From: Kalaharituber pfeilii
Lineage: Eukaryota > Ascomycota > Pezizomycetes > Pezizales > Pezizaceae
Direction: 5' to 3'
NCBI GenBank assembly: GCA_015179045.1
Contig: WHUZ01000122.1
Coordinates: forward strand, 62,001 to 126,000
Length of the DNA stretch: 64,000 nucleotides
The notes beneath the pieces are model-generated. The model made no database searches. It saw only the letters and a program-made list of their open reading frames with translations, and was not told the DNA's origin. The translations under genes and the position numbers were made by a program. Shown here in pieces: positions 1 through 64,000 of this stretch (positions are counted from its first letter, which is position 1; the number at the start of each line of letters is the position of its first letter).

Positions 1-362
1 GGCTCAGGCACCTTAGTATCCAAGTGGACGGAACTAGTAACCACAACGTCATCTTCACCTTTTGGACGGGGGCGCACCTAGCCTTCCAGTGCAGTCAGCA
101 GAGGTTTCGCCCAGAAGGCTTTAGAGAATGGGGGGATATGGAGAAGAACTGGAAAAGGACAGCAGAGAATGGGGAGGAGTGGGATGAGTTGGAAAGGTTC
201 TTCTCCGGGATCAGGTTCTAGGGCGCCGTGCGGTTTGCTGTCGGGGAAGTTTGCTTGCCGGGGTGCGAAAGTGTGGAGAAGAGGGGAGGGGGGGGAGGGG
301 GAGATATATAGTGGAACCTCCCTGAGGCAGAAACCGGAAGGTCCGTCCGGAGGTTTCTGGAA
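1..362 (+). mobile_element. 3' end of a LINE (family C) ORF2 plus 3' UTR
   Basis: Positions 24-202 read as the C-terminus of a LINE ORF2. The residues around GAHLAFQC and WGDMEKNWK match the C-terminus of the long LINE at 47.9-51.7 kb (GEHLAFRC, WGDMEKNWK). After the stop there is a purine-rich stretch with a G-run near 280-300 and no hairpin tail of family A or B. The element enters from outside the window and its 3' limit is not defined by a visible duplication. It ends close to, and tail-to-tail with, the minus-strand gene whose stop codon is at 363-365. Confidence 0.6.
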
Positions 363-388
363 TCAGGTGGTAGAAGTAGATAGAAATT

Positions 389-470
389 TCTTTGTTTGTT
401 AAGCCTGTCTCCGGGCTTCGAGGGCTTGCCCAGGGACCCTGCCATGGCCACGTGCTACAAGCGGGGTTAT

Positions 471-504
<34 letters not shown>
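389..504 (+). mobile_element. 5'-truncated A-tail retroposon (116 bp)
   Basis: The insertion ends in about 27 A at 478-504. It is flanked by TAGAAATT at 381-388 and 505-512. The body carries the family A motif (CTGTCTCCGGGC, then ACCCTGC...GCGGGGT) also seen at 824-2242, 12628-13267 and 22986-23479. It lies three to six codons before the stop codon of the host gene. Confidence 0.85.
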
Positions 505-823
505 TAGAAATTCACCTTTTGCGTTAGACTCTTCTAGTGGCATTGTTCCACTTCGTTGCGAATTGTATCGACCTCCACCTCCAGGCATGTCTGGGCCTGC
601 CTCGTCACTAGTCTTTACTTCCGGATACTCCTTTTTCTTTTGCTCAAATCCTAACCTCTTCAATAGATCACCCCAGGCAGGGGTCTCACGCGGATCATCA
701 TACATCATAGGCTCCGAAGCCCATTCTTCAGGGGTTCTAGGCCCCTCCACATAGGGTGGCCACCCAGCAAGCTCTGGCCAATTGGTGCGATGAAATTCCT
801 TCATACGTGCCGAAACAGAGAGT

Positions 824-2242
824 TTTTTTTTTTTTTTTTTTTTATTTCACGTAACCCCGCTTGCAGCTGTTCGCCATGGCAGGGTCCCTGGACCGAAGTC
901 CTTCTGGCCCGGAGACAGGCACCTGTGCAACTACATACAAAATCGTCCCCTGTAAAAACACACAACGATACTATGACTTCGGTGATGTGGAGGAACACAA
1001 AGCGAAAGCCCAATCCCCCAAGAGAACAATTAAGCACGAATACTCAAATATCCCCCCAGAGAATCAAGCAGTCATATCCATCTCCTCCACATCCCTCCCC
1101 TTCCCTTTTCCGTCCACCTTTGTTATTCTGTCCCAGTCATACAAGCACGAGTGGTACCATTTGCCTGATAACCGTACCTTCGCTGGTGTTTGACTATCTG
1201 ATTCTACCTCCCCCTCCAGGTAGATAACAATCGAGCTAGTCTTCTTTCCCTCCCTCCTTTCTTTTCTCACCAACCATCTTGCCGCAACAATCTTCCCCAT
1301 CCATGGGTTCGCCTTTTCCATCCACTCTCTTACTTTCCCAAGTTTCTTCGTCACCGCTATGCCATGCACCACAACTGCCCGGCCAGATTGCGGGAGCCTT
1401 TCTTTCTGGGATGTTCTTGCTTTCGGAGATGATGTTGGAGGCTTCTTGTTCTGCTTGGCGGGGTTGGTACTGGACCCCCTTGCTGCGTTTTTGGATTGAG
1501 AAGCGGTGGACCTTGTTCGGTTTTTCGGTGGTGCTGCTGGAGGTGGGTTGGTTTTTTGTGCTAGGGGTGTATTTGGTGGAATGCTTTGAGAGACGATTGC
1601 TGCATATGACAGCGGAGGTATTGTCTCTGGCTCGGTCTGTGTTTCCCCTTCCTTTTGCCTATAACTTCGCTGTGTGGGAGCATAGTTCTTGCAACGTTCC
1701 CCTTTCGCTGCTGCTGCGAGTAAATCTATGCGCTGGTGTACGTGTCCGAGATAGCCTAGGAACAAGTCTGTTGGTTCGAAGTTTGGTCTTTTCATAAGGT
1801 CTTCTATACATTTCTGGATATGAATAATGATATCTCCCACTGCCTCAAGCATACAAGTCATATTAACTCCACCAAGTTTTTCAATGATTGACTGGAGCAG
1901 TGGGGCCTCGAGACGAGTACTTCTGGCAAGTGTTGTCTTGGCACCTGAAGATGTGTTTTTCGGTGCAGGGCTGCCCAATGCCGCGAATCGATTGGTTCGA
2001 TCCATGGTGGAAGTGCCAAGAAGTCAGGGGTAGTAGTGTGCTTGTCAACGGAGCAGGGAGCTGAAATCTCCTCAAAACTTAACCCCCAAGGGAAACTTGA
2101 GGAGTTGGGTTTTTTGGTATAAAAGTTAGATCTAAAGACTCAGCGCACTGAGAGCTTTCGATCTATGTATGTTTCGCTGGGGGGGACGCTGTGGTTGCGG
2201 AGTGGCTTCCGAGTGCTCGTCCTGTCGAAGTGGTTGTCGCTG
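824..2242 (-). mobile_element. Complete ORF1-only A-tail retroposon (1,419 bp)
   Basis: The element is flanked by perfect 13-bp duplications CGAAACAGAGAGT at 811-823 and 2243-2255. Its 3' end (low coordinates) is a T-run followed by the A hairpin. Its 5' end at about 2242 matches the 5' end of the element at 31326-32677: both carry AACGCTCGTCC/GTGCTCGTCC-like sequence, GAGAGCTTTCGATCTATGTA, and a purine-rich leader with a CTTGGGGG-like box. Between the ends there is one ORF and no reverse transcriptase. Both termini are conserved, so this is a full-length, apparently non-autonomous unit and not a truncated LINE. Confidence 0.85.
1064..2005 (-). CDS. LINE ORF1-type protein (313 aa) of the A-tail element
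   Basis: The only ORF of the 1.42-kb element. Residues about 1-100 are helical (LEAPLLQSIIEKLGG, DLMKRPNFEP). A Pro/Ser/Lys-rich linker follows. A conserved block at roughly 208-285 contains VVVHGIAV, KVREWMEKANPWMGKIVAARW and KTSSIVIYLEG. This beta-alpha-beta pattern resembles the RRM-like part of fungal LINE ORF1 proteins, which bind element RNA; that assignment is inference. The same block recurs in copies at 4.6, 5.4, 12.7, 14.9, 23.3 and 31.8 kb. The reading frame is intact, so this copy may still encode protein. Confidence 0.7.
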   Translation of the reverse strand: MDRTNRFAALGSPAPKNTSSGAKTTLARSTRLEAPLLQSIIEKLGGVNMTCMLEAVGDIIIHIQKCIEDLMKRPNFEPTDLFLGYLGHVHQRIDLLAAAAKGERCKNYAPTQRSYRQKEGETQTEPETIPPLSYAAIVSQSIPPNTPLAQKTNPPPAAPPKNRTRSTASQSKNAARGSSTNPAKQNKKPPTSSPKARTSQKERLPQSGRAVVVHGIAVTKKLGKVREWMEKANPWMGKIVAARWLVRKERREGKKTSSIVIYLEGEVESDSQTPAKVRLSGKWYHSCLYDWDRITKVDGKGKGRDVEEMDMTA

Positions 2243-3113
2243 CGAAACAGAGAGTGATGGCTGAACAATTCCATTCAGGGTCATTAATCGGATGTATCTT
2301 GAGACAATGGTGATGGTGCTATTTGTGATGGCTTGAACAAACTCACGACCCACACCAGCTCGTGGGTTCTTAACAGATATATCCAAATATCGAGAAGCAA
2401 CCGACCATAACATAAGTACTTCTCCATGAGTAAACTGAAAAAAAGAGGAGACAGCATCAGTATCGGGATCTTCGCATCTCTTCTTTGATTTCATGGTTTT
2501 CTTTGCAGTATTTCTCAGATACTCAATCCCAGCTGGGGACCCAAGGTAGCAATGACCAAGAGTCTCAAAGCAGCCTGCAAGAATACCCTGGATTTCGAGG
2601 GTAAGGTCTTTGATGTACTGAAATTCATTGGCAACTTCAACCACACCCGGAGTTTTTGGAGCAAGCAGGGGCAACAAGCTACGGATCAAATCATCTTCCA
2701 AGGCACGGACTTTGATGGTAATGATGCCCACAAGCCAGCGAACTTTCTGCATCCATTCCTCTCGAGTCTATACTTGCTATTAGCCTTTTGCATACTGTAT
2801 GCAGAGTTCTATGCATCAAGCTGTGTTCTATCCCTCTTTGGTATAGCTTGAGATACTCCCATAACGTAGGAATATGGCTACTTACTGTGGATAATTGAAT
2901 CAAATCCAACAACTGACTAGGGAACCATTCTTGGAGGTTTGTTTTATTCCAAGGCATACATGCGGTACCCTCATATGGGTCATCTCCACCATCAGCCAGC
3001 CCTGGTTCAATCTTGACCTTCACCCCCGGGCTGATTGCGGCATTGTCCTTCTTGAGGCGGTCGGAGGTACGACTGGGAGTTTCATTATAACTAGCCTTCC
3101 TTGGAGGGGCCAT

Positions 3114-3600
3114 GGTAGGCTTGATAGATGAGCAGGGATTAGAGTAGAGTAAGATAGCTAATTGGATGGGAGTACAGTGTTTTAGTTATCGTTGTGTAGG
3201 CTTCGTAACAGGGATGATGTTTGTGGAATGGTTGTTGTCATTAACGTTAGGTAGGGGATCTTTATTTTTTAGGAAAAAAATAAAAAATAATAAAAAAAAA
3301 TGCGGCCGCCAAAAATATGGCGGCCGACATGCCAAGGTGTCGGCCGCACTCAACCCCCCCATTTCGGGTGACTTTAGGTCCAGACTACGGCCAGAGGCCG
3401 GAAAGTAATAGTCTGGACACGAGAACAGGTACGTTGCAAAATCTGGGCCGTTTTTTCGGTTGGGTTATCATGACTAATGGTTACCCGGAAAATAACCGAA
3501 TTTCAATAACCGGACGTTGCAAAATCCGCCTAATGGCGAGGTTAAATTCATAGGAAAATAATGAAAATCCCCACCGCCAACCACGTAAGGTGAAATATAA
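3114..3600. repeat. GC-rich foldback and inverted/direct repeats, no gene
   Basis: Positions 3301-3348 form competing palindromes: TGCGGCCG at 3301-3308 pairs with CGGCCGCA at 3341-3348, and CGGCCGACA pairs with TGTCGGCCG inside. GTCCAGACTA at 3378-3387 is inverted as TAGTCTGGAC at 3409-3418. ACGTTGCAAAATC occurs at 3431-3443 and 3514-3526. An A/T-run at 3260-3300 precedes it. This could be a degraded foldback transposon, but I see no clear duplication and no coding sequence. Confidence 0.4.
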
Positions 3601-3960
3601 TAAGAGGAACTACAGGATGAATCACGCCCTTCCCGGCCATACTAGCATCTCCACCAACGAGTCTCTCTCCTCCTCTTTCGCCGGGGGTTCTCTCCCGGCC
3701 CCCTGGCCATTTCCGTCTCCAAACTCAGCGCTCTTCCCATTGTGAGTTGATGTCTCTTCCCCTTCTCCGCACCATCGACACTCCGGGCTCTCCGCTTTGT
3801 TGATCCTGTGAGTTTGCGGATTGGACAGGGTGTCGGTATATGGTGGGACCTCTTTATTACCCGAAGCCATTGGATTGTGGGCCGGATCATCTATGCTATG
3901 TTCCGATCTAAATGTATATGAATTCACTGTGGCGCTGCAAGGGAACGAAAAGCAGACGGG
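3600..3960 (-). mobile_element. Relic of LINE ORF2 C-terminus (B family)
   Basis: On the minus strand near 3620-3800 the text SPECRWCGEGEE..THN matches the zinc-knuckle end of LINE ORF2 seen intact at 5946-6387 and 21694-22141 (PECRWCG, then H and C). The frame is broken and the tail is absent. It is an old fragment. Confidence 0.55.
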
Positions 3961-4239
3961 ACGTCAACTGTGCAGGCAATGGGATCTTGATCAGTCTCTA
4001 TTGTGTCCTGCCCAACTAAGTACTGTATAACGACTTTTAGGGCCTTCATCAGGCCGTTTCCTTTATCTCGTTTTCCTCTGCGCGACTCATATGCATCCCA
4101 TCTATATTGGTTTCCTCTGATGCGTAGAGTCCCTTGTATTTCACTAGTCCCATCTGTGCACTATAGGTAAATATCAATGAACTAGTTGCCTTTCCCTCCT
4201 TCCTCGCTTGTTTCAACAGTTGTAACGGCGGATCATGGT

Positions 4240-4500
4240 CGGGGATCGTGATATACGGAGCGCAGGCAGGCGGCGGTACAGCGGTGGTTCAGCAGGCAGC
4301 GGTTCAGCAGACAGTGATTCAGCAGACAGCGGTTCAGCAGGTCATGACGTTCAGCACCGCAGGAAAACAATCTTACTTAGTGAAAACTAAATACAAGAGG
4401 TTACGTGAAGAGAAACGGAAAAAGAGAATACATGATCATGAACACCGCTATATATGCACCTTGAAAACTCTGCCGAATTCTACCGAATACCTCTGATGTG
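4240..4500 (+). repeat. 15-bp minisatellite within a small ORF
   Basis: Between about 4262 and 4350 a GGTTCAGCAGACAGC-like 15-bp unit repeats about five times with variants. In the + frame it reads as VQQTA-type pentapeptides inside an 82-codon ORF (4248-4496) that then becomes Lys/Arg-rich. I cannot say whether the ORF is expressed. The flanks 3960-4240 and 4500-4590 show nothing recognisable. Confidence 0.4.
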
Positions 4501-4589
4501 CCGGAATGCTTGTCAAAACATCTTAGCATGGTTCCGATTGTCCGTCAGCTGTTATTCCCGTTACAACAGTGATCGAACCCCAGCGATAT

Positions 4590-4810
4590 CTAACAAGCCC
4601 AATTCATGACATCTCCAACCACCTCCGAACATTCCCTAATCTCTGCGCCATGGCTATTCCATAAACAATTATTGCTGAAGTGGTACGTTGTTGTTTTTGG
4701 CTTGTGTCGTAAAGGGCGCTTGCATTTTGCAGTAGAAGTTGCCCTGGTGATACTACCCTTTTCCTTTTGGACAGGGCAATTAAGCAGGCGGATCTCTCTT
4801 CTTAGCATCG
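4590..4810 (-). mobile_element. Decayed ORF1 relic
   Basis: The minus strand encodes AMAQRLGNVRRWLEM in one frame. This matches the conserved ORF1 block (TKKLGKVREWMEKAN; RRDLGKVQRWLGEDN). Frameshifts interrupt it and no poly(A) tail is visible. Upstream Lys/Pro/Thr-rich text fits the ORF1 linker. Confidence 0.5.
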
Positions 4811-5075
4811 CTGGGTGGCTGACGGTAGCCGTGGGGATGATGTGGAGGCTTGAGCAGCTGCTTCTGCATATGAGGGCTGCTCTGTTTGCGTATCCGCATC
4901 ATGCGTAGGTGTGTAGATTGTGTCATCATAGTATTGTCCAGCTCAAAGTCCAGACCTACGTTAAAGAGCTTTACTTACAGTATGCGTGTTTGCACAACTT
5001 GGCGGATCCGATTTTGAGGGACTGCTGTTTCCTCCCGTCGACTCTAAGAGGGCAGAAGAGTGATCAATCTAGCAG

Positions 5076-5172
5076 GTTTTTTATTTATTTATTTTTTTTT
5101 TTTTAATATCATTACTCGCATGCCGCCCTTGGGGCCATGGCGAGGGTTTAGTTACAAAGGAGAAAAAGGAAA
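5076..5172 (-). mobile_element. B-tail retroposon end
   Basis: A T-rich run at 5077-5104 is followed by the B hairpin read on the minus strand (CTCGC...GCGAG) and a short 3' UTR. A second B element is nested in it from 5186. The 5' limit is not visible. Confidence 0.65.
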
Positions 5173-5185
5173 GAAAGGGGAGAGA

Positions 5186-5571
5186 TTTTTTTTTTTTTTT
5201 TTTTTTATATATCATTTCTCGCGTGCCGCCCTATGGGCTATGGCGAGGGTCTATTAAAAGAACTAACTACTCGTCTAATTACATGTGAGTCCCACGTACT
5301 TCTCTGGTGTTGTGGGTGGGTCAATGCTGGGGACATCTTCCTTCCTTCACCTGTCCCACTCGTATCGGCAAGCCCTCAGCCATCTTCCTCCAAGTCTCAC
5401 CCTGTCCATTTCCTTGTCTTCCTCCAGGTAGACCACCACCGAGCTTGTCTTCTTCCCCTCCTCTTGCAGTGTCTTCTTGTTTCTAAGCCATCTTATCCCT
5501 GCTGTCTTTCCCATGGCTTTGTTGTCTGTCTCCAACCATCTCCGAACTTTCCCGAGATCCTTTCTCAGGGC
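5186..5571 (-). mobile_element. 5'-truncated B-tail ORF1 element
   Basis: A poly-T run at 5186-5206 and a B hairpin precede the C-terminal half of an ORF1 (minus strand: LRKDLGKVRRWLETDN, KTSSVVVYLEE). Imperfect duplications GAAAGGGGAGAG (5173-5184) and GAAAGGAGAGAG (5572-5583) flank it. The ORF1 sequence is closest to the protein of the 31.3-32.7 kb element. Confidence 0.7.
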
Positions 5572-5787
5572 GAAAGGAGAGAGAGAAATAAGAGATATAA
5601 GAAAAGGAGTCACTGCTAATGTCACTGACCGGGATCTGGCGCACTTCTGGAATTGAAACAACAGCCTCCTGTAAGGCCAAATCTTCATAGAAGATAACCA
5701 AATTGCACATACAGCTTGGAGAGGTATAGAAAAGTAACTTCCGCATCTCAGTTAGCCAATTGGAAATTTTGAATGATACTCTATGGT

Positions 5788-5790
<3 letters not shown>

Positions 5791-5822
<32 letters not shown>

Positions 5823-5860
5823 CACGTGACCCCGCTTGTAGCTGTTCGCCATGGCAGGGC
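5791..5860 (-). mobile_element. Micro-retroposon, A type (70 bp)
   Basis: The insertion is 32 T plus a 38-nt body holding only the A hairpin. Perfect 13-bp duplications ACTCTATGGTGGT lie at 5778-5790 and 5861-5873. In sense orientation the body starts GCCCTGCC and ends GGGGTCACGTGA before the A-run. The copies at 20102-20164 and 47717-47786 have the same body. Confidence 0.9.
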
Positions 5861-5945
5861 ACTCTATGGTGGTAGTTGCCCAATTCAGCATCTGAAGCCT
5901 ATGTAGGTGTAAAATGGCAAGATGGATATTTATGACCTTGAGCAA

Positions 5946-6387
5946 TTTTTTTATTTTTTTTTTATTTCATTAATCGCGTGCCGCCCTATGGGCTATGGCG
6001 ATGTTTAAGTACATGGATAAGAAAAATTAGGAAAAGAAAAAATTATATATATCTAGTCCTCCCCAGCCCACTCCAATATCTCCACCAGATTCGTGTCTTT
6101 CTCCACCTGCCTTATACCTTCTGCGCCTTTCGTGTTCTTTCGGTTCCAGGCGATGCAGTTGCTCCGTATGTGTTCCCAATTCTCTGGCGCCTGGCCACAC
6201 CATCGGCATTCCGGTGAATCCGCCTTCCCTATCTTGAATCTCCATTCCTTGAGGCCTTTGTTCCCCAGAATTCCGGCCATGGTGGCCAGGTATCGGCGCT
6301 TGTCTGCTCGTTGTGTCGGTCGGTAGTTTAGCTCTGCCTGGTTTCTCTCCGCGGCTCTCCTCGCCTTGTAGTCCTGTCTTATCCCCG
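5946..6387 (-). mobile_element. 5'-truncated LINE (B family), ORF2 C-terminus
   Basis: Duplications GACCTTGAGCAA lie at 5934-5945 and 6388-6399. The minus strand encodes the ORF2 end at 6280-6053: GILGNKGLKEW, then a C-X2-C-X8-H-X4-C knuckle (PECRWCG...HIRSNC), then LVEILEWAG. The 3' UTR and B hairpin (ATCGC/GCGAT outer stem) follow, then the T-rich tail at 5946-5965. The coding end is intact, so the copy is young. Confidence 0.85.
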
Positions 6388-6399
6388 GACCTTGAGCAA

Positions 6400-6853
6400 G
6401 TGCATATACCTTCTATAGTATGTATTCGAGAGATCTGGAATGTTTCATGATAATTGGATACATATGGATTATATACAGACTGAATATCACAGTTTGCTTC
6501 TAGCAGTGAAAATATAGGTATGGATATTAGCTCACTACTTGTTCCATATGGATGCTCACAATTTGGCGTGGTCAAATACCAAGGGAAACGAAAAACGGGT
6601 CAAGACATAGAAGTGTATCAAGAGATGACAGGATGCGTCAATGAGGCATTGCAACAAACACGCCATGGAGTGGCCTGCCCTGAACGTACTATTAATAACT
6701 GGGCGCCACCGAATGGCAAACAACAGTGATAATATAGTCATTGAATAAGCAAGAAGAAAATTCGCCACATTCGAGTAGGTTATAAAAAGGGGCTAGGATA
6801 TCAAACAGAAAAGAAAGGCCCCGAGCAGTGTCTCAAGACACGCTTGACATTGG
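6400..6853. other. No gene seen
   Basis: I find no supported gene or repeat here. It is the 3' flank of the minus-strand NLR gene and probably holds its 3' UTR and polyadenylation signals. Confidence 0.4.
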
Positions 6854-9800
6854 CTACACTATCATAGCATCCTCCCCAGCATCACTGATTCCCGGTTCAA
6901 CTACAGGCTCTCCAAAAGCTTCATGTTGTCTAAGCAGGCGAAAATTGAGTGGATCGAGCCCGGTCACGCCCTGAATGTTTATATTCTGGAGGACGAGTCT
7001 GTTTTGAGGCACTGCCCATAGGCAGGTGATATCCAGGGAGTGACTTGCCTTGTGTTGTACGTGCCACACATAAATTGTATTACTACAACCCACTGCTAGA
7101 TGCAGAGCATTGGGATTGGTCGCCCATGCAAGAGAAGTGATAAAAGTGTGAAAGCAGGTGATGCTGGCCATAGCCTGTTGACGTTGAACTGACCATAGCC
7201 GTACAGTGTAATCCCTACTGCCGGAAGCAAGCAGCTGACCATCAGGAGAGAAGGCTACAGCATTCACCGAGTCACTATGGTCCTGGAAGGTATGGATAGC
7301 CTCTTGACGTTGGACTGACCATAGCCGTACAGTGTTATCATAACTGCCGGAAGCAAGCAGCTGACCATCAAGAGAGAAGGCTACAGCATCCACCAAGTGA
7401 CTATGGCCCTGGAAGGTATGGATAGCCTCTTGACGTTGGACTGACCATAGCCGTACAGTGCAATCGCTACTGCCGGAAGCAAGCAGCTGACCATCAGGAG
7501 AGAAGGCTACAGCCGCCACCGACTCACTATGGGCCTGGAAGGTATGGATAGCCTCTTGACGTTGGACAGACCATAGCCGTACAGTGCAATCGCTACTGCC
7601 GGAAGCAAGCAGCTGACCATCAGGAGAGAAGGCTACAGCATACACCGGGAAGCTATGGCCCTGGAAGGTATGGATAGCCTCTTGATGTTGGACTGACCAT
7701 AGCCGTATAGTCCTATCACCACCGCCAGAAGCAAGCAGCTGACCATCAGGAGAGAAGGCTACAGCATTCACCCAGATACTATGACCCTGGAAGGTATGGA
7801 TAGCCTCTTGACGTTGGACTGACCATAGCCATATAGTACTATCATCACTGCCAGAAGCAAGCAGCTGACCATCAGGAGAGAAGGCTACAGCATTCACCCA
7901 GTCACTATGGCCCTGGAAGGTATGGATAGCCTCTTGACGTTGGACTGACCATAGCCGTACAGTATCATCAATACTGCAAGAAGCAAGCAGCTGACCATCA
8001 GGAGAGAAGGCTACAGTATTCACCGGCTTACTATGACCCTGGAATGTATGGATAGCCTCTTGACGTTGGACTGACCATAGCCGTACAGTGCAATCCCTAC
8101 TGCCGGAAGCAAGCAGCTGACCATCAGGAGAGAAGGCTACAGCATCCACCGACTCACTTTGGCCCTGGAAGGTATGGATAGCCTCTTGACGTTGGACAGA
8201 CCATAGCCGTACAGTATTATCATTACCGCCGGAAGCAAGCAGCTGACCATCAGGAGAGAAGGCTACAGCATTGCTATGGCCCTGGAAGGTATGGATAGCC
8301 TCTTGACGTTGGACTGACCATAGCCGTACAGTATCATCAATACTGCAAGAAGCAAGCAGCTGACCATCAGGAGAGAAGGCTACAGCATTCACCCAGTCAC
8401 TATGGCCCTGGAAGGTATGGATAGCCTCTTGACGTTGGACTGACCATAGCCGTACAGTGTTATCATTACTGCCGGAAGCAAGCAGCTGACCATCAGGAGA
8501 GAAGGCTACAGCATCCACCGGGAAGCTATGGCCCTGGAAGGTATGGATAGCCTCTTGACGTTGGACTGACCATAGCCGTATAGTCCTATCACCACCGCCA
8601 GAAGCAAGCAGCTGACCATCAGGAGAGAAGGCTACAGTATATACCGAGCCACTATGGCCTTGGAGGGTACGGATAGCCTCTTGACGTTGGAGTGACCATA
8701 ACTGTACAGTATTATCATCACTGCCGGAAGCAAGCAGCTGACCATCAGGAGAGAAGGCTACAGCATTCATCGACTTGCTATGGCCCTGGAAGGAAGGCCT
8801 TTCCCCAAACGATACAAGGCCCATGCTAGCTTTACTTAAGTCTGCCTCTCTAAGCCAGATTTGATGCATACGAACCTGCTCCCCATAGCACTAATGTATT
8901 AGATTGGATAGGTATAATGAGTTCTAGTTGGAATGTACAAACCTGATCTAGATCTGCATTTTGCAATTGAGCCCGCTCGAAAAAGCCACCACTTAGATCA
9001 GCTCTGGGGATCTTTATCCCGCGCAAATCATAACCATGAAAGTTCTTTCGACTTCTAACTAGGATTGTGATTGCATTCGCTGCCGCTGTGGAAAAAGTAA
9101 TGTCGATTTTGGATCGCTCAACTAAGGCTAGAAGATTGTCTTGTAATACCCTCGCTCTCTCAACTATGAAGTCAAGAATACCGGGATCATCAACAAGGTG
9201 AAACTCGTTGATTAATGCAGCTGCTTCACAATTTTTGAATAGTTCATCCTGCCAAATTACTTCAGCTACTAAATAGTCCCGAAGCGACTTGTGTAAAAAT
9301 CGATATGAATCCCCCTGTCGAATAAGTGGTGAACTAAGGCGCAAAATCCGTATTTTGTCATCATCGTTTGCTAAAAATCGTTTCCAGGCGGACTGATCCT
9401 GTGCAATAGAATTTGAGAAAATATCAATGGCGGGGGCATAGGTTGCTTCTAGCACCTGATGACGATAGAGAGCCAGTGCAAACTGTTGACAATAGCATCG
9501 TGCGTGGAGGCTGAAGTTGACCTCATCTAACAGAGTGTATGCATTACGCTGGGTTTCTGGTAGTTGAATAGTATCCAAACGGGCATGTGCTCGGTCTAAC
9601 CAATAGGTAATAAATTGTTCGTATAAATTTGCACGTGTGATCCTGTCTCTGCCTTGAACTGGTCTCACAGTCATAGCCATCTTGAGGAGGAAAGGGTTGC
9701 TCATCAAGGCAAACACATCGGGTTTTGAGATATACTGCTCATATTCCTCCACTGAATGGCCAGGTCTAGCCTCTACAAATTGCGAAATATACTTCCTAAT

Positions 9801-10849
9801 ATCTACCTTGGAAAACGGTGCAAGGTAATATTCTTGAAATAGTTGTGGCTGACCAGGAGGGTAAAACTTGCTTTGATACCCGGAGGGCAAATATTCGGGT
9901 CGGCTGGTGATAACAACTTTAGCTTTCCACAAGTCAAGCTCATTTGCTATAAAAAAGTTGCGGTCCCGTCTCTCAATTTCATCATAACCATCCAAGATAA
10001 ACACAAACTGCCGTTGACGCCGAACCAGGTCTATTTGGTCTTCACGAAAACCCTGTTTAGTAAAGAAAGCAGCTATTAGGTCTCGGTTGTGGATTCCCGA
10101 TGTATGCACTCTAAAGAGTGGAATAAACACAGGAACTATTTCGGTTTCTTGATTGGGAGCTTTGTCATAATCAGACCATAGCTGGCGTGCAAGATGGTGA
10201 TTGAATGTTGATTTTCCGGACCCAGCTGCACCTTGAATCAAGCAAACCTTTTAATTCATACATGTTAGCAGGGCTGCAAGTATCAAATAAAACAAAATAA
10301 ATGATTAATCGACTTAAATTAAAATAAAACAAACCTTTTGCGGGTTGGCATCTGAAAGGAATGTCTGAACAGCCTCCAGCAGATCAAAACGATTTTTGTC
10401 ATGTGGATGTGTCATTCCCTCGGCTGGAATATATAGGTTGAGCGTAAACTCCTCCAGCTGATGTTGAGCTAGGTAGTTATTCTTGACCTGCTGATCAAAT
10501 TCTGCAAGCAAGGGTGTCCATTCAGTTGTTTGACGTTGATCCCGTGCTAGCTCTATGTTAAAAAGGGCTCAGCACATAATAAGAGGGTATAAACCATACG
10601 TACTAAGTCTAAGTAGTTTTTCATTACTTTCCCTGGACAAATCATCCGTAGGGTCACTGCCGGTCCCCGTATTCCTCTTTTTTCCAGCAGGAGATTGCGA
10701 GCTAGATGGACGCCTATCAATTGGCTTAGGTTAGCCTAGGGAATACAGTGATGAACCGCCGTTAGTTTGGAAACTCACTTGAGCGGCAGCTTAGCCAGAA
10801 AAGATCTTCCCATATTGCCCCTTCCAGACCCTCCAGGCTGGTTATTCAT
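6854..10849 (-). CDS. NACHT-pentapeptide-WD40 STAND NLR (about 1,241 aa)
   Basis: Fungal NLR-type signal-transducing ATPase, likely in self/non-self or heterokaryon recognition, with WD40 repeats as the sensor. Five exons fit one frame: 10849-10779, 10713-10604, 10552-10335, 10247-8943 and 8875-6854. Introns of 65, 51, 87 and 67 bp all have GT..AG ends. The short N-terminal region (about 1-130) is not a family I recognise. The P-loop GAAGSGKS is at about 139-146 and Walker B (FVFILDGYDE) at about 214-223, with a TSRPE sensor after it. Pentapeptide-like text (ADLSGGFF, AQLQNADLDQ, LREADLSKAS) spans the exon 4/5 junction. Then come 13 almost identical 42-residue WD40 repeats (about 599-1140), one degenerate repeat and a unique tail. 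Repeat 5 is three residues short. The start is the first ATG in frame with the exon chain; no frameshift is present, so it is probably functional. Confidence 0.88.
7180..8795 (-). repeat. 126-bp WD40-encoding tandem repeats (13 units)
   Basis: Thirteen units of 126 bp encode the WD40 blades. Units differ almost only at codons after GHS (KS, GS, FP, DW, ES, KP, IW, HL, DS) and after LAS (for example DDN, GDR, IDD, RDC, SDC). Unit 5 (around 8265-8290) lacks 9 bp. Such internal conservation implies recent unit exchange or duplication. Confidence 0.9.
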
Positions 10850-12627
10850 CTTAAATGACTAGTGGGGGAATCACGAAACTGTCGGATGTACAGAGTAGGG
10901 AAAAGGAGAATTTGTATAGAGAGCCTTTTTGTTCACTTCGGAGCGGTGACTGACGGTTTATGGTGATTGTTTATTACTCCGCAGTTGCGATTATTCGTAT
11001 CCCCGCAATATTTTAGCAAGTGACTGGTAAGCGCTGAGCCTGCCGTCGCATTTGCAACGTTGGAAGGGACGGGATGCCTGAAAAATATACTGTACTTGGC
11101 ATCAGCCCCATACATTCAGCCCCCACCGTTACAAATGCTACTCCAGATTGCCATAGGCCAACGCACCCACTTAGACAAGACAGCATCAGTAAAATTGAAA
11201 ATGAACTTTCCGACACGAAACTCTCCCATAGTTTCCAGCAAGCACCACTCCGGTGTTCCTTTCCTGTATTCCGGTCTCTCCGCAAGACCCTTCTTCCTCC
11301 TTTACCCTCCCAGCGCTCACATAAATGCACCCAGGCTCCTTAACCGTCTATACGTCAGTCCCTACATGTTCATCTGCTCTATTCACTTCATCTTTACCTC
11401 TGGCCCTCATACCTGTCTCCATTACTCCCTCCTCCTGGTATGGCATTCATGACCTTATCCTCACCATCCGATCATTATGGCTAGCTGAAGGATCCCCCTT
11501 CTAGCTTGTTTTCTTCACTTTGGTATTTTTGCCCTTTTAGCGCAAATTTATTGATAGTTTGGCCCTAACAGAGGATCCAACCTTGTTTGACTGGAAATAG
11601 GAAAGGCCGGTGTAAACTGGACCATTCTCGCGAATATTTACCCCCCAATATTCTAGACCATGCGCTCTGCCTTCAAGTTGCGAAGCCTATCTATCACCCA
11701 TAGGATGCTCCATATCATTGCGATAGCTCCGGCGATACTGAAAATACCCGCAACTTGCCGTCTAGTCGTTGATTCATGCACAGTCCGATCTCTACCGCGA
11801 TTGCACAGCACAATTTGGTGGCATACTAAGTCAACGGATTAAAATTGCTTACTGAAGTCTAATCAAAATCGAAAATAGCTCCGTATTTTTGTCGACCATT
11901 ACACCATGTCCGCAGAACATGATTACTCTTTGCCTTGCATCCTGAGATTTGTGCGGCGTTTCTGTTCATTAGAGAGTTTGCTGCACTATCACAGGCACAT
12001 TGAATATGAGTCTTCGAGATATTGGGGGTAACGTTTGCAGGATTCCACGTTCTGAATTTTTTGGGAATTGGATTCGGCATTCACGACCGGGGATGTTTGG
12101 GCGGTATATGGACTCGGGATATTACGCACAACAGGACATAGCATCTTTTCGCCCAGCATCTCAAAGTCTCACTCGTCATCCTCCTTATATGCGAAGCATT
12201 CCGCTTCTCCCCTAAACCTCTGCCGGATCAACAAGGATTCTTGGGAATTACGAATGCTACATCTCCACAACTTTGTGCATGTGCTGACTGTGGGGTTACG
12301 GTGGGGGTAATAGGCCAGGTCCTATCAATCAGGGAGGCACTAGCAAACCCTAGAATGCCCCTTTGCTCCGGCGTGAAATCTAGATCTAGCTGAGCCTCTA
12401 TAGAGTGGCGGAAGTTAGCCTAAGCGGAGAAAATCCCCATTGTATTGAAACTGACTTAAGTTTATCCCCGATCTTTTCATGCTAAGGGGATCAAGGAACC
12501 TGTCTGAGGTTTTGCGTTTTTGATTACTGTCCATCTCGGATGCCAGGTCTCAGGGATTTACGGGAAAACAAAGCAAAGATAATGGTGAGAACTTGTATAA
12601 AGAGCCTTTATTCACGTTGACGATGTA
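10850..12627. other. No supported gene; NLR 5' flank
   Basis: Upstream of the NLR there are only short unsupported ORFs. One minus ORF at 12080-11859 has four Cys and could be an exon of a small secreted protein, but no signal peptide or splice partner is evident. I see no transposon tail or duplication. Confidence 0.35.
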
Positions 12628-13267
12628 CCCCCGACAGAAAATTCTAACCGACCTTCAGCGGTGCTACCACCAGAAAGCGGAACAAAGTTCACTGCTTCCC
12701 GATTCAAGAAAGCTGAAAGTGGATCAAGTGCCAATTCTTCCAAGCAATATTGGGAGAGTAAAAGATTGGATGGAAAAGGCGAACCCATGGATGGGGAAGA
12801 TTGTCGCGGCAAAATGGTTTGTGAGGAAAGAGAGGAGGGAGGCAAAGAAGACTAACTCGATTGTTTATCAACCTAGAGGGGGAGCTAGAATCAGATAGTC
12901 AAACACCAGCGAAGGTAAAGTTATCAGGCAAGTGGCACCACTCGTGTCTGTATGACTGGGACAGAACTACTATGGTGGACAGAAAGGGGAAGGGGAGAGA
13001 TGTGGAGGAAACGGACATGACCTGATCCTTCACTTGGAATGTTGGGTACCTGTACTTTGTTTTCTCTTAGAGGATTAGGTTTTCGCTTTGTGTTTCCTCT
13101 ACATCATCTGAGAGTCATGGGTCTCTTTCTATTTTATGTTTTATAGGGGATTGTTATGTAGGTAGTTTGCACAGCTGCCTCTCTCCGGGGCATAAGGACT
13201 TCGGTCCAGTTACCCTGCCATAGCGATTAGCGGTAAGCAGGGTTACGTGATTTAAAAAAGAAAACAA
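12628..13267 (+). mobile_element. 5'-truncated A-tail ORF1 element
   Basis: Duplications ACGTTGACGATGTA (12614-12627) and ACGTTGACAATGTA (13268-13281) flank it with one mismatch. The + strand carries the ORF1 block in broken frames (GRVKDWMEKANPWMGKIVAAKW, split by a frameshift) and the family A 3' UTR. The hairpin stem reads ACCCTGC/GCAGGGT, a compensated version. The short A-run (13253-13267) and the mismatch suggest an older insertion. Confidence 0.8.
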
Positions 13268-13922
13268 CGTTGACAATGTAAGCGACAGTGGTTGATAATT
13301 CTGTGTTATCTTGCAAATTATTCATAACCCGACATTTTATTTTGGTACGTTATGAGTTGCACTCGCTACCATCCTTGACCAACCATTGGCTAGACTATGC
13401 GAATTGTGTAGAGTACTCCACCTTCTGGACAGAAAATAGGTGTATACTTGGCATAGCGGCACATATCGTTCGCCTCCTATGGCGATCTCGAGCGCGGAAG
13501 CTTATTACAACTTTAATTCACTATGATATATATTGACTCAAGTATACATACAGAGTATTGCTTAGATGCAATATTCCTATGCCAGACGGTAAAATCTGCG
13601 TTTTTAAAAACTGTCCGATTGGTAGCACCAGTAATGAAAACTGCAATTGTCCCCAAAAATAGGAACATGATGGTCAGTACTGTACTAGTACATAGTAGCC
13701 AATGGGGTGGTACAGTGTTCTCGGTTAACAGAAATTTGGCATATGGTAGCAGGATACCTACCTAGTCCACAGAGATGGGATGCCCAGACGACCACTGAGC
13801 AACACATTTCAAAAATGTGACCTTCCTAGTCAGCGTCTGGTCACCAGACTATGTAGGACCTTCCCTATGTTCGATAACCAACCCTTTCATGTTCGATGAT
13901 CTGGATACGCACCGCTGGGAGA
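13268..13922. other. No supported gene
   Basis: The interval holds two short overlapping + ORFs (13288-13536, 13523-13765) with no family resemblance. Nothing else is evident. Confidence 0.3.
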
Positions 13923-15410
13923 CACCGACATGCGAGTGTTTGGAAGCGACCCCGCAACTATAACATCCCCGCCTGCGAAACCTACATAGATTCAGTGCAG
14001 TGAACCTTTCTAAATTGGAATAACCAACCCCTCAAGTTTTCCCCTTGGGGAGTAAAGTATTGAGGACTTGTCAACGCTCACCTCCGTTGCCAACACATCA
14101 AGCCCGCAGCTAGAGCCAATAGGGCTTGAACACCACTAAATCAGCTATAATTGCCGGAAACTGTTCAGGTCACCGCTAACCCTTCAGGACAATGGGAATG
14201 TGAATAGGGACTGACCTCCAAAGGCGTTTGGGCCGCGGCTTCCAAGCAAGGGCGAAATGCCAAATTGGGACACGTCATCGGTAAACTAGAGGAAATAGGT
14301 ATTAACTGGGGTATAGTTCTAGATCACTCGGAAGAAGACCAGGAAATCTGCCCCGACAGAGTCCAGGATGGAAATTACATTCAGGGAGGTAGGTGGTAGG
14401 ACCATTTAACTACTGGAGAAGAGCCAGGCGAAAAACTTCCGCCCGAAGAACTGGATGTGGTATTTAACCCTCAATCACTCACACCCTCGGAGGAACCCAC
14501 TCCGGCACCTACACCGCCGGCACTCACAGGCTCCATAAACAACGCTACAGTCCATATAACAGTTGTCGGAGCCTACACCAACACTAGAAGAACCTTCTCC
14601 GATGCCCACACCAATACATGGATATAATTGCCGGAAACGCGAGCGCCCGTCCCGGTCCAGGAATACATCCGAGGCCTCAGAAGCGACAAAACCTTCTGAG
14701 GAAGCGGCAGTTCGATAAGGAAACAATGAAGAAAATAGCAGATCTGGTCCTGTTACACCGGCTACCACTAACACTCCGGCTACCATCAACCCCCCCCCCC
14801 CCCTACAGCTCCTTTGCCTGGCTCAACCATCACCTCCAGTACTCAGCAGCGTGGGCAGGTGATTGTGGTGCATGGAATAGCTATGAACAAGAAGTTAGGA
14901 AATGTCCAAAATTGGTTGGAAGTTGCGAACCAGGATATGGGAAAGACTGTAGAAATTTGTTGGCTGATGAAGGAAGAAGGAGCTCCTCGGAAGGGGGAAG
15001 AAAAGTTAGCTCAATTATGTATACATTGGCAAGGAACTGGACAGTCAAACACCGACGAGAGTGAGATTAGGCGGAAGGTGACATGATTCTTGTTTATATG
15101 AGTGGCATCGAAGGTATCATCCTCCTAACTGAGTTTCACTCTATTTCTTTGTTCCGCCCTCAACATTGGTGGGCATCACAGACATGACCTCGTTTTCATT
15201 GTGCTTTATCTTTTGGCTCTACCTTTAAGATTCGCAAGGCTTGTGGGTTATACGAGTGGGGTCAATCGGTACCGGGGCAAAGCCGCGGGGTGGAGTCGGG
15301 TATTCATATTATTTACGTTATCTCCTGGCCTTTGTATGTAGCTTCGGCCTCGCCATAGCCCTCAGGGCGCCATGCAAGTAATGAAATAATAAATAAAACT
15401 TTAAAAAAAA
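13923..15410 (+). mobile_element. Decayed full-length ORF1-only B-tail element
   Basis: The 5' part (13930-14130) matches the 5' leader of the 31326-32677 element: GCGAGTGTTTGGAAGCGACC, AAACCTACATAGAT, a CCCCTTGGGGAG box and ACCTCCGTTGCCAACACATC. ORF1 remnants follow on + (VIVVHGIAMNKKLGNVQNWLE near 14850-14930) in broken frames. A C-run lies at 14790. The end is a B hairpin (15353-15384) and A-rich tail to 15410. I see no duplication, so the copy is old. Confidence 0.65.
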
Positions 15411-18400
15411 GACGCGAGAGGTACTAGTCTTACGAAACGACTGTTGGTTGATATATCGAGAGGTCCAGCTGTTGCTGGCTGGTTCTAGGCTTGCTCGGCT
15501 CATGCGTTAGGTGTAAATCTGATAGGTAGTCGCTTAGATATGGAACCGAATGTTTGTAGGAATCAACAAGGTTTCTAGGTTCTATCGCAGTGAGAATATG
15601 TGATGAAATGAGGTGCGCAATTTGGAGGATTTAGGAGTTTGGGAAATTCAATGGAGGGGGCGATTATAATCGTATGGCCCTCTCGTGCCATGGTCTGCCA
15701 CCCCACTCTACATATAGCGATGTTTACGTAATCAAAAAACCAGGCATGCCCATAGCGTAGGTCACTACCAATTGCCTTCTCAAGAGCACTAGAGAATCTC
15801 TCACTAATAACCGTTCGAATCGCTACTTATGCTTAGCTGTAATGATAATGGGCGATTGAACAAATTAACAGCCTTTGCGAATACAAGATCTAAGGAACCC
15901 TAATTCCCTCTCCATGTGATAATCATTGTCATCAAATTTCACTGTATCATAAATTCAAGGGGAGCAATTGTACGCTGAACAGGAGGACAATTGCATGTGG
16001 TACTGCCGACAGATTTAACTGTTGGTAGGCTCAAACTCCGACATTGCAGAATATCATAACCCAAGTGCCCAATCTCATAACGTTACGAGACTACCAAGTG
16101 CCAACATCTGTTGTGGCAGCTGTTAGGCACATGCAGACCGCTGACTAAGTCTGGTTACGAGACTAGCATATGCATGCGAAACGGAGGCCTTGCCAAGCCA
16201 GACCCGTCGCCTGCTGTACCCCGCCCTCTACTACTGTACTTACTTCACATTTCGTAGCAACTGCTTACTATTGCTGCATAGCGTGGTTTGGCATAGGGTT
16301 CTGTATGTAAACAATTTTACTTCCTTTCGCACCAGCACTCAAATCTATACTCACATCTGGATGCAACTTTGTGCACCAGTCTTCACATCTATCCGCACAC
16401 GCACCCCCGCACACATACGTATGTACTAACAACCTAGAGGGACGTAGCAAATTCCTATATAATTCAAGAGACGTTTTTTTGTCAGAATGTGTGAATTGTA
16501 CCTCAATTTACCCCCTTAAGTTACCCCCGAAATTGATGGGATTCAGACAGGACCGTTAGGGATATCGATATAGGGTATCAAGTTGCTCAATGTTTGGAAG
16601 TCGAATTCTACGCTCTCTACAATTTTCATACATGTGATCGTAGGGATTCTGCCAATAGTATTATCCTCCTTAGCAGTGCTATACCTAGTGCTAGTCAGGC
16701 TTGCACCTAATGTCCTGCAAGCCGCAGTAGCTGCAGCAAGTGTGACAGCAGTCAGCTCGCTCACTTGCTCGTATGGTTGGGGACATCTGTAACCGGAGTG
16801 AATTTCGCATCAACTTCAACACTCAAATCACAACCAAAATTAATAGATAAAATTAGTTTTGCATCAAAAAATGATAAATTAGTGAATGAAAAATAATATT
16901 TTGAAGCGATACCAAATCGATGCGACAGTTTAAAAGGGGGTAGAACAGTGCATGTAATTACTACATAACTATTGCTTAGTCATCAAGCCAAATGTCCGCC
17001 CCACTCCGCGTACAGATGTCCCCAACCATAGCAAACGAATGCGCATTCAGGTACAGGCTCCCGTTTATTGGCTCATATGTAGGAATAGCTTGAAAGAATT
17101 ATGCAAGTGGAATTCTTCCACTCACAAAAGCCTAAATTGCGGAGGTAGAACTACCGCTGGATTTGAATGAAGTACTGGTCTCCAGCCCGCTAAAAACTCT
17201 AGTTCGCATGAAAGTACCGCCGGGAACTGCTCTCCCTCTCTAACTCCTTGTCTTTCAATTCCGAATCAACACGAATATAGTTTTCTCTGGTTTGGAAGGG
17301 CTAGGCCATGGTAGGGCATTGTCTAGGATGCATGGATGGCATAGTTAGAAGCTGATCACCGGAAAAGCTTGTATAAAATACCGGTAGCATTATTTATGTA
17401 GAGCAATTACATAAGGGATCGGTACACGCTATTCAAGACAGATTTAGCTTCCTGGAAGCTGCCGGAGCTACGGAAGCCTTGGAAATCGCGAGACATGCAG
17501 CTGAGCCCTCCGCCTTATCATTTTCCAGTCTGCCATATCATACCTTTCGCTGCAAACTCTACAATGCACTGTCACTACAGGACTCACTCAATGCATTACT
17601 TCTCCGTATCAAATTTGAGTGCTAGGTACAACTGAAAACAAGAGATCGTGGTAAACGTCGATCAGGTTTCCGTTAGTCCTGCATTGATCGACATTGAGAA
17701 ACACGCATGAAAATACTCAATACAAGAAAATCCTGAATTTCAATTTGCTATAACTTTCGCCCCTGCTGAATAGTTACTGCGCATTCATTGGTATGTTCAA
17801 GGTTTGCGCATGCGAAAAGAACTCCATGTACGCTTGGCTGGTTTCATGAACTCGTCAATTTCGTTGCATTACAGTACCTCGTGGGGTGTAACGTAGCCGA
17901 GGTTTTCATTTGGCTGCATGTCTCGCCTCATCCTTGGATTGGGGTTCATCGATGGAGTACTACTGTACAACCTGTAGCAACAGCACACGAAGATCTGATT
18001 ATATGGTATCCTGGGTGCATGAACAAGCATGTAAGGAAGTTCCAGATAATCATGCTGCCGGTATATTAGAGTTATCGAGTTACTCCAGAAACTCGCATTT
18101 CTATGAGGGAGCAGCACATGGAATTGATGTGAGCACATATGAATGGAGAAATAAAATGATTGAGGGTCGGAAATCCATGAGTCGCAATTAGAGCGTTCAA
18201 GAATATTAGATGAATATCAAAACCACGATAAGTTTCTCTGTCAGCAAGTATCCTCTTCCCTGTACGAATTAGTTTCGGCTCTCGCGATATTCTTTCGACT
18301 CTCGCCATATTCCCCCTGCATGCAGGTACCCTAAAACGAACATGAAAGCAAGAAACAATCACCCAGTTCCAGAAACTGATTGATCATACCGTGAAGTTAC

Positions 18401-19100
18401 AAATAGTTAGAGCAATAAATAATTTCGCGGATGTTTTCTGCGCTCAGAGTGATTCTACCATACTATGCACATATAGTGACAGCCACAATTGCATAGTTTT
18501 GAGCAGAAAGGTTCTGGGAGAATTCTAGACACAAATTAGGTATCTCTCTTGCTCTTAACGGAATTTTAAAGTGGTTCCTGTATAGTCGGAGATATCCAAA
18601 ATCCTCCGCCATTGGGTGTCATTCAATATATACCTGTTCTAGAGCAGACAGGGACTGCATTGAAAACAAGCAACTTATTATGAATGGTTACGGCGTGCCT
18701 TGACAAGGAGGAGGTGGTAGCTTGAATATCATAACAGGAGGTGTTGGTGGGATATGTTGTGGGGAAGCTGACCTATTGCGAAAGTACACGCTTGGAATTG
18801 GTGATAAGGGAGGACAGATGGCACGTGAGGGAGTTCATGGGTATTTATCTGCATTGTCTTTCTCACAATTGCACTCGTACCCACGCATCGCATGGCTTCA
18901 TTCCACATCTTAGTAGGCATCTTCGTACTTGCTGAGGAGTTGAAGCAAGCGGTCCTAGACACTGTACCTGTCTTACATCCGTTCCGCCAGCTCCCCACAA
19001 TTCTGGTCATCGAAGGTGGTAGTTGATACTATCCGTCGTCTTACGTTGATCCCTTCGACCAGAAAGCAGTGGCTGAAGAACGACGGTACTTAAGTGTCAA
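15411..19100. other. Long stretch without supported genes
   Basis: About 3.7 kb of moderate-GC sequence holds no recognisable gene, repeat or retroposon tail. Two places have faint coding character: a minus ORF at 16764-16543, and + text around 18890-19026 (ILVGIFVLAEELKQAV). Neither can be supported without transcripts. Confidence 0.35.
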
Positions 19101-19109
19101 TCACGCTCG

Positions 19110-19110
<1 letters not shown>

Positions 19111-19146
<36 letters not shown>

Positions 19147-19300
19147 TTCTCCCTTCTTTTTATATCGTGTAACTCCGCTTACGCCTACTCGCCATGGCAG
19201 GGCCCTGGACCGAACCGGAAGCAGGCAAACGCACCCAGAATACAAAAAATCCCATCCCGCTTTCTTCCTCTCAAAGCGCAAAACTAAAAATGAAAAAGGT
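19111..19300 (-). mobile_element. A-tail element with (ATT)n tail
   Basis: An (ATT)12 run at 19111-19146 takes the place of the usual poly-T. A diverged A hairpin (TCGCCATGGCAGGGCCCTGGACCG region) follows. The tail probably arose by slippage from a TTA-ended A-run. No duplication is clear. Confidence 0.55.
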
Positions 19301-19513
19301 AAAAATAAAAACAGATTGCTCCAGTTCCACTAGAATTTAATTATATGGAACTGGAGCATTACAGGCCATCTCAGAGAGATGCTGGACAACCCTCTCCCCC
19401 TGCTCAGAATTGAACCGGGGCCCTCAATTCTACCCTCTCCATGGCGTTTTCGGTTACCTCCGTAGCTGGAGACCAAGCTATCAGGGCACACAGGTCCGAA
19501 CTGGAGAAAGCAG

Positions 19514-19584
19514 ACTTTTTTTTTTTTTTTTTTTTTAAATATCAGTACTCGCATGCCGCCCTAAGGGCTATGGCGAGAGAATGG
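19514..19584 (-). mobile_element. Short B-tail insertion
   Basis: A T-run at 19516-19536 and the B hairpin on the minus strand. Imperfect duplications GGAGAAAGCAG (19503-19513) and GGAGAAAGAAG (about 19585-19595) flank it. Confidence 0.7.
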
Positions 19585-20101
19585 GGAGAAAGAAGCCGGG
19601 CGGAAGGATTCCAGCAAGACCAGGCCAAGCGGGAGACCCTTATCGTCGGGGTCAAGGGCCCGAACTATCGCCTAGTGGGACTGGACCTAGACTGGGAACT
19701 CAAATTCAACGCAAACCACCAGAGGAGACTAAACCTGGGGAAAGCAGTCTGGGCAGTGGCATCCAGATTACAAAGACTAGGGCCAGCGAAGAAAGACAGA
19801 TATACACCACCAGTGCCAGAGCAATAGTGTGGGGGAGCTGGGCATGGTTGGGCTATAAACGAAATGCTTACCCAGAGCAGAAAACGAGAAAACTAGAAGA
19901 GTGGCAATACACAGTTACAAGATCAATTACCGGGGCCCCGTGGGGCACGCGGAGGGACGTGGTGGAGGACTTGGCAAATGTGGAGTCAGTGCAAGCATTC
20001 CTAGAAGGCGAGAAAACACGGGTGGAAGTAAGGACATTGAGATTCCAGGGCGAGCCCCTTCGGAGGAAGGAGGAGGACACGATCTACCCAAGAGGACACC
20101 T

Positions 20102-20164
20102 TTTTTTTTTTTTTTTTTTTTTTTTTTCACGTGACCCCGCTTGTAGCTGTTCGCCATGGCAGGG
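20102..20164 (-). mobile_element. Micro-retroposon, A type (63 bp)
   Basis: Nested in the LINE. Perfect duplications CAAGAGGACACCT lie at 20089-20101 and 20165-20177. The insertion holds a T-run plus the same hairpin body as 5791-5860, starting CCCTGCC in sense orientation. Confidence 0.9.
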
Positions 20165-21153
20165 CAAGAGGACACCTGGGTTCGAGGAAACCGTTACCCT
20201 TGGCCATACTCGAATAACTGGACAGAGGAGCAGAGAGGCTCGAGTGAGAGAGGAGAATAGACAAGGAGAGAGATGAGGGGTGGAAAGCGGAGTACACCGA
20301 TGGGAGCAGGATTGCGGGGAGAACGGGACCAGGGCTTTGGAAGGATCCCGGGGGATCTAGGTCACACTACTTGGGAACAAGGGCAACAGTGAATGATGCA
20401 GAGTTAATAGCTATGGCAAGGGTACTTGAGAAAGGTGAAGAAGAGCTACTCCTCATAACGGACTCCAAGGTGGCCATCCAAAAGCTAAGGAGCATAGCCG
20501 AGGGACGTCCGACACCCGAAGGGCAGCCCAGCAGGTACGAAAGGCTTGGGAGGAAAGGGTGGTAAGAGGGGGCACAGACGTAGCAGTGATGTGGATAAAG
20601 GGCCACAGGGGCATCGTAGGCAACGAGAGTAGTCTGGCAACAACGAGAGAGCCGACAGGGCGGCCAAGATTGGGGCCCTACTACCATACCAGGAGGAGAC
20701 GACAACGGAGGCAGGGATGCGGATGGAGGCGAGGGCCCAGAGGGCGAGGGAGAGAGCCAGATTGGGCCTAAGCTACAGACCACTGGAACTCCTATGGTGG
20801 ACAGGTATCCACGCAGGCAGACCTCATTGGAGGCAAAGGTCTAAGAGCCTGGAGACATAGGATAGGCAAGGAAGAGAGCCCAGAGTGCCGGTGGTGTGGG
20901 GAAGCCGAGGAGACGGAGGAGCACATATGGAACGAGTGCGGGTATGGAGACTGAAGTGGCCAGGGGGGGGCGGACGCGCTGAGGGACCCACCGAAGGGGA
21001 AGGAGGGCGGGAGGGTCCCGCTGGTCGAGATGATGACTAGTAGTTACGTCGGTTTTGCAATCTATTTGTTACATTTATTTCCTATCTCTCCTTTGTACCT
21101 AATCTCGCCATAGCCCTTAGGGCGGCATGCGAGCAAAGATATTTAAAAAAAAA

Positions 21154-21511
21154 GTACTATAGATCATGTCAGTATGATTGGAATAGAGAGAGATTCCACG
21201 CCTGCTGAGGCGCCGCTGTATTTCGATATTATGTCTTTAAACTTGGAGAGAATCATGAGTTGTGATTTTGTCTTTGTCCATTTCTTTTAACCGACATCAC
21301 TAACGAGGGTCGTGGGATCTATGAGATTCGTTATCATTATTTCTGTTACTGATGTTTCCTTAGATGAAGCTTATCTTTATAACAATTGGGGCCGCAAGTG
21401 AGAAATGATATACTGATAACATAATTTTTTTTTTTTTTTTACAAAAAATATTCCAGGTCTGTGTCAGTCTACCATCACCTTTAGCAGAACAGAATCAAAA
21501 AAGAAAAATTT
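21154..21511. other. No gene; isolated T-run
   Basis: The stretch has an AT-rich segment and a T-run at 21426-21440. No hairpin tail is next to it. Nothing else is recognisable. Confidence 0.3.
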
Positions 21512-21622
21512 GGTTCGGCTGGGACTTGAACCCAGACTCTCCACCTCATGCCTCAGCCCTGCTTTTCACTTCGCAGCATGTAGCCTTATCTAGTAGGCGT
21601 CATACCGTTAGACCACCGAACC
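21512..21622 (-). tRNA. tRNA-like gene with intron, isotype unresolved
   Basis: On the minus strand a perfect 7-bp acceptor stem (GGTTCGG...CCGAACC) encloses an A-box-like D arm (TGGTCTAACGGTATGAC) and a canonical T arm (CTGGG-TTCAAGT-CCCAG). The 111-bp length implies an intron of about 35 nt or a tRNA-derived pseudogene. I could not place an anticodon loop with U33 and a purine at 37 with certainty, so I give no isotype. It lies 70 bp before a LINE insertion. Confidence 0.55.
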
Positions 21623-21693
21623 TTTGGTTGATGCATGCCAGGGACTTATTTCCTACTTTACAGGGCTTTGGACCGTCTCAGCAAGTATTTGGC

Positions 21694-22141
21694 AATCAAC
21701 TACAGACCCCTACAACGCCTGGGGCACAGGGTATTGACCCTAGCCGGTATACTGGGCGGGAAAGGCCTAAGGCGATGGATGTACGAACTGGGAAAGACGG
21801 ACGGCCCGGAATGCCGTTGGTGTGGCAAAGAGGAGGAGACGACATCGCACGTGCTCGACCGGTGCGAAATCTGGAGGACGAAATGTCCTGGAGGCGTGAA
21901 CGACCTACCGAAGCCCCCGAAGGGAAAAGGAGAGGACAAGGACAAAGATACTCTGAGGGAGCTTCTGGAATGGGCAGGACGTTAAACGTTTATCTATGAC
22001 AACACATTTCCATTATTTCTTCTTTCCTTTTGATTTCATGTTATTCATGTTATTATGTATCTAGCTCTCACTTTATCTCGCCATAGCCCCCAGGGCGGCA
22101 CGCGAGTAATGATATATATTTAAAAAAAAAAAAAAAAAAGA
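21694..22141 (+). mobile_element. 5'-truncated LINE (B family), 448 bp
   Basis: Duplications AAGTATTTGGC at 21683-21693 and 22142-22152. The + strand encodes an open ORF2 C-terminus to 21985 (NYRPLQRLGHRV, PECRWCGKEEE..H, LLEWAGR). A 3' UTR, B hairpin (CTCGC...GCGAG) and A-tail follow. Confidence 0.88.
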
Positions 22142-22164
22142 AAGTATTTGGCGCTACAAGACTG

Positions 22165-22690
22165 GGCAACGCAGGGGCTGACAGGGCGGCCAAAATCGGA
22201 GTCTTCCTCCAATATCAGGACGAAACGGTCACCGAAGCAGGCATGAGACAGGCTGCGAGATCACGCAGAGCCGTAGAATGAAACAGGCTGGACCTCAACT
22301 ACAGACCACTACAACGCCTAGGCCACAGGGTTGCGACACTGACAGGTATAATCGGGGACAAAGGATTGAGATACTGGAAACACAAGATCGGCATCGAAAA
22401 CCAGCCCGGAGTGCCGTTGGTGCGGTGAAGAACTGGAAGCCACCGTCTACGTCCTAACGGAGTGCAAAGTCTGAAAAAGGAAATGGCCGGGAGGCGAGGC
22501 GGAACTTCGAAGACCCCCGAAGAATAACGACAACGACGCATTGACGGAACTACTAGATTGGGTGGGACTCCAAAAGGGTTTACACACACTTCATCTCGTT
22601 ATTTCTCTCTTCATACTCTATTTATGTAATTAAACCACCTCGCCATAGCTCTTAGGGCGGCATGCGAGTACTGATAGAAAGAAAAAAAAA
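22165..22690 (+). mobile_element. 5'-truncated LINE (B family), 526 bp
   Basis: Duplications GCTACAAGACTG at 22153-22164 and 22691-22702. The body starts in the RNase H end (GADRAAKIG) and runs through NYRPLQRLGHRV and a knuckle region with in-frame stops, so it is older or damaged. A B hairpin and A-tail end it. It sits directly against the duplication of the previous element. Confidence 0.85.
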
Positions 22691-22985
22691 GCTACAAGAC
22701 TGAGTACATGAAGCACATATGTCTCGCCACAGGGCAGCGGGGCGCATATGTGCGAGGAATGAACAAGAAGAAAAAAAAAAGAAAAAGAAAAAGGAAAAAA
22801 AGCCAAATGAATACACCAAGTGCTTAGTCCTGCCTATACCTCCAAGGTCTCCCATCCTCTCATCTAATCTGGTCCAAGAGTGCTGCCCTTATACGAGTCG
22901 CCGGATCAAGCCTCACCACTGTTGGGAAGCTGACACTGCCACCTCCAGATGCCCTGGCCTCTCTTCCACTAACCTTTTTTTTTTT

Positions 22986-23479
22986 TTTATTAAACTCACA
23001 TAACCCCGCTTGCAGCTGTTCGCCATGGCAGGGTCCCTGGACCGAAGTCCTCATGGCCCGGAGACAGGCACCTAAAAACAAACAACAACTCACTATATAC
23101 ACCGACATTAAAAAGGGAATAGAGGAAATAAAACCCATGAGACAACCCACTCCTCCAAAAATGAAAGATTATGCCGTCAAGTCCATTTCCTCCACCTCCC
23201 TCCCCTTCCCCTTTCTGTCCACCTTTGAATTTCTGTCCCAGTCGTGCAGGCACGAATCGTACCACTTGCCTGACAACCTTACCTTCGCTGGTGTTTGGCT
23301 ATCCGATTCCACCTCCCCCTCCAGGTCGATGACAACAGAGCTAGCCTTCTTTCCCTCCCTCCTCTCTTTCTTCACCAGCCATCTTGCCGCAACAATCTTC
23401 CCCATCCAGGGGTTCGCAGTCTCCATCCACTCTCTTACTTTCCCGAGTTTCTTTGTCACCGCAATTCCATGCACTACAA
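22986..23479 (-). mobile_element. 5'-truncated A-tail ORF1 element (494 bp)
   Basis: Perfect duplications CTTCCACTAACCT at 22973-22985 and 23480-23492. The minus strand encodes an intact ORF1 C-terminus (VVVHGIAVTKKLGKVREWMETAN; KASSVVIDLEGE) and the A 3' UTR with hairpin. It is nearly identical to the protein at 1064-2005, so both are recent. Confidence 0.88.
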
Positions 23480-24406
23480 CTTCCACTAACCTGATGCTTA
23501 GGTATAGCGAAGTCGCTATGATATCTTGCAATATCCTCCCAACATTCTCCGTCAGGAAAGTCCACCCGCATATACTGTTCGTTTACTGTACTGCCGTAAG
23601 CCATGGGAAGATAGTGCGACGTCGTTTCCCTCCCTTAGGGGTTGATCCGTGGGGAATGTCTGCTCGTGTGAGGCGGATACCTCCTCTGCTACAAGGCACA
23701 GGCAAAAAATTCCCATACTTTGCCTTATCTCTCCCAGTGTACAACTTGCTCATATCTGTGTTCTCCCCTGCGGGGAGCTGCTCTGCTCCCAGCTGGTTTT
23801 CAACCTCATGCCACCACTCTTGAAGTCTCCTATGGAATCCCTTCACTAGTACTGTGCATCCTTCCTCATCCTCATGGCCTAGACTGACGCTTCCTTGCAC
23901 CGCATTTCGCCCGCAGCTTTTGCTTAAATAGTTCTGAACATTGAGATTAAAATGGTGAAACCCAGTCGATTCCATCCGCTCTGGCATCCTTAGTATAATA
24001 GGGTACTGAGATAAGCCGCCAGTTATTGTCCGGGCGACTTGCCACTGTCAAGGCATAGTATATTGGATCCGTTCTAATTACCTGCCATACTAATGAGTAG
24101 TACATGTTCCTGAGCCACCCTCTTCGACTTTCTGGACCCCCTTCTGGGTAATAGTGCCAATCGTACATATCATATTCCTGGCTTATTACTTCCATTATTG
24201 AAGGATCCTCAATGAGGAATGTAACCATATTAGGGATGTTGATGGTGCCGTCTTGCTGGAACTGTGTCCAGGCCTTCGCAGAGGCAAACATGGTGAATAC
24301 TGCGGCGGGGCTGACTACGAACTTGAAATGTTCCAGCGTCTTGTAAATGTTTGGTGACTATCCATTGATGAACCCTGTACTTTGCCCAGATGTTAAAACT
24401 TGCATA

Positions 24407-24493
24407 ACCTGACCCGGGTATAGGGGTCCCTGCGATAGGCTGGTAGCCCGTAAGCGGGGTTCCGTGACTCAAAAAAAAAAAAAAAAAAAAAAG
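24407..24493 (+). mobile_element. Diverged A-tail mini-insertion inside an intron
   Basis: Duplications AACTTGCATA at 24397-24406 and 24494-24503. A 64-nt body with a diverged A hairpin (CCCTGCG...GCGGGG) and about 20 A. It lies within the inferred intron 24358-24515, and strand is opposite to the gene. Confidence 0.8.
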
Positions 24494-24973
24494 AACTTGC
24501 ATACTAATTGGATACTTTTGTTTGATACCAGAATAGTGTGTTGAGATCTTCGTTGCAGACATGCAAGAATTGCCGGCCACGCAAATCAAGGATATCTTGA
24601 TCTCCCTTAAGAAGTTTCTCACGGAAAGAATTCTGCAGAAACGTCTCCTGCTTGACTGAAATCGATACCGCCTCTTGACATTCTGCTTCGGGAATTTCGT
24701 AGGTTGGTGCCACGGCATGAACTTTCTCCAGTGCAGCGCTCACTAAGGCTTCTGGTTCATCGACAGGGACAATGTTTCGGTGGTTGAGTCATTTGACCTG
24801 ATTGCTATAGATTGAAGGTATGCGGTATGCTTGTTTAAAAAAATTGAGTAATCAAAGTTGTCCGTCGAGAATTCTGGCAGGTCCATTGTATTGAAGATAA
24901 TTCTGTCCAGATCTGTGATCATTGCTTGCTTGGAATATGTTGGATTCCGCCAAAATATAGAGCCAAATTAGCT

Positions 24974-25050
24974 TTTTATTTTTATTTTTATTTTTATTTT
25001 TTTTTTTTAATATCATTACTCGTATACCGCCCTAAGGGCTTTGACGAGGA
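24974..25050 (-). mobile_element. B-tail mini-insertion (77 bp)
   Basis: Duplications AAATTAGCT at 24965-24973 and 25051-25059. A T-rich run with TTTTTA repeats precedes the B hairpin. Its outer stem is CTCGT/ACGAG, a compensated change from CTCGC/GCGAG. Confidence 0.85.
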
Positions 25051-25799
25051 AAATTAGCTGTAATACGGTGATTTTAAGCATCGCATACTACTATCCTTCG
25101 TTATCGTCAGAGATCTACCCTATTCTGCCAGCTTCGACTGGTTCTGTCTCAAAATGAACGAACATCTTGATATAGAGATCAATAGTTTCTTTCGATCAAA
25201 GGTGATTCCATTCAGCTCCCGGAAGCGAATCAAGTGACCAGTGTCGAAAGGGCTTATCTGCAAACTTAAATGGTGCTTTCCTATTCTCATATTAGACTGG
25301 AAGTTCCTACTAGGCATCTAAAGAATAGACTTACTTATGAGCTACAGGTTCTTCCATCCATGTCTTTCCTGCGGGAACTGAAAAAAACATATTCCCATAC
25401 TTAATGACTCTCCCTCTGAGGAAGCCAATATAACTAGTATACGTTCGTTCGTAACATCCCATCAAATCCTTGCTCTTGCTAATGACCTCTCTCAAAAGAA
25501 ATTTTTGAAAGCATCGTTTCCGCTCATCGGTAGGCAATCCGCGTTTGACGAAGAAATATTGAGCTCATGCAACTTGGATTCGTTTTTTCCGATCAGCCGC
25601 ATTGATAGCACCTTGCATAAATTGAGTTGTATGCATAGAATCAAACGGCGGAACTGCACTCTTTATCCCCGGAGAACTGGCAACAGGGGAAAAAAAATTC
25701 AACAGTAGGCACCACTGCTTTGCCTTTGACCTTTACGCCTTCTGCGACGGTCCCCTCATAGTAGCCTCACTCGTTGCAGAGCCATGACCCTATGTACGA

Positions 25800-27370
25800 C
25801 GATTGTTATTAGTCATTGTTTTCTGCAAGAATACTTGCACAGAAATGCCCTCGAGTGTTTCCAGGAATAGGACCAAGAAAAAAAATTGTTTGTATTGAGG
25901 TTTGGGTCGTCGTGTTGTGGTAAGCCATCATGGTTTAAATACAAGACATGGACGAGAAGAAGTGGGTGGAGCATCAGGAGAACGGGGAAGTGGTGGATGT
26001 GCTGGGGGAGTTTTTTTTGATCGTTGAAGGTGTAAGGGGAGGGGGCGAATTTTCGTTTGTTTGAAGGTGGCGGCGGAAGCATGATGTGGATATTTTTATT
26101 GCCTCGTGGAGGTGGGGCGGGGAGGGGTCGAGTTTTCGTTTGTAGGGCTGGCGGGGGGAAGGGTTACCTTCCTCCATCTGCCAGCTAACTGCATCCTGAT
26201 CCTGGGAATAAAGGAATAATAATTCCGGACAAGAGTTCACCTTGGCTTCATTCGACATTGCGACATTTTCTTCGCCGAAAATTTCCTCAATCACCTGAGA
26301 GTACTCCCTCGTCCAATAAATCTAACCCACGAGTCAAATTTCCTCTCCAGTTTTCCGCGATTTTCGATAATCACATCCGACATCTTGGGATTGAATTTCC
26401 CATTTTCGAACCGACACTTAAGAAATCCACATTTCAACAGCGTAGAAGTTTGGATCTTGTACTGTTCCGCCACCCTCGCATTAAAGCCCGCAAAACTGAA
26501 ATCCGCGGAGAACCCAACCTTAAATTCATCTGCGAACATAAAACTCATGCCTTTGATAAAGAAAATTGCGGACTAACGATGCAGCTCCTTCCTTCCCCGA
26601 TGTCTGCACCAGGCGGTTAAATGTTCAGTTTCATCCCTGGTGGGCAGCGGACTGATTTTTCCCAGTGTCAGTATAACCAATATCAGATATCCAATAACCT
26701 TGTCCCTGACGTTCGCCAATTCGCGGACCAATTTCACGACTCGAGCATAATCTGCATACTCTGGCTTGTTGACTTTCTCCAGTAATTCAGTTTCCAGAAC
26801 TTCGAGCCCCACTTCAATGACCTCCGGTAATTTCTGGAAGGGTAACTGCACCCCCAACACAATTCATCGAGTACTTTTTATGCTCGAAGCCTCCATCATC
26901 ACCACAGGTGGATTCCCCGCTGCTTTAGGGACTGATACCATCTTCCAATTATCCCCGGGTTCCATGAACGTTAAAACTCTTTTTGCAGTAATCCCATTTA
27001 GTCCGAATCCTGGAAAACAATGAACTTCGAAATCGCCCATCGCTCTATCCATGGCGTCGATTGCTTCCACCTTAATATTGCAATTCAGGTTTGGCCCCAC
27101 AATGTGAATGAATTCTTTGAGTACTTTCGGCCATCGATCCTGACGTCCCCATAAACTAACTGGTCGCAGCTTACTTTCGGCCATTATCGTATCGTATAAC
27201 TTTTCACAGAAATCCTTCCGCCACATACGAGGAGGAAGGCTCAAAGGAACAGTCCCATCGCTGCTTCCAGTACTCAAAAAGCTTATTGTATCCCTCAAGT
27301 TCCTAGAATTGACTCGCGTCAGTTTCACATGTTGCAAGCAAGGCATTCTTTAACTCCATACCTTCCGAGT
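25800..27370 (-). pseudogene. Decayed hypothetical gene(s), possibly related to 22.9-25.8 kb
   Basis: The minus strand has a 160-codon ORF at 27346-26864 (WRKDFCEKLYDTIM, RVLTFMEPGDNWKMVSVP) followed by ORFs at 26860-26573 and 26548-26291 and 26294-25974 in other frames. The phrase DNWKMVSVP resembles DNNWRLISVP in the neighbouring locus, so the two may be distant paralogues. Junctions at about 26865 and 26300 look like single-base shifts, not clean introns. A degenerate 80-bp duplication lies at 26000-26160. Function unknown. Confidence 0.4.
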
Positions 27371-27375
27371 TAGAT

Positions 27376-27475
27376 AAGCCTGCCTCCGGGCTTTGAGGGT
27401 TTAGACCTAGGGGCCCTGCCATGGCGAACAGCTGCAAGCGGGGTCACGTGAAAAAAAAAAAAAAAAAAAAAAAAA
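27376..27475 (+). mobile_element. A-tail insertion
   Basis: The body begins near AAGCCTGCCTCCGGGC and ends with the A hairpin (GGTCACGTGA) and 25 A at 27451-27475. I could not find a convincing duplication. It separates the upstream flank (27476-27640) from the ORF at 27346. Confidence 0.7.
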
Positions 27476-28339
27476 GGTTTAAATACCCCGAAAAGTCCAG
27501 GCGAATATTTAGTATACGGTGCGGAGTGACCCCCGGATGGCCTGCAGCTTTGCAGCTGCCAGTGAGATGCCCTCAATAATCGTTGCACGGGAGGTATGAT
27601 GAGTTCGGTTACCGTGAGCTCTGATGTCAATTTTCAGGACTGGGGTTTAGTGATGGCAACACGCGTTTTCTTGATAGTACCGTGTGTTCAGGTTTCTCGT
27701 TGTTTTGAGATAATGATGTTATGAAGTAATGGGGGAAAAGCTGGATTTTCGTTCACGCTGGTCGAGGCCACCTTTTCTCGCGCTCGGATTTTTCATCCCA
27801 TCCTTCAATGTTGGTAATCTAGCTATAGCTTTCTCACATGATAAGATACTTCATGTATAGTCAGGTAAGGGAGGCTTCATGAGTTGGATCTTGCCTGGTC
27901 TGTGGAGTAAGGAAAGAAGAAGAAAAGAAGAGGAACAGATTCCCCGCTGCTGTAGTAACCGTCCCCCGAAGTTCTGAACCGCCAAGTAAGGAAATGGAGG
28001 TTGCTGACATCCACCTTTCGCTGTGAATACCAACTAAGGTTCTAGGTCATGTGGATCTCAACTATCCCTGTAGCACGCTACACCAAGGCTACCGCGTCAG
28101 AAGCCCCATATGAAAATTTTGCAAATTCAAGATCATAATGAACTGGAACCTGGGCGCTCATACGCTGCGATCAGCAGTCACTGTCTGAAATGGGTTTCGA
28201 CGTCTGGGGACTCACACAGCATCGCTGGATCTGTGAACCTTCCATCCTGCGGCTCAGAGGTCTCTGCTGGCATGTTTCGCAAGCTGCAATCCCAGGTCGA
28301 CTCACGGCATGGATTCTCCTCCCTCGGAAACAATGCAAG

Positions 28340-28711
28340 TCATGAACTATGCCGGAATTGACCTCCGCTCCCTCCCCAGGGGGGTTCAACAGGTTGCATC
28401 CTGCGACCTACATCAACGCAGATAGTACCTACATTATAGAGTCTGGTTGCAACCATACCTATAACACTCAGCCCTACGCCATACGCGGCAGCCTCCTTGT
28501 ACACCAATACCGCAAGACAACCAGCGAGGTGTCCCCGATCAAGTGTCTCCGATTGCACAAAATATTCCTGTGCCAAACGCCTTTCTGTAGGATGCACGCG
28601 CAACCAATCCGGATGGGTTTGAGTGGGGTGGTGGGGATGGAGAGGGTGGCTAGGGTGTCGCTGTGGGATGTCTGGTATCCGGCTGATGGGGCGAGTCGAG
28701 CTTGATGGCAT
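28340..28711 (-). CDS. Hypothetical protein (123 aa), weak
   Basis: Single ORF from an ATG at 28711. The N-terminus is Pro/His-rich; HPTERRLAQEYFVQSETLDRGH follows; then a hydrophobic stretch (LAGCLAVLVYKEAAAYGVGLSVIGMVA) that could be one membrane segment. I recognise no family. The solo LTR lies 38 bp before its start, so its promoter would be displaced. The stretch 27640-28340 holds nothing else I can support. Confidence 0.35.
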   Translation of the reverse strand: MPSSSTRPISRIPDIPQRHPSHPLHPHHPTQTHPDWLRVHPTERRLAQEYFVQSETLDRGHLAGCLAVLVYKEAAAYGVGLSVIGMVATRLYNVGTICVDVGRRMQPVEPPWGGSGGQFRHSS

Positions 28712-28748
28712 GGGAAGTGAAGACGAGAATGGTGCAGGGGATGGTGGG

Positions 28749-29387
28749 TGTTACAGGCATAATCGTTCTCATGCTATAACACCGTCTCGTTTAAGTGTCG
28801 TCAAAAGGTACTACCAACTATAAAGCCTACCAGTCGGAAGTTTAGCTAACCCGATACTAGTCAGGTTCGTGGTAGTGGAACTTCTTCGGTTAAGAAGTAA
28901 GTAACTACTAAGATTAGCAATCTTGGTTACTAACTCTTCCGACAGCTCCTGTTGTACTATTTGTTGTACGATAACCTTTTCTTATCTTTTCTTTGCTATT
29001 GGTCTTTGCATAGCAACTGGAGTTATAATGGTATTTTTAGATAGAGGCTTGCATTAGAGGTTTCAAGTTCTCGTATTTGTTATCTTAGAATTTATTGTAA
29101 GGGTTGGTCAAAAAGAAAGGCTGTCACGTGGCATTTTTCAGGGTCTGGCTTGATCTCCAGAATCCGTTCAAGCTGAATTTGTTAACAGCTTTGAAGAACT
29201 ATATTTTGTATAAATAGAAGCCTGACCCACCGGAGTTAGAAGGGCAAGGACCCGGAACTCAACCCTAACAAATATAAAGCTTTCTTACTACCTTAACTAC
29301 TTTATTTTTCGTGACTTATATTTAATTATATTTCACGTCGCACTTAGTTATTTAGTAAACGGCTTACTTCCAACGTACCCCGTAACA
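28749..29387 (+). mobile_element. Solo LTR (639 bp)
   Basis: The ends are TGTTAC at 28749-28754 and GTAACA at 29382-29387. Perfect 5-bp duplications GTGGG lie at 28744-28748 and 29388-29392. A TATA box (TATAAATAG, 29209-29217) sits near the middle-right, as in LTR promoters. No internal retrotransposon region or second LTR is present, so it is a recombination remnant of an LTR retrotransposon (Ty3 or Ty1 type not decidable). Confidence 0.85.
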
Positions 29388-29392
29388 GTGGG

Positions 29393-31312
29393 CGGGAAGG
29401 CAAGCAGGGCTTAACCAGCAGCAGCGGAAGGACAGACCGCCGGAATACGGTAACAGTGGAAAGGATCGTTTCGATGAAGTTCACTCGAAATTGACCCCCG
29501 TTCAGCCCCTCTGGGCCGCCTGCTACATTCCCACATGCCTGGGGTCCTACAGCCCCGACTGAGGGAAGCCCGATCCAAAACCCTAGGAGTTGGACAGTCA
29601 AAGGTCGGAATGCGCCTTGTTGGTTGTGCGGGGCGCACGGATATATATCGTCTGAGAAATGGGAAGTCCATAACCATCTAAGATTACGATAGCCTTTGTC
29701 GCGAAAAACCCTCCCAGCCAGCCCCATACCGCCCACCGTCATTTCAGGACCTCCGGTGAAAAATCGTTGATCCCTCTAGATGGCTTACCACCGTCCATAG
29801 AATATAAGGGTCTTGCGAACTCAAACAGAATGATAGAAATAAATTCGTTGTAGACAGAGAACGAGAAGTTGGAAAGGACGATGATATATCTTGTGGTTGT
29901 TGTCATTATTTGCAATTTAAAATCTTTTGTGATGGGCAAAGCGTTCCTGGAGGTCGGCTGGACCAATTGCCTTGGTATATCTCCGTCTGCATGGAGACCG
30001 CAGGTTCCAACTCTAGGAACAAGTATCCCAAACCCTCATTTTAGTCGTTCAAAAGAAGGCTTCAAGCAAGGAAATGCGCACCCTTTCCCCCTCCTCCCAC
30101 ATTCTGCAAAAGCGGTTCAGTATAGTTAACCAAGAATGCCACCCGCTTGTTTTCCTAGCATGGCCATATATACCCTCTGAGTTCCCTTGCTTTAGATTGT
30201 GACGTCAGCTCCTGGTCGCCGGGAATGTGGACTGCAGATCAATTTTTGTTTGGAGGTGAGTATGTACGCAAACTTTCACATTGTCCTGTAAGGGAAATGT
30301 GGTAGTTTGCGGCACATGGCGGTAGAAGATGCTTTGGCGAAGCAAGGGGTGTACGTAAAGGTGAACGTCGACACTCATACCATCTATATACCGTGAGATA
30401 GACTTTGCGGGAAAGTAGACCGCACCAGAGGAGCAAAAGATAAACATCAATTTAACCTTAAGCTATATCCTATGTAAATACAGCTAGGTATGAACACCAG
30501 ATGTCAACAAAACAAGTAGAGCAAATCTGAATGCAAAATTCCTAAAAGCAAGAAACGCAAAGGAAGGAAAGGAGAGGATCAGCAAAAGGAGCAGTATAAT
30601 CAAGGCACGTGGGTGATGAAGGTGAAACGGGGTTATAGGGAGAGAAAAGGTTGTTACAATGCAAAATGGTGTAGATTCAAGAGAGGACGTGAAGTCTGAA
30701 AAAATGAATTAAACTGAAAGGGAAAATTCTAATTAGGGGAGGGTATACGTATGTACTAGTTCGCTTTAATGATACCCTAAATCAAATCCAGAAACACATC
30801 AATAGTGTCATCTGTTTTTGAGGTAGCCAAAACACAGAAGCCAAAGTAGCACTGAAGGCAACAAAAGATGATTCATTGAGGAAGAAAAATTGCTAGAAAA
30901 TCTAATTCATTCAAATATATTGCTTTATTAAACGCACGATTGATGATAGCTGTCGTGGAGATGTTGATAACGGCGAACAAGATGCAAAATATTTGTAAAG
31001 GGAAGATGGAAGTGCTGGTATCGCCAGAAGGGAAAGGAAAAAGGCTAACATGGTATACGTAGGAGAGGAGAGTTGAGGCAATGTCTCTATGTGGTACCAG
31101 ATAAGGAGAAAATCTTATTTATTGCCATGTTCGTCGCCCGAACGTAGGCTTGTAAACGCTTCCGGATACATCATCTTCAGTGTGCTGCTTGCTGCAGACG
31201 AGGAGGTGTTGCTACCAGGATTTGAATTTGATTTGCTGACCGACTCGGACGTACTAGTCATGGAACTGCAGGAGCGTAGTGCTGCTGGATTTACACTGCG
31301 CATTATTGACCC
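29393..31312. other. No supported gene
   Basis: Several weak minus ORFs (29742-29344, 29966-29739, 30450-30205) overlap and none has a recognisable motif. From about 30450 to 31080 the sequence is AT-rich with no ORF of note. The 31115-31303 minus ORF (Ser-rich) is downstream of the stop codon of the gene at 32680-34857 and is probably its 3' UTR displaced by the retroposon. Confidence 0.35.
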
Positions 31313-31325
31313 GGTTAGTACTTCT

Positions 31326-32677
31326 TTTTTTTTTTTTTTTTTTTATATCATTTAATCGCTTGCCGCCCTAAGGGCTATGGCGATGTTGTGCTATATAAAT
31401 AAGAGAAAGTTAATATCCACGACCGAAGCTTCCCGCCTAAATACCCCGAGCCTCAACCCTGTCCTAAATACATGTATTTCCCGCTGTTTCCATTTGTCTT
31501 GCGGGAGGGAAAGCGGCCAGCAGTCTACCTCACCCCCGTCCCCTATCGGCTTCATACCGGCTCGCCCTCAACCATCTTCCTCCGAGCCTGACCCTGTCGA
31601 CGTCCTGCTGGTCCTCCAGAAAAAACTACCACCGAACTCGTCTTCTTTCCTTCCCCAACCAGTAAGTCCTTCCTTCTCAACCAGCGAACCCCAACAATCT
31701 TCCTCAGGTCCTTGTTGTCCTCTCCCAGCCATCGTTGCACCTTCCCCAAATCCCTCCTCAACGCAACCCCATGTACAACGATGCCGATCCTGACCTTTGG
31801 CTTCGGCGTCGGCTCCCGATTCCCCGCAGGAGGAAGTGTCCTCTTCTTCTTCCCCTTTGTCTCACTCCTCGGGGGTGGTGGTGGAGATGGTGGTGCCGCC
31901 TGTGGCTTCGGTGATGGTGGCGGCGGTGAAATTGGCTGTGTTGCGCCCGACGCTGCGATCTTCTTCGCCTCCTCGTCGCTGAGTCGGCGTTTCTCTTCGT
32001 AGGGGTGATTTGGCGCAGGCATCTTCCCCTTCCTCTTCCGGCTCCCGGAGGCGGGGGTGTCACGTGGTGCCTCCCGCTGGCGCTTCTTCCTGTCGGCGGG
32101 TGGCGATGGTGGTGAAGGTGGTGGCGGTGGCTTCTCCTGATGTTGTGGTGGCGGTGGCGGTGGGGGCGGTGGTGGTGGTGGTGGTGGCGGTGGCTCCACC
32201 GGAAGCGTCTCCACTGACGTGATGGGGCTGAACCCCAGTGTCTGTGGCGGCGGTGGTGGTGGTGGAGGTGGTAAAAGTCGGACCTGGTAATCTTGAAACA
32301 CGAAAGACATCACCGTCCCGTCCCTCGGTGGAACGTTCGTCTGGTTCTCGTAATGCCAATAGTCTCTGATCACCGAATGTAAGCCTCCCGTGCCCGCGTT
32401 CCTCAACTTTCGCTGCATCATCGCCCAATCTGAAGCCCATGCCCGCGCCATTCTCACTGGTCAATCAAACGGTCTTGGCGCGTCGATGTGTTGGCAACGG
32501 AGGTGGTGAGCTGATGGATTCTCAGAATTTCTCCCCTCGGGGGAAACTCGCTCTGTCGGGTATTTGAGAATAAAAATTAGATCAAAGTACTCGGCTCGCC
32601 GAGAGCTTTCGATCTATGTAGGTTTCAGCGGGGGTGCGGAGTCGCTTCCAAACGCTCGTCCTGAGGTGGTTGTTGGT
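31326..32677 (-). mobile_element. Complete ORF1-only B-tail retroposon (1,352 bp)
   Basis: Perfect 13-bp duplications GGTTAGTACTTCT at 31313-31325 and 32678-32690. The 3' end is a T-run and B hairpin (outer stem ATCGC/GCGAT). The 5' leader at 32470-32677 matches that of 824-2242 and 13923-15410. The single ORF is 31552-32457. No reverse transcriptase is present. The element landed across the stop codon of the neighbouring gene. Confidence 0.88.
31552..32457 (-). CDS. Proline-rich ORF1-type protein (301 aa)
   Basis: The only ORF of the 1.35-kb B element. Residues about 60-205 hold long proline runs interspersed with Lys/Arg-rich segments (DRKKRQRE, SRKRKGK). The C-terminal block (about 222-285) contains IVVHGVALRRDLGKVQRWLGED and KKTSSVVVFSGG, homologous to the block in the A-type ORF1. 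That block likely adopts an RRM-like fold and binds element RNA (inference). The frame is intact. Codon composition is much more GC-rich than the host gene next to it. Confidence 0.7.
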   Translation of the reverse strand: MRMARAWASDWAMMQRKLRNAGTGGLHSVIRDYWHYENQTNVPPRDGTVMSFVFQDYQVRLLPPPPPPPPPQTLGFSPITSVETLPVEPPPPPPPPPPPPPPPPQHQEKPPPPPSPPSPPADRKKRQREAPRDTPASGSRKRKGKMPAPNHPYEEKRRLSDEEAKKIAASGATQPISPPPPSPKPQAAPPSPPPPPRSETKGKKKRTLPPAGNREPTPKPKVRIGIVVHGVALRRDLGKVQRWLGEDNKDLRKIVGVRWLRRKDLLVGEGKKTSSVVVFSGGPAGRRQGQARRKMVEGEPV

Positions 32678-32679
32678 GG

Positions 32680-34857
32680 TTAGTACTTCTGCACATACTG
32701 AACTATCCATAGTTGGAGCAAAACGAACGCATGAAATGTCAACCCCGCCTCACCACGCTTCTTATCCTTTTTATTCCGCGCCTTCCCAAAGCCAATAATA
32801 TTCGTCAGAATCAGTGGTGTCTCTGCTCCGGCGGACGGTGGATTGGATACCAGCAGATCCCCATATGTTCTTCTCCCTGAGCTGATTTCGCCCGCAGGAA
32901 TCCCGCCCAGCTCATTTAAAGGTACCGGCGCCCTAGTGCTAAAGCTATACGCAGCTTTTGGAGCCCCGCGGCCTTCGGCAATGAATTGCCCAGAATGAAA
33001 TGCGCCATGGAAGGTGTTTTTGAGGGATTCCCAGCCCGAGATTCGGGCTCTGACAGAGCCACTGCAGATGCCGAGGCTTTCAACGAGGCTGGCGCTGGTG
33101 CCAGGGATGGGAGTGAGATCTCGTTTCCGCTTCTTCGGTGAGGTGGGTGGTTGTGGTAATGGGCTCGATTTTTGTGAGGATGGCTGTTTGGCTTGGCCGT
33201 TCGGGAGAGCAGGTGGCTCAGGACAAAGTGCCTCCTCGGATTTGCATCCGTCTTGCTCGCTGTGAAAGGTAAGGAAATTAGTATTCGCAGCTTAATGAGA
33301 GGATAGCAGCCGTTTCACATACAAGAGAAACAATGGGGAGGGAGAGGATGATGATCGACCATCACTCGCACTATTAACTGGTCTTTGTTGGACGGTACTT
33401 GTGGTGGTGGTCAGGGTTACAATGCCCATATGGCCTTGTTCTGCACTAGGATCGGCCTTCATCTGAACAGTGCTTACTGTTAGAAGTGGGCTGCTATCAG
33501 GTGTGGCACCTTGTTGTTTTCTAGGAGTCTTGATGCTCCGAAAGAAACGTGTGAGTTTGGACGGGCTCGGACTTTGAGTTTGTTCGTTGGAACCTGGGCG
33601 ACCTCCCGGCTCTCGGGTATGTTGCTGGGGGATTCTGTTTACACGAATGTGCTAGTGAGCACAAGTATTTTGCGATTATAGTGTCTATCAATGATGCCTG
33701 AAGTATTCTCACCTGAGCCAGCCGCTCCAAACATTGGTCCCATCATCCTCAGTGAGGTAGCCGCTGGTGCTACTTGTGTCAAGCTCGAAGGCGGGATGGG
33801 TGTTCCAGGTTCTTGAGGGACTATCCTCAATAACAGCAGCTGGTGGAAGCAGGGACGCTGAATTCCCAATATGGTGTCTGGAGGGTTCAACGGTACTGTC
33901 ATATTCGATCGGTACAGGTACTTCGTTCCGTATCTTCTGTTGCTGTCCTCGTTTTCTCCTTTCCAAACAAAAACATTCCAAGCTAAATGAAAGAAGCTTG
34001 GCCCAAGTGGAATTGCGGGGCTTTGGCGTAGATTTACTTTCTTGGTTCATTTGCGGGCCACTCGTATAGCCACCAGGTTGAAGTCCCTCAGTCTGAAGTT
34101 CTGGGATATCTTGTGGTTTGTTATGAAGAGTTGAATGAGTTTCGTTGTGACTGCGAGAATCTTCAGGTGTCGGATTAGCCATTCCAAAAGTGTCAGGAGA
34201 CGGAAATGATTGATAAATAGGTGTTTCCTTATTCATCTGTCGGCGCTCGCCGAGACCGATAGGAACCCTACTTGCGCTGGAGACTCTCGGGCGTAGGGAG
34301 GGGGAACGAGTCGAGCTTGAGCGAAGTGGAACAGAGACAGCCAAGCGTTGCACAGGTTGTGCCCTACCCAGTTCTTTCCTCTCGTTAATGTCTGGAAGGT
34401 TGCTATTCAATGGCTGCACAAGGGCCTCGGAGTGCGATACAGTACGTCGTAGCGGTGGGTCGAAATTCAGAGTTATGGTTGTCCTGCTTGTTGTGGCTTC
34501 GTTGGTGGCGGCTGCTTGGCTGTTTGTGGATTCTATGGCGGTGGTCGTACTAGGGAATGTCCCGTAAGCGGCCCGCTGCACCTCAAAGTTTGATCTTCGG
34601 CGCGTTTTGTAGATTTGAATACTATGGGCGGGCACCTTCGTGATAACGTTGTGGACTTTACTGGTATCAGGACTTCGCCCACAAATAAGAACCGGTTCTT
34701 GAAGTGCGGTTTGATCATTCTGAGTATCCTTCGCTTCGCCGTTTTTGAAATGCAAGGCTGTCTTGATCTTGTGAATTTGTGCGATGAGGGGCATTTGCTT
34801 ACCCTCATCAAACGTCCGACTGGGCTGCAGGGAGCCGAGTGTGAGTTGAGTTCCCAT
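32680..34857 (-). CDS. Unknown protein, three exons (about 678 aa)
   Basis: Exons 34857-33713, 33634-33323 and 33259-32680 join in one frame. Introns are 78 bp (GTGAGA..AACAG) and 63 bp (GTATGT, TACTAAT branch, CACAG). The N-terminal half is Ser/Thr-rich and disordered. A basic PKKRKRD motif in exon 3 looks like a nuclear localisation signal. The C-terminal third (SGRRTYGDLLVSN, LILTNIIGFGK, FHAFVLLQLWIVQYVQKY) looks like a folded domain, but I know no family. The stop codon (32682-32680) lies inside the duplication of the retroposon 31326-32677, so the protein is unchanged while the native 3' UTR is pushed 1.35 kb away. Confidence 0.7.
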
Positions 34858-37800
34858 CTTAAGGTACTCCCCTGTCGAATGGTGCTGCTTGATTCTTTGT
34901 ATCTCGCTAATGCTGCTTTGTGAATTGAGTCCCGGAGGGTGTTGAGACCCTACACTGTGCGTAACAACACTGTCACAGGGTTATTCTCCAAGTAGTCTGT
35001 TATTCCAACTAGGACAAGAGTCGGATTTGGGTGACAAGAGAATATCGCTGGGCTTGGATATCACCAAAACAGCAGGAGCTTTCACAACTGGGTAGTATAG
35101 GAATAACGATGTAATCTGGACAACTATGGTTGATCTAAGTTGCTTAAATTAGGTATGTAAGCGCGATTCTAGTGCCTGCTGAATCCAAGAATGTCATCAG
35201 CAACTTATCCGCGCAAGTATTTTCAAGTCCCACAATAACAAGATACGCAATCGGTGTCAGAAACTCCGGCAATGATTTCCACCAGCTGGTGTTGTAATTG
35301 TAACTGGAAGGGTAGAGCGTGTGCCAGAGCTACAGTACTTGCTGGAACTATCGTAGCCTGGGCGGTGCGCAATTGTCCTTATGACAGCACGGGATTTCGG
35401 TCGTGCGAGCTTTTATGTTTTGGTTTTATGGGCCGCTTTACTGGCGCAGGAAGGAAGTGTTGTGAGGTGTGCATGGGATTTGTTTGGGACTGAAGATGGA
35501 GGAGAGATAAGAATATTGTGAGTTACCTATTTCGTTACCTTCCCTGACTAGAATAAATGAAACATTACCAATTCTGTGTGAGATAATACACACCTCCAAA
35601 TAGTGCAACCAGACTACCTCCAATGTCAAGGCGGCTTTCCAGATTTGAACCATCTTGTTTATATCCCTTTCTCCGTATATAGAACCCAACTCTGAACAAC
35701 ACAATAATCCACAAATTGCCTAAACCGGAGGCGCATTTTGCAACTGGATCATCTAAGCAATACAACAGAAGATAAAACCGGCCGGTCGCTGTGCATAGAG
35801 TATTGATGAAACGGCCTCAGGGCGGCATGCGATTACTGATATAAAAAAAAAAAAAGATGAAACGGCCCTTGTTTACCAGGCTGTTACCAGATCTTGCATT
35901 ACCGAGTCAGATATGTACTAGGATCTGGCAGAAAGGCAAACATGCATCGCTTATGACGGTAGCTGTCTATCAATAGTACAGGAATAACAAACCGCGTAAC
36001 CTCCTTGGTTTAGCAAGCGAATCTTTGTTGGTTCAGAAAATATTAGTCCCTCAGCACTCAGATATCGATATCGTGCCAACCACAAAGGATTTCACGAGCG
36101 AGGGGTAGCACTTTTTTCGCAAATGGTTACTTTGGTGTAGACGTCATGTCAATTCATACAGATGGCGTTAGACAAATTTTCTGTACACTGAATGAGTGCA
36201 AATAAATTCTCTACTTCCCTCAGGTCAATTTCTTCCAACGAGAACAGCCATTCACCTAGAATAGCCGAGATTCTGAATATGTCTATTAATATTATAGAGA
36301 TGCCCACTTTGACCTTTTCAATTGGGCCATGACAATCTGTTACCTGCGAATTTTTTAATCGATATATACGTAACATACTGAAGATGGGATGAATCGGTTG
36401 TGAATCGCCTGAACTGGGCCGGGCTGGCCTGACTGGCCAGAGGGTCTCAGGCTGGTTGGTCCAGACCACCTCCTGAAAGCAATTTCCAGTGTCATGGTGA
36501 TTCAGTTACCATGATGCAAAACTCCAATTCGATCAGTTAGGTTTACTAATTGTTGATGACAGAGTCCAGTACATCTGGGTATCACCCCTGAGCGTCCACG
36601 CGTATCAGCTCTGTCTGCTGTTCCAATACCTGCAGCTTACCTCTCCCCACAGGGTATACAATGTGGATTTCCTTACACTATGTGAAGAAATCCCCTGTAG
36701 ATTTTTCCGTTGTTCTTTCATCACTCGCGTACCGCCTTGATGAGCTATGGGGAGGGCTGTACATGGGATCCGCCCCTCGAGGTCAGAACCTGAACCATAA
36801 GGAGGCTTCCTGGACTCGCATTGCAATCTGTCAGTTCAATAACTCACCTAAATCCCATCGCTTGTCCCCCACTGGGTTATGGAGAGCTTAAGAAAATTTA
36901 CTTACCCAATTTGCAGTTCTAACACCAGCAACGAATGAAAGGAGGGTGGTAGGGCCTTGATATTTCGAGTCCTCTGCATAGATAGGTCTGCGGCTTTTGG
37001 ACTCAGTTAGAGTGGACAAGAAGCATGTATCGCTATAGCTTTCTTGGTTTTAATTACCCGCATGCAGCCCTTACAGTATGGACTATGACGGATAACTCTA
37101 GCCTTGATTTCAGGTTGGAAAGATCAATTCCTGGTATCCAACAAGGTACCACTGACGATCCACAATGTGTTTCCAAGCCTTTGAAGTTTGCAATTTTGCA
37201 ACTTTGCAGTTGCAGAAGTTGCTAAGAGGTACGAGCGGTTCAGGGGAATAAGGCTAAAGGAGCCGGGAAACGTGATGGAGGTGGGAATAGGGATACTATA
37301 GTACATTCCATTGACCGAGCCCCGGGTTTGTAGTGCCACAGTTGAGCAGGTTTAAAGTGAAGAGAAGAGAGATGGAGAAGAAATCTGAGGAAAAAAAGAA
37401 CGAGCCAACGGACAGTGGAAGAAACAGAAGAAAATCAGGAGAGGGAGAAGACCTACGCACATGGAGAAGTGAGCTCGAGGGGAGGTGGGGGTCTGAGCGC
37501 ATCGATTACCGGAAGAGGAAACTTTTGCAGGCGGCACTTCGGATTGGCCGCTGTGGAACATGACGCTCACGAGACCGCCATGATGTACCGCGGGATTACG
37601 ATCCCTGCGGGAAGAGACATGAGATCGTGGAGCAGATGACTGCTGTCCTTCTGATGCGTGACAAAACTACTGAAAAATGTTTGAGCGATGAGATTCATTG
37701 CAAGGATCAATGTACATCTTATGATACCACAAAACGAAAGCAGACAATGAGATCGGACCGATACTAATGGGACAGGGGACGGAAGTAGGAAAGATTCGGT

Positions 37801-37880
37801 CCGGCAGTCCACCCCTACCATGTACGAGCTTCGCGGGCAAAACATGTATTTAGACGCAGTTTATTTCTCTTCCTTCTTTT
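34858..37880. other. No confident gene; small ORFs and old B tails
   Basis: Minus ORFs at 35765-35565 (one or two hydrophobic stretches) and 36469-36149 (KVKVGISIILIDIFRI, LREVENLFALIQCTENL) could be exons but lack partners. A + ORF at 37333-37563 is Lys/Glu-rich. Degenerate B-hairpin relics lie near 36713-36760 and 37054-37093 (minus), without A-runs. Confidence 0.35.
35817..35855 (+). mobile_element. Ultra-short B-tail insertion (39 bp)
   Basis: Perfect duplications GATGAAACGGCC at 35805-35816 and 35856-35867. The insertion is 26 nt of the B tail (from inside the hairpin) plus 13 A. Confidence 0.88.
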
Positions 37881-37884
37881 AAAT

Positions 37885-37943
37885 AAAACCCTCGCCATAG
37901 CCCACAGGGCGGCATGCGAGTATTGATATAAAAAAAAAAAAAA
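37885..37943 (+). mobile_element. B-tail end
   Basis: A complete B hairpin (CTCGC...GCCC-ACA-GGGC...GCGAG) followed by ATTGATAT and an A-run to 37943. The preceding 30-50 bp resemble the B 3' UTR. No duplication found. Confidence 0.65.
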
Positions 37944-39144
37944 ATGAGGCCTTGAACCTTAACTTCCAGATCCCCCGCCCAGACCGTTCCCCAATTCCCG
38001 CGCCCTCACCGCCCGTTAGCTGCCGTCTCCGGCAGATCCCCATCTCCAGGCTTCCCTAACTGTGGCACCATCCCCACAGGCGTCCAACTCCTCTGCCCTG
38101 ACCTTTGCCTGCACTGCCATCCTATTTCCTACCTCTGCATGGAGAGATAAAGTCATCAGTGATTTTCTCCCATGCCCATGGATGTGGGGATTAACGAAAG
38201 CTCGGCAATGAACACCATGGTTAGGTCTTTCCACACATCTTGAGGATGTACTGTACTATGCTCCATTGTGTTTATCCTGACAAACCTCCTCATGACCACA
38301 AGAAGGCAATCCCCGTGTGAAACACTCCTTCCTGCAGGCTTCCATCCCCCGATATCAATCTAAAAGTGGCATTAGTACCGTACGTAGACTGCCCCTGATC
38401 ATGTGACTCCAGAGCTTGTACCCTTTCCCAGTTCTATTGTTTCTAAATCCTGGGGAACGCAGCGGAGGGGAGAGAAGGAAGAAGGAGCCCGTAACAGCTT
38501 TGATGTTAGGGCTATAGCGAGTAGAAGTAAGCGGACATTGCAAGAAGGCGTGGGGTGGGTTGCTTTGGAGCTGAGACTAAGCATCAAAGGGAAGGTGAAA
38601 CGAGGAGGAGAGCAGGCAAGCAGTGACCCCTAAGTATTGTTGCAGCTTTCACAAAAGCTTTTGTTGGGAGAAGGAGGTCGGATTAGTTTCCCAACCAGTG
38701 GCGTGATGGAGTAGTGGCTGGAAATCTGGCGGCGCAGGGACAGCCTGTCTGCATTGGCGGTGCAGCAGGAGGATCCCCGAGCGAACTGGCGAAGTGGTAT
38801 AATCGGACTCTGCTTATTGTCATAACATGGCTGGCGGATGACGTTAGTTCTAATCACACAGCATCCAAAGGCCCACGTGGGTGGACAGCAGGGCCCCTAC
38901 GCTTAGGGGCAGAGTTGAGGGGCCATGAGGAGATGTTACCAGTGAGTGACAGTGCACACGTAGGAACTGGCCAAGGGTACAGCCAAAGTGGGTGTGCTGC
39001 AAGAAGTTTAGGCCAGATTGCCTAGTATGGATCAGCATCGATATCTTCTTGCCCGGCTGCAGGGGGTATAAGGATTTTGCCGGTTCACACTGGCTTGTGG
39101 TTTGGCGATAAGGAGGGGGTCTGTGTGCCGTAATCATTTGTAAG

Positions 39145-39182
39145 GCATGCGAGTAATGAAATTAAAAAAAAAAAAAAAAAAT
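39145..39182 (+). mobile_element. Ultra-short B-tail insertion (38 bp)
   Basis: Perfect 14-bp duplications TAATCATTTGTAAG at 39131-39144 and 39183-39196. Only 19 nt of the B tail (GCATGCGAGTAATGAAATT) plus 18 A were inserted. It is the shortest insertion in the window. Confidence 0.88.
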
Positions 39183-41486
39183 TAATCATTTGTAAGTGTA
39201 TCTAGGATTGCGGCAGTCCGGTTGGCACAAAGACTAGGACAGGAGGCAATGCGCGGGGAAAGATGGGGGGCATTATATAGCAGAGCGGCTTTGCACTTCA
39301 TTTGCGGCCATGTGCCGGGGGTGGTCCGAGGCGGGCTCTTGAAAGTCGGTAGGTATCGAGAGGTCGACTGAGCTATAGCATATTGAATTTTAAGTCTGTT
39401 AGCTAAGGGAGCGGAATGGAGAAAAGATCGGAATGTTATGAAATCAATGAAAAGGGTATAAGCTACCGATTGGTTATCAAACGAAGTGAAAGGATATCAA
39501 ACGAAGTGAATTCTCATAAGGGAAACCACTGAACTCTCGAGAGATCATTGAATGTCTCAGGTCTGCCCTGTACTGTACCTAGTTCATCAATCGTGGTGAT
39601 GCAAACAATGAATGAACGTGCATAGCCGTAGCCGGTGATACCAGGTTCAATGTCACATGTATAGCTGTACGTACCTAGTTTTCCGGTTACATATTCAACA
39701 CTAGTTTGCAGTTGTTTGTTAATACTTCACCTCCCTTGAAGTGACTTCGTGTTCGTTTCTATGCAGTAGTAGTGTGAAGAGTTTCCTAGTGCAGTCAGTA
39801 GATACTAGAACCTATTGCATAGGTAAGGACCCAAAACTAACAAAAGAAATTGGAAAAATTACAAACCTTTACCTGGCTTCGAATTCTGTAATTTTCGAAA
39901 CCTTGATATCGACAACAGAACTATAATAGCGAACACAAGGGGAAATAGGGCATCAGTAGTTCCGGGACAAGATGCTGTATTCCCTGCCGTTGGTTGGTAG
40001 ACTGTAATTGGGTTACGCCACCCCCCCAACAAAAAAAAAAAAAATGCCGTATAGTGTTAACAACACCTCCGTTCTACCTATATTTCATTCCTAAACTACC
40101 CATAGGTTCGGTAGCTGGGCTGCTCACGAGAACTGTTGTCAATACTAGTATTTCTGCTGTTCGTCAACCCTAGTGAAAATTCTAACCTTTACCCGAAAAC
40201 CAAAGTACTACTGTCAAGCGCTCCGTAGTCTAGGCTCGCTTGCACAGTCTTCCGCGAGGATTTTTGTCAAGGGACAACTCCGGGTAGTCAGACGTTCAGA
40301 AGTTCAAGCTAGCACCCGATCCACTAGAGAAGTATATTCCTGTAGAGTATAGCTCTTACTTTTTTTTGATACACTAGAAGTTAGCATGCTTAGTATATAG
40401 CGGGCGGAATCCTAGCATCCCAGGAGGGGCACATGCATGCGTAGGCCAGTACTAACCTAATATCCTCGAAAGAGCAACAATATTTCTGGTAATCTCTTTG
40501 GAACTTCGCTGGAGAATTTGGAGTATATGCATATCCTAGTTTGTGGTATCGCATATTCAGTACATCTAGATTAATTTGTTTTCGTTGGGGCTGCTACCTT
40601 AACTTTCTCGGAGGGGAAAACTTCTAGTCTCTTCTCCGAGAAAGCGCGGATATTGCAGGTAGCACTTGCCGTTAGGTTGGTGACTTAAGATCTGATAGGT
40701 TAATATCAGGAAGTAGCAGAAACTGCACGATCCATGATACAAGATGTGAGGTAGTCACGGGGCCGAGGTCTCGGTACCGGATGAAGTATTTACTGGAAGT
40801 TGTAGGTGTGACACAATTCAGCGCATTCGAAGTTGGTCTTTTTCGTGAGTGGTTATGCGGGTTCCTTCGAGGTGAATACGGTATTGGAGAAAGTCGGATA
40901 TGTCGTGGGATCTGAGAGTAAACAGTGGGTATGGCTTAGTCTCATGGCCAGATTCTTGGAGCGGATCTAGCTCAGCGGGTGGAGCACTCTCAAACCAGAA
41001 GTGAGCACAAGAACAATCAGAAGTGGGGTCCCAGTCTCGAACCATGGGGTCCTGCAGTCACGAAACTAGGGTCCTGCTGCCCTCAGAGGTCTGCTAACAT
41101 GAAGTGGAAAGGCTCGGTAGCTTAGTCAGCGTACTGACGGTAGAAGCCAGCATAGAACCAGGTGGTGTTGATTACGTAATCGGACCCAGCTAATACTGTA
41201 GTTGCCCTCATGAACCTCGACCTAACTAGCTTCCTGGTGCCGGGACCACTTCATGAGTATCGCATGCTACACCCCGCGTGGCTGTAAGGAGCCTGTCATC
41301 TGCAAGGAAGCTTTTCTTTGTAAACCTTATCTCAGTCTCGAGACTGACCATATCGAATCCACAAAAGGTTATAAACTATACTCATGAGGATTTCCACCTA
41401 TGGATATTCGTGGTCTAGAACTCCACCAACAGAAAAAAAAAAAAAAAAAAGGAAACTCGCCAGTAGAGACCTGGCATGAGACTAGG

Positions 41487-41549
41487 TTTTTTTTTTTTTT
41501 TTTTTTTTTTTTCATTTTATTCGCTTGCTACCCTTGGGTCTATGGCGAT
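41487..41549 (-). mobile_element. B-tail mini-insertion (63 bp)
   Basis: Perfect duplications ATGAGACTAGG at 41476-41486 and 41550-41560. A 26-nt T-run plus the B hairpin. The inner stem is ACCC/GGGT, compensated relative to GCCC/GGGC. Confidence 0.88.
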
Positions 41550-42985
41550 ATGAGACTAGGGAGATGATCTTCCTTGAGATTGAACAACTGCACACTCGGC
41601 TGTCAAGCCTATAGCCGCATTCACGTATCACTGCTCGCTTCAGGATGCCCACAAACACTCCAGAAACATCGGGCTTGGCATCTTCAAGGCACACTTTGCA
41701 CAATATCCACCTGCACACGAAATTTGACTAGTCTGGTTTGGTTTGACGAAACGTTGCAGTGACTGTCTTCAGTCTTTATACCCCGCTACATCTCATTCTT
41801 CTATCTTTACTCTTGTTCATCGTTCCGTTCCTTGTCATCCTCTTTCGTTCTCTTTCTGCCCCTGAGACTCTATTCCTTTTCAACCACTCTCCTTCTTTGT
41901 TATAGAGTACCGCTTCACACATTCTTCCTTTGCTTTACTGTGCCTCTGTCGTTCCTTACTCAAAAAGTTAGAGATCAACTGCTAGAAGAAAACCATTGAA
42001 GAATAATGACCCGTCATTATCTCGTCTAAAAAGGATTTCCTAGTTATATTCACCGACTTGGTGGACCATTTGGTCTGCAGTGTTTTCAGGCTGATCTTAT
42101 AAAGGTTGAGGTCATCACCAGAGCGATATAGGCAGCGCTGCCAATACCCATTTTACTCCTTCATCTCAGTGCCGAGACTATTACCTACATCTATCCTTGC
42201 TCGATCTAGCCTGTGATTAGTCTCGTAACCAGGCCTGTGGTGGGTGAACGTTTCTTTTGCCGATTTTGTCTGCAGAACATGAATTTTACTCACATGCTGT
42301 CCCTTCAGCTCCATATTCGTTATTAAACCCATGACGTCGGTCAAATCGTCGCAGTTATTGGATTCATTGATTCATCAGGAAAGGTACTAGACTGTCTTGA
42401 GGTAAGTCCGTCTTTATTTTTCAATATTACACCTTCTTTGAGTGACAATTGATGAAGACGTTCTATATTTTCCTCCAATTTGCTTTATTTCGATTGGACT
42501 ATTGATTTTGTACAGAATATCTGAAACAAGTTTTCGTGTAACTTAAACACTCGCTTACTTTCTTGTTCTAACGGCTTAATGAGACGGTACAGATCTGTGA
42601 ATAAAGCTTCAGCTTCACCAAAATAACCCATTGTATCTAATATAGAGTCCCGGTTTTACGTTTTGTGGAGTAAGTTCATATTTACTCTCGGTTCAAATTG
42701 ACTTCTTTGTTATTGGTATCACATATTGACCACCATAATGGCTACTCTCGGGCAGTCTACATACTTACTGCAATCGTCGGCCATTCCTTTCTTCAATCAT
42801 TATAACAAATATCTACGTTCAGTAAGTCACTGTGTTCCCGCATAACATCCATACAGATCAAAATACTAACTTCTCAAAAGTCTATCTTCTTCTGCACCTC
42901 GAGATTTCTTCATTCACGTTCCTTACGATATTCACAGACATCTCCCTTGATCCATACCAACTTTCTGTTCCAGCACCCATTCAAG

Positions 42986-43744
42986 ATGTTTGCACAAATT
43001 CCGTCGTGTTTTATTGTTCTCTCCTCCCTAACAGCTCTCGCCGCTTCCCTTCCACATGGGCTCGTTTCTATTAACTATCCTACAAACTGTTCCGCCACTC
43101 CATCTTTATCTCTCCTAACCAACCACACCATCTCCACTGCTGCTCCCCTCATCACCTTTTCTCCCCTGAACCCCCGCGATGACGCTCCAGCGAGATTCTT
43201 CAGCGTCTCCTCCAGCAGTACCCAATATGGGATTCTGCAGATAAGTGTGACTTCCAATCCCACCACCAAGTATGGGGTCCTGCAGACTCCGCTTCCTTCA
43301 AATAAACCCGCATTGGACCACAGCAATGACCTGTATGGTGACTTGGGGCTCACAAGGTGGGGTTCTGGTGCGAGCTATCGTGAAGACGGGGCACTGGACA
43401 TTTTTGACGACGGTACTGGTAATGATGGTGAGTTGGCGCCAAAGTATTATGACCCTAAGACCTCACGACCAGCGAGGCCAATTGGTGCAGAGCAGAAGAC
43501 TGCAACAACTGGGAGCGTAAAGGAGGGAAAAAGATCTCCTTTTATTGCTTGTGACTCCGATCTGGATGTGCACGTTGGGGACTTCAAGCCGTTGAAGCAG
43601 TTGATATCGTCTCTCAATAGTACTAAGTCGAAGAAAGTGAGGAGCACAGTGATGGATCGGCAACCGATCGTGCATAACAAGCCTGTTATGGTTGTGTTGG
43701 CTGTAGCAATTGCAGGGGTTCTTGTGGGTGTGCTGGTTTTGTAG
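42986..43744 (+). CDS. Secreted or surface-anchored protein (252 aa)
   Basis: Single exon. The ATG at 42986 gives an N-terminal signal peptide (CFIVLSSLTALAASLP); an ATG 39 bp upstream is in frame but would place residues before the signal. The mature region is Ser/Thr/Asn-rich with several N-glycosylation sequons and two copies of a YG(I/V)LQ motif. An acidic Asp/Gly segment follows. The C-terminus ends in a hydrophobic stretch (VMVVLAVAIAGVLVGVLVL), which fits a GPI-anchor signal or a single membrane anchor. It is probably a cell-wall or plasma-membrane protein; I know no family. A micro-retroposon sits about 250 bp downstream. Confidence 0.65.
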   Translation: MFAQIPSCFIVLSSLTALAASLPHGLVSINYPTNCSATPSLSLLTNHTISTAAPLITFSPLNPRDDAPARFFSVSSSSTQYGILQISVTSNPTTKYGVLQTPLPSNKPALDHSNDLYGDLGLTRWGSGASYREDGALDIFDDGTGNDGELAPKYYDPKTSRPARPIGAEQKTATTGSVKEGKRSPFIACDSDLDVHVGDFKPLKQLISSLNSTKSKKVRSTVMDRQPIVHNKPVMVVLAVAIAGVLVGVLVL

Positions 43745-43992
43745 GTTGAATTTGCTATCTTTTCACTGGAACTTAAATTTCTCCCCCTTTTGTCCCTTTA
43801 TCACTAGTCTGGTTGCCTTTATCACTTATCTCATGATTTCCATATTGGGTACAGTGCCTTCTTACTTCCTTATCTCCGCAGCTGCACAATGTCCTCATCT
43901 TGATTTTCTTCATCTCCTCCATGCACACACCATATCCCGGATATGTATCCTGGTCTTGCATAATTTTGCAGATTTTCAACCTCCTTCCGTAG

Positions 43993-44032
43993 CCCTGCCA
44001 TGGCGAACAGCTGCACGCGGGGTCACGTGATA

Positions 44033-44061
<29 letters not shown>
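43993..44061 (+). mobile_element. Micro-retroposon, A type (69 bp)
   Basis: Perfect 15-bp duplications AACCTCCTTCCGTAG at 43978-43992 and 44062-44076. A 41-nt body starting CCCTGCC and ending GGTCACGTGATAC, then 28 A. Confidence 0.9.
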
Positions 44062-44066
<5 letters not shown>

Positions 44067-44076
44067 CCTTCCGTAG

Positions 44077-45720
44077 GATTCCATCTTTCGTTCTCTCGGC
44101 AAATATCATTTATAAACCCAAGTCATAATCCTGCTTGCTTTCCTCCTTTCTTGCTTTCTTTTCTTCAGAGATGGTCCAGAGAAGGACTATTGTGCCATAC
44201 TCCTATTGTCGTGACCAGTCATACCCCCTATAACACCCTTACATACGAATGCCTATGCAACGATTGTAAATCGATGCCCATAAATACTTCGATACCAGTG
44301 CCCCAATATGTGAGAGGATTGGCCCGAATTCGGTAAAGCTTTTCGCTAACACGCATGGGCTATAGCCTCGCACTCTATATCAGGCACCTCCACAAAAGGT
44401 TGCTGAGGTCTTCCACACCCTGACTCGGAGAAGTGGAAAGCTAATGGTAATTCCTCTTTCCAATGCCTCCTTTTGTCTCATTAGCCTCTTACTTGCGGAC
44501 TATATCTTGAAATGCTAACGTTTGTCTTTTCAGCCCAACCTGATTCACCCTGAGGGCAATCCGGAGCAAATCTTGGTTTGTTTCCGTTCAAGTTTGGTCT
44601 TCTCGCCTGTATATAATGTTACATAGTTTCTCCCGGTGGTTATCGTCTTTCATTGCTTCATTTTCTTCTCTGTTTCTGGCTTCTTCGCATCGGCCTTTGC
44701 TGCCCTAATGGGCAAGCCACTACTGTCGTAACTTGGGACTCCCGTCTTGGGCCTACTGTATGGTGTAGGTATAACCAGGGCACGGAGATGGAGTGGGAGG
44801 TGCCGAGACCCAAAGAACAGGTCAACATTGTTGGAATATTACATCCGTTGCCTCCATGTTGCACTTACTCATTCGTAGTTCGTTTTTATCTATTACTGTT
44901 TCTATGTTTTGTTACACTCATATGACCTTGCATATTATTCACGTCCAAATGACTACTTTGCGACTCTGCTACAGATGTCTCTTACACCTTTCTGACTCTT
45001 CATTCCGTCATGGTTTTATGGTCATTCTATGCTACGCCTCTCACGTATATAATCCTACTCGTCTTGCGATTCTTTCCTCAATAGACTCAAGGGTATCTCT
45101 TTCTCTTCCCTTCGTGAATAGCTTTACCGCGATAATGCAGCAACCGCAAACCTTATTGTTTTTATAAGCACAAGGGGAAGGAAAGGGGAGACAGGAGCTG
45201 GTTAAAGCGCAATCAGCGTAGATGCCAGAGGAGATTAATATGAGTAGTTCACTTCAACTTCTTATTAATTCAATTGCCTCGACGCAACATTCGCTGTTGA
45301 GGTGTTCGCGAAACAAGCATTCCGTTATAAATATTCCTCATGAAGGTGCTATCGCATAGATTTAACCAATTTGCCCGTATACATATGAGGCGCGGAGGTT
45401 GCTTTCCTATGCTTCCTTAAACTGTGTGCGCTATTTGAGTTACGAAGAGTTCGCCTTACAGGAAGCTGTCCTGTGAGTCTGGAAGTTCCGAATCTCGGCC
45501 AGACATGTTGCTGTATCTCACTATACGTATACTTTCGATAAATATTGACCTGTAAGAATGAGCGCACTCTAAGCATCAGTTAGCAAGAATAGGGCTAGTG
45601 ATCAATATGTAGTGGAGGAAGTATATCTGACTCTGATTGACTGTTCTTGCGATCCCGTGAGATGGGTTAATGTCAGTTTTCTGTTAAGCTGTCCGCAGTA
45701 CTGATACTTGAAGGGTCTTT
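44077..45720. other. No supported gene
   Basis: Pyrimidine-rich sequence with short ORFs on both strands and no family resemblance. The minus ORF at 45576-45349 lies where the next exon of the NLR fragment would be but does not resemble that part of the NLR at 53 kb. Confidence 0.35.
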
Positions 45721-45724
45721 TTCT

Positions 45725-46886
45725 TACAGCACGTTCTCCACCACATCAGCCGCTACATCCACTGCCAATTCTGGCTTATCAAGCAAGCACATTTTCTCCA
45801 ACACCTGTCCCGGATTTTTCAAGTCTTCTACAGTACGTTTTCCTAGCTCCAGTAATTTTACATTAGATTCTCTGTGACCTGCTGTATGCTGTGTGGGCCA
45901 AAACTGTTCGTAAAAAGGTCCATTAGGAGGCTCAAGAAGACCAGTATAGCTGCATATAAGTCCAACAATGCTGTAGAAAGGTTTTCTATAGCTGCTTCCG
46001 CTGCTGGAACCACCTTCGAAGTGAGGTATAATTGTTCGTATACTGCACAACGGCTTACTAGCATGCTTACCAGCTCCACACCGACAATAGCAGCTGCCAT
46101 GTTCTGCTCCCCGCTGATGAAAATCTGTGTAGGCCCGTATGCATTAGTTGAAGGCTTCAGGTGAGCATGATGAGAAAGATAACGAGGGTTAATCAAAGGC
46201 AGAGTGTACAAAGAGGGGTATAAGGGGGAGAATGCGGAGTATGCTGGATAATAGCACTGGGGATGCAGGAATCAAACTGTCAAGGTAAATCGCACTCCCG
46301 CCCATGGCAAGGCAGTGTGTACAGGATCAAATTGTGTCGCTACATCTCCTACATGCTTGAACTTTTCAATCCAGCCTGTTATTGCTTCTGCCTTTTCACG
46401 GACATCTATTTCCCTCTGCCCCCATTTCAGCTTCCAACGTTTTTCTTCACATCTTGCCTGGGCCTCCCTGGCAGTCTTCAGAAGCTCTTCCAAGAATTCC
46501 CTTTTTCCAGAAATGGTCTTGACTTCTACCCCTGCTTTCTCCAGCCGACTCCTTTGCTCTGTGCGAAGACCTTCAAATGCTTTTGCCCATAGATCCTTTG
46601 ATACCCCCCATTCATTGCCTTTGCCGCCAAATGTACCCCGCTTCTGATCGTCACCTTTCGCATTAGGGTTATTTCCTTGACTATCATCTCGTTTGATGGG
46701 TTGATTTGTGTCATTTTCACAGGTGCCAGCCAGTTCATCCCCAAGCCGCTCTGTTGGTTCTGCTACAATTCTGGTGTCTGGGTTCGGATTTGGGGAATTA
46801 TTTTGCAAGCTTGGTTTGAATCCAAACAGACCAAGCAATCTGACTTGCTTGCGGGGTCTCGCCTTAGAGGTATTGTGACCCTCCAT
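45725..46886 (-). pseudogene. NLR fragment: NACHT-associated N-terminal domain only
   Basis: Exon 46886-46278, intron 46277-46125, exon from 46124, and a third segment to 45725. The protein ([78 protein letters not shown]) aligns along its length with the N-terminal domain of the ankyrin NLR at 52.0-53.0 kb. That domain type is found before NACHT in fungal STAND proteins. The last residues abut a GTAAGA donor at the exact position where the 53-kb gene has GTAAGT, but no NACHT or repeat exons follow. The first intron donor is also eroded. It could be a decoy or regulator if expressed, but a truncated relic is more likely. Confidence 0.65.
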
Positions 46887-46899
46887 GTTTGGACCTGGT

Positions 46900-46972
46900 A
46901 GTGAGCGGCACGAGCCGAGCCAGCTCGAGCTCACCCTCCAGCTCGGCTCGAGCTAGCTCGTGCCGCTCACTA
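46900..46972. mobile_element. 73-bp foldback MITE with 9-bp duplication
   Basis: Perfect 16-bp terminal inverted repeats (AGTGAGCGGCACGAGC and its reverse complement) and 9-bp duplications GGACCTGGT at 46891-46899 and 46973-46981. The interior is also partly palindromic with AGCTCGAGCT motifs. Nine-base duplications are typical of Mutator-like elements (established), so a MULE-derived MITE is likely. It lies just upstream of the ATG of the NLR fragment. Confidence 0.8.
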
Positions 46973-46989
46973 GGACCTGGTGAGGGGGT

Positions 46990-47700
46990 CCGGGATTGAT
47001 ATCTCGGCCAGACGCTAAGAGATCTCGGTTCCGCTGGTGCTGTGGAAGTTTTTTTTTTGAGTTTCGCTTGCTTTCCATTACTAATCTTTGATGTGTAAAT
47101 GCAGTGGAATCTTGGATTTTGACTCTTACCGAAGAAGTGTAGTGGGATCATTGACGTTAGAGGAGGGACTTTACTGTATGATAGTGTGGTTGTACAACCC
47201 CTGTAAGTTGCGTCTGTTCAGCATGGAGTGCAGCCGCAGCCAGACTGGTACAGTTTTCCCTTGCTATACCGGATCTGTAAACTCCGGCCGTTATTACTGT
47301 AAATAAAATGCTTGGCAGAATACAATAGGGATGGCAGCAAAAATAATAGAAATTGCCTAATTGGGAAGTAGATTGGCAATCACAACCAAATTTAATTATG
47401 TAAAGTCAACTTTAGTAAGCGTGTTCAAGATGAATGCAAAGGCGGGGGAACCAAGATTGGATGTATAAGTATCAGTGTATCCAGTATAGCAAGTATTATT
47501 TGTATGGAGACAGGGCGCAAGAGCCTGGCAATTGCTCTGGTATTGTTAGTGTGTCCGGTATAGCAAGAGGGTTTTGTAAGGGAACGGAATGTAGCAGCCT
47601 GAGAGCATCCGGTATAGCAAGGGAAAAAATGATCAACCACTTGGGTACATCCATTTTGGATCTTCGAGCTGGAAGTCCTTCAATCTCCAGAGCTCCCTTT
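46990..47700. other. No supported gene
   Basis: A minus ORF continues upstream of the NLR fragment to 47151 and could be a lost N-terminal extension. Beyond it, three short direct repeats of the type CCGGTATAGCAAG occur between 47480 and 47620. No gene is evident. Confidence 0.35.
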
Positions 47701-47711
47701 CCGGCACGGGT

Positions 47712-47716
<5 letters not shown>

Positions 47717-47747
<31 letters not shown>

Positions 47748-47786
47748 CACGTGACCCCGCTTGTAGCTGTTCGCCATGGCAGGGCA
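47717..47786 (-). mobile_element. Micro-retroposon, A type (70 bp)
   Basis: Perfect 13-bp duplications GCACGGGTAGGTT at 47704-47716 and 47787-47799. A 31-nt T-run and the same hairpin body as the copies at 5791 and 20102. Confidence 0.9.
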
Positions 47787-47840
47787 GCACGGGTAGGTTG
47801 AGAACATTCCTTACTGACAGTTCAATTCCCAGTTATTGTA

Positions 47841-47920
47841 CTAGCCAGTAAAATATGTATTCGGACAGGGGTACTAACGCACAACTTGCGCTATGCCCGA
47901 ATACATATTTTACTAGCTAG
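47841..47920. mobile_element. 80-bp MITE with TA duplication
   Basis: Terminal inverted repeats of 24 bp with one mismatch (CTAGCCAGTAAAATATGTAT... at 47841-47864; complement at 47897-47920). TA flanks both ends (47839-47840, 47921-47922), as for Tc1/mariner-type elements. Confidence 0.7.
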
Positions 47921-47929
47921 TAGTTAGGC

Positions 47930-50900
47930 AGCGTGATAAGCGTTGGAGTTGGTGGAGTGGATGAAGGAGAGAAAGGGAGGAGAGAGGATGGATGTGGATG
48001 ACAGAAGGGACGTGGCGGGGTCTATGCATGCACCGGGGGTGAGGTTGGGAGATATTTTTGGGGACGGAGGCCTGCTTGATGAGGGTGGGAAGCAGAGAGC
48101 AGCGGGGTACCCAGACCAGTATGGTGAAGGTAGGGTACCAGAATGTTGGGGGATCGTCGGTGGGGGGCATGTGTGGAGGGAGACCGTGTTTAAGGAAGGG
48201 TGGGACTTGGGCTTTGAGGGAGAAGTGTGGAAAAGGGAAGAAGTGGGGGGATGGAAAGTGGGGGGATGGAAAGTGGGGGGGCACCCAAGCCTGAAGAGGA
48301 TCGGGGGGGTTGGGAAGGAGACGAGGGTGGTAGGATGGGAGCGGAGAGAGGGGAGAGGGGGAGGAGGGGCGACGGGAATATAGTATGGGGAGAGAGGGAG
48401 GGGGTGGCAGTAGGGGGGTATATGTGGACGGGAGATGGAGGAACGAGGAGTTTGAGAGGTGGCTGGAAGGAGTGCTAGAGGTGCAGGGCAGGTGCGTCCT
48501 AGTGGGGGCTGGAACGCGCACAGCCCGGCGTGGAGTCTGGAAGGGGTGGAGGAGAGTGGGAGGGCAGGATTCTGAGGGAGAGGATGGGGGGGCTGGCTTC
48601 ACCTTGGTGGGAGAAAGGGAAGCAACGTGGAGGAGGGAAGTGGAGGGGAGGTTGAGAGAGTCGAGGATCGACTTGGTGTGGGTAAGGGGAGTGACGGTGG
48701 ACCGGGTGGGCCTGGTGGATGTGGGGTCGGACCACTCGGGGCTGGTGGTAGAATTCAGGGGAGAGGGGAGGTGGAAGAAGGGGAGAACAGGGTAGTGAGG
48801 GTTGACTGGGAGAGGATGGAAGAGGAGGTAGAGGGGTGGGGGGGGAGTGGGGGAGGAGGAAAGGAAGGAGTGGTTGGAGAGGGTGGGGGGAGGGACCGCA
48901 TACGAGAGGCTGAAAAGATGGAAGAGGTCCCTAGAGAAAGAGGTGAGAGTGGGGGGGAGGAGCAAGAGGTGGTGGACGGAAGAGATAGAGGAGATGAGGA
49001 AAGAAGTCAACAGGCTGGCACGGGGGGGGATAGGGGCCAGAGCGAGGTTGACGGAGGGGGAGAGGGTGAGGGGTTGGAAGGCGGCGGTGCAGAGGATGAA
49101 GTGGAAGATCCGGGAGGAGAAGAAGAAGTGCTGGAGGGAGTTCGTAGAAGAGGAAGGGTATAGCGACCCGTGGAGGGTGGTGAGGGTGGCGAAGGACCCT
49201 TTCGGAGGAAAAGAAAGGATGGGAAGGTTGAAAGATGAGGAGGGGAGGGAGTTGGAGGGGGACGGAGAGAAGGTGAGGGCGCTGGTGGAGAGGAATTTTG
49301 CGTGGAGGGAAGAGGGGGAGGCAGAGGCGGGGGAGGAGGAGGGGAGGGGGAAGCGGAGGGGAGGGGATGAGAGGGAGAGGGAGAGAGTAGAAGGAGAAGT
49401 GAGGGCTGCGTTGCAGGGCACCAAAAACAATTCGGCACCGGGACCCGACGGAATCGGATACCGATTGATCAAAGCTGCCCTGAAGACTCCCATCGGGGAT
49501 GAGTTAGTGAGGGAGATCGCCGAAAACTGGATCCGGATCAGGACCCCAGCGGAGTGGAGAGAGATGAGGGTCGTCATGATACCGAAGCCGGCAAGGACAT
49601 CAAGACGGCGAAAGCGTGGAGGCCAATCAACCTGATTAACTGTATCGGGAAGATCGGGGAGAAAGTCATGGCCAGCAGGCTACAGAAAGAAGACCGACTC
49701 TTCCACAGGCTCCAGCTGGGAGCACGCAAGGGGAGGAATGCGATCCAGGCGATGGCGAGGGCGGTAACAAAGGTGCAGAGGTGCCTGCACAGGGGGGGGA
49801 GAGCAGCGTGGGTGACGGCGGATGTTAAAGGAGGCTTTAACATCGTGAGGAAGGAGGTGGTCCTGAGAAGGATTGAGGAGAGGGGGAGCGAGGGGGTGAG
49901 AAAGAAGCGGAGGTGGCTGGAGTTTATGGGAGGCAGGGAGTTCGGAGTGTGGTGGAACGGCGAGGAGAAAGGGAGGGGCAGGTCGAACGTGGGGGTTCCG
50001 CAAGGGTCACCACTGTCACCGGTCATCTTCCTCATCTTCATGGCACCCACCATTGAGAAGATGGAGAGAAGGCTGAGGGGGTGGCGATGGGGGCGGAGGT
50101 AGAAGTGCCATCGTATGTCGACGACCTGGCAGCAACGGTCCTGGACTGGCACGGGTACTGGGACATGGGGCGGCTCAGGGAGAAAGTGAAGGTGGCAATG
50201 GCGGAAGTGGCGGAAGAAGATCAGATCCCGCTGGAGGAGTCGAAGTGGGAGATGATAACTTTCGGAGTGGGGAAAAGGAGGGGGAGATGCTGAAGTGGCT
50301 GGGAGTCATTTTCGATGAGAGGCTGACCTTCAGTGCGCATTGGCGAAATAGGCTGAGTACGGCGAGGAGGCTGGCGGGGGCACTCTCAGGACTAGGAAAC
50401 CGGGACTGGGGGATGTCACCACGGAGCTGGCGGCAGGCGTACACAGGGATGGTGAGGGCGGTGGCGATGTGGGGGAGTGAGATCGGGTGGAGAGGCCAGA
50501 AGGAGTGGAAGAAGGAGATGGAGCGATTACAGCTGCAAGTTTTGAAGAGAGCAGCTGGAGGGGGGAGAGGTGCCGGGGTGGAAGGGGTGAATGCGGTTTG
50601 CGGAGTGGAAGACGTGGAGACGGTCCTGGATGGCGCGCAAGCGAGAGCGATCGTCCGGGAGGTGGAGGCGCCGTCAGAGCTGGTGGAGCTGTGCACGGCG
50701 GACTTTAAAGAAGGTAATGAGGAGGTAGAAGAAGAGGCGAGAAATTGGAGAGACTGGGAGGTGCAGTGGGCACTGGCGGAGGAGGATGGGTATGAAACAG
50801 TGTTGGACCGCTGGCAGGGACAGTGGGCAAGATTCGCCGGGGAGGAAGAAGAGATCTCGTGGGGAGGAGAGTGCGAGAAGGTGGAAGTAGAGTTTGCAGA

Positions 50901-51672
50901 GAGGCTGGGGCGAAAGAAGGGGGGAGAGAGGAGTGGGAGACCTCGATTGAGGAGGCCGGAAGAGGGAGAGCGGTTCTCTTCTCGGATGGTAGTAAGGTCG
51001 AGGACAGCAAGGTGGGGGCGGGGGTGTGGGGAGATCAGCGGTGGTGGCGGAGGTAGTAGGGAGAACGGCGACGGTTTTTGACGGGGAGGTGAGGGGGTGA
51101 GAAGTGCGCTGGAGAGTGTACCGGAGGAGGTACCGGTCCTGGTTTGCTTAGATTCTGAAGCTGCTGTCATGGCGATTCAGAAGGCAGGCAAGGAGGGAAA
51201 GGGAAAGACCGAGGATGTGAGAAGGGTAGTGGATGCGGTGGCAAGGAGGAAGAGGAAGGGGGGTAATGCGAAACTGATGTGGGTTAAGGCTCACATTGGG
51301 ATTGCAGGAAATGAGAAGGCGGATGAGTGGGCGAAGAAGGGGACGGCGATGCAGGGGAAGGAGGTGGCCACCGGAAGTGGGGTGCGCCAGAGGGTGAAGG
51401 TGTGGAGGAAGGGAAAGAGAGAAGTGGAGGGCTTTGGAGGAGGAAAGGTCATGGAGTGGAGTAGGATGGCGACATCAAACTTCACTGCATTGCGACTGGA
51501 GCGAGGAAGGTGTGCTGGGTGGTTGAAGAAGCTGGGGGTGGCGGAATCGGATAGGTGCAGGTGTGGGGAGGTGCAAACGGGGGAGCATCTCGCTTTCCGA
51601 TGCAGAAACCAGAAGAACCGTCGAGAAGGCTTTGAGAGGTGGGGCGACATGGAAAAGAATTGGAAGACATGA
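47930..51672 (+). mobile_element. Long LINE (family C) ORF2, frameshifted
   Basis: Purine-rich + strand encoding, in order: an endonuclease domain (VKVGYQNVGG near 48120; GWNAHSPAW near 48510; SRIDLVWVRG and VGSDHSGLVVE near 48670-48750), reverse transcriptase (APGPDGIGYRLIKAAL at 49436; LQLGARKGRNAIQA; GVPQGSPLSPVIF at 50000; YVDDL at about 50115), and RNase H (LFSDGSK near 50980; VCLDSEAAV near 51150; WVKAHIGIAGNEKADEWA near 51280). A Cys-containing C-terminus ends at 51672. At least five frame changes make it inactive. I see no poly(A) tail or duplication; the 5' end lies just after the MITE. The NLR gene begins about 100 bp downstream. Confidence 0.8.
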
Positions 51673-51772
51673 TAGTTGCAATCCTACAAACAATCACCAC
51701 TGACTTACAAGTAACACTTTGCGAAAAATCTCCCATCCAGAATACACCACAACCTTGCAGCAGCTAATAACG

Positions 51773-54700
51773 ATGGTCGGAGAGAAAGAAATCAGCACGC
51801 AAGCATCGGTCCCCAAGCAAAGAAAAAGGGATTGGTTCCTGAAGCCATTCAGGCGAGACGACCGAAGTCGCTCCCCAAGTCGTAGTGATGGGGATCAAAT
51901 TTCGCCTGCGCATGTTCAACAATCTCCTCAGGATGTACAAGGAAAAGCGGGTAAAGAAGAGCAGGTGAATGCTGCTGACCCTGCAGGACAGCAGAATGCC
52001 GAAGGTTCGACCCTCCCCCCTGTCCCCCCCAAAAATAGAGCTCCAGGAGAGGAGACCTAATTCATTAGCATCAGATGCGGAGGAGGAGAAGCATTACCCT
52101 CACCACAAACCTTGCCAAACCAACCTTCCGACCGCATCAGCCGGACAGCAGGACAAAGTTTTTGTCAATTTATGGGTGGAAGCACATGAAAGTCTTCCGG
52201 AGGAAAACAAAAGGATCCTGGTGGAATGCGGAATAATCATCAATGCAAAATCAAGCCAAACCGGATTTCTGGATGAAATTCTGCGTGTTGCAAAGGAGGC
52301 AAAAGAGAAAGCGGAAGCGAAAAAGTGGAAAATTTAAGTTTGGGAGCATGGAAATAGATTTGGGTCAAAAGATGCAGGCAATAATCTGCTGGATTGATAA
52401 GTTCAAGACTATTGGGGACATAGTCGTACAATATGATCCAGTGCATGCTGCGTTGCCTTGGGCGGGGGTTAGATTTATCTTGCAGGTAAGTAAATTTCGA
52501 TACAGCTCCCTTTTTGCCTCTTCGGGATAGAGTCCACCTATCTACCTATCATGTGGTGGATTGAGACAGTTGTTGCCAGAATACTAACAGGATTTGGTCC
52601 GCCAGATCATTGTTGACAGACAGGAATCTATGGAAGCAGCACTGATTGGAATGGAACGCATTACTATGCTCATTAGCCAAGGTACCATATATGAGCAGTT
52701 ATATCTAACAATTGAGGAACCGTCTACACAGGGGAGGGATGCAAAGAACACCCTTTACAGAGCTCTTATAAAATTATATGCAGCGATCCTGACTCTGTTG
52801 AGCATTCTCATGCAAAATTTTACGAGTAACACAGGTACGTGGTATGCTCCTGTACTATATGGCTATACGTCTGCTAAGTACAATGCAAAAATCATTTATA
52901 TACATTAGCGAAACATATTCTAAGAAGTGCAATCAATCCGGGCGCCATTATAGAAAAACTGAAGGCATTAGATGGTCCAGAGTGCGCAGTGAACGCAGCA
53001 GCTGGTGTAGTGGAATCGTGCTGTAAGTTTCCTCCAATAACACTTTCATGATGCTCTGCCGCTAATTTAGCTGTACCACTTGGAATACAGATCAGGCAGA
53101 GTCAAGACATTTCCATAAAGGTGCGGGGTTGCAATCACTATGCATGGTATATTCACTCTAAACTTCGCGGTTTATTCAGAAACTTTCAAGGATCTCAAAA
53201 TGCTTCTGAAAAGCTTTGAGGCTATCCTAAACCGAGTGGACACAACTGTTGCTAGGATGTACCGAGAATTGAAGGTATATAAGTATTCTGTCTTGAAATT
53301 GAAACCCTATATAGAAATATTGACTTATTCCTGGTGTCTAGACACGGAGAGAGTCAAGATCCTTGAATGGTTCTCCAATATCCCGTATCGAGGCCACCAT
53401 GACTATGCACAAGAGGGCCGTGTGAAGGGTACTGGACAATGGCTTTTTGAACGACAAGAATTTCAAAGTTGGCTGAGGTCACAGCAGTCAGAAATGTTAT
53501 GGCTGCATGGAATTCGTGAGTTGAACTTGTCATCATCCTACACAAAGAGAATTGCTAACCAACCGAATTCAGCTGGTGCCGGAAAGACAAAGCTCGTGTG
53601 AGTATTAAGTCCTTATATTTGCAAGGCAGGCTGCTAATATAACCTTGGTGATAAACAGCTCTGCTGTTATTGATCATCTGCAACCAAAAGTGGACAAAGT
53701 CTCATTCTTCTATTGTAAGCGGGACGAAGAGCTCCGGCGGGATAGGCAGCAAATATTACTCGCACTAGTGAAACAGCTTGCATGTCCTGACAATGAGACA
53801 ATCTGTACCATAGTACAGGAAATTTACGAGAAGGAGCAGAAAGATCCTTCTGCAAGGAAGCATCTTCCCTTTGATGCAACAGCCACCCTTCTTACCCAAT
53901 TGGTAGACTGCTACCGTGAACCCATCATTGTCCTAGATGCTTTGGATGAATGCCCCCAAAAGACAATTGTTGACATTCTCGAGGCATTCTTCACCATCAT
54001 GAAGGCTTCGAAGGTTTCTGTGAAGGTGCTGGTGTCCAGCCGCCACAGCCTAGATATTGAGATTCGCATGCGGAATGTTCCTCATGTATGCATTGAAGCA
54101 CGAGACAATGCTCAGGATATTCAAAATTATGTGGAAACTGAGTTAGATACCCGAATCAAGGCAAAGAGGCTGCTCCAGGGAAGGGTGTCACGAGACCTTA
54201 GGGCAAAGATACAGGAGGTACTGTTAGATGGCGCCAATGGAATGTAAGTCATCTATCCAGCTTATCCGCCCATGAGATGCTTTCTTCACCAAACCATAGT
54301 ATCTTAAAGTGAGCGACTGCTATTGATTTCTAAAGATGCTTACAACCGCAATAGGTTCCTCTGGGTTGATTATCAATTGCAGGAGCTCTGTAACCTACGT
54401 CTAGAGCGGGATGTTCTTGTGACGGCTGGGAAAGCTTCCTAAGGATTTGACCGAAGTTTATCATGAAATCATGGCTTCAATAAAATCCCAACCTGGGAGT
54501 GCACCTATCCTTGCAGAGCGCGCCCTGAAGTGGATGCTAGTTTCCTTTGAACCATTGAGGCCTGAAGAATTGTGTGCAGCTTCGGAGGTGGACTCAACGC
54601 TTCCCATAAATCAAACCGTTGAAGACACAGAAACCACAGGCGTAGGGGTTGAAGTTGAGGTTCTCCTCAGCTTTTGTTCGGGATTACTTGTTTTAGACAA

Positions 54701-56587
54701 GTCTCTTAGAGTCGTTCGCTTTGCGCACTTGTCCGTACAAGAATATCTAGAAACAAGGATTGATGGGTGGGGTGTTTTGGACGCTCAACTTCTTGTCGCT
54801 GAGGCTTGTTTATGGATCCTCCAAAGGTACGAGAATAGCTTAGAATCTTTCGAGAATGGCTTTTAACAGGCTCTGAGGATAGGTCAGAAGTGTACAAGGG
54901 CCGCTCAGAAGAGAAAAAGAATGTGCACGTTCAACATATTCTGTATAGCTACTCCGCCTACTACTGGTTTAAACACTGCCGGTCCTATCAGTGTTTAGTT
55001 ACGCCCTTACCTGCAGCCAATACAACAGCGGCTGCTTCATGGCATCCTCGGGAACTCAAATTGCTGCACAGCTTCTTGGGTTCTTTGAATGCCCCAAGTG
55101 AAGCTTACGTGAAGTGGGTAAAATCTTTAGAGCGGCGGGGTGAGGGGCAGATCTGGAGGTCAGTGATGTCAACCCCGTTACGGCCCGTTTTTGCGGCAGC
55201 AACGGGTGGCCTGGGAGAGTTGGTTAGCCAGCTGTGGTCCTCAGAAGAGATCAATATGGACGAACGGAACAGTGGCAATCAATCCCTGCTTGTTTTGGCT
55301 GCTATGAGCGGAGAAACATGGATAGTAAAACAAATGCTGGATCGAGGGGCTGATGTGAACTCTGCGGGTGGCGAGTATGGGACTGCCCTAAATGTGGCTA
55401 TAGCTACGGGATATAAAGAAATTGTCAAAATCCTGCTGGATCGAGGGGCTGATGTGAACGCTGCGGGTGGCAAGTATGGAACTGCCCTGAATGTGGCGGT
55501 ATCTAAGAGATATGAGGAAATTGTCACACTCCTGCTGGATCGAGGGGCTGATGTGAACTCTGCGGGTAGCGAGTATGGGACTGCCCTGGATGTGGCTATA
55601 GCCAGGGGATATAAAGAAATTGTCACACTCCTGCTAGATCGAGGGGCTGATGTGAACTCTGCAAGTGACAACTATGGAACTGCTCTGGCTGCAGCGGCAT
55701 TTGAGGGAGATAAGGAAATTGTCACACTTCTGCTGGATCGAGGGGCTGATGTGAACTCTGCGGGTAGCAAGTATGGATCTGCCCTGGGTGCAGCTGTATA
55801 CTTGCGAAGGAAGGAAATTGTCAAAATCCTGCTGGATCGAGGGGCTGATGTGAACTCTGCAGGTGGCGAGTATGGGACTGCCCTAGGTATAGCGGCGCAT
55901 TATGGAAATACGAAAATTGTCACACTCCTGCTGGATCGGGGGGCTGATGTAAACTCTGCGGGTGGCAAGTATGGAACTGCCCTGGGCGCAGCTGCAGTTG
56001 CAATGTGGAAAAATAAAGAAATTGTCACACTCCTGCTGGATCGAGGGGCTGATGTGAACTCTGCGGGTAGCGAGTATGGAACTGCCCTGGAGGCAGCTGC
56101 CTCCAAGGGACGTAAAGAAATTGTCACAATCCTGCTGGATCGAGGGGCTGATGTGAACTCTGCGGGTAGTGAGTATGGATCTGCCCTGGGTGCAGCTGCA
56201 TGTTGGGGAAATAAGGAAGTTGTCACACTCCTGCTGGATCGAGGGGCTGATGTGAACTCTGCGGGTGGTGAGTATGGAACGGCCCTGGGTGCAGCTGCAC
56301 TCGGGGGAAATAAGGAAGTTGTCACACTTCTGCTGGATCGAGGGGCTGATGTGAACTCTGTGAGTGACAACTATGGAACTGCCCTAGCTGCAGCGGCATC
56401 TGAGGGACATGAGGAAATTGTCACACTCCTGCTAGATCGAGGGGCTGATGTGAACTCTGCGGGTGGCGAGTATGGAACTGCCCTCCATGCAGCGACATCT
56501 GAGGGACACGAGGAAATTGTCACAATCCTGCTGGATCTAGGAGCCGATCCAGGTCCTACTGTCCCGAAGGTATCATCCCACCCTTGA
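51773..56587 (+). pseudogene. NACHT-ankyrin STAND NLR, frameshifted
   Basis: At least nine exons separated by short GT..AG introns (for example 52486-52605, 52835-52908, 53023 onward). An N-terminal NACHT-associated domain ([33 protein letters not shown]) is followed by a NACHT domain with P-loop AGAGKTKLV (about 53570-53600, spanning an intron), Walker B IIVLDALDEC (about 53925-53955) and SSR sensor, then a winged-helix-like part (ALKWMLVSFEPLRPEELCAA, FAHLSVQEYLE). Twelve near-identical 33-residue ankyrin repeats follow (55330-56530; LLDRGADVNSAGGEYGTAL). Frame changes occur near 52030, 52335, 54425 and 54850, each in or near a short homopolymer or simple motif. It is a pseudogene unless these are assembly errors. 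Confidence 0.75.
55325..56545 (+). repeat. 99-bp ankyrin-encoding tandem repeats (12 units)
   Basis: Twelve units of 99 bp, one of 105 bp (unit 7, two extra codons). The DRGADVNSAG core is almost invariant. Variation clusters at about five codons between TAL and EIV, i.e. the finger/helix positions that contact ligands in ankyrin proteins. Confidence 0.88.
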
Positions 56588-59500
56588 TTGGGTAGGCCAC
56601 GAAGTATCTTAAGCATACCCTCGATATCAACATACAATGCCCAATCCTACGTGCAAAATAACAGTATTTTCGTACTAGCATTTGCTTTATTTTTTTTTTT
56701 TTTTTTTTTTTTTGTTCGTTTATTTGTATATGGCCTTGTAACGAGACTTGATCTACGTTTATTTTGGGTACTTATCGATGAGAGGTATTCCTGTGCAGCC
56801 CTCTCCCGATTGTTAACAGTTCTGTCTACGCTACTCACTTCCTTATTCACCCTTTGTTGCAATGTCGCCAAGTGTATTTACCCGTCTATTAAGCCCCTTT
56901 ACCTTTCAAATCATATTCTCTAACTTCCCATGCCCCCAAACGAGCTTTTCCCATGCTTCTGTATTCGTCCTGCATGTATTTACAATGTCTCTCACTTTAA
57001 GAATATAACCGATATATGTGCAAAGCTTGCCCTTGCGTGTACTTACCCATTCCATCATCTTCCCCACAACGCCTGACTCCGAACTAGGAAAGGTGGAGGC
57101 ATGTGGAGGAAAAAGGTGGAGATTCGCAGCACCTACCTTGCGGGGAGGAGTGGGGCGCTGATTATATGGTCTTCAGCCGTGGCGAGCTGGAGAAGCCTAC
57201 ATAGGAGAACTAATCAAGGACAGGGAGACAGTCACCTGACAGTGCTGGGATCCAGGACTTATGATAGAGTTGGAAACAAGACGGGGATACGAATCCGGGG
57301 TAGTTAATAGATGAAATGTTTAACGGCTCAGTAGAAGGCAACCAAAATTTGTATTGGCCACTTTTTACATAAGAAAACTTTTTTAATGCTAGCAAAAATG
57401 CACTGAGTCATGTTCAATGCCATCAATATTTTTACATTAGCCAAAGAGTGTCTTAAGAGCAATATAATATTCTGTAAACTATCCTGGTTAGAAAAGTGCA
57501 TTCATCCCCAAAGTGACGTATTTTCAGTACCATCAGTTGCAACTAATAGAGTTTATCCCTTCTAAACTAATATTTCAAATCTATAAATTATATGCACTTT
57601 ATTGCTACCATTTCCGGCCTCGAAGTTACACTCCACTTACACTCATTTACACCTACCAGGCACTTGGTGTCAGTATGTGGAGTTTCGTGTAACGGTGTGT
57701 AACAGCCGGTAATAACCGTGTAACTGTCTTACAGCTTTGATGTGGATACGTGAGCTGGAAATCTTGGAGATCCAAAGTTGCGAGTTCCCGTGTGATGCGA
57801 AGTGGCTTTAGCACAGAAAATGACAGAGGCAGATGTACATGTTGATCAACGAGTCTTATATCTGGATTGCACTCCAATAGCCTATTGAATATGAAAATGC
57901 CATCTGATCAGCCGGAGCTTTCTTGATACTGGACCCACAAGACAGCTGAGGCAGCTGCAAAAAGAGATGTTGTCTGCTCCCCCAGGAGCCTCTAGGCATT
58001 CTAATTCTGCAAGGAAAAAAGTTTGTTGGTTATTCATAAAACGTATTGGGTTATGGTTTCAATATTTGCAACATAAACCCTCACAAGAGTTGGCGAATTA
58101 AACTAAGTATGCAGGAAAAGGTTAAGAACATTGAGCGGAGTTGCCCAGAGTTGCTTCCGGACCGCTGTCCCACCCCAGTAGCTATCTAACATTACTTCAA
58201 TGGTAGTCCCCTCCTGAGACCCTACCTACCGGCAGTCCCAGTTGAATTGAGTTACAATAAATCCCCACATGCGCACGAGTTCCCCAGACTCAAAAAATAA
58301 CCCCTCTATGTATGCCCACTTCAGTAAAAGAACCTTCGTACGAGCCAAATCCCTCGTGATGCCCACCGATTGCTTATTATTAAAGAAGAACAGCACCTCT
58401 GCTTTGGAGCAACTTATGCCTTCTCTCCATCAACCTTGTTAAAGCGCTGGTCTGTCTGGATCCCCATGTGCCCCCAAGTTGCTTATTTTCAACAGGTACA
58501 CTCATCTGGCTTTGGGAATTGATGTCCAGTTCAGCCGGGAATTCCTCTGCCGACCATATTCATAGACCTGATCCGCCATGTACCCTCTAATTGAATATAG
58601 AAAGATGCTATCCGTATATAAAACCTCAATTGGTAGCAACAAATTGATAAACTGCGATATAAAATAAAAAGATAATGGGGGTAGCTGATCTACAAAAGAG
58701 TAAATTGCGTTATTCGGGAAAGACAGCTGTGCGAAGAGCTATTGAAGTGTCAAGACGGTAGGATAGGGTGGTGGGATAGATGAGATGGGGTGGCAGTATG
58801 GGTACGGAAAAGCTGCTGAAGTAACCCGGAGTGGCCGTTGGAGGTGCTAGTGCAACCTCGAGTGGCTGCTTAATCGGTTACTAGAGCGGGGAAGCGATTG
58901 AGATGGTGGGGGGTGCGAGATTCTATTAAAGCTGCTGCGGAGATGCACTCAAGAGTTGGTGGGGGGAAGCTGCAGCGCTGGAGGTGGGTGTAATTGAGAG
59001 GTGGTGGAGGGGTACGGTGCGAGTAAGAGGTGGCGGAATTGAGAGGTGGTGAGAGAACGAGCCGTTAGACATGCGGTTGGACGTGTTTATGAGGGGGTGA
59101 TGCGAGAGAGTGGCGCGAAATGCTGTTGCGGCTGCTGGTGGGGCTGCCGAGCTGCAGGGGTCCGGGCCCGCTAGTGGGTTGTCGGAGGGGTCGGAGGGGG
59201 AGTGGTGGGGGACGGGTGGGGACGATGCGATGCGGCGGCGCAATGCGGCGGGAGGGATAGGACAGTGGGAGGGGACAGGAGGATGGGACGGTTCTGTGGG
59301 GGGGGGATGGGCTCAAGAGGAAGTAGAGATTTCTAATTTTCTAACTGACCTATAGCTGATATGCCAGTTGCCCATCACTTCTCTAAAAGGCGGATGGTAA
59401 TGCTCCGCAAGCAAGTAAATTGAAACTAGTTACTCTACCTAGCACTGACTGGGAGTGTGGAGTTGCTACAGAAATGCCCCATTTATGATTTGCGACTACT

Positions 59501-59896
59501 AGATCGGGGAAGGGGGACAGCTGAGAAACTACTAATGGTGGAAACGAGTTTTCTGCACAGAAAGAGAGCTGTAGAGGAGGAAAGTGGTCTAGTGGGAAGA
59601 AAGAGCAAGCAGCTGATATGATCGTTGTCTATGGATCTGACTTCCTTCAACCATGTAAATGATGATGAGGGCCCCCCTTCCCCGCTCAAGAAATACCCTT
59701 CCCCTTTAGTAGTTACCTCCCCCTCCGGCCTTCACCCACCAATGTACTTGAAACGCCAAGATTCCCCACTACACCCAACAGTCCAAGACGGGTTTGCGAC
59801 AGCACCTACTACCGAGAGTACATATGTTCTACTGCCTGCAGCTCGCTTGAAGCTACTAGTAAGTACCAATATAGAATTGATGGTCTCAACTGGAGA

Positions 59897-59900
<4 letters not shown>
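56588..59900. other. No supported gene
   Basis: A T-run at 56690-56713 has no hairpin beside it. A minus ORF at 57877-57653 and overlapping ORFs in the GC/GT-rich 58.9-59.35 kb stretch are not convincing. A + ORF at 59625-59900 (Pro/Ser-rich) runs into the B element and may be an exon of an unidentified gene. Confidence 0.35.
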
Positions 59901-59945
<45 letters not shown>

Positions 59946-60050
59946 TATATCACTACTCGCGTGCCGCCCTAAGGGCTATGGCGAGATATAGTTAAATACA
60001 AACTGAAAGCAGGTAATTGATAATGAAAAATAGGAGAGAAAAGGTCTGCT
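59901..60050 (-). mobile_element. B-tail retroposon end
   Basis: A 40-nt T-run (59902-59941), TATATATATC, then a full B hairpin (CTCGC/GCGAG, inner GCCC/GGGC) and B-type 3' UTR. The 5' limit and duplication are not found. Confidence 0.7.
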
Positions 60051-61860
60051 ACAAGGTGTGGTAGAAGTATGAAATTAGCGAATCCTTTGGTCCTCCGCCC
60101 TTTCCCCAGTAAAGAATTAATGAGTCCTTCCGTCCTCCTCCCCTTCCCCCAGTAACTCGATCATATCCAAATCGGGGGCAAAAGCCTGTGTTCTATAATT
60201 CATAGAAAAGATGGAGTAAATTTATAGCAATGTCTGCCTACGTCAGTGCCTCCTATGATAAAAAAAAGGAAATAACTAAGGACATTCTATAGAGTCTGAC
60301 ATCGAGCACTGGAGGAAAAGACTCCGGTATAAATCCCAGATTTGTGCCATAGCGTCATCTGATGCAAACATGAAGAGACAACCAGCATGATTTCAACCAT
60401 GACGAGGCATCCTGCAAAGGTTGGAATAAAGACCCAAATGAGAAGGCTCCGCCTGTTTAGCAGCGCAAGAGCCTTGAGATTGATCCGAGCAAAGAGGGAA
60501 AGAATAATGCTTAACAACGAAGATATGGTAGGAGGAGTCAAACTTACCGGAAATGAAAACTGGCCTTCAGAGACCTCCAGGACCATTGGCTGATACGAGA
60601 GAAATCTGCTACTTCCAAATAGCTTGCAGAAAGAGGCTAATCATGATAATAGTCCTCTTATAGCGTTTATAAGAGTTCTCGAACCCTACGTCACTTTGTT
60701 TATACATTGATATGATATGGAGGTTCTAATCTAGTTTGGTAAACAACACTACTTTTGATTCAACGTTAGTGAGAAACCTTGGTAGCAATTTCTGCAAAAC
60801 CATTGAAAAACATCTTTTCATTTCAGAGGTATCACCCCATAATCAAGCCTGATACTCCCCATAGGTTTATGTTCTACCGTTACCCTAAATTCGCTAGTAT
60901 TTCTAAACAATTTTTGTCACTATTGCTCTCACAATCCCCAAATCATTAGGTACACACGGTCCTGAGTATATGTTGATGCAACTTTGATCATTTCATTTTT
61001 CTAGCGATTCTGTCTAATGTAATAGGGAAAAGGTTCCCTGTTTCCTAAACAGACATGTCTTTATATCCTACACCATGTCAGCCTCCGAGAGTGTGAACTG
61101 GAGTGCGGAAGTTGCTTCCCGATGCACAGTTGAGTTCCAATTAAATTGCGGTTGTAATTGAAGCACTCACTGAATTTTCCATAAATTCTTTCTCGCTTAT
61201 CTGATACGTATTATCCCGGTAGAACACCTCAGAGGACGGCATGTGGGAGGAGGAGGCTCCCGTTTCTTCCCCCATAAGTAGGGGAGAGACAAGTAACATT
61301 CATCACTAGATGACAATGCGTGATTGGTGTAGCCTTCGAACCTCCGACAGCAGCTGCAGGGCTTTAGGTTAGATTTAATCAGAGACGCATTAGATAGTAA
61401 TAAATCTAAAAGGCTTCTTTTTACAGTACTGGTGAGGATTGGAGTTCATTATCGCGATGGTGCTATGCACATGTAGCTTTGTGCTAAATCAAGTAAAGGC
61501 GAACTTGCCCAATTCCGGAGCACTCTCTTTCGCAAGCGGCAATTAATGAACCGAAGAGAGGTAGTTGAGTTTGGACATGGTACTCCGCGCTAGCGCTTAA
61601 TAGTTGGTTTCATTCTATCTAAGCTTCATACGTGAATTTGAGATCGGTTGGATTTACCGCCAAAATAGAAGCAGGTTGCGCTGGTTCCATGCATCCACTA
61701 GCTTTTACACCAGGAAACCGGGGCGTTACAGTCTATCTTCGAGGACGATATCATAGTAAAGTATAGTAAAGTGTGGTAACCATTCTCAATTATTCAGTGA
61801 CAACCACTACTATATGCCAGACTTTGGAAGAATTCAAAATGCTGGTTAGATACCACCGAT
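60050..61860. other. No supported gene
   Basis: ORFs on both strands at 60287-60593 overlap; the minus one is hydrophobic and the plus one basic. Neither has a recognised motif. The rest is AT-rich and empty. Confidence 0.3.
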
Positions 61861-61862
61861 TG

Positions 61863-61945
61863 TTTTTTTTTTTTGTTGTTTTTTTTTTGTTTTTTTATAA
61901 CCCCGCAACCCCGCTTGCAGGGGATCGCCATGGCCAGGGAAGCCC
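61863..61945 (-). mobile_element. Diverged A-tail relic
   Basis: A T-rich run interrupted by G (61863-61897) precedes AACCCCGCTTGCAGGGGATC and CGCCATGGCCAGGG, a rearranged A hairpin. The internal GCTTGCAGGGG differs from all other copies. No duplication is clear. Confidence 0.55.
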
Positions 61946-62199
61946 TGCTTAGAATACCCGATATCTCAAAGCACATGAATGGTACTAATAGCCATATGGC
62001 CATGATAGGTTTATCAGCGAAGGCAGACAATACAGAGATAGAAGCGGCGATACAGTAATCTGGGTGCAGAGTGGCGAAAAAAAAAGTGCAAAATTTTCAC
62101 TCGGATCACCAGGTGGTGCATTTATTTATCTGCCCGCTCACATTTGTGTGGAGGAAATGGCTGGCCCCGATCACTCATCAGTGGCCCAATTAGGTGACT

Positions 62200-62312
62200 T
62201 TTTTCTTTTTTGATATCAGTACTCGCATGCCGCCCTATGGGCTATGGCGAGGTTTAGTTACATACGAAATAAATGAAAGGAAATCAATTAAATGACATGT
62301 AGCCCACGACTG
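62200..62312 (-). mobile_element. B-tail insertion (113 bp)
   Basis: Imperfect duplications ATTAGGTGACT (62189-62199) and ATTAGATGACT (62313-62323). A TTTTTTCTTTTTT tail, GATATCAGTA and the B hairpin are followed by about 60 bp of 3' UTR. Confidence 0.75.
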
Positions 62313-62323
62313 ATTAGATGACT

Positions 62324-62760
62324 GGCCCCGAACAACAACAACGAGTTGAAATTGTTTTATGCGCCAGCATGTCAGAAGAATAGAAACAAAGTGTCGGATA
62401 TATTCACTATTATAATAACTACTTGATACCTATCTTCCTTCGCCTCCTGGGTAGTTACTTAAGTTGGCTACTATGCCAAAGAGGCTCTTGGTATGCAATA
62501 TTGATGAGGATGGTAGGCGTATGAGTTGCTAGTTGCTTCATGTAAGCATTGCAGGGATCCCGCATACTATAGCTATAAACAGTGCATTCGTAGGCTTGGC
62601 TGAGGGCCTGACATATCATAAGTATATGCTTTATATTAAGTCTCTTGCGAAGTAAAATTGCGGAGATTTAACATTTCTCTCTTGCATCACCTTCGGAACT
62701 TTCAGTGAGCATCTCAAGTTTACCACAACAATAGTCAATTCAACAGACAGTCACCGTAAC
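62324..62760. other. 5' flank of the 62.76-kb gene
   Basis: No ORF or repeat is evident. The pyrimidine-rich and CAACA-rich sequence just before the ATG at 62761 is typical of fungal 5' UTRs. Confidence 0.35.
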
Positions 62761-63848
62761 ATGTCAGAAAGTCGTGCTTCAGAAGTGCCACAGCGCGATC
62801 GAGACCTAATGGAGGCGGACGACTTCCTGCCTGACTCAAAGCTGGATAGCTTATGGGAGTGGTTCTGTGCCGCGAGCCAGGACAATATGGATCCACAGAT
62901 GATATTCATAAAGCTTGTTAATACTGTATATACTTTTCCCTCTGTTACATTAACATGATCTTGGACGTTGCATTCAGACTGAGACGATTATTAGGTGCGC
63001 AAACCTTATCGTGACGACATCTTATGCTCGCGAGGCCTACAGCCAAGCCGTAATGAGGACGTTCAGGCCCTACAGACAAAGCTTTCGGTTGCGGAAAACT
63101 CATTGCAAGAAAAACAAAAAATTATCCATGAACTCGAGCGTCGAACCAGAGAGATGGAGCAGGACCAGCAGGAATATAAACAAAAAGTCGAAGCTGACAA
63201 AAGACAACTGGATCTGGATCTCAGGAGTATGAGTGAAGAACACGAAAAATATCAACAGAAGATGGAATATGACAGAATACAATTGGAGTTGGATCTCAGG
63301 ACGATAACAGAATATCAGAGGCCCCTCGATCTCGGTCCAACAAAGGTAGCAATCAAGTCTGCAGAAGGATTCTCAGAGAGGTATATCCAGAAAGTCAAAG
63401 AAATGGTAACGGCGACATCAGCTATCACTCCCTGGTCGAGTTTCGAGCTGTTCAGGCACCAGGATGGCACAGTTTCATTCAAGTGCGTTGGCACTCCAAA
63501 TGCATATCTGAGTGTTGCACCTAGGTACTACCATGTCAATTTGCAGCAGACTAGCGAGGAGGTCAGTTGGAGTGATTCGTGTGGGAGTACGGAAAAATTC
63601 CGGCTTAGTTGGTCAGGGAATTCAGAGGTAGCAATTGAGCCTGTGGATTGTCCACAACGTTTCCTCACGATGAACCCTCCTCGTTTGCAAGGCATTAAGA
63701 CTTTTTTTTACCTCGTGCTCCTCGCGTAAATCATAAGTCATCGGCGGAAATTGGCACCAGTTATGAGTATCTTTATGGTGGACCATTAGTTAATGACGTG
63801 CAGCGAGCAACGAGTTATGATATATTTGGCTTGGGTGCGCAATACTGA
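62761..63848 (+). CDS. Coiled-coil protein with possible beta-trefoil domain
   Basis: Exon 1 is 62761-62925, intron 62926-62994 (GTATAT..TTAG), exon 2 from 62995. After a short acidic N-terminus comes a strong coiled coil with a duplicated segment (KRQLDLDLRSM and RIQLELDLRTI). Residues about 180-290 (PWSSFELFRHQDGTVSFKCVGTPNAYLSVAP, EKFRLSW, GNSEVAIEP, QRFLTMNPP) look like fascin-type beta-trefoil strands (inference). The frame ends at 63729 just after an eight-T run (63712-63719). One extra base there would open a further frame to 63848 (GTSYEYLYGGPLVNDVQ), which looks coding. So either the gene is frameshifted or the run is miscounted. Likely a cytoplasmic protein of unknown role. Confidence 0.6.
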
Positions 63849-64000
63849 CTAACTACTGAGGAGGCTTGTACCTCGTTCTTTTTTAATCATTCCTTGTTTA
63901 TCTTTCTGTTGTGCGACAGTGTTGAAATTTCAAGTGTGTTAAAACACATCTTGAAGACCCTCATTACTTCGTATTCGTTCCGTAAAGAATATATGGAAGT
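63849..64000. other. 3' flank, nothing recognised
   Basis: Short AT-rich end of the window after the inferred stop at 63848. Confidence 0.3.

Follow-up and report, generated by a model that had tools for sequence, protein, structure and literature searches.

Short insertions with a fixed 5' start in Kalaharituber pfeilii match the terminal hairpin of LINE-like 3' tails

SINEs carry a promoter-bearing small-RNA head ahead of a LINE tail. The "stringent" SINE/LINE pairs described in PMC3747384 are short and non-autonomous, and combine the 3' hairpin and tail of the LINE with target-site duplications. In fungi, AfuSINE2-1a of Aspergillus fumigatus has a 3' end resembling a Tad1-type LINE, and the AfuSINE2 families, as presented in PMC5063351, are 140-493 bp long, with a tRNA-related head, pol III boxes and a low copy number. 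Mammalian tailless retropseudogenes are described in PMC5322556 as 3'-truncated, without oligo(A) and with ends at single-stranded regions.

The insertions analysed here are found in the window, i.e., the whole 64-kb stretch of K. pfeilii DNA under analysis, and elsewhere in the assembly. They carry hairpin 3, the terminal member of a set of three hairpins in which the 3' tail of several LINE-like families ends. Like the SINE partner of the pairs in PMC3747384, they are short, non-autonomous and flanked by duplications, with poly(A) and a LINE-like 3' end, but they are headless, and either hairpin 3 alone or the set of three is retained. They resemble AfuSINE2-1a in being fungal and short, with duplications and a 3' end akin to a LINE 3' UTR, and differ from the AfuSINE2 families of PMC5063351 in having no such head, in their number (798 + 148 + 237 pattern matches) and in their size of about 39 nt, which agrees with the earlier remark that the unit is far smaller than known SINEs. 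Tailless retropseudogenes, in the account of PMC5322556, are likewise retroposed RNA pieces with duplications and structure-set ends; here, however, the 5' side is the fixed one, poly(A) is retained and the end lies at a helix base. Compared with 5'-truncated LINE copies, the 3' end (shared in kind with a resident LINE, family B), the poly(A), the duplications and the presumed enzyme are all the same, but such copies have scattered 5' ends, also within the tail, whereas here the start is at the hairpin 3 base, with a few copies starting at hairpin 1.

The pol III small-RNA head of a SINE was not found. Heads of the tRNA, 5S or 7SL kind were rejected because Rfam (E<=1) gave no match for the two loci tested, a hairpin-3 copy and a three-hairpin copy. 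No A and B boxes are apparent by eye within the 39 nt. The sole Rfam match at gathering score in the window is a tRNA (21511-21622). A literature search returned no LINE-tail-only retroposon of this size, which is a weak negative since subscription journals were thinly covered.

Four hairpin-3-only copies are present in the window, and the sequence together with a duplication script verified all four, each with the perfect 13-15 bp duplications reported by the sequence-only reading. The first (minus strand, span 5778..5873) has its body and poly(A) at 5791-5860, between 13-bp duplications actctatggtggt at 5778-5790 and 5861-5873, where the script found ACCACCATAGAGT. The second (minus strand, span 20089..20177, body and poly(A) at 20102-20164) is flanked by the 13-bp caagaggacacct at 20089-20101 and 20165-20177. 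The third, on the plus strand (span 43978..44076, body and poly(A) at 43993-44061), has the 15-bp aacctccttccgtag at 43978-43992 and 44062-44076, and the fourth (minus strand, span 47704..47799, body and poly(A) at 47717-47786) has the 13-bp gcacgggtaggtt at 47704-47716 and 47787-47799, with one extra base at the 5' junction. The body of the four copies reads GCCCTGCC...GCGGGGTCACGTGA and is followed by poly(A). The unit of about 39 nt includes the G directly before CCCTGCC, which in two of the four copies (20102 and 43993) doubles as the final base of the duplication.

The recurrence of this hairpin core is not due to chance. The 5' 20 nt of the body have seven exact matches in the window, and a search of 100 shuffles with up to 3 mismatches gave none for this part; the whole core has 1002 exact matches in the 78-Mb assembly, whereas the reversed control has 0. 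Across the fetched material, 102 tail-like ends were scored, and those that lacked an A-rich stretch or lay too close to a stretch border were left out of this number. A recognisable 5' arm was present in 94 of the 102, and 41 of these 94 showed a duplication (9 bp minimum) that ends at most 5 bases from the start, compared with a mean of 0.01 and a maximum of 1 in 200 rounds of flank re-pairing. The first A run of these 41 copies measures 12-32 bases, which again separates them from tailless retropseudogenes. Several rows of the duplication scan were not taken as structural starts: offset 48 (window 461) was dropped because its 9-bp match sits within sequence common to other B' copies, the matches at offsets 114 (C2:38340, C2:83785) lie far upstream, and those at offsets 27 (L012), 6 and 7 (L014, L051, L006) and 4 (L067) are mostly 7-8 base matches or repetitive sequence.

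The tail of the LINE-like families has a conserved order: hairpin 1, hairpin 2, the spacer AGGG, hairpin 3, UYAYGUGA and poly(A). Families A, B, B' and D do not differ in the length of this spacer, which separates hairpin 2 from the start. Among 21 copies, 94.2% of the cells of the three-hairpin fold are paired and 16 cells are changed on both sides, versus 6.3 in shuffles; this covariation comes from three pairs (2.8 in shuffles), and the further pair types (9) lie below the shuffled value of 12.1. In hairpin 1, the two outermost pairs fail to form in 9 and 10 of the 21 copies, for the most part in family A. Family C could be aligned with the other tails and lacks the three-hairpin fold. Compared with shuffles, folding energies are unremarkable, both for hairpin 3 (z -0.4 and -2.0) and for tails of 74-76 nt (z 0.2 and -0.8). 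The unit had been proposed to be the terminal hairpin alone; its fixed start and its position at the stem base stand, but a stand-alone unit unrelated to LINEs is not supported, since several LINE-like families have this hairpin as their 3' end.

The hairpins also terminate a family B LINE-like copy (C2:84627-88373, minus strand, with an additional 621-aa frame reaching 90664). Pfam recognised RVT_1 (1.5e-23) and RNase_H (7.8e-11) in one frame and Exo_endo_phos (9.3e-07) in a separate frame, and about 130 nt lie between the end of the last frame and the poly(A). Among named sequences, the RT/RNase H part is closest to one from Kalaharituber pfeilii (77% identity over 37%). The APE-type endonuclease, reverse transcriptase, RNase H and fungal host are those of Tad1-type elements, and the presumed enzyme source would be a putative LINE of the Tad1 clade. 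A LINE of the D lineage was not recognised in the DNA read.

Other copies of the tail occur in the window. A 76-nt tail of the D lineage, comprising hairpins 1-2-3 and with poly(A) after it, lies at 27376..27451 (plus strand, model match 2-76); it is among the copies from which the profile model was built, and no duplication was found for it. A family C copy on the plus strand (24397..24503, element 24407-24493) starts at 24407, where the segment aligning with hairpin 1 lies, and has the duplications aacttgcata at 24397-24406 and 24494-24503. The three hairpins of a LINE-B' tail (401..474, plus strand, alignment A2) end a longer copy with 372 nt common in register to another B' copy. The LINE-like family A copy at 847..2005 (minus strand) has its three-hairpin 3' tail at 847-922 and a 313-aa frame (1064-2005) without Pfam match; no reverse transcriptase frame was seen in it. 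Family A also accounts for an old tail at 13175..13250 (plus strand), matched by the profile model, and for a tail at 22996..23071 (minus strand) with about 0.45 kb in common with other family A copies. Two tails on the minus strand are degenerate: a three-hairpin one with an internal deletion (19169..19227, model positions 2-72) and a hairpin-3-only one (61904..61940, model positions 38-73).

Start points were surveyed with R1, a sequence-only profile of the 76-nt tail, on 264 kb not selected by start position. A structure-bearing covariance model, R2, gave 47 matches versus 54 for R1, and it stretches nearly all hairpin-3 copies to full length, so its starts were unusable and R1 was used. 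The starts of the 54 matches show a peak at the base of hairpin 3 and no smooth spread: 24 begin at model positions 35-40, which is the base of hairpin 3 (21 once three long family C copies are set aside), and 25 begin at positions 1-4, contain hairpin 1 and mostly extend further upstream, 17 of them being copies used to build the model. The remaining five start at positions 13, 19, 29, 43 and 45, one each. The match at 45 is half of a copy split between sampled stretches, and for those at 13 and 19 the duplication lies at hairpin 3, which makes the additional bases a chance extension.

The genome-wide counts of the base before CCCTGCC (G 798, A 41, C or T 26) bear out, together with this survey, the earlier suggestion of a shared 5' start at the stem base; the first two counts are of bases -2,-1 as [ACT]G and [ACT]A, and the third is of C or T at -1. 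Thus, the -1 base is G in about 92% of the D-type class, and it is G in 38 of the 41 copies with duplications. The first base is common to the duplication in 7 of the 41, and since chance would give one in four, microhomology at the 5' junction was discarded as an explanation for the fixed start. The duplications place the start at hairpin 1 in five copies: C2:27293 (B'), L009, L065, L016 (D) and window 24407 (C).

Hairpin-3-only copies belong to more than one sequence lineage. The CCATGG pattern of such copies occurs 798 times genome-wide and their CCTTGG pattern 148 times, whereas CCTTGG preceded by AGGGG is found 66 times. For the LINE-B hairpin, a pattern that requires A at -1 and excludes G at -3 gives 237 matches, 196 of which also have no G at -2, compared with 573 for the same hairpin with its native upstream GGGA (a pattern one base shorter at its end). 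This hairpin-3-only count specifies A at -1 only, and the single such copy that was read, C2:99592, has an additional G ahead of the A; seven of the eight LINE-B-type hairpins read have the native upstream tail. The family-A-like core (GCAA...TTA) has G at -1 in 96 copies, whereas the aligned family A tails have A there in 7 of 9, so either these cores derive from a different source or the tail is not in every case the template for the G. A cap-derived G at -1 is disfavoured by LINE-B, where the copies show the A of their own tail and 196 of 237 lack an added G at -2, which makes a templated base the simpler explanation there; it could still apply to the D class, whose tail has G anyway. As CCATGG and CCTTGG may both derive from a single D-type source, the best evidence for independent origin comes from LINE-B alone. 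The insertions have duplications, a fixed start and a LINE tail, and they occur in more than one lineage. Judging by these alignments and patterns, a hairpin-3-only copy appears to be a structure-bounded 3' fragment of a LINE-type RNA.

The four copies in the window may well be retroposed 3' hairpins of LINE-type RNA, made from short templates whose 5' end was formed before copying. It is doubtful, but possible, that the template was instead a long LINE RNA and that the reverse transcriptase halted after hairpin 3, at hairpins 1-2 bound by the enzyme or blocking it, the fixed start then being a special case of 5' truncation. The AGGG spacer, constant in A, B, B' and D, would put such a stop equally far from hairpin 2 in all four, and hairpin-3-only copies exist in the lineage of a LINE with its own enzyme; however, a stop leaves the hairpin-1 starts unexplained, as the B' sequence upstream is rich in U and shows, by eye, no obvious structure, and the lack of an excess of shared bases, with junction offsets of at least 2 in 13 of the 41 copies, fits run-off better, although not exclusively.

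Rather improbable is a dedicated small-RNA gene producing the 39-nt RNA, that is, a promoter-driven micro-SINE with one or few master loci. One dominant class (798) with one start would agree with it, and the G at -1 in the 96 family-A-like cores fits a common source as well as a cap-derived G; but the same start is found in at least two clearly different hairpins, LINE-B (237) and D (CCATGG, CCTTGG), each hairpin type has longer relatives, and Rfam gave no match at the two tested loci. Hairpin-3-only copies in more than one lineage, together with the five hairpin-1 starts, make a single master gene unlikely. Ordinary random 5' truncation that seems discrete through few copies is very improbable. 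Scattered ends do occur, since longer copies of the tail families share in-register stretches of 62 to 1744 bases, but only 5 of 54 starts fall outside two narrow zones, three of these five being chance extensions or a split copy, and the -1 base of the D-type class is too uniform.

Target-primed reverse transcription of short polyadenylated LINE-tail RNAs, with folding setting their 5' ends, is the best reading of these data. The family B enzyme would most likely recognise hairpin 3 with poly(A) and prime on nicked target DNA. Two kinds of template could be accepted: long RNAs, giving ordinary copies with scattered 5' ends, and short polyadenylated RNAs whose 5' end is the base of hairpin 3 or, in fewer cases, of hairpin 1, giving fixed-start copies. 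Folding would set the 5' end through protection from decay or through a polymerase stop. In the case of protection, 5' to 3' decay would stall at the stable helix, or the bound enzyme would shield it, and the enzyme would then run off the end of the template. It is unlikely that hairpin 3 with poly(A), at 39 nt, is by itself sufficient and a self-propagating retroposon, in which case read-through RNA from host transcripts would be cut back to the hairpin, and the LINE enzyme would recognise and reinsert it; if true, RNA structure alone would set the ends and the heredity of the element.

This seems to be an unusually small retroposon with a size set by RNA folding. Elements of 39 nt are easily overlooked by repeat finders, which calls for caution in annotation. 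If the fixed start is an RNA end, more than 1000 insertions (by pattern counts) would record LINE RNA fragments that survived and were accepted as templates. Two questions would then become testable: how small an RNA suffices for a stringent LINE enzyme, and whether retroposition draws on products of RNA decay. The finding would also suggest a route to a SINE-like family without a promoter-bearing head.

The four hairpin-3-only insertions of the window, at 5791-5860 (-), 20102-20164 (-), 43993-44061 (+) and 47717-47786 (-), are built as the sequence-only reading had claimed, each consisting of poly(A) and a body and flanked by perfect 13-15 bp duplications. The body is 38-39 nt long in these copies and reads GCCCTGCCATGGCGAACAGCT[A/G]CAMGCGGGGTCACGTGA, with the poly(A) attached. 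The exact core has 1002 matches in the assembly holding the window (78.0 Mb, 360 contigs), and the reversed control has 0. The shortest body noticed among duplication-bearing copies, of about 30 nt, is that of L042:5269 (C2:115269, -, on another contig), a hairpin-3 copy without most of the loop that retains a 13-bp duplication and the usual start.

The same 3' end terminates far longer sequences in the 264 kb surveyed, that is, the window and C2:1-200000, a contig chosen for its many matches and not for start positions. The LINE-like family B copy at C2:84627-90664 (-) presents frames of 621, 311 and 981 aa; in Pfam, the 311-aa frame matches an endonuclease and the 981-aa frame a reverse transcriptase and RNase H. 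The 621-aa frame is taken as ORF1, and a 399-aa piece of it had no Pfam match. This copy is possibly not intact because the 311-aa and 981-aa frames lie in different frames, and its last frame stops about 130 nt upstream of the poly(A). The best named relative of this LINE is from Kalaharituber pfeilii, a truffle-like Pezizomycete; together with the NACHT/WD-type and ankyrin-type frames recognised by eye, it points to a fungal host. Families B' (C2:104946, 264-aa frame) and C (C2:188001, 354-aa frame whose end lies 96 nt upstream of the hairpin arm) are RNase H-like by eye; in family A (window 847-2005) the one frame recognised, of 313 aa, gave no Pfam match. D is represented by a 76-nt tail. 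Its hairpin 1-2 pattern has 177 matches genome-wide, and past hairpin 1 the D copies read have at most a few bases in common with one another. Ordinary truncation also occurs, since the in-register stretches shared by longer copies range from 62 to 1744 bases. Elsewhere in the window, several overlapping open frames at 48847-51672 (+) resemble the family B reverse transcriptase/RNase H in pieces. Translations read by eye show long, very regular repeats, ankyrin-like at 54890-56587 (+) and NACHT/WD40-like at 6854-10241 (-). An Rfam tRNA match at 21511-21622 (-) (112 nt, 44.1 bits), of a length that could accommodate an intron, was not reported by ARAGORN with the bacterial code.

The tail consists of hairpin 1, hairpin 2, a spacer, hairpin 3 and UYAYGUGA, which closes it before the poly(A) in all 21 aligned tails. 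A three-hairpin fold was predicted in D, B, B' and A (hairpin 1 being weaker in A), and the family C tail folds differently. Pairing extends to 94.2% of cells in an alignment of 21 such tails (D, B, B' and A), with covariation in hairpin 2 (G-C to A-U, C-G to U-A) and hairpin 1 (A-U to U-A). Double-change cells (16 vs 6.3 in shuffles) and the covariation score lie above all 500 shuffles. Over the same 21 copies, the number of covarying pairs (3 vs 2.8) is not above the null, and further pair types are rarer than in shuffles. Thermodynamic z-scores are ordinary. The modelled fold is supported, if not overwhelmingly.

A survey of start points, proposed in the sequence-only reading, was run on the 264 kb with a 76-nt sequence-only profile built from 21 copies, 17 of them inside the surveyed DNA. 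The common start was borne out: among 54 matches, 24 begin at model positions 35-40, where hairpin 3 begins, 25 at positions 1-4, and five outside both zones, one each from 13, 19, 29, 43 and 45. The 25 include the tail beginning with hairpin 1, and since most extend further upstream they do not amount to a peak of starts; one of them (model 2-25) is a fragment that lacks the 3' end. Of the 24, three (C2:83784, 187999 and 195589) are long family C copies matching only from there because their upstream part is foreign to the profile, which leaves 21. The match from 45 is half of a copy split at a stretch border, the other half being among the 25, and duplications put the start of those from 13 and 19 at hairpin 3. 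A second classification, of 49 pattern matches in the same DNA read by hand, gave 18 hairpin-3-only copies, five with a hairpin 1 start or of the D type, 22 longer copies (some few of them assigned solely from a missing duplication at hairpin 1), one beginning within hairpin 3 (C2:96991), two ambiguous (C2:66984, 142765) and one chance match (C2:109085).

Genome-wide, a common start was also upheld by the base preceding CCCTGCC (position -1), which is G in about 92% of exact cores. Positions -2 and -1 are [ACT]G in 798 cases and [ACT]A in 41, and -1 is C or T in 26; the percentage is approximate, because the purine counts cover only A, C or T at -2 and the C/T count covers all four bases there. 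Unrelated starts would yield a mixture close to base composition. Genome-wide counts are of exact patterns and hence lower bounds, duplications not being confirmed match by match, and the reverse-strand pattern count (2079 vs 518) is inflated by one site listed repeatedly. The material is one genome, and classification was partly by hand.

Target-site duplications were scored at 102 tail-like ends, 94 with a recognisable 5' arm, including 30 loci chosen for the exact core, a choice biased toward intact copies and not toward any -1 base. In 41 of the 94, a duplication of 9 bp or longer (12-14 bp in 33) ends at most 5 bases from CCCTGCC; flanks re-paired between copies over 200 rounds gave a mean of 0.01 and a maximum of 1. 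The remaining 53 include many long copies, whose duplication is expected elsewhere. Among the 41, position -1 holds G in 38, A in 2 and T in 1, and the offset to CCCTGCC is 1 in 21, 0 in 7 (where G also serves as the final duplication base), 2 in 9, 3 in 3 and 5 in 1; therefore, the unit begins at G(-1). The offset is at least 2 in 13 copies, and 11 of these 13 carry G at -1 and thus 1-4 extra bases; shared bases at the 5' junction are not in excess among the 41.

More than one lineage is involved. Hairpin-3-only copies with CCATGG number 798 genome-wide and those with CCTTGG 148, and CCTTGG with AGGGG upstream occurs 66 times. On another contig, at G000:C304:137551-137952 (+), a same-strand series of five CCTTGG-type hairpins, spaced about 91 nt apart, seems to be a hairpin copy built into a tandem array. 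The LINE-B hairpin differs in the loop and gave 573 matches with the native GGGA (pattern one base shorter at the end) and 237 in which -1 is A and -3 is not G, a count that covers A at -1 only; the sole such copy read, C2:99592, has G preceding the A. The LINE-B shared part ends at -1, because 196 of the 237 are also without G at -2. In both D and LINE-B the final shared base is -1, which belongs to each lineage's own tail (G or A, respectively) and pairs with the opposite U. Genome-wide, 96 family-A-like cores (GCAA...TTA) have [ACT]G preceding CCCTGCC, and aligned family A tails have A at -1 in 7 of 9. These cores could be D-lineage copies with a C-to-T change, could descend from G-bearing family A copies, or could carry an added G; the finding concerns the start base and leaves the choice between mechanisms unaffected. 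Clear duplications also mark a second start, at hairpin 1: in B' (C2:27293), in D (loci L009, L065 and, with a single additional base, L016) and in C (window 24407).

Several lineages with a fixed start argue against a single master gene, since the other lineages would then be without that start. In the most likely reading, the 5' end would be fixed on the RNA, either because decay stalls at the helix or because the enzyme shields it; if stalling affected hairpins 1 and 3 and spared the short hairpin 2, both classes would result. The main rival is a polymerase stop after hairpin 3, which accounts well for the hairpin 3 class and poorly for the few copies starting at hairpin 1. Family B or a relative would be the enzyme source, and hairpin 3 with poly(A) would be sufficient. 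According to PMC3747384, stringent-type LINEs are presumed to require their own 3' end, commonly a stem-loop, and PMC5322556 describes retroposed RNA pieces whose ends can be set by structure.

The hairpin copies behave like the partners of a SINE/LINE pair, but by the promoter-head criterion they are not SINEs; like randomly truncated LINEs they are LINE 3' fragments, but their truncation is not random. No element of this kind was found in the open-access literature searched, as judged from titles and abstract openings. The end of the tail before the poly(A), TCACGTGA in DNA form, is a palindromic E-box, a motif bound by Cbf1-like factors. Hairpin insertions may, judging from this motif, also carry in a predicted transcription-factor site.
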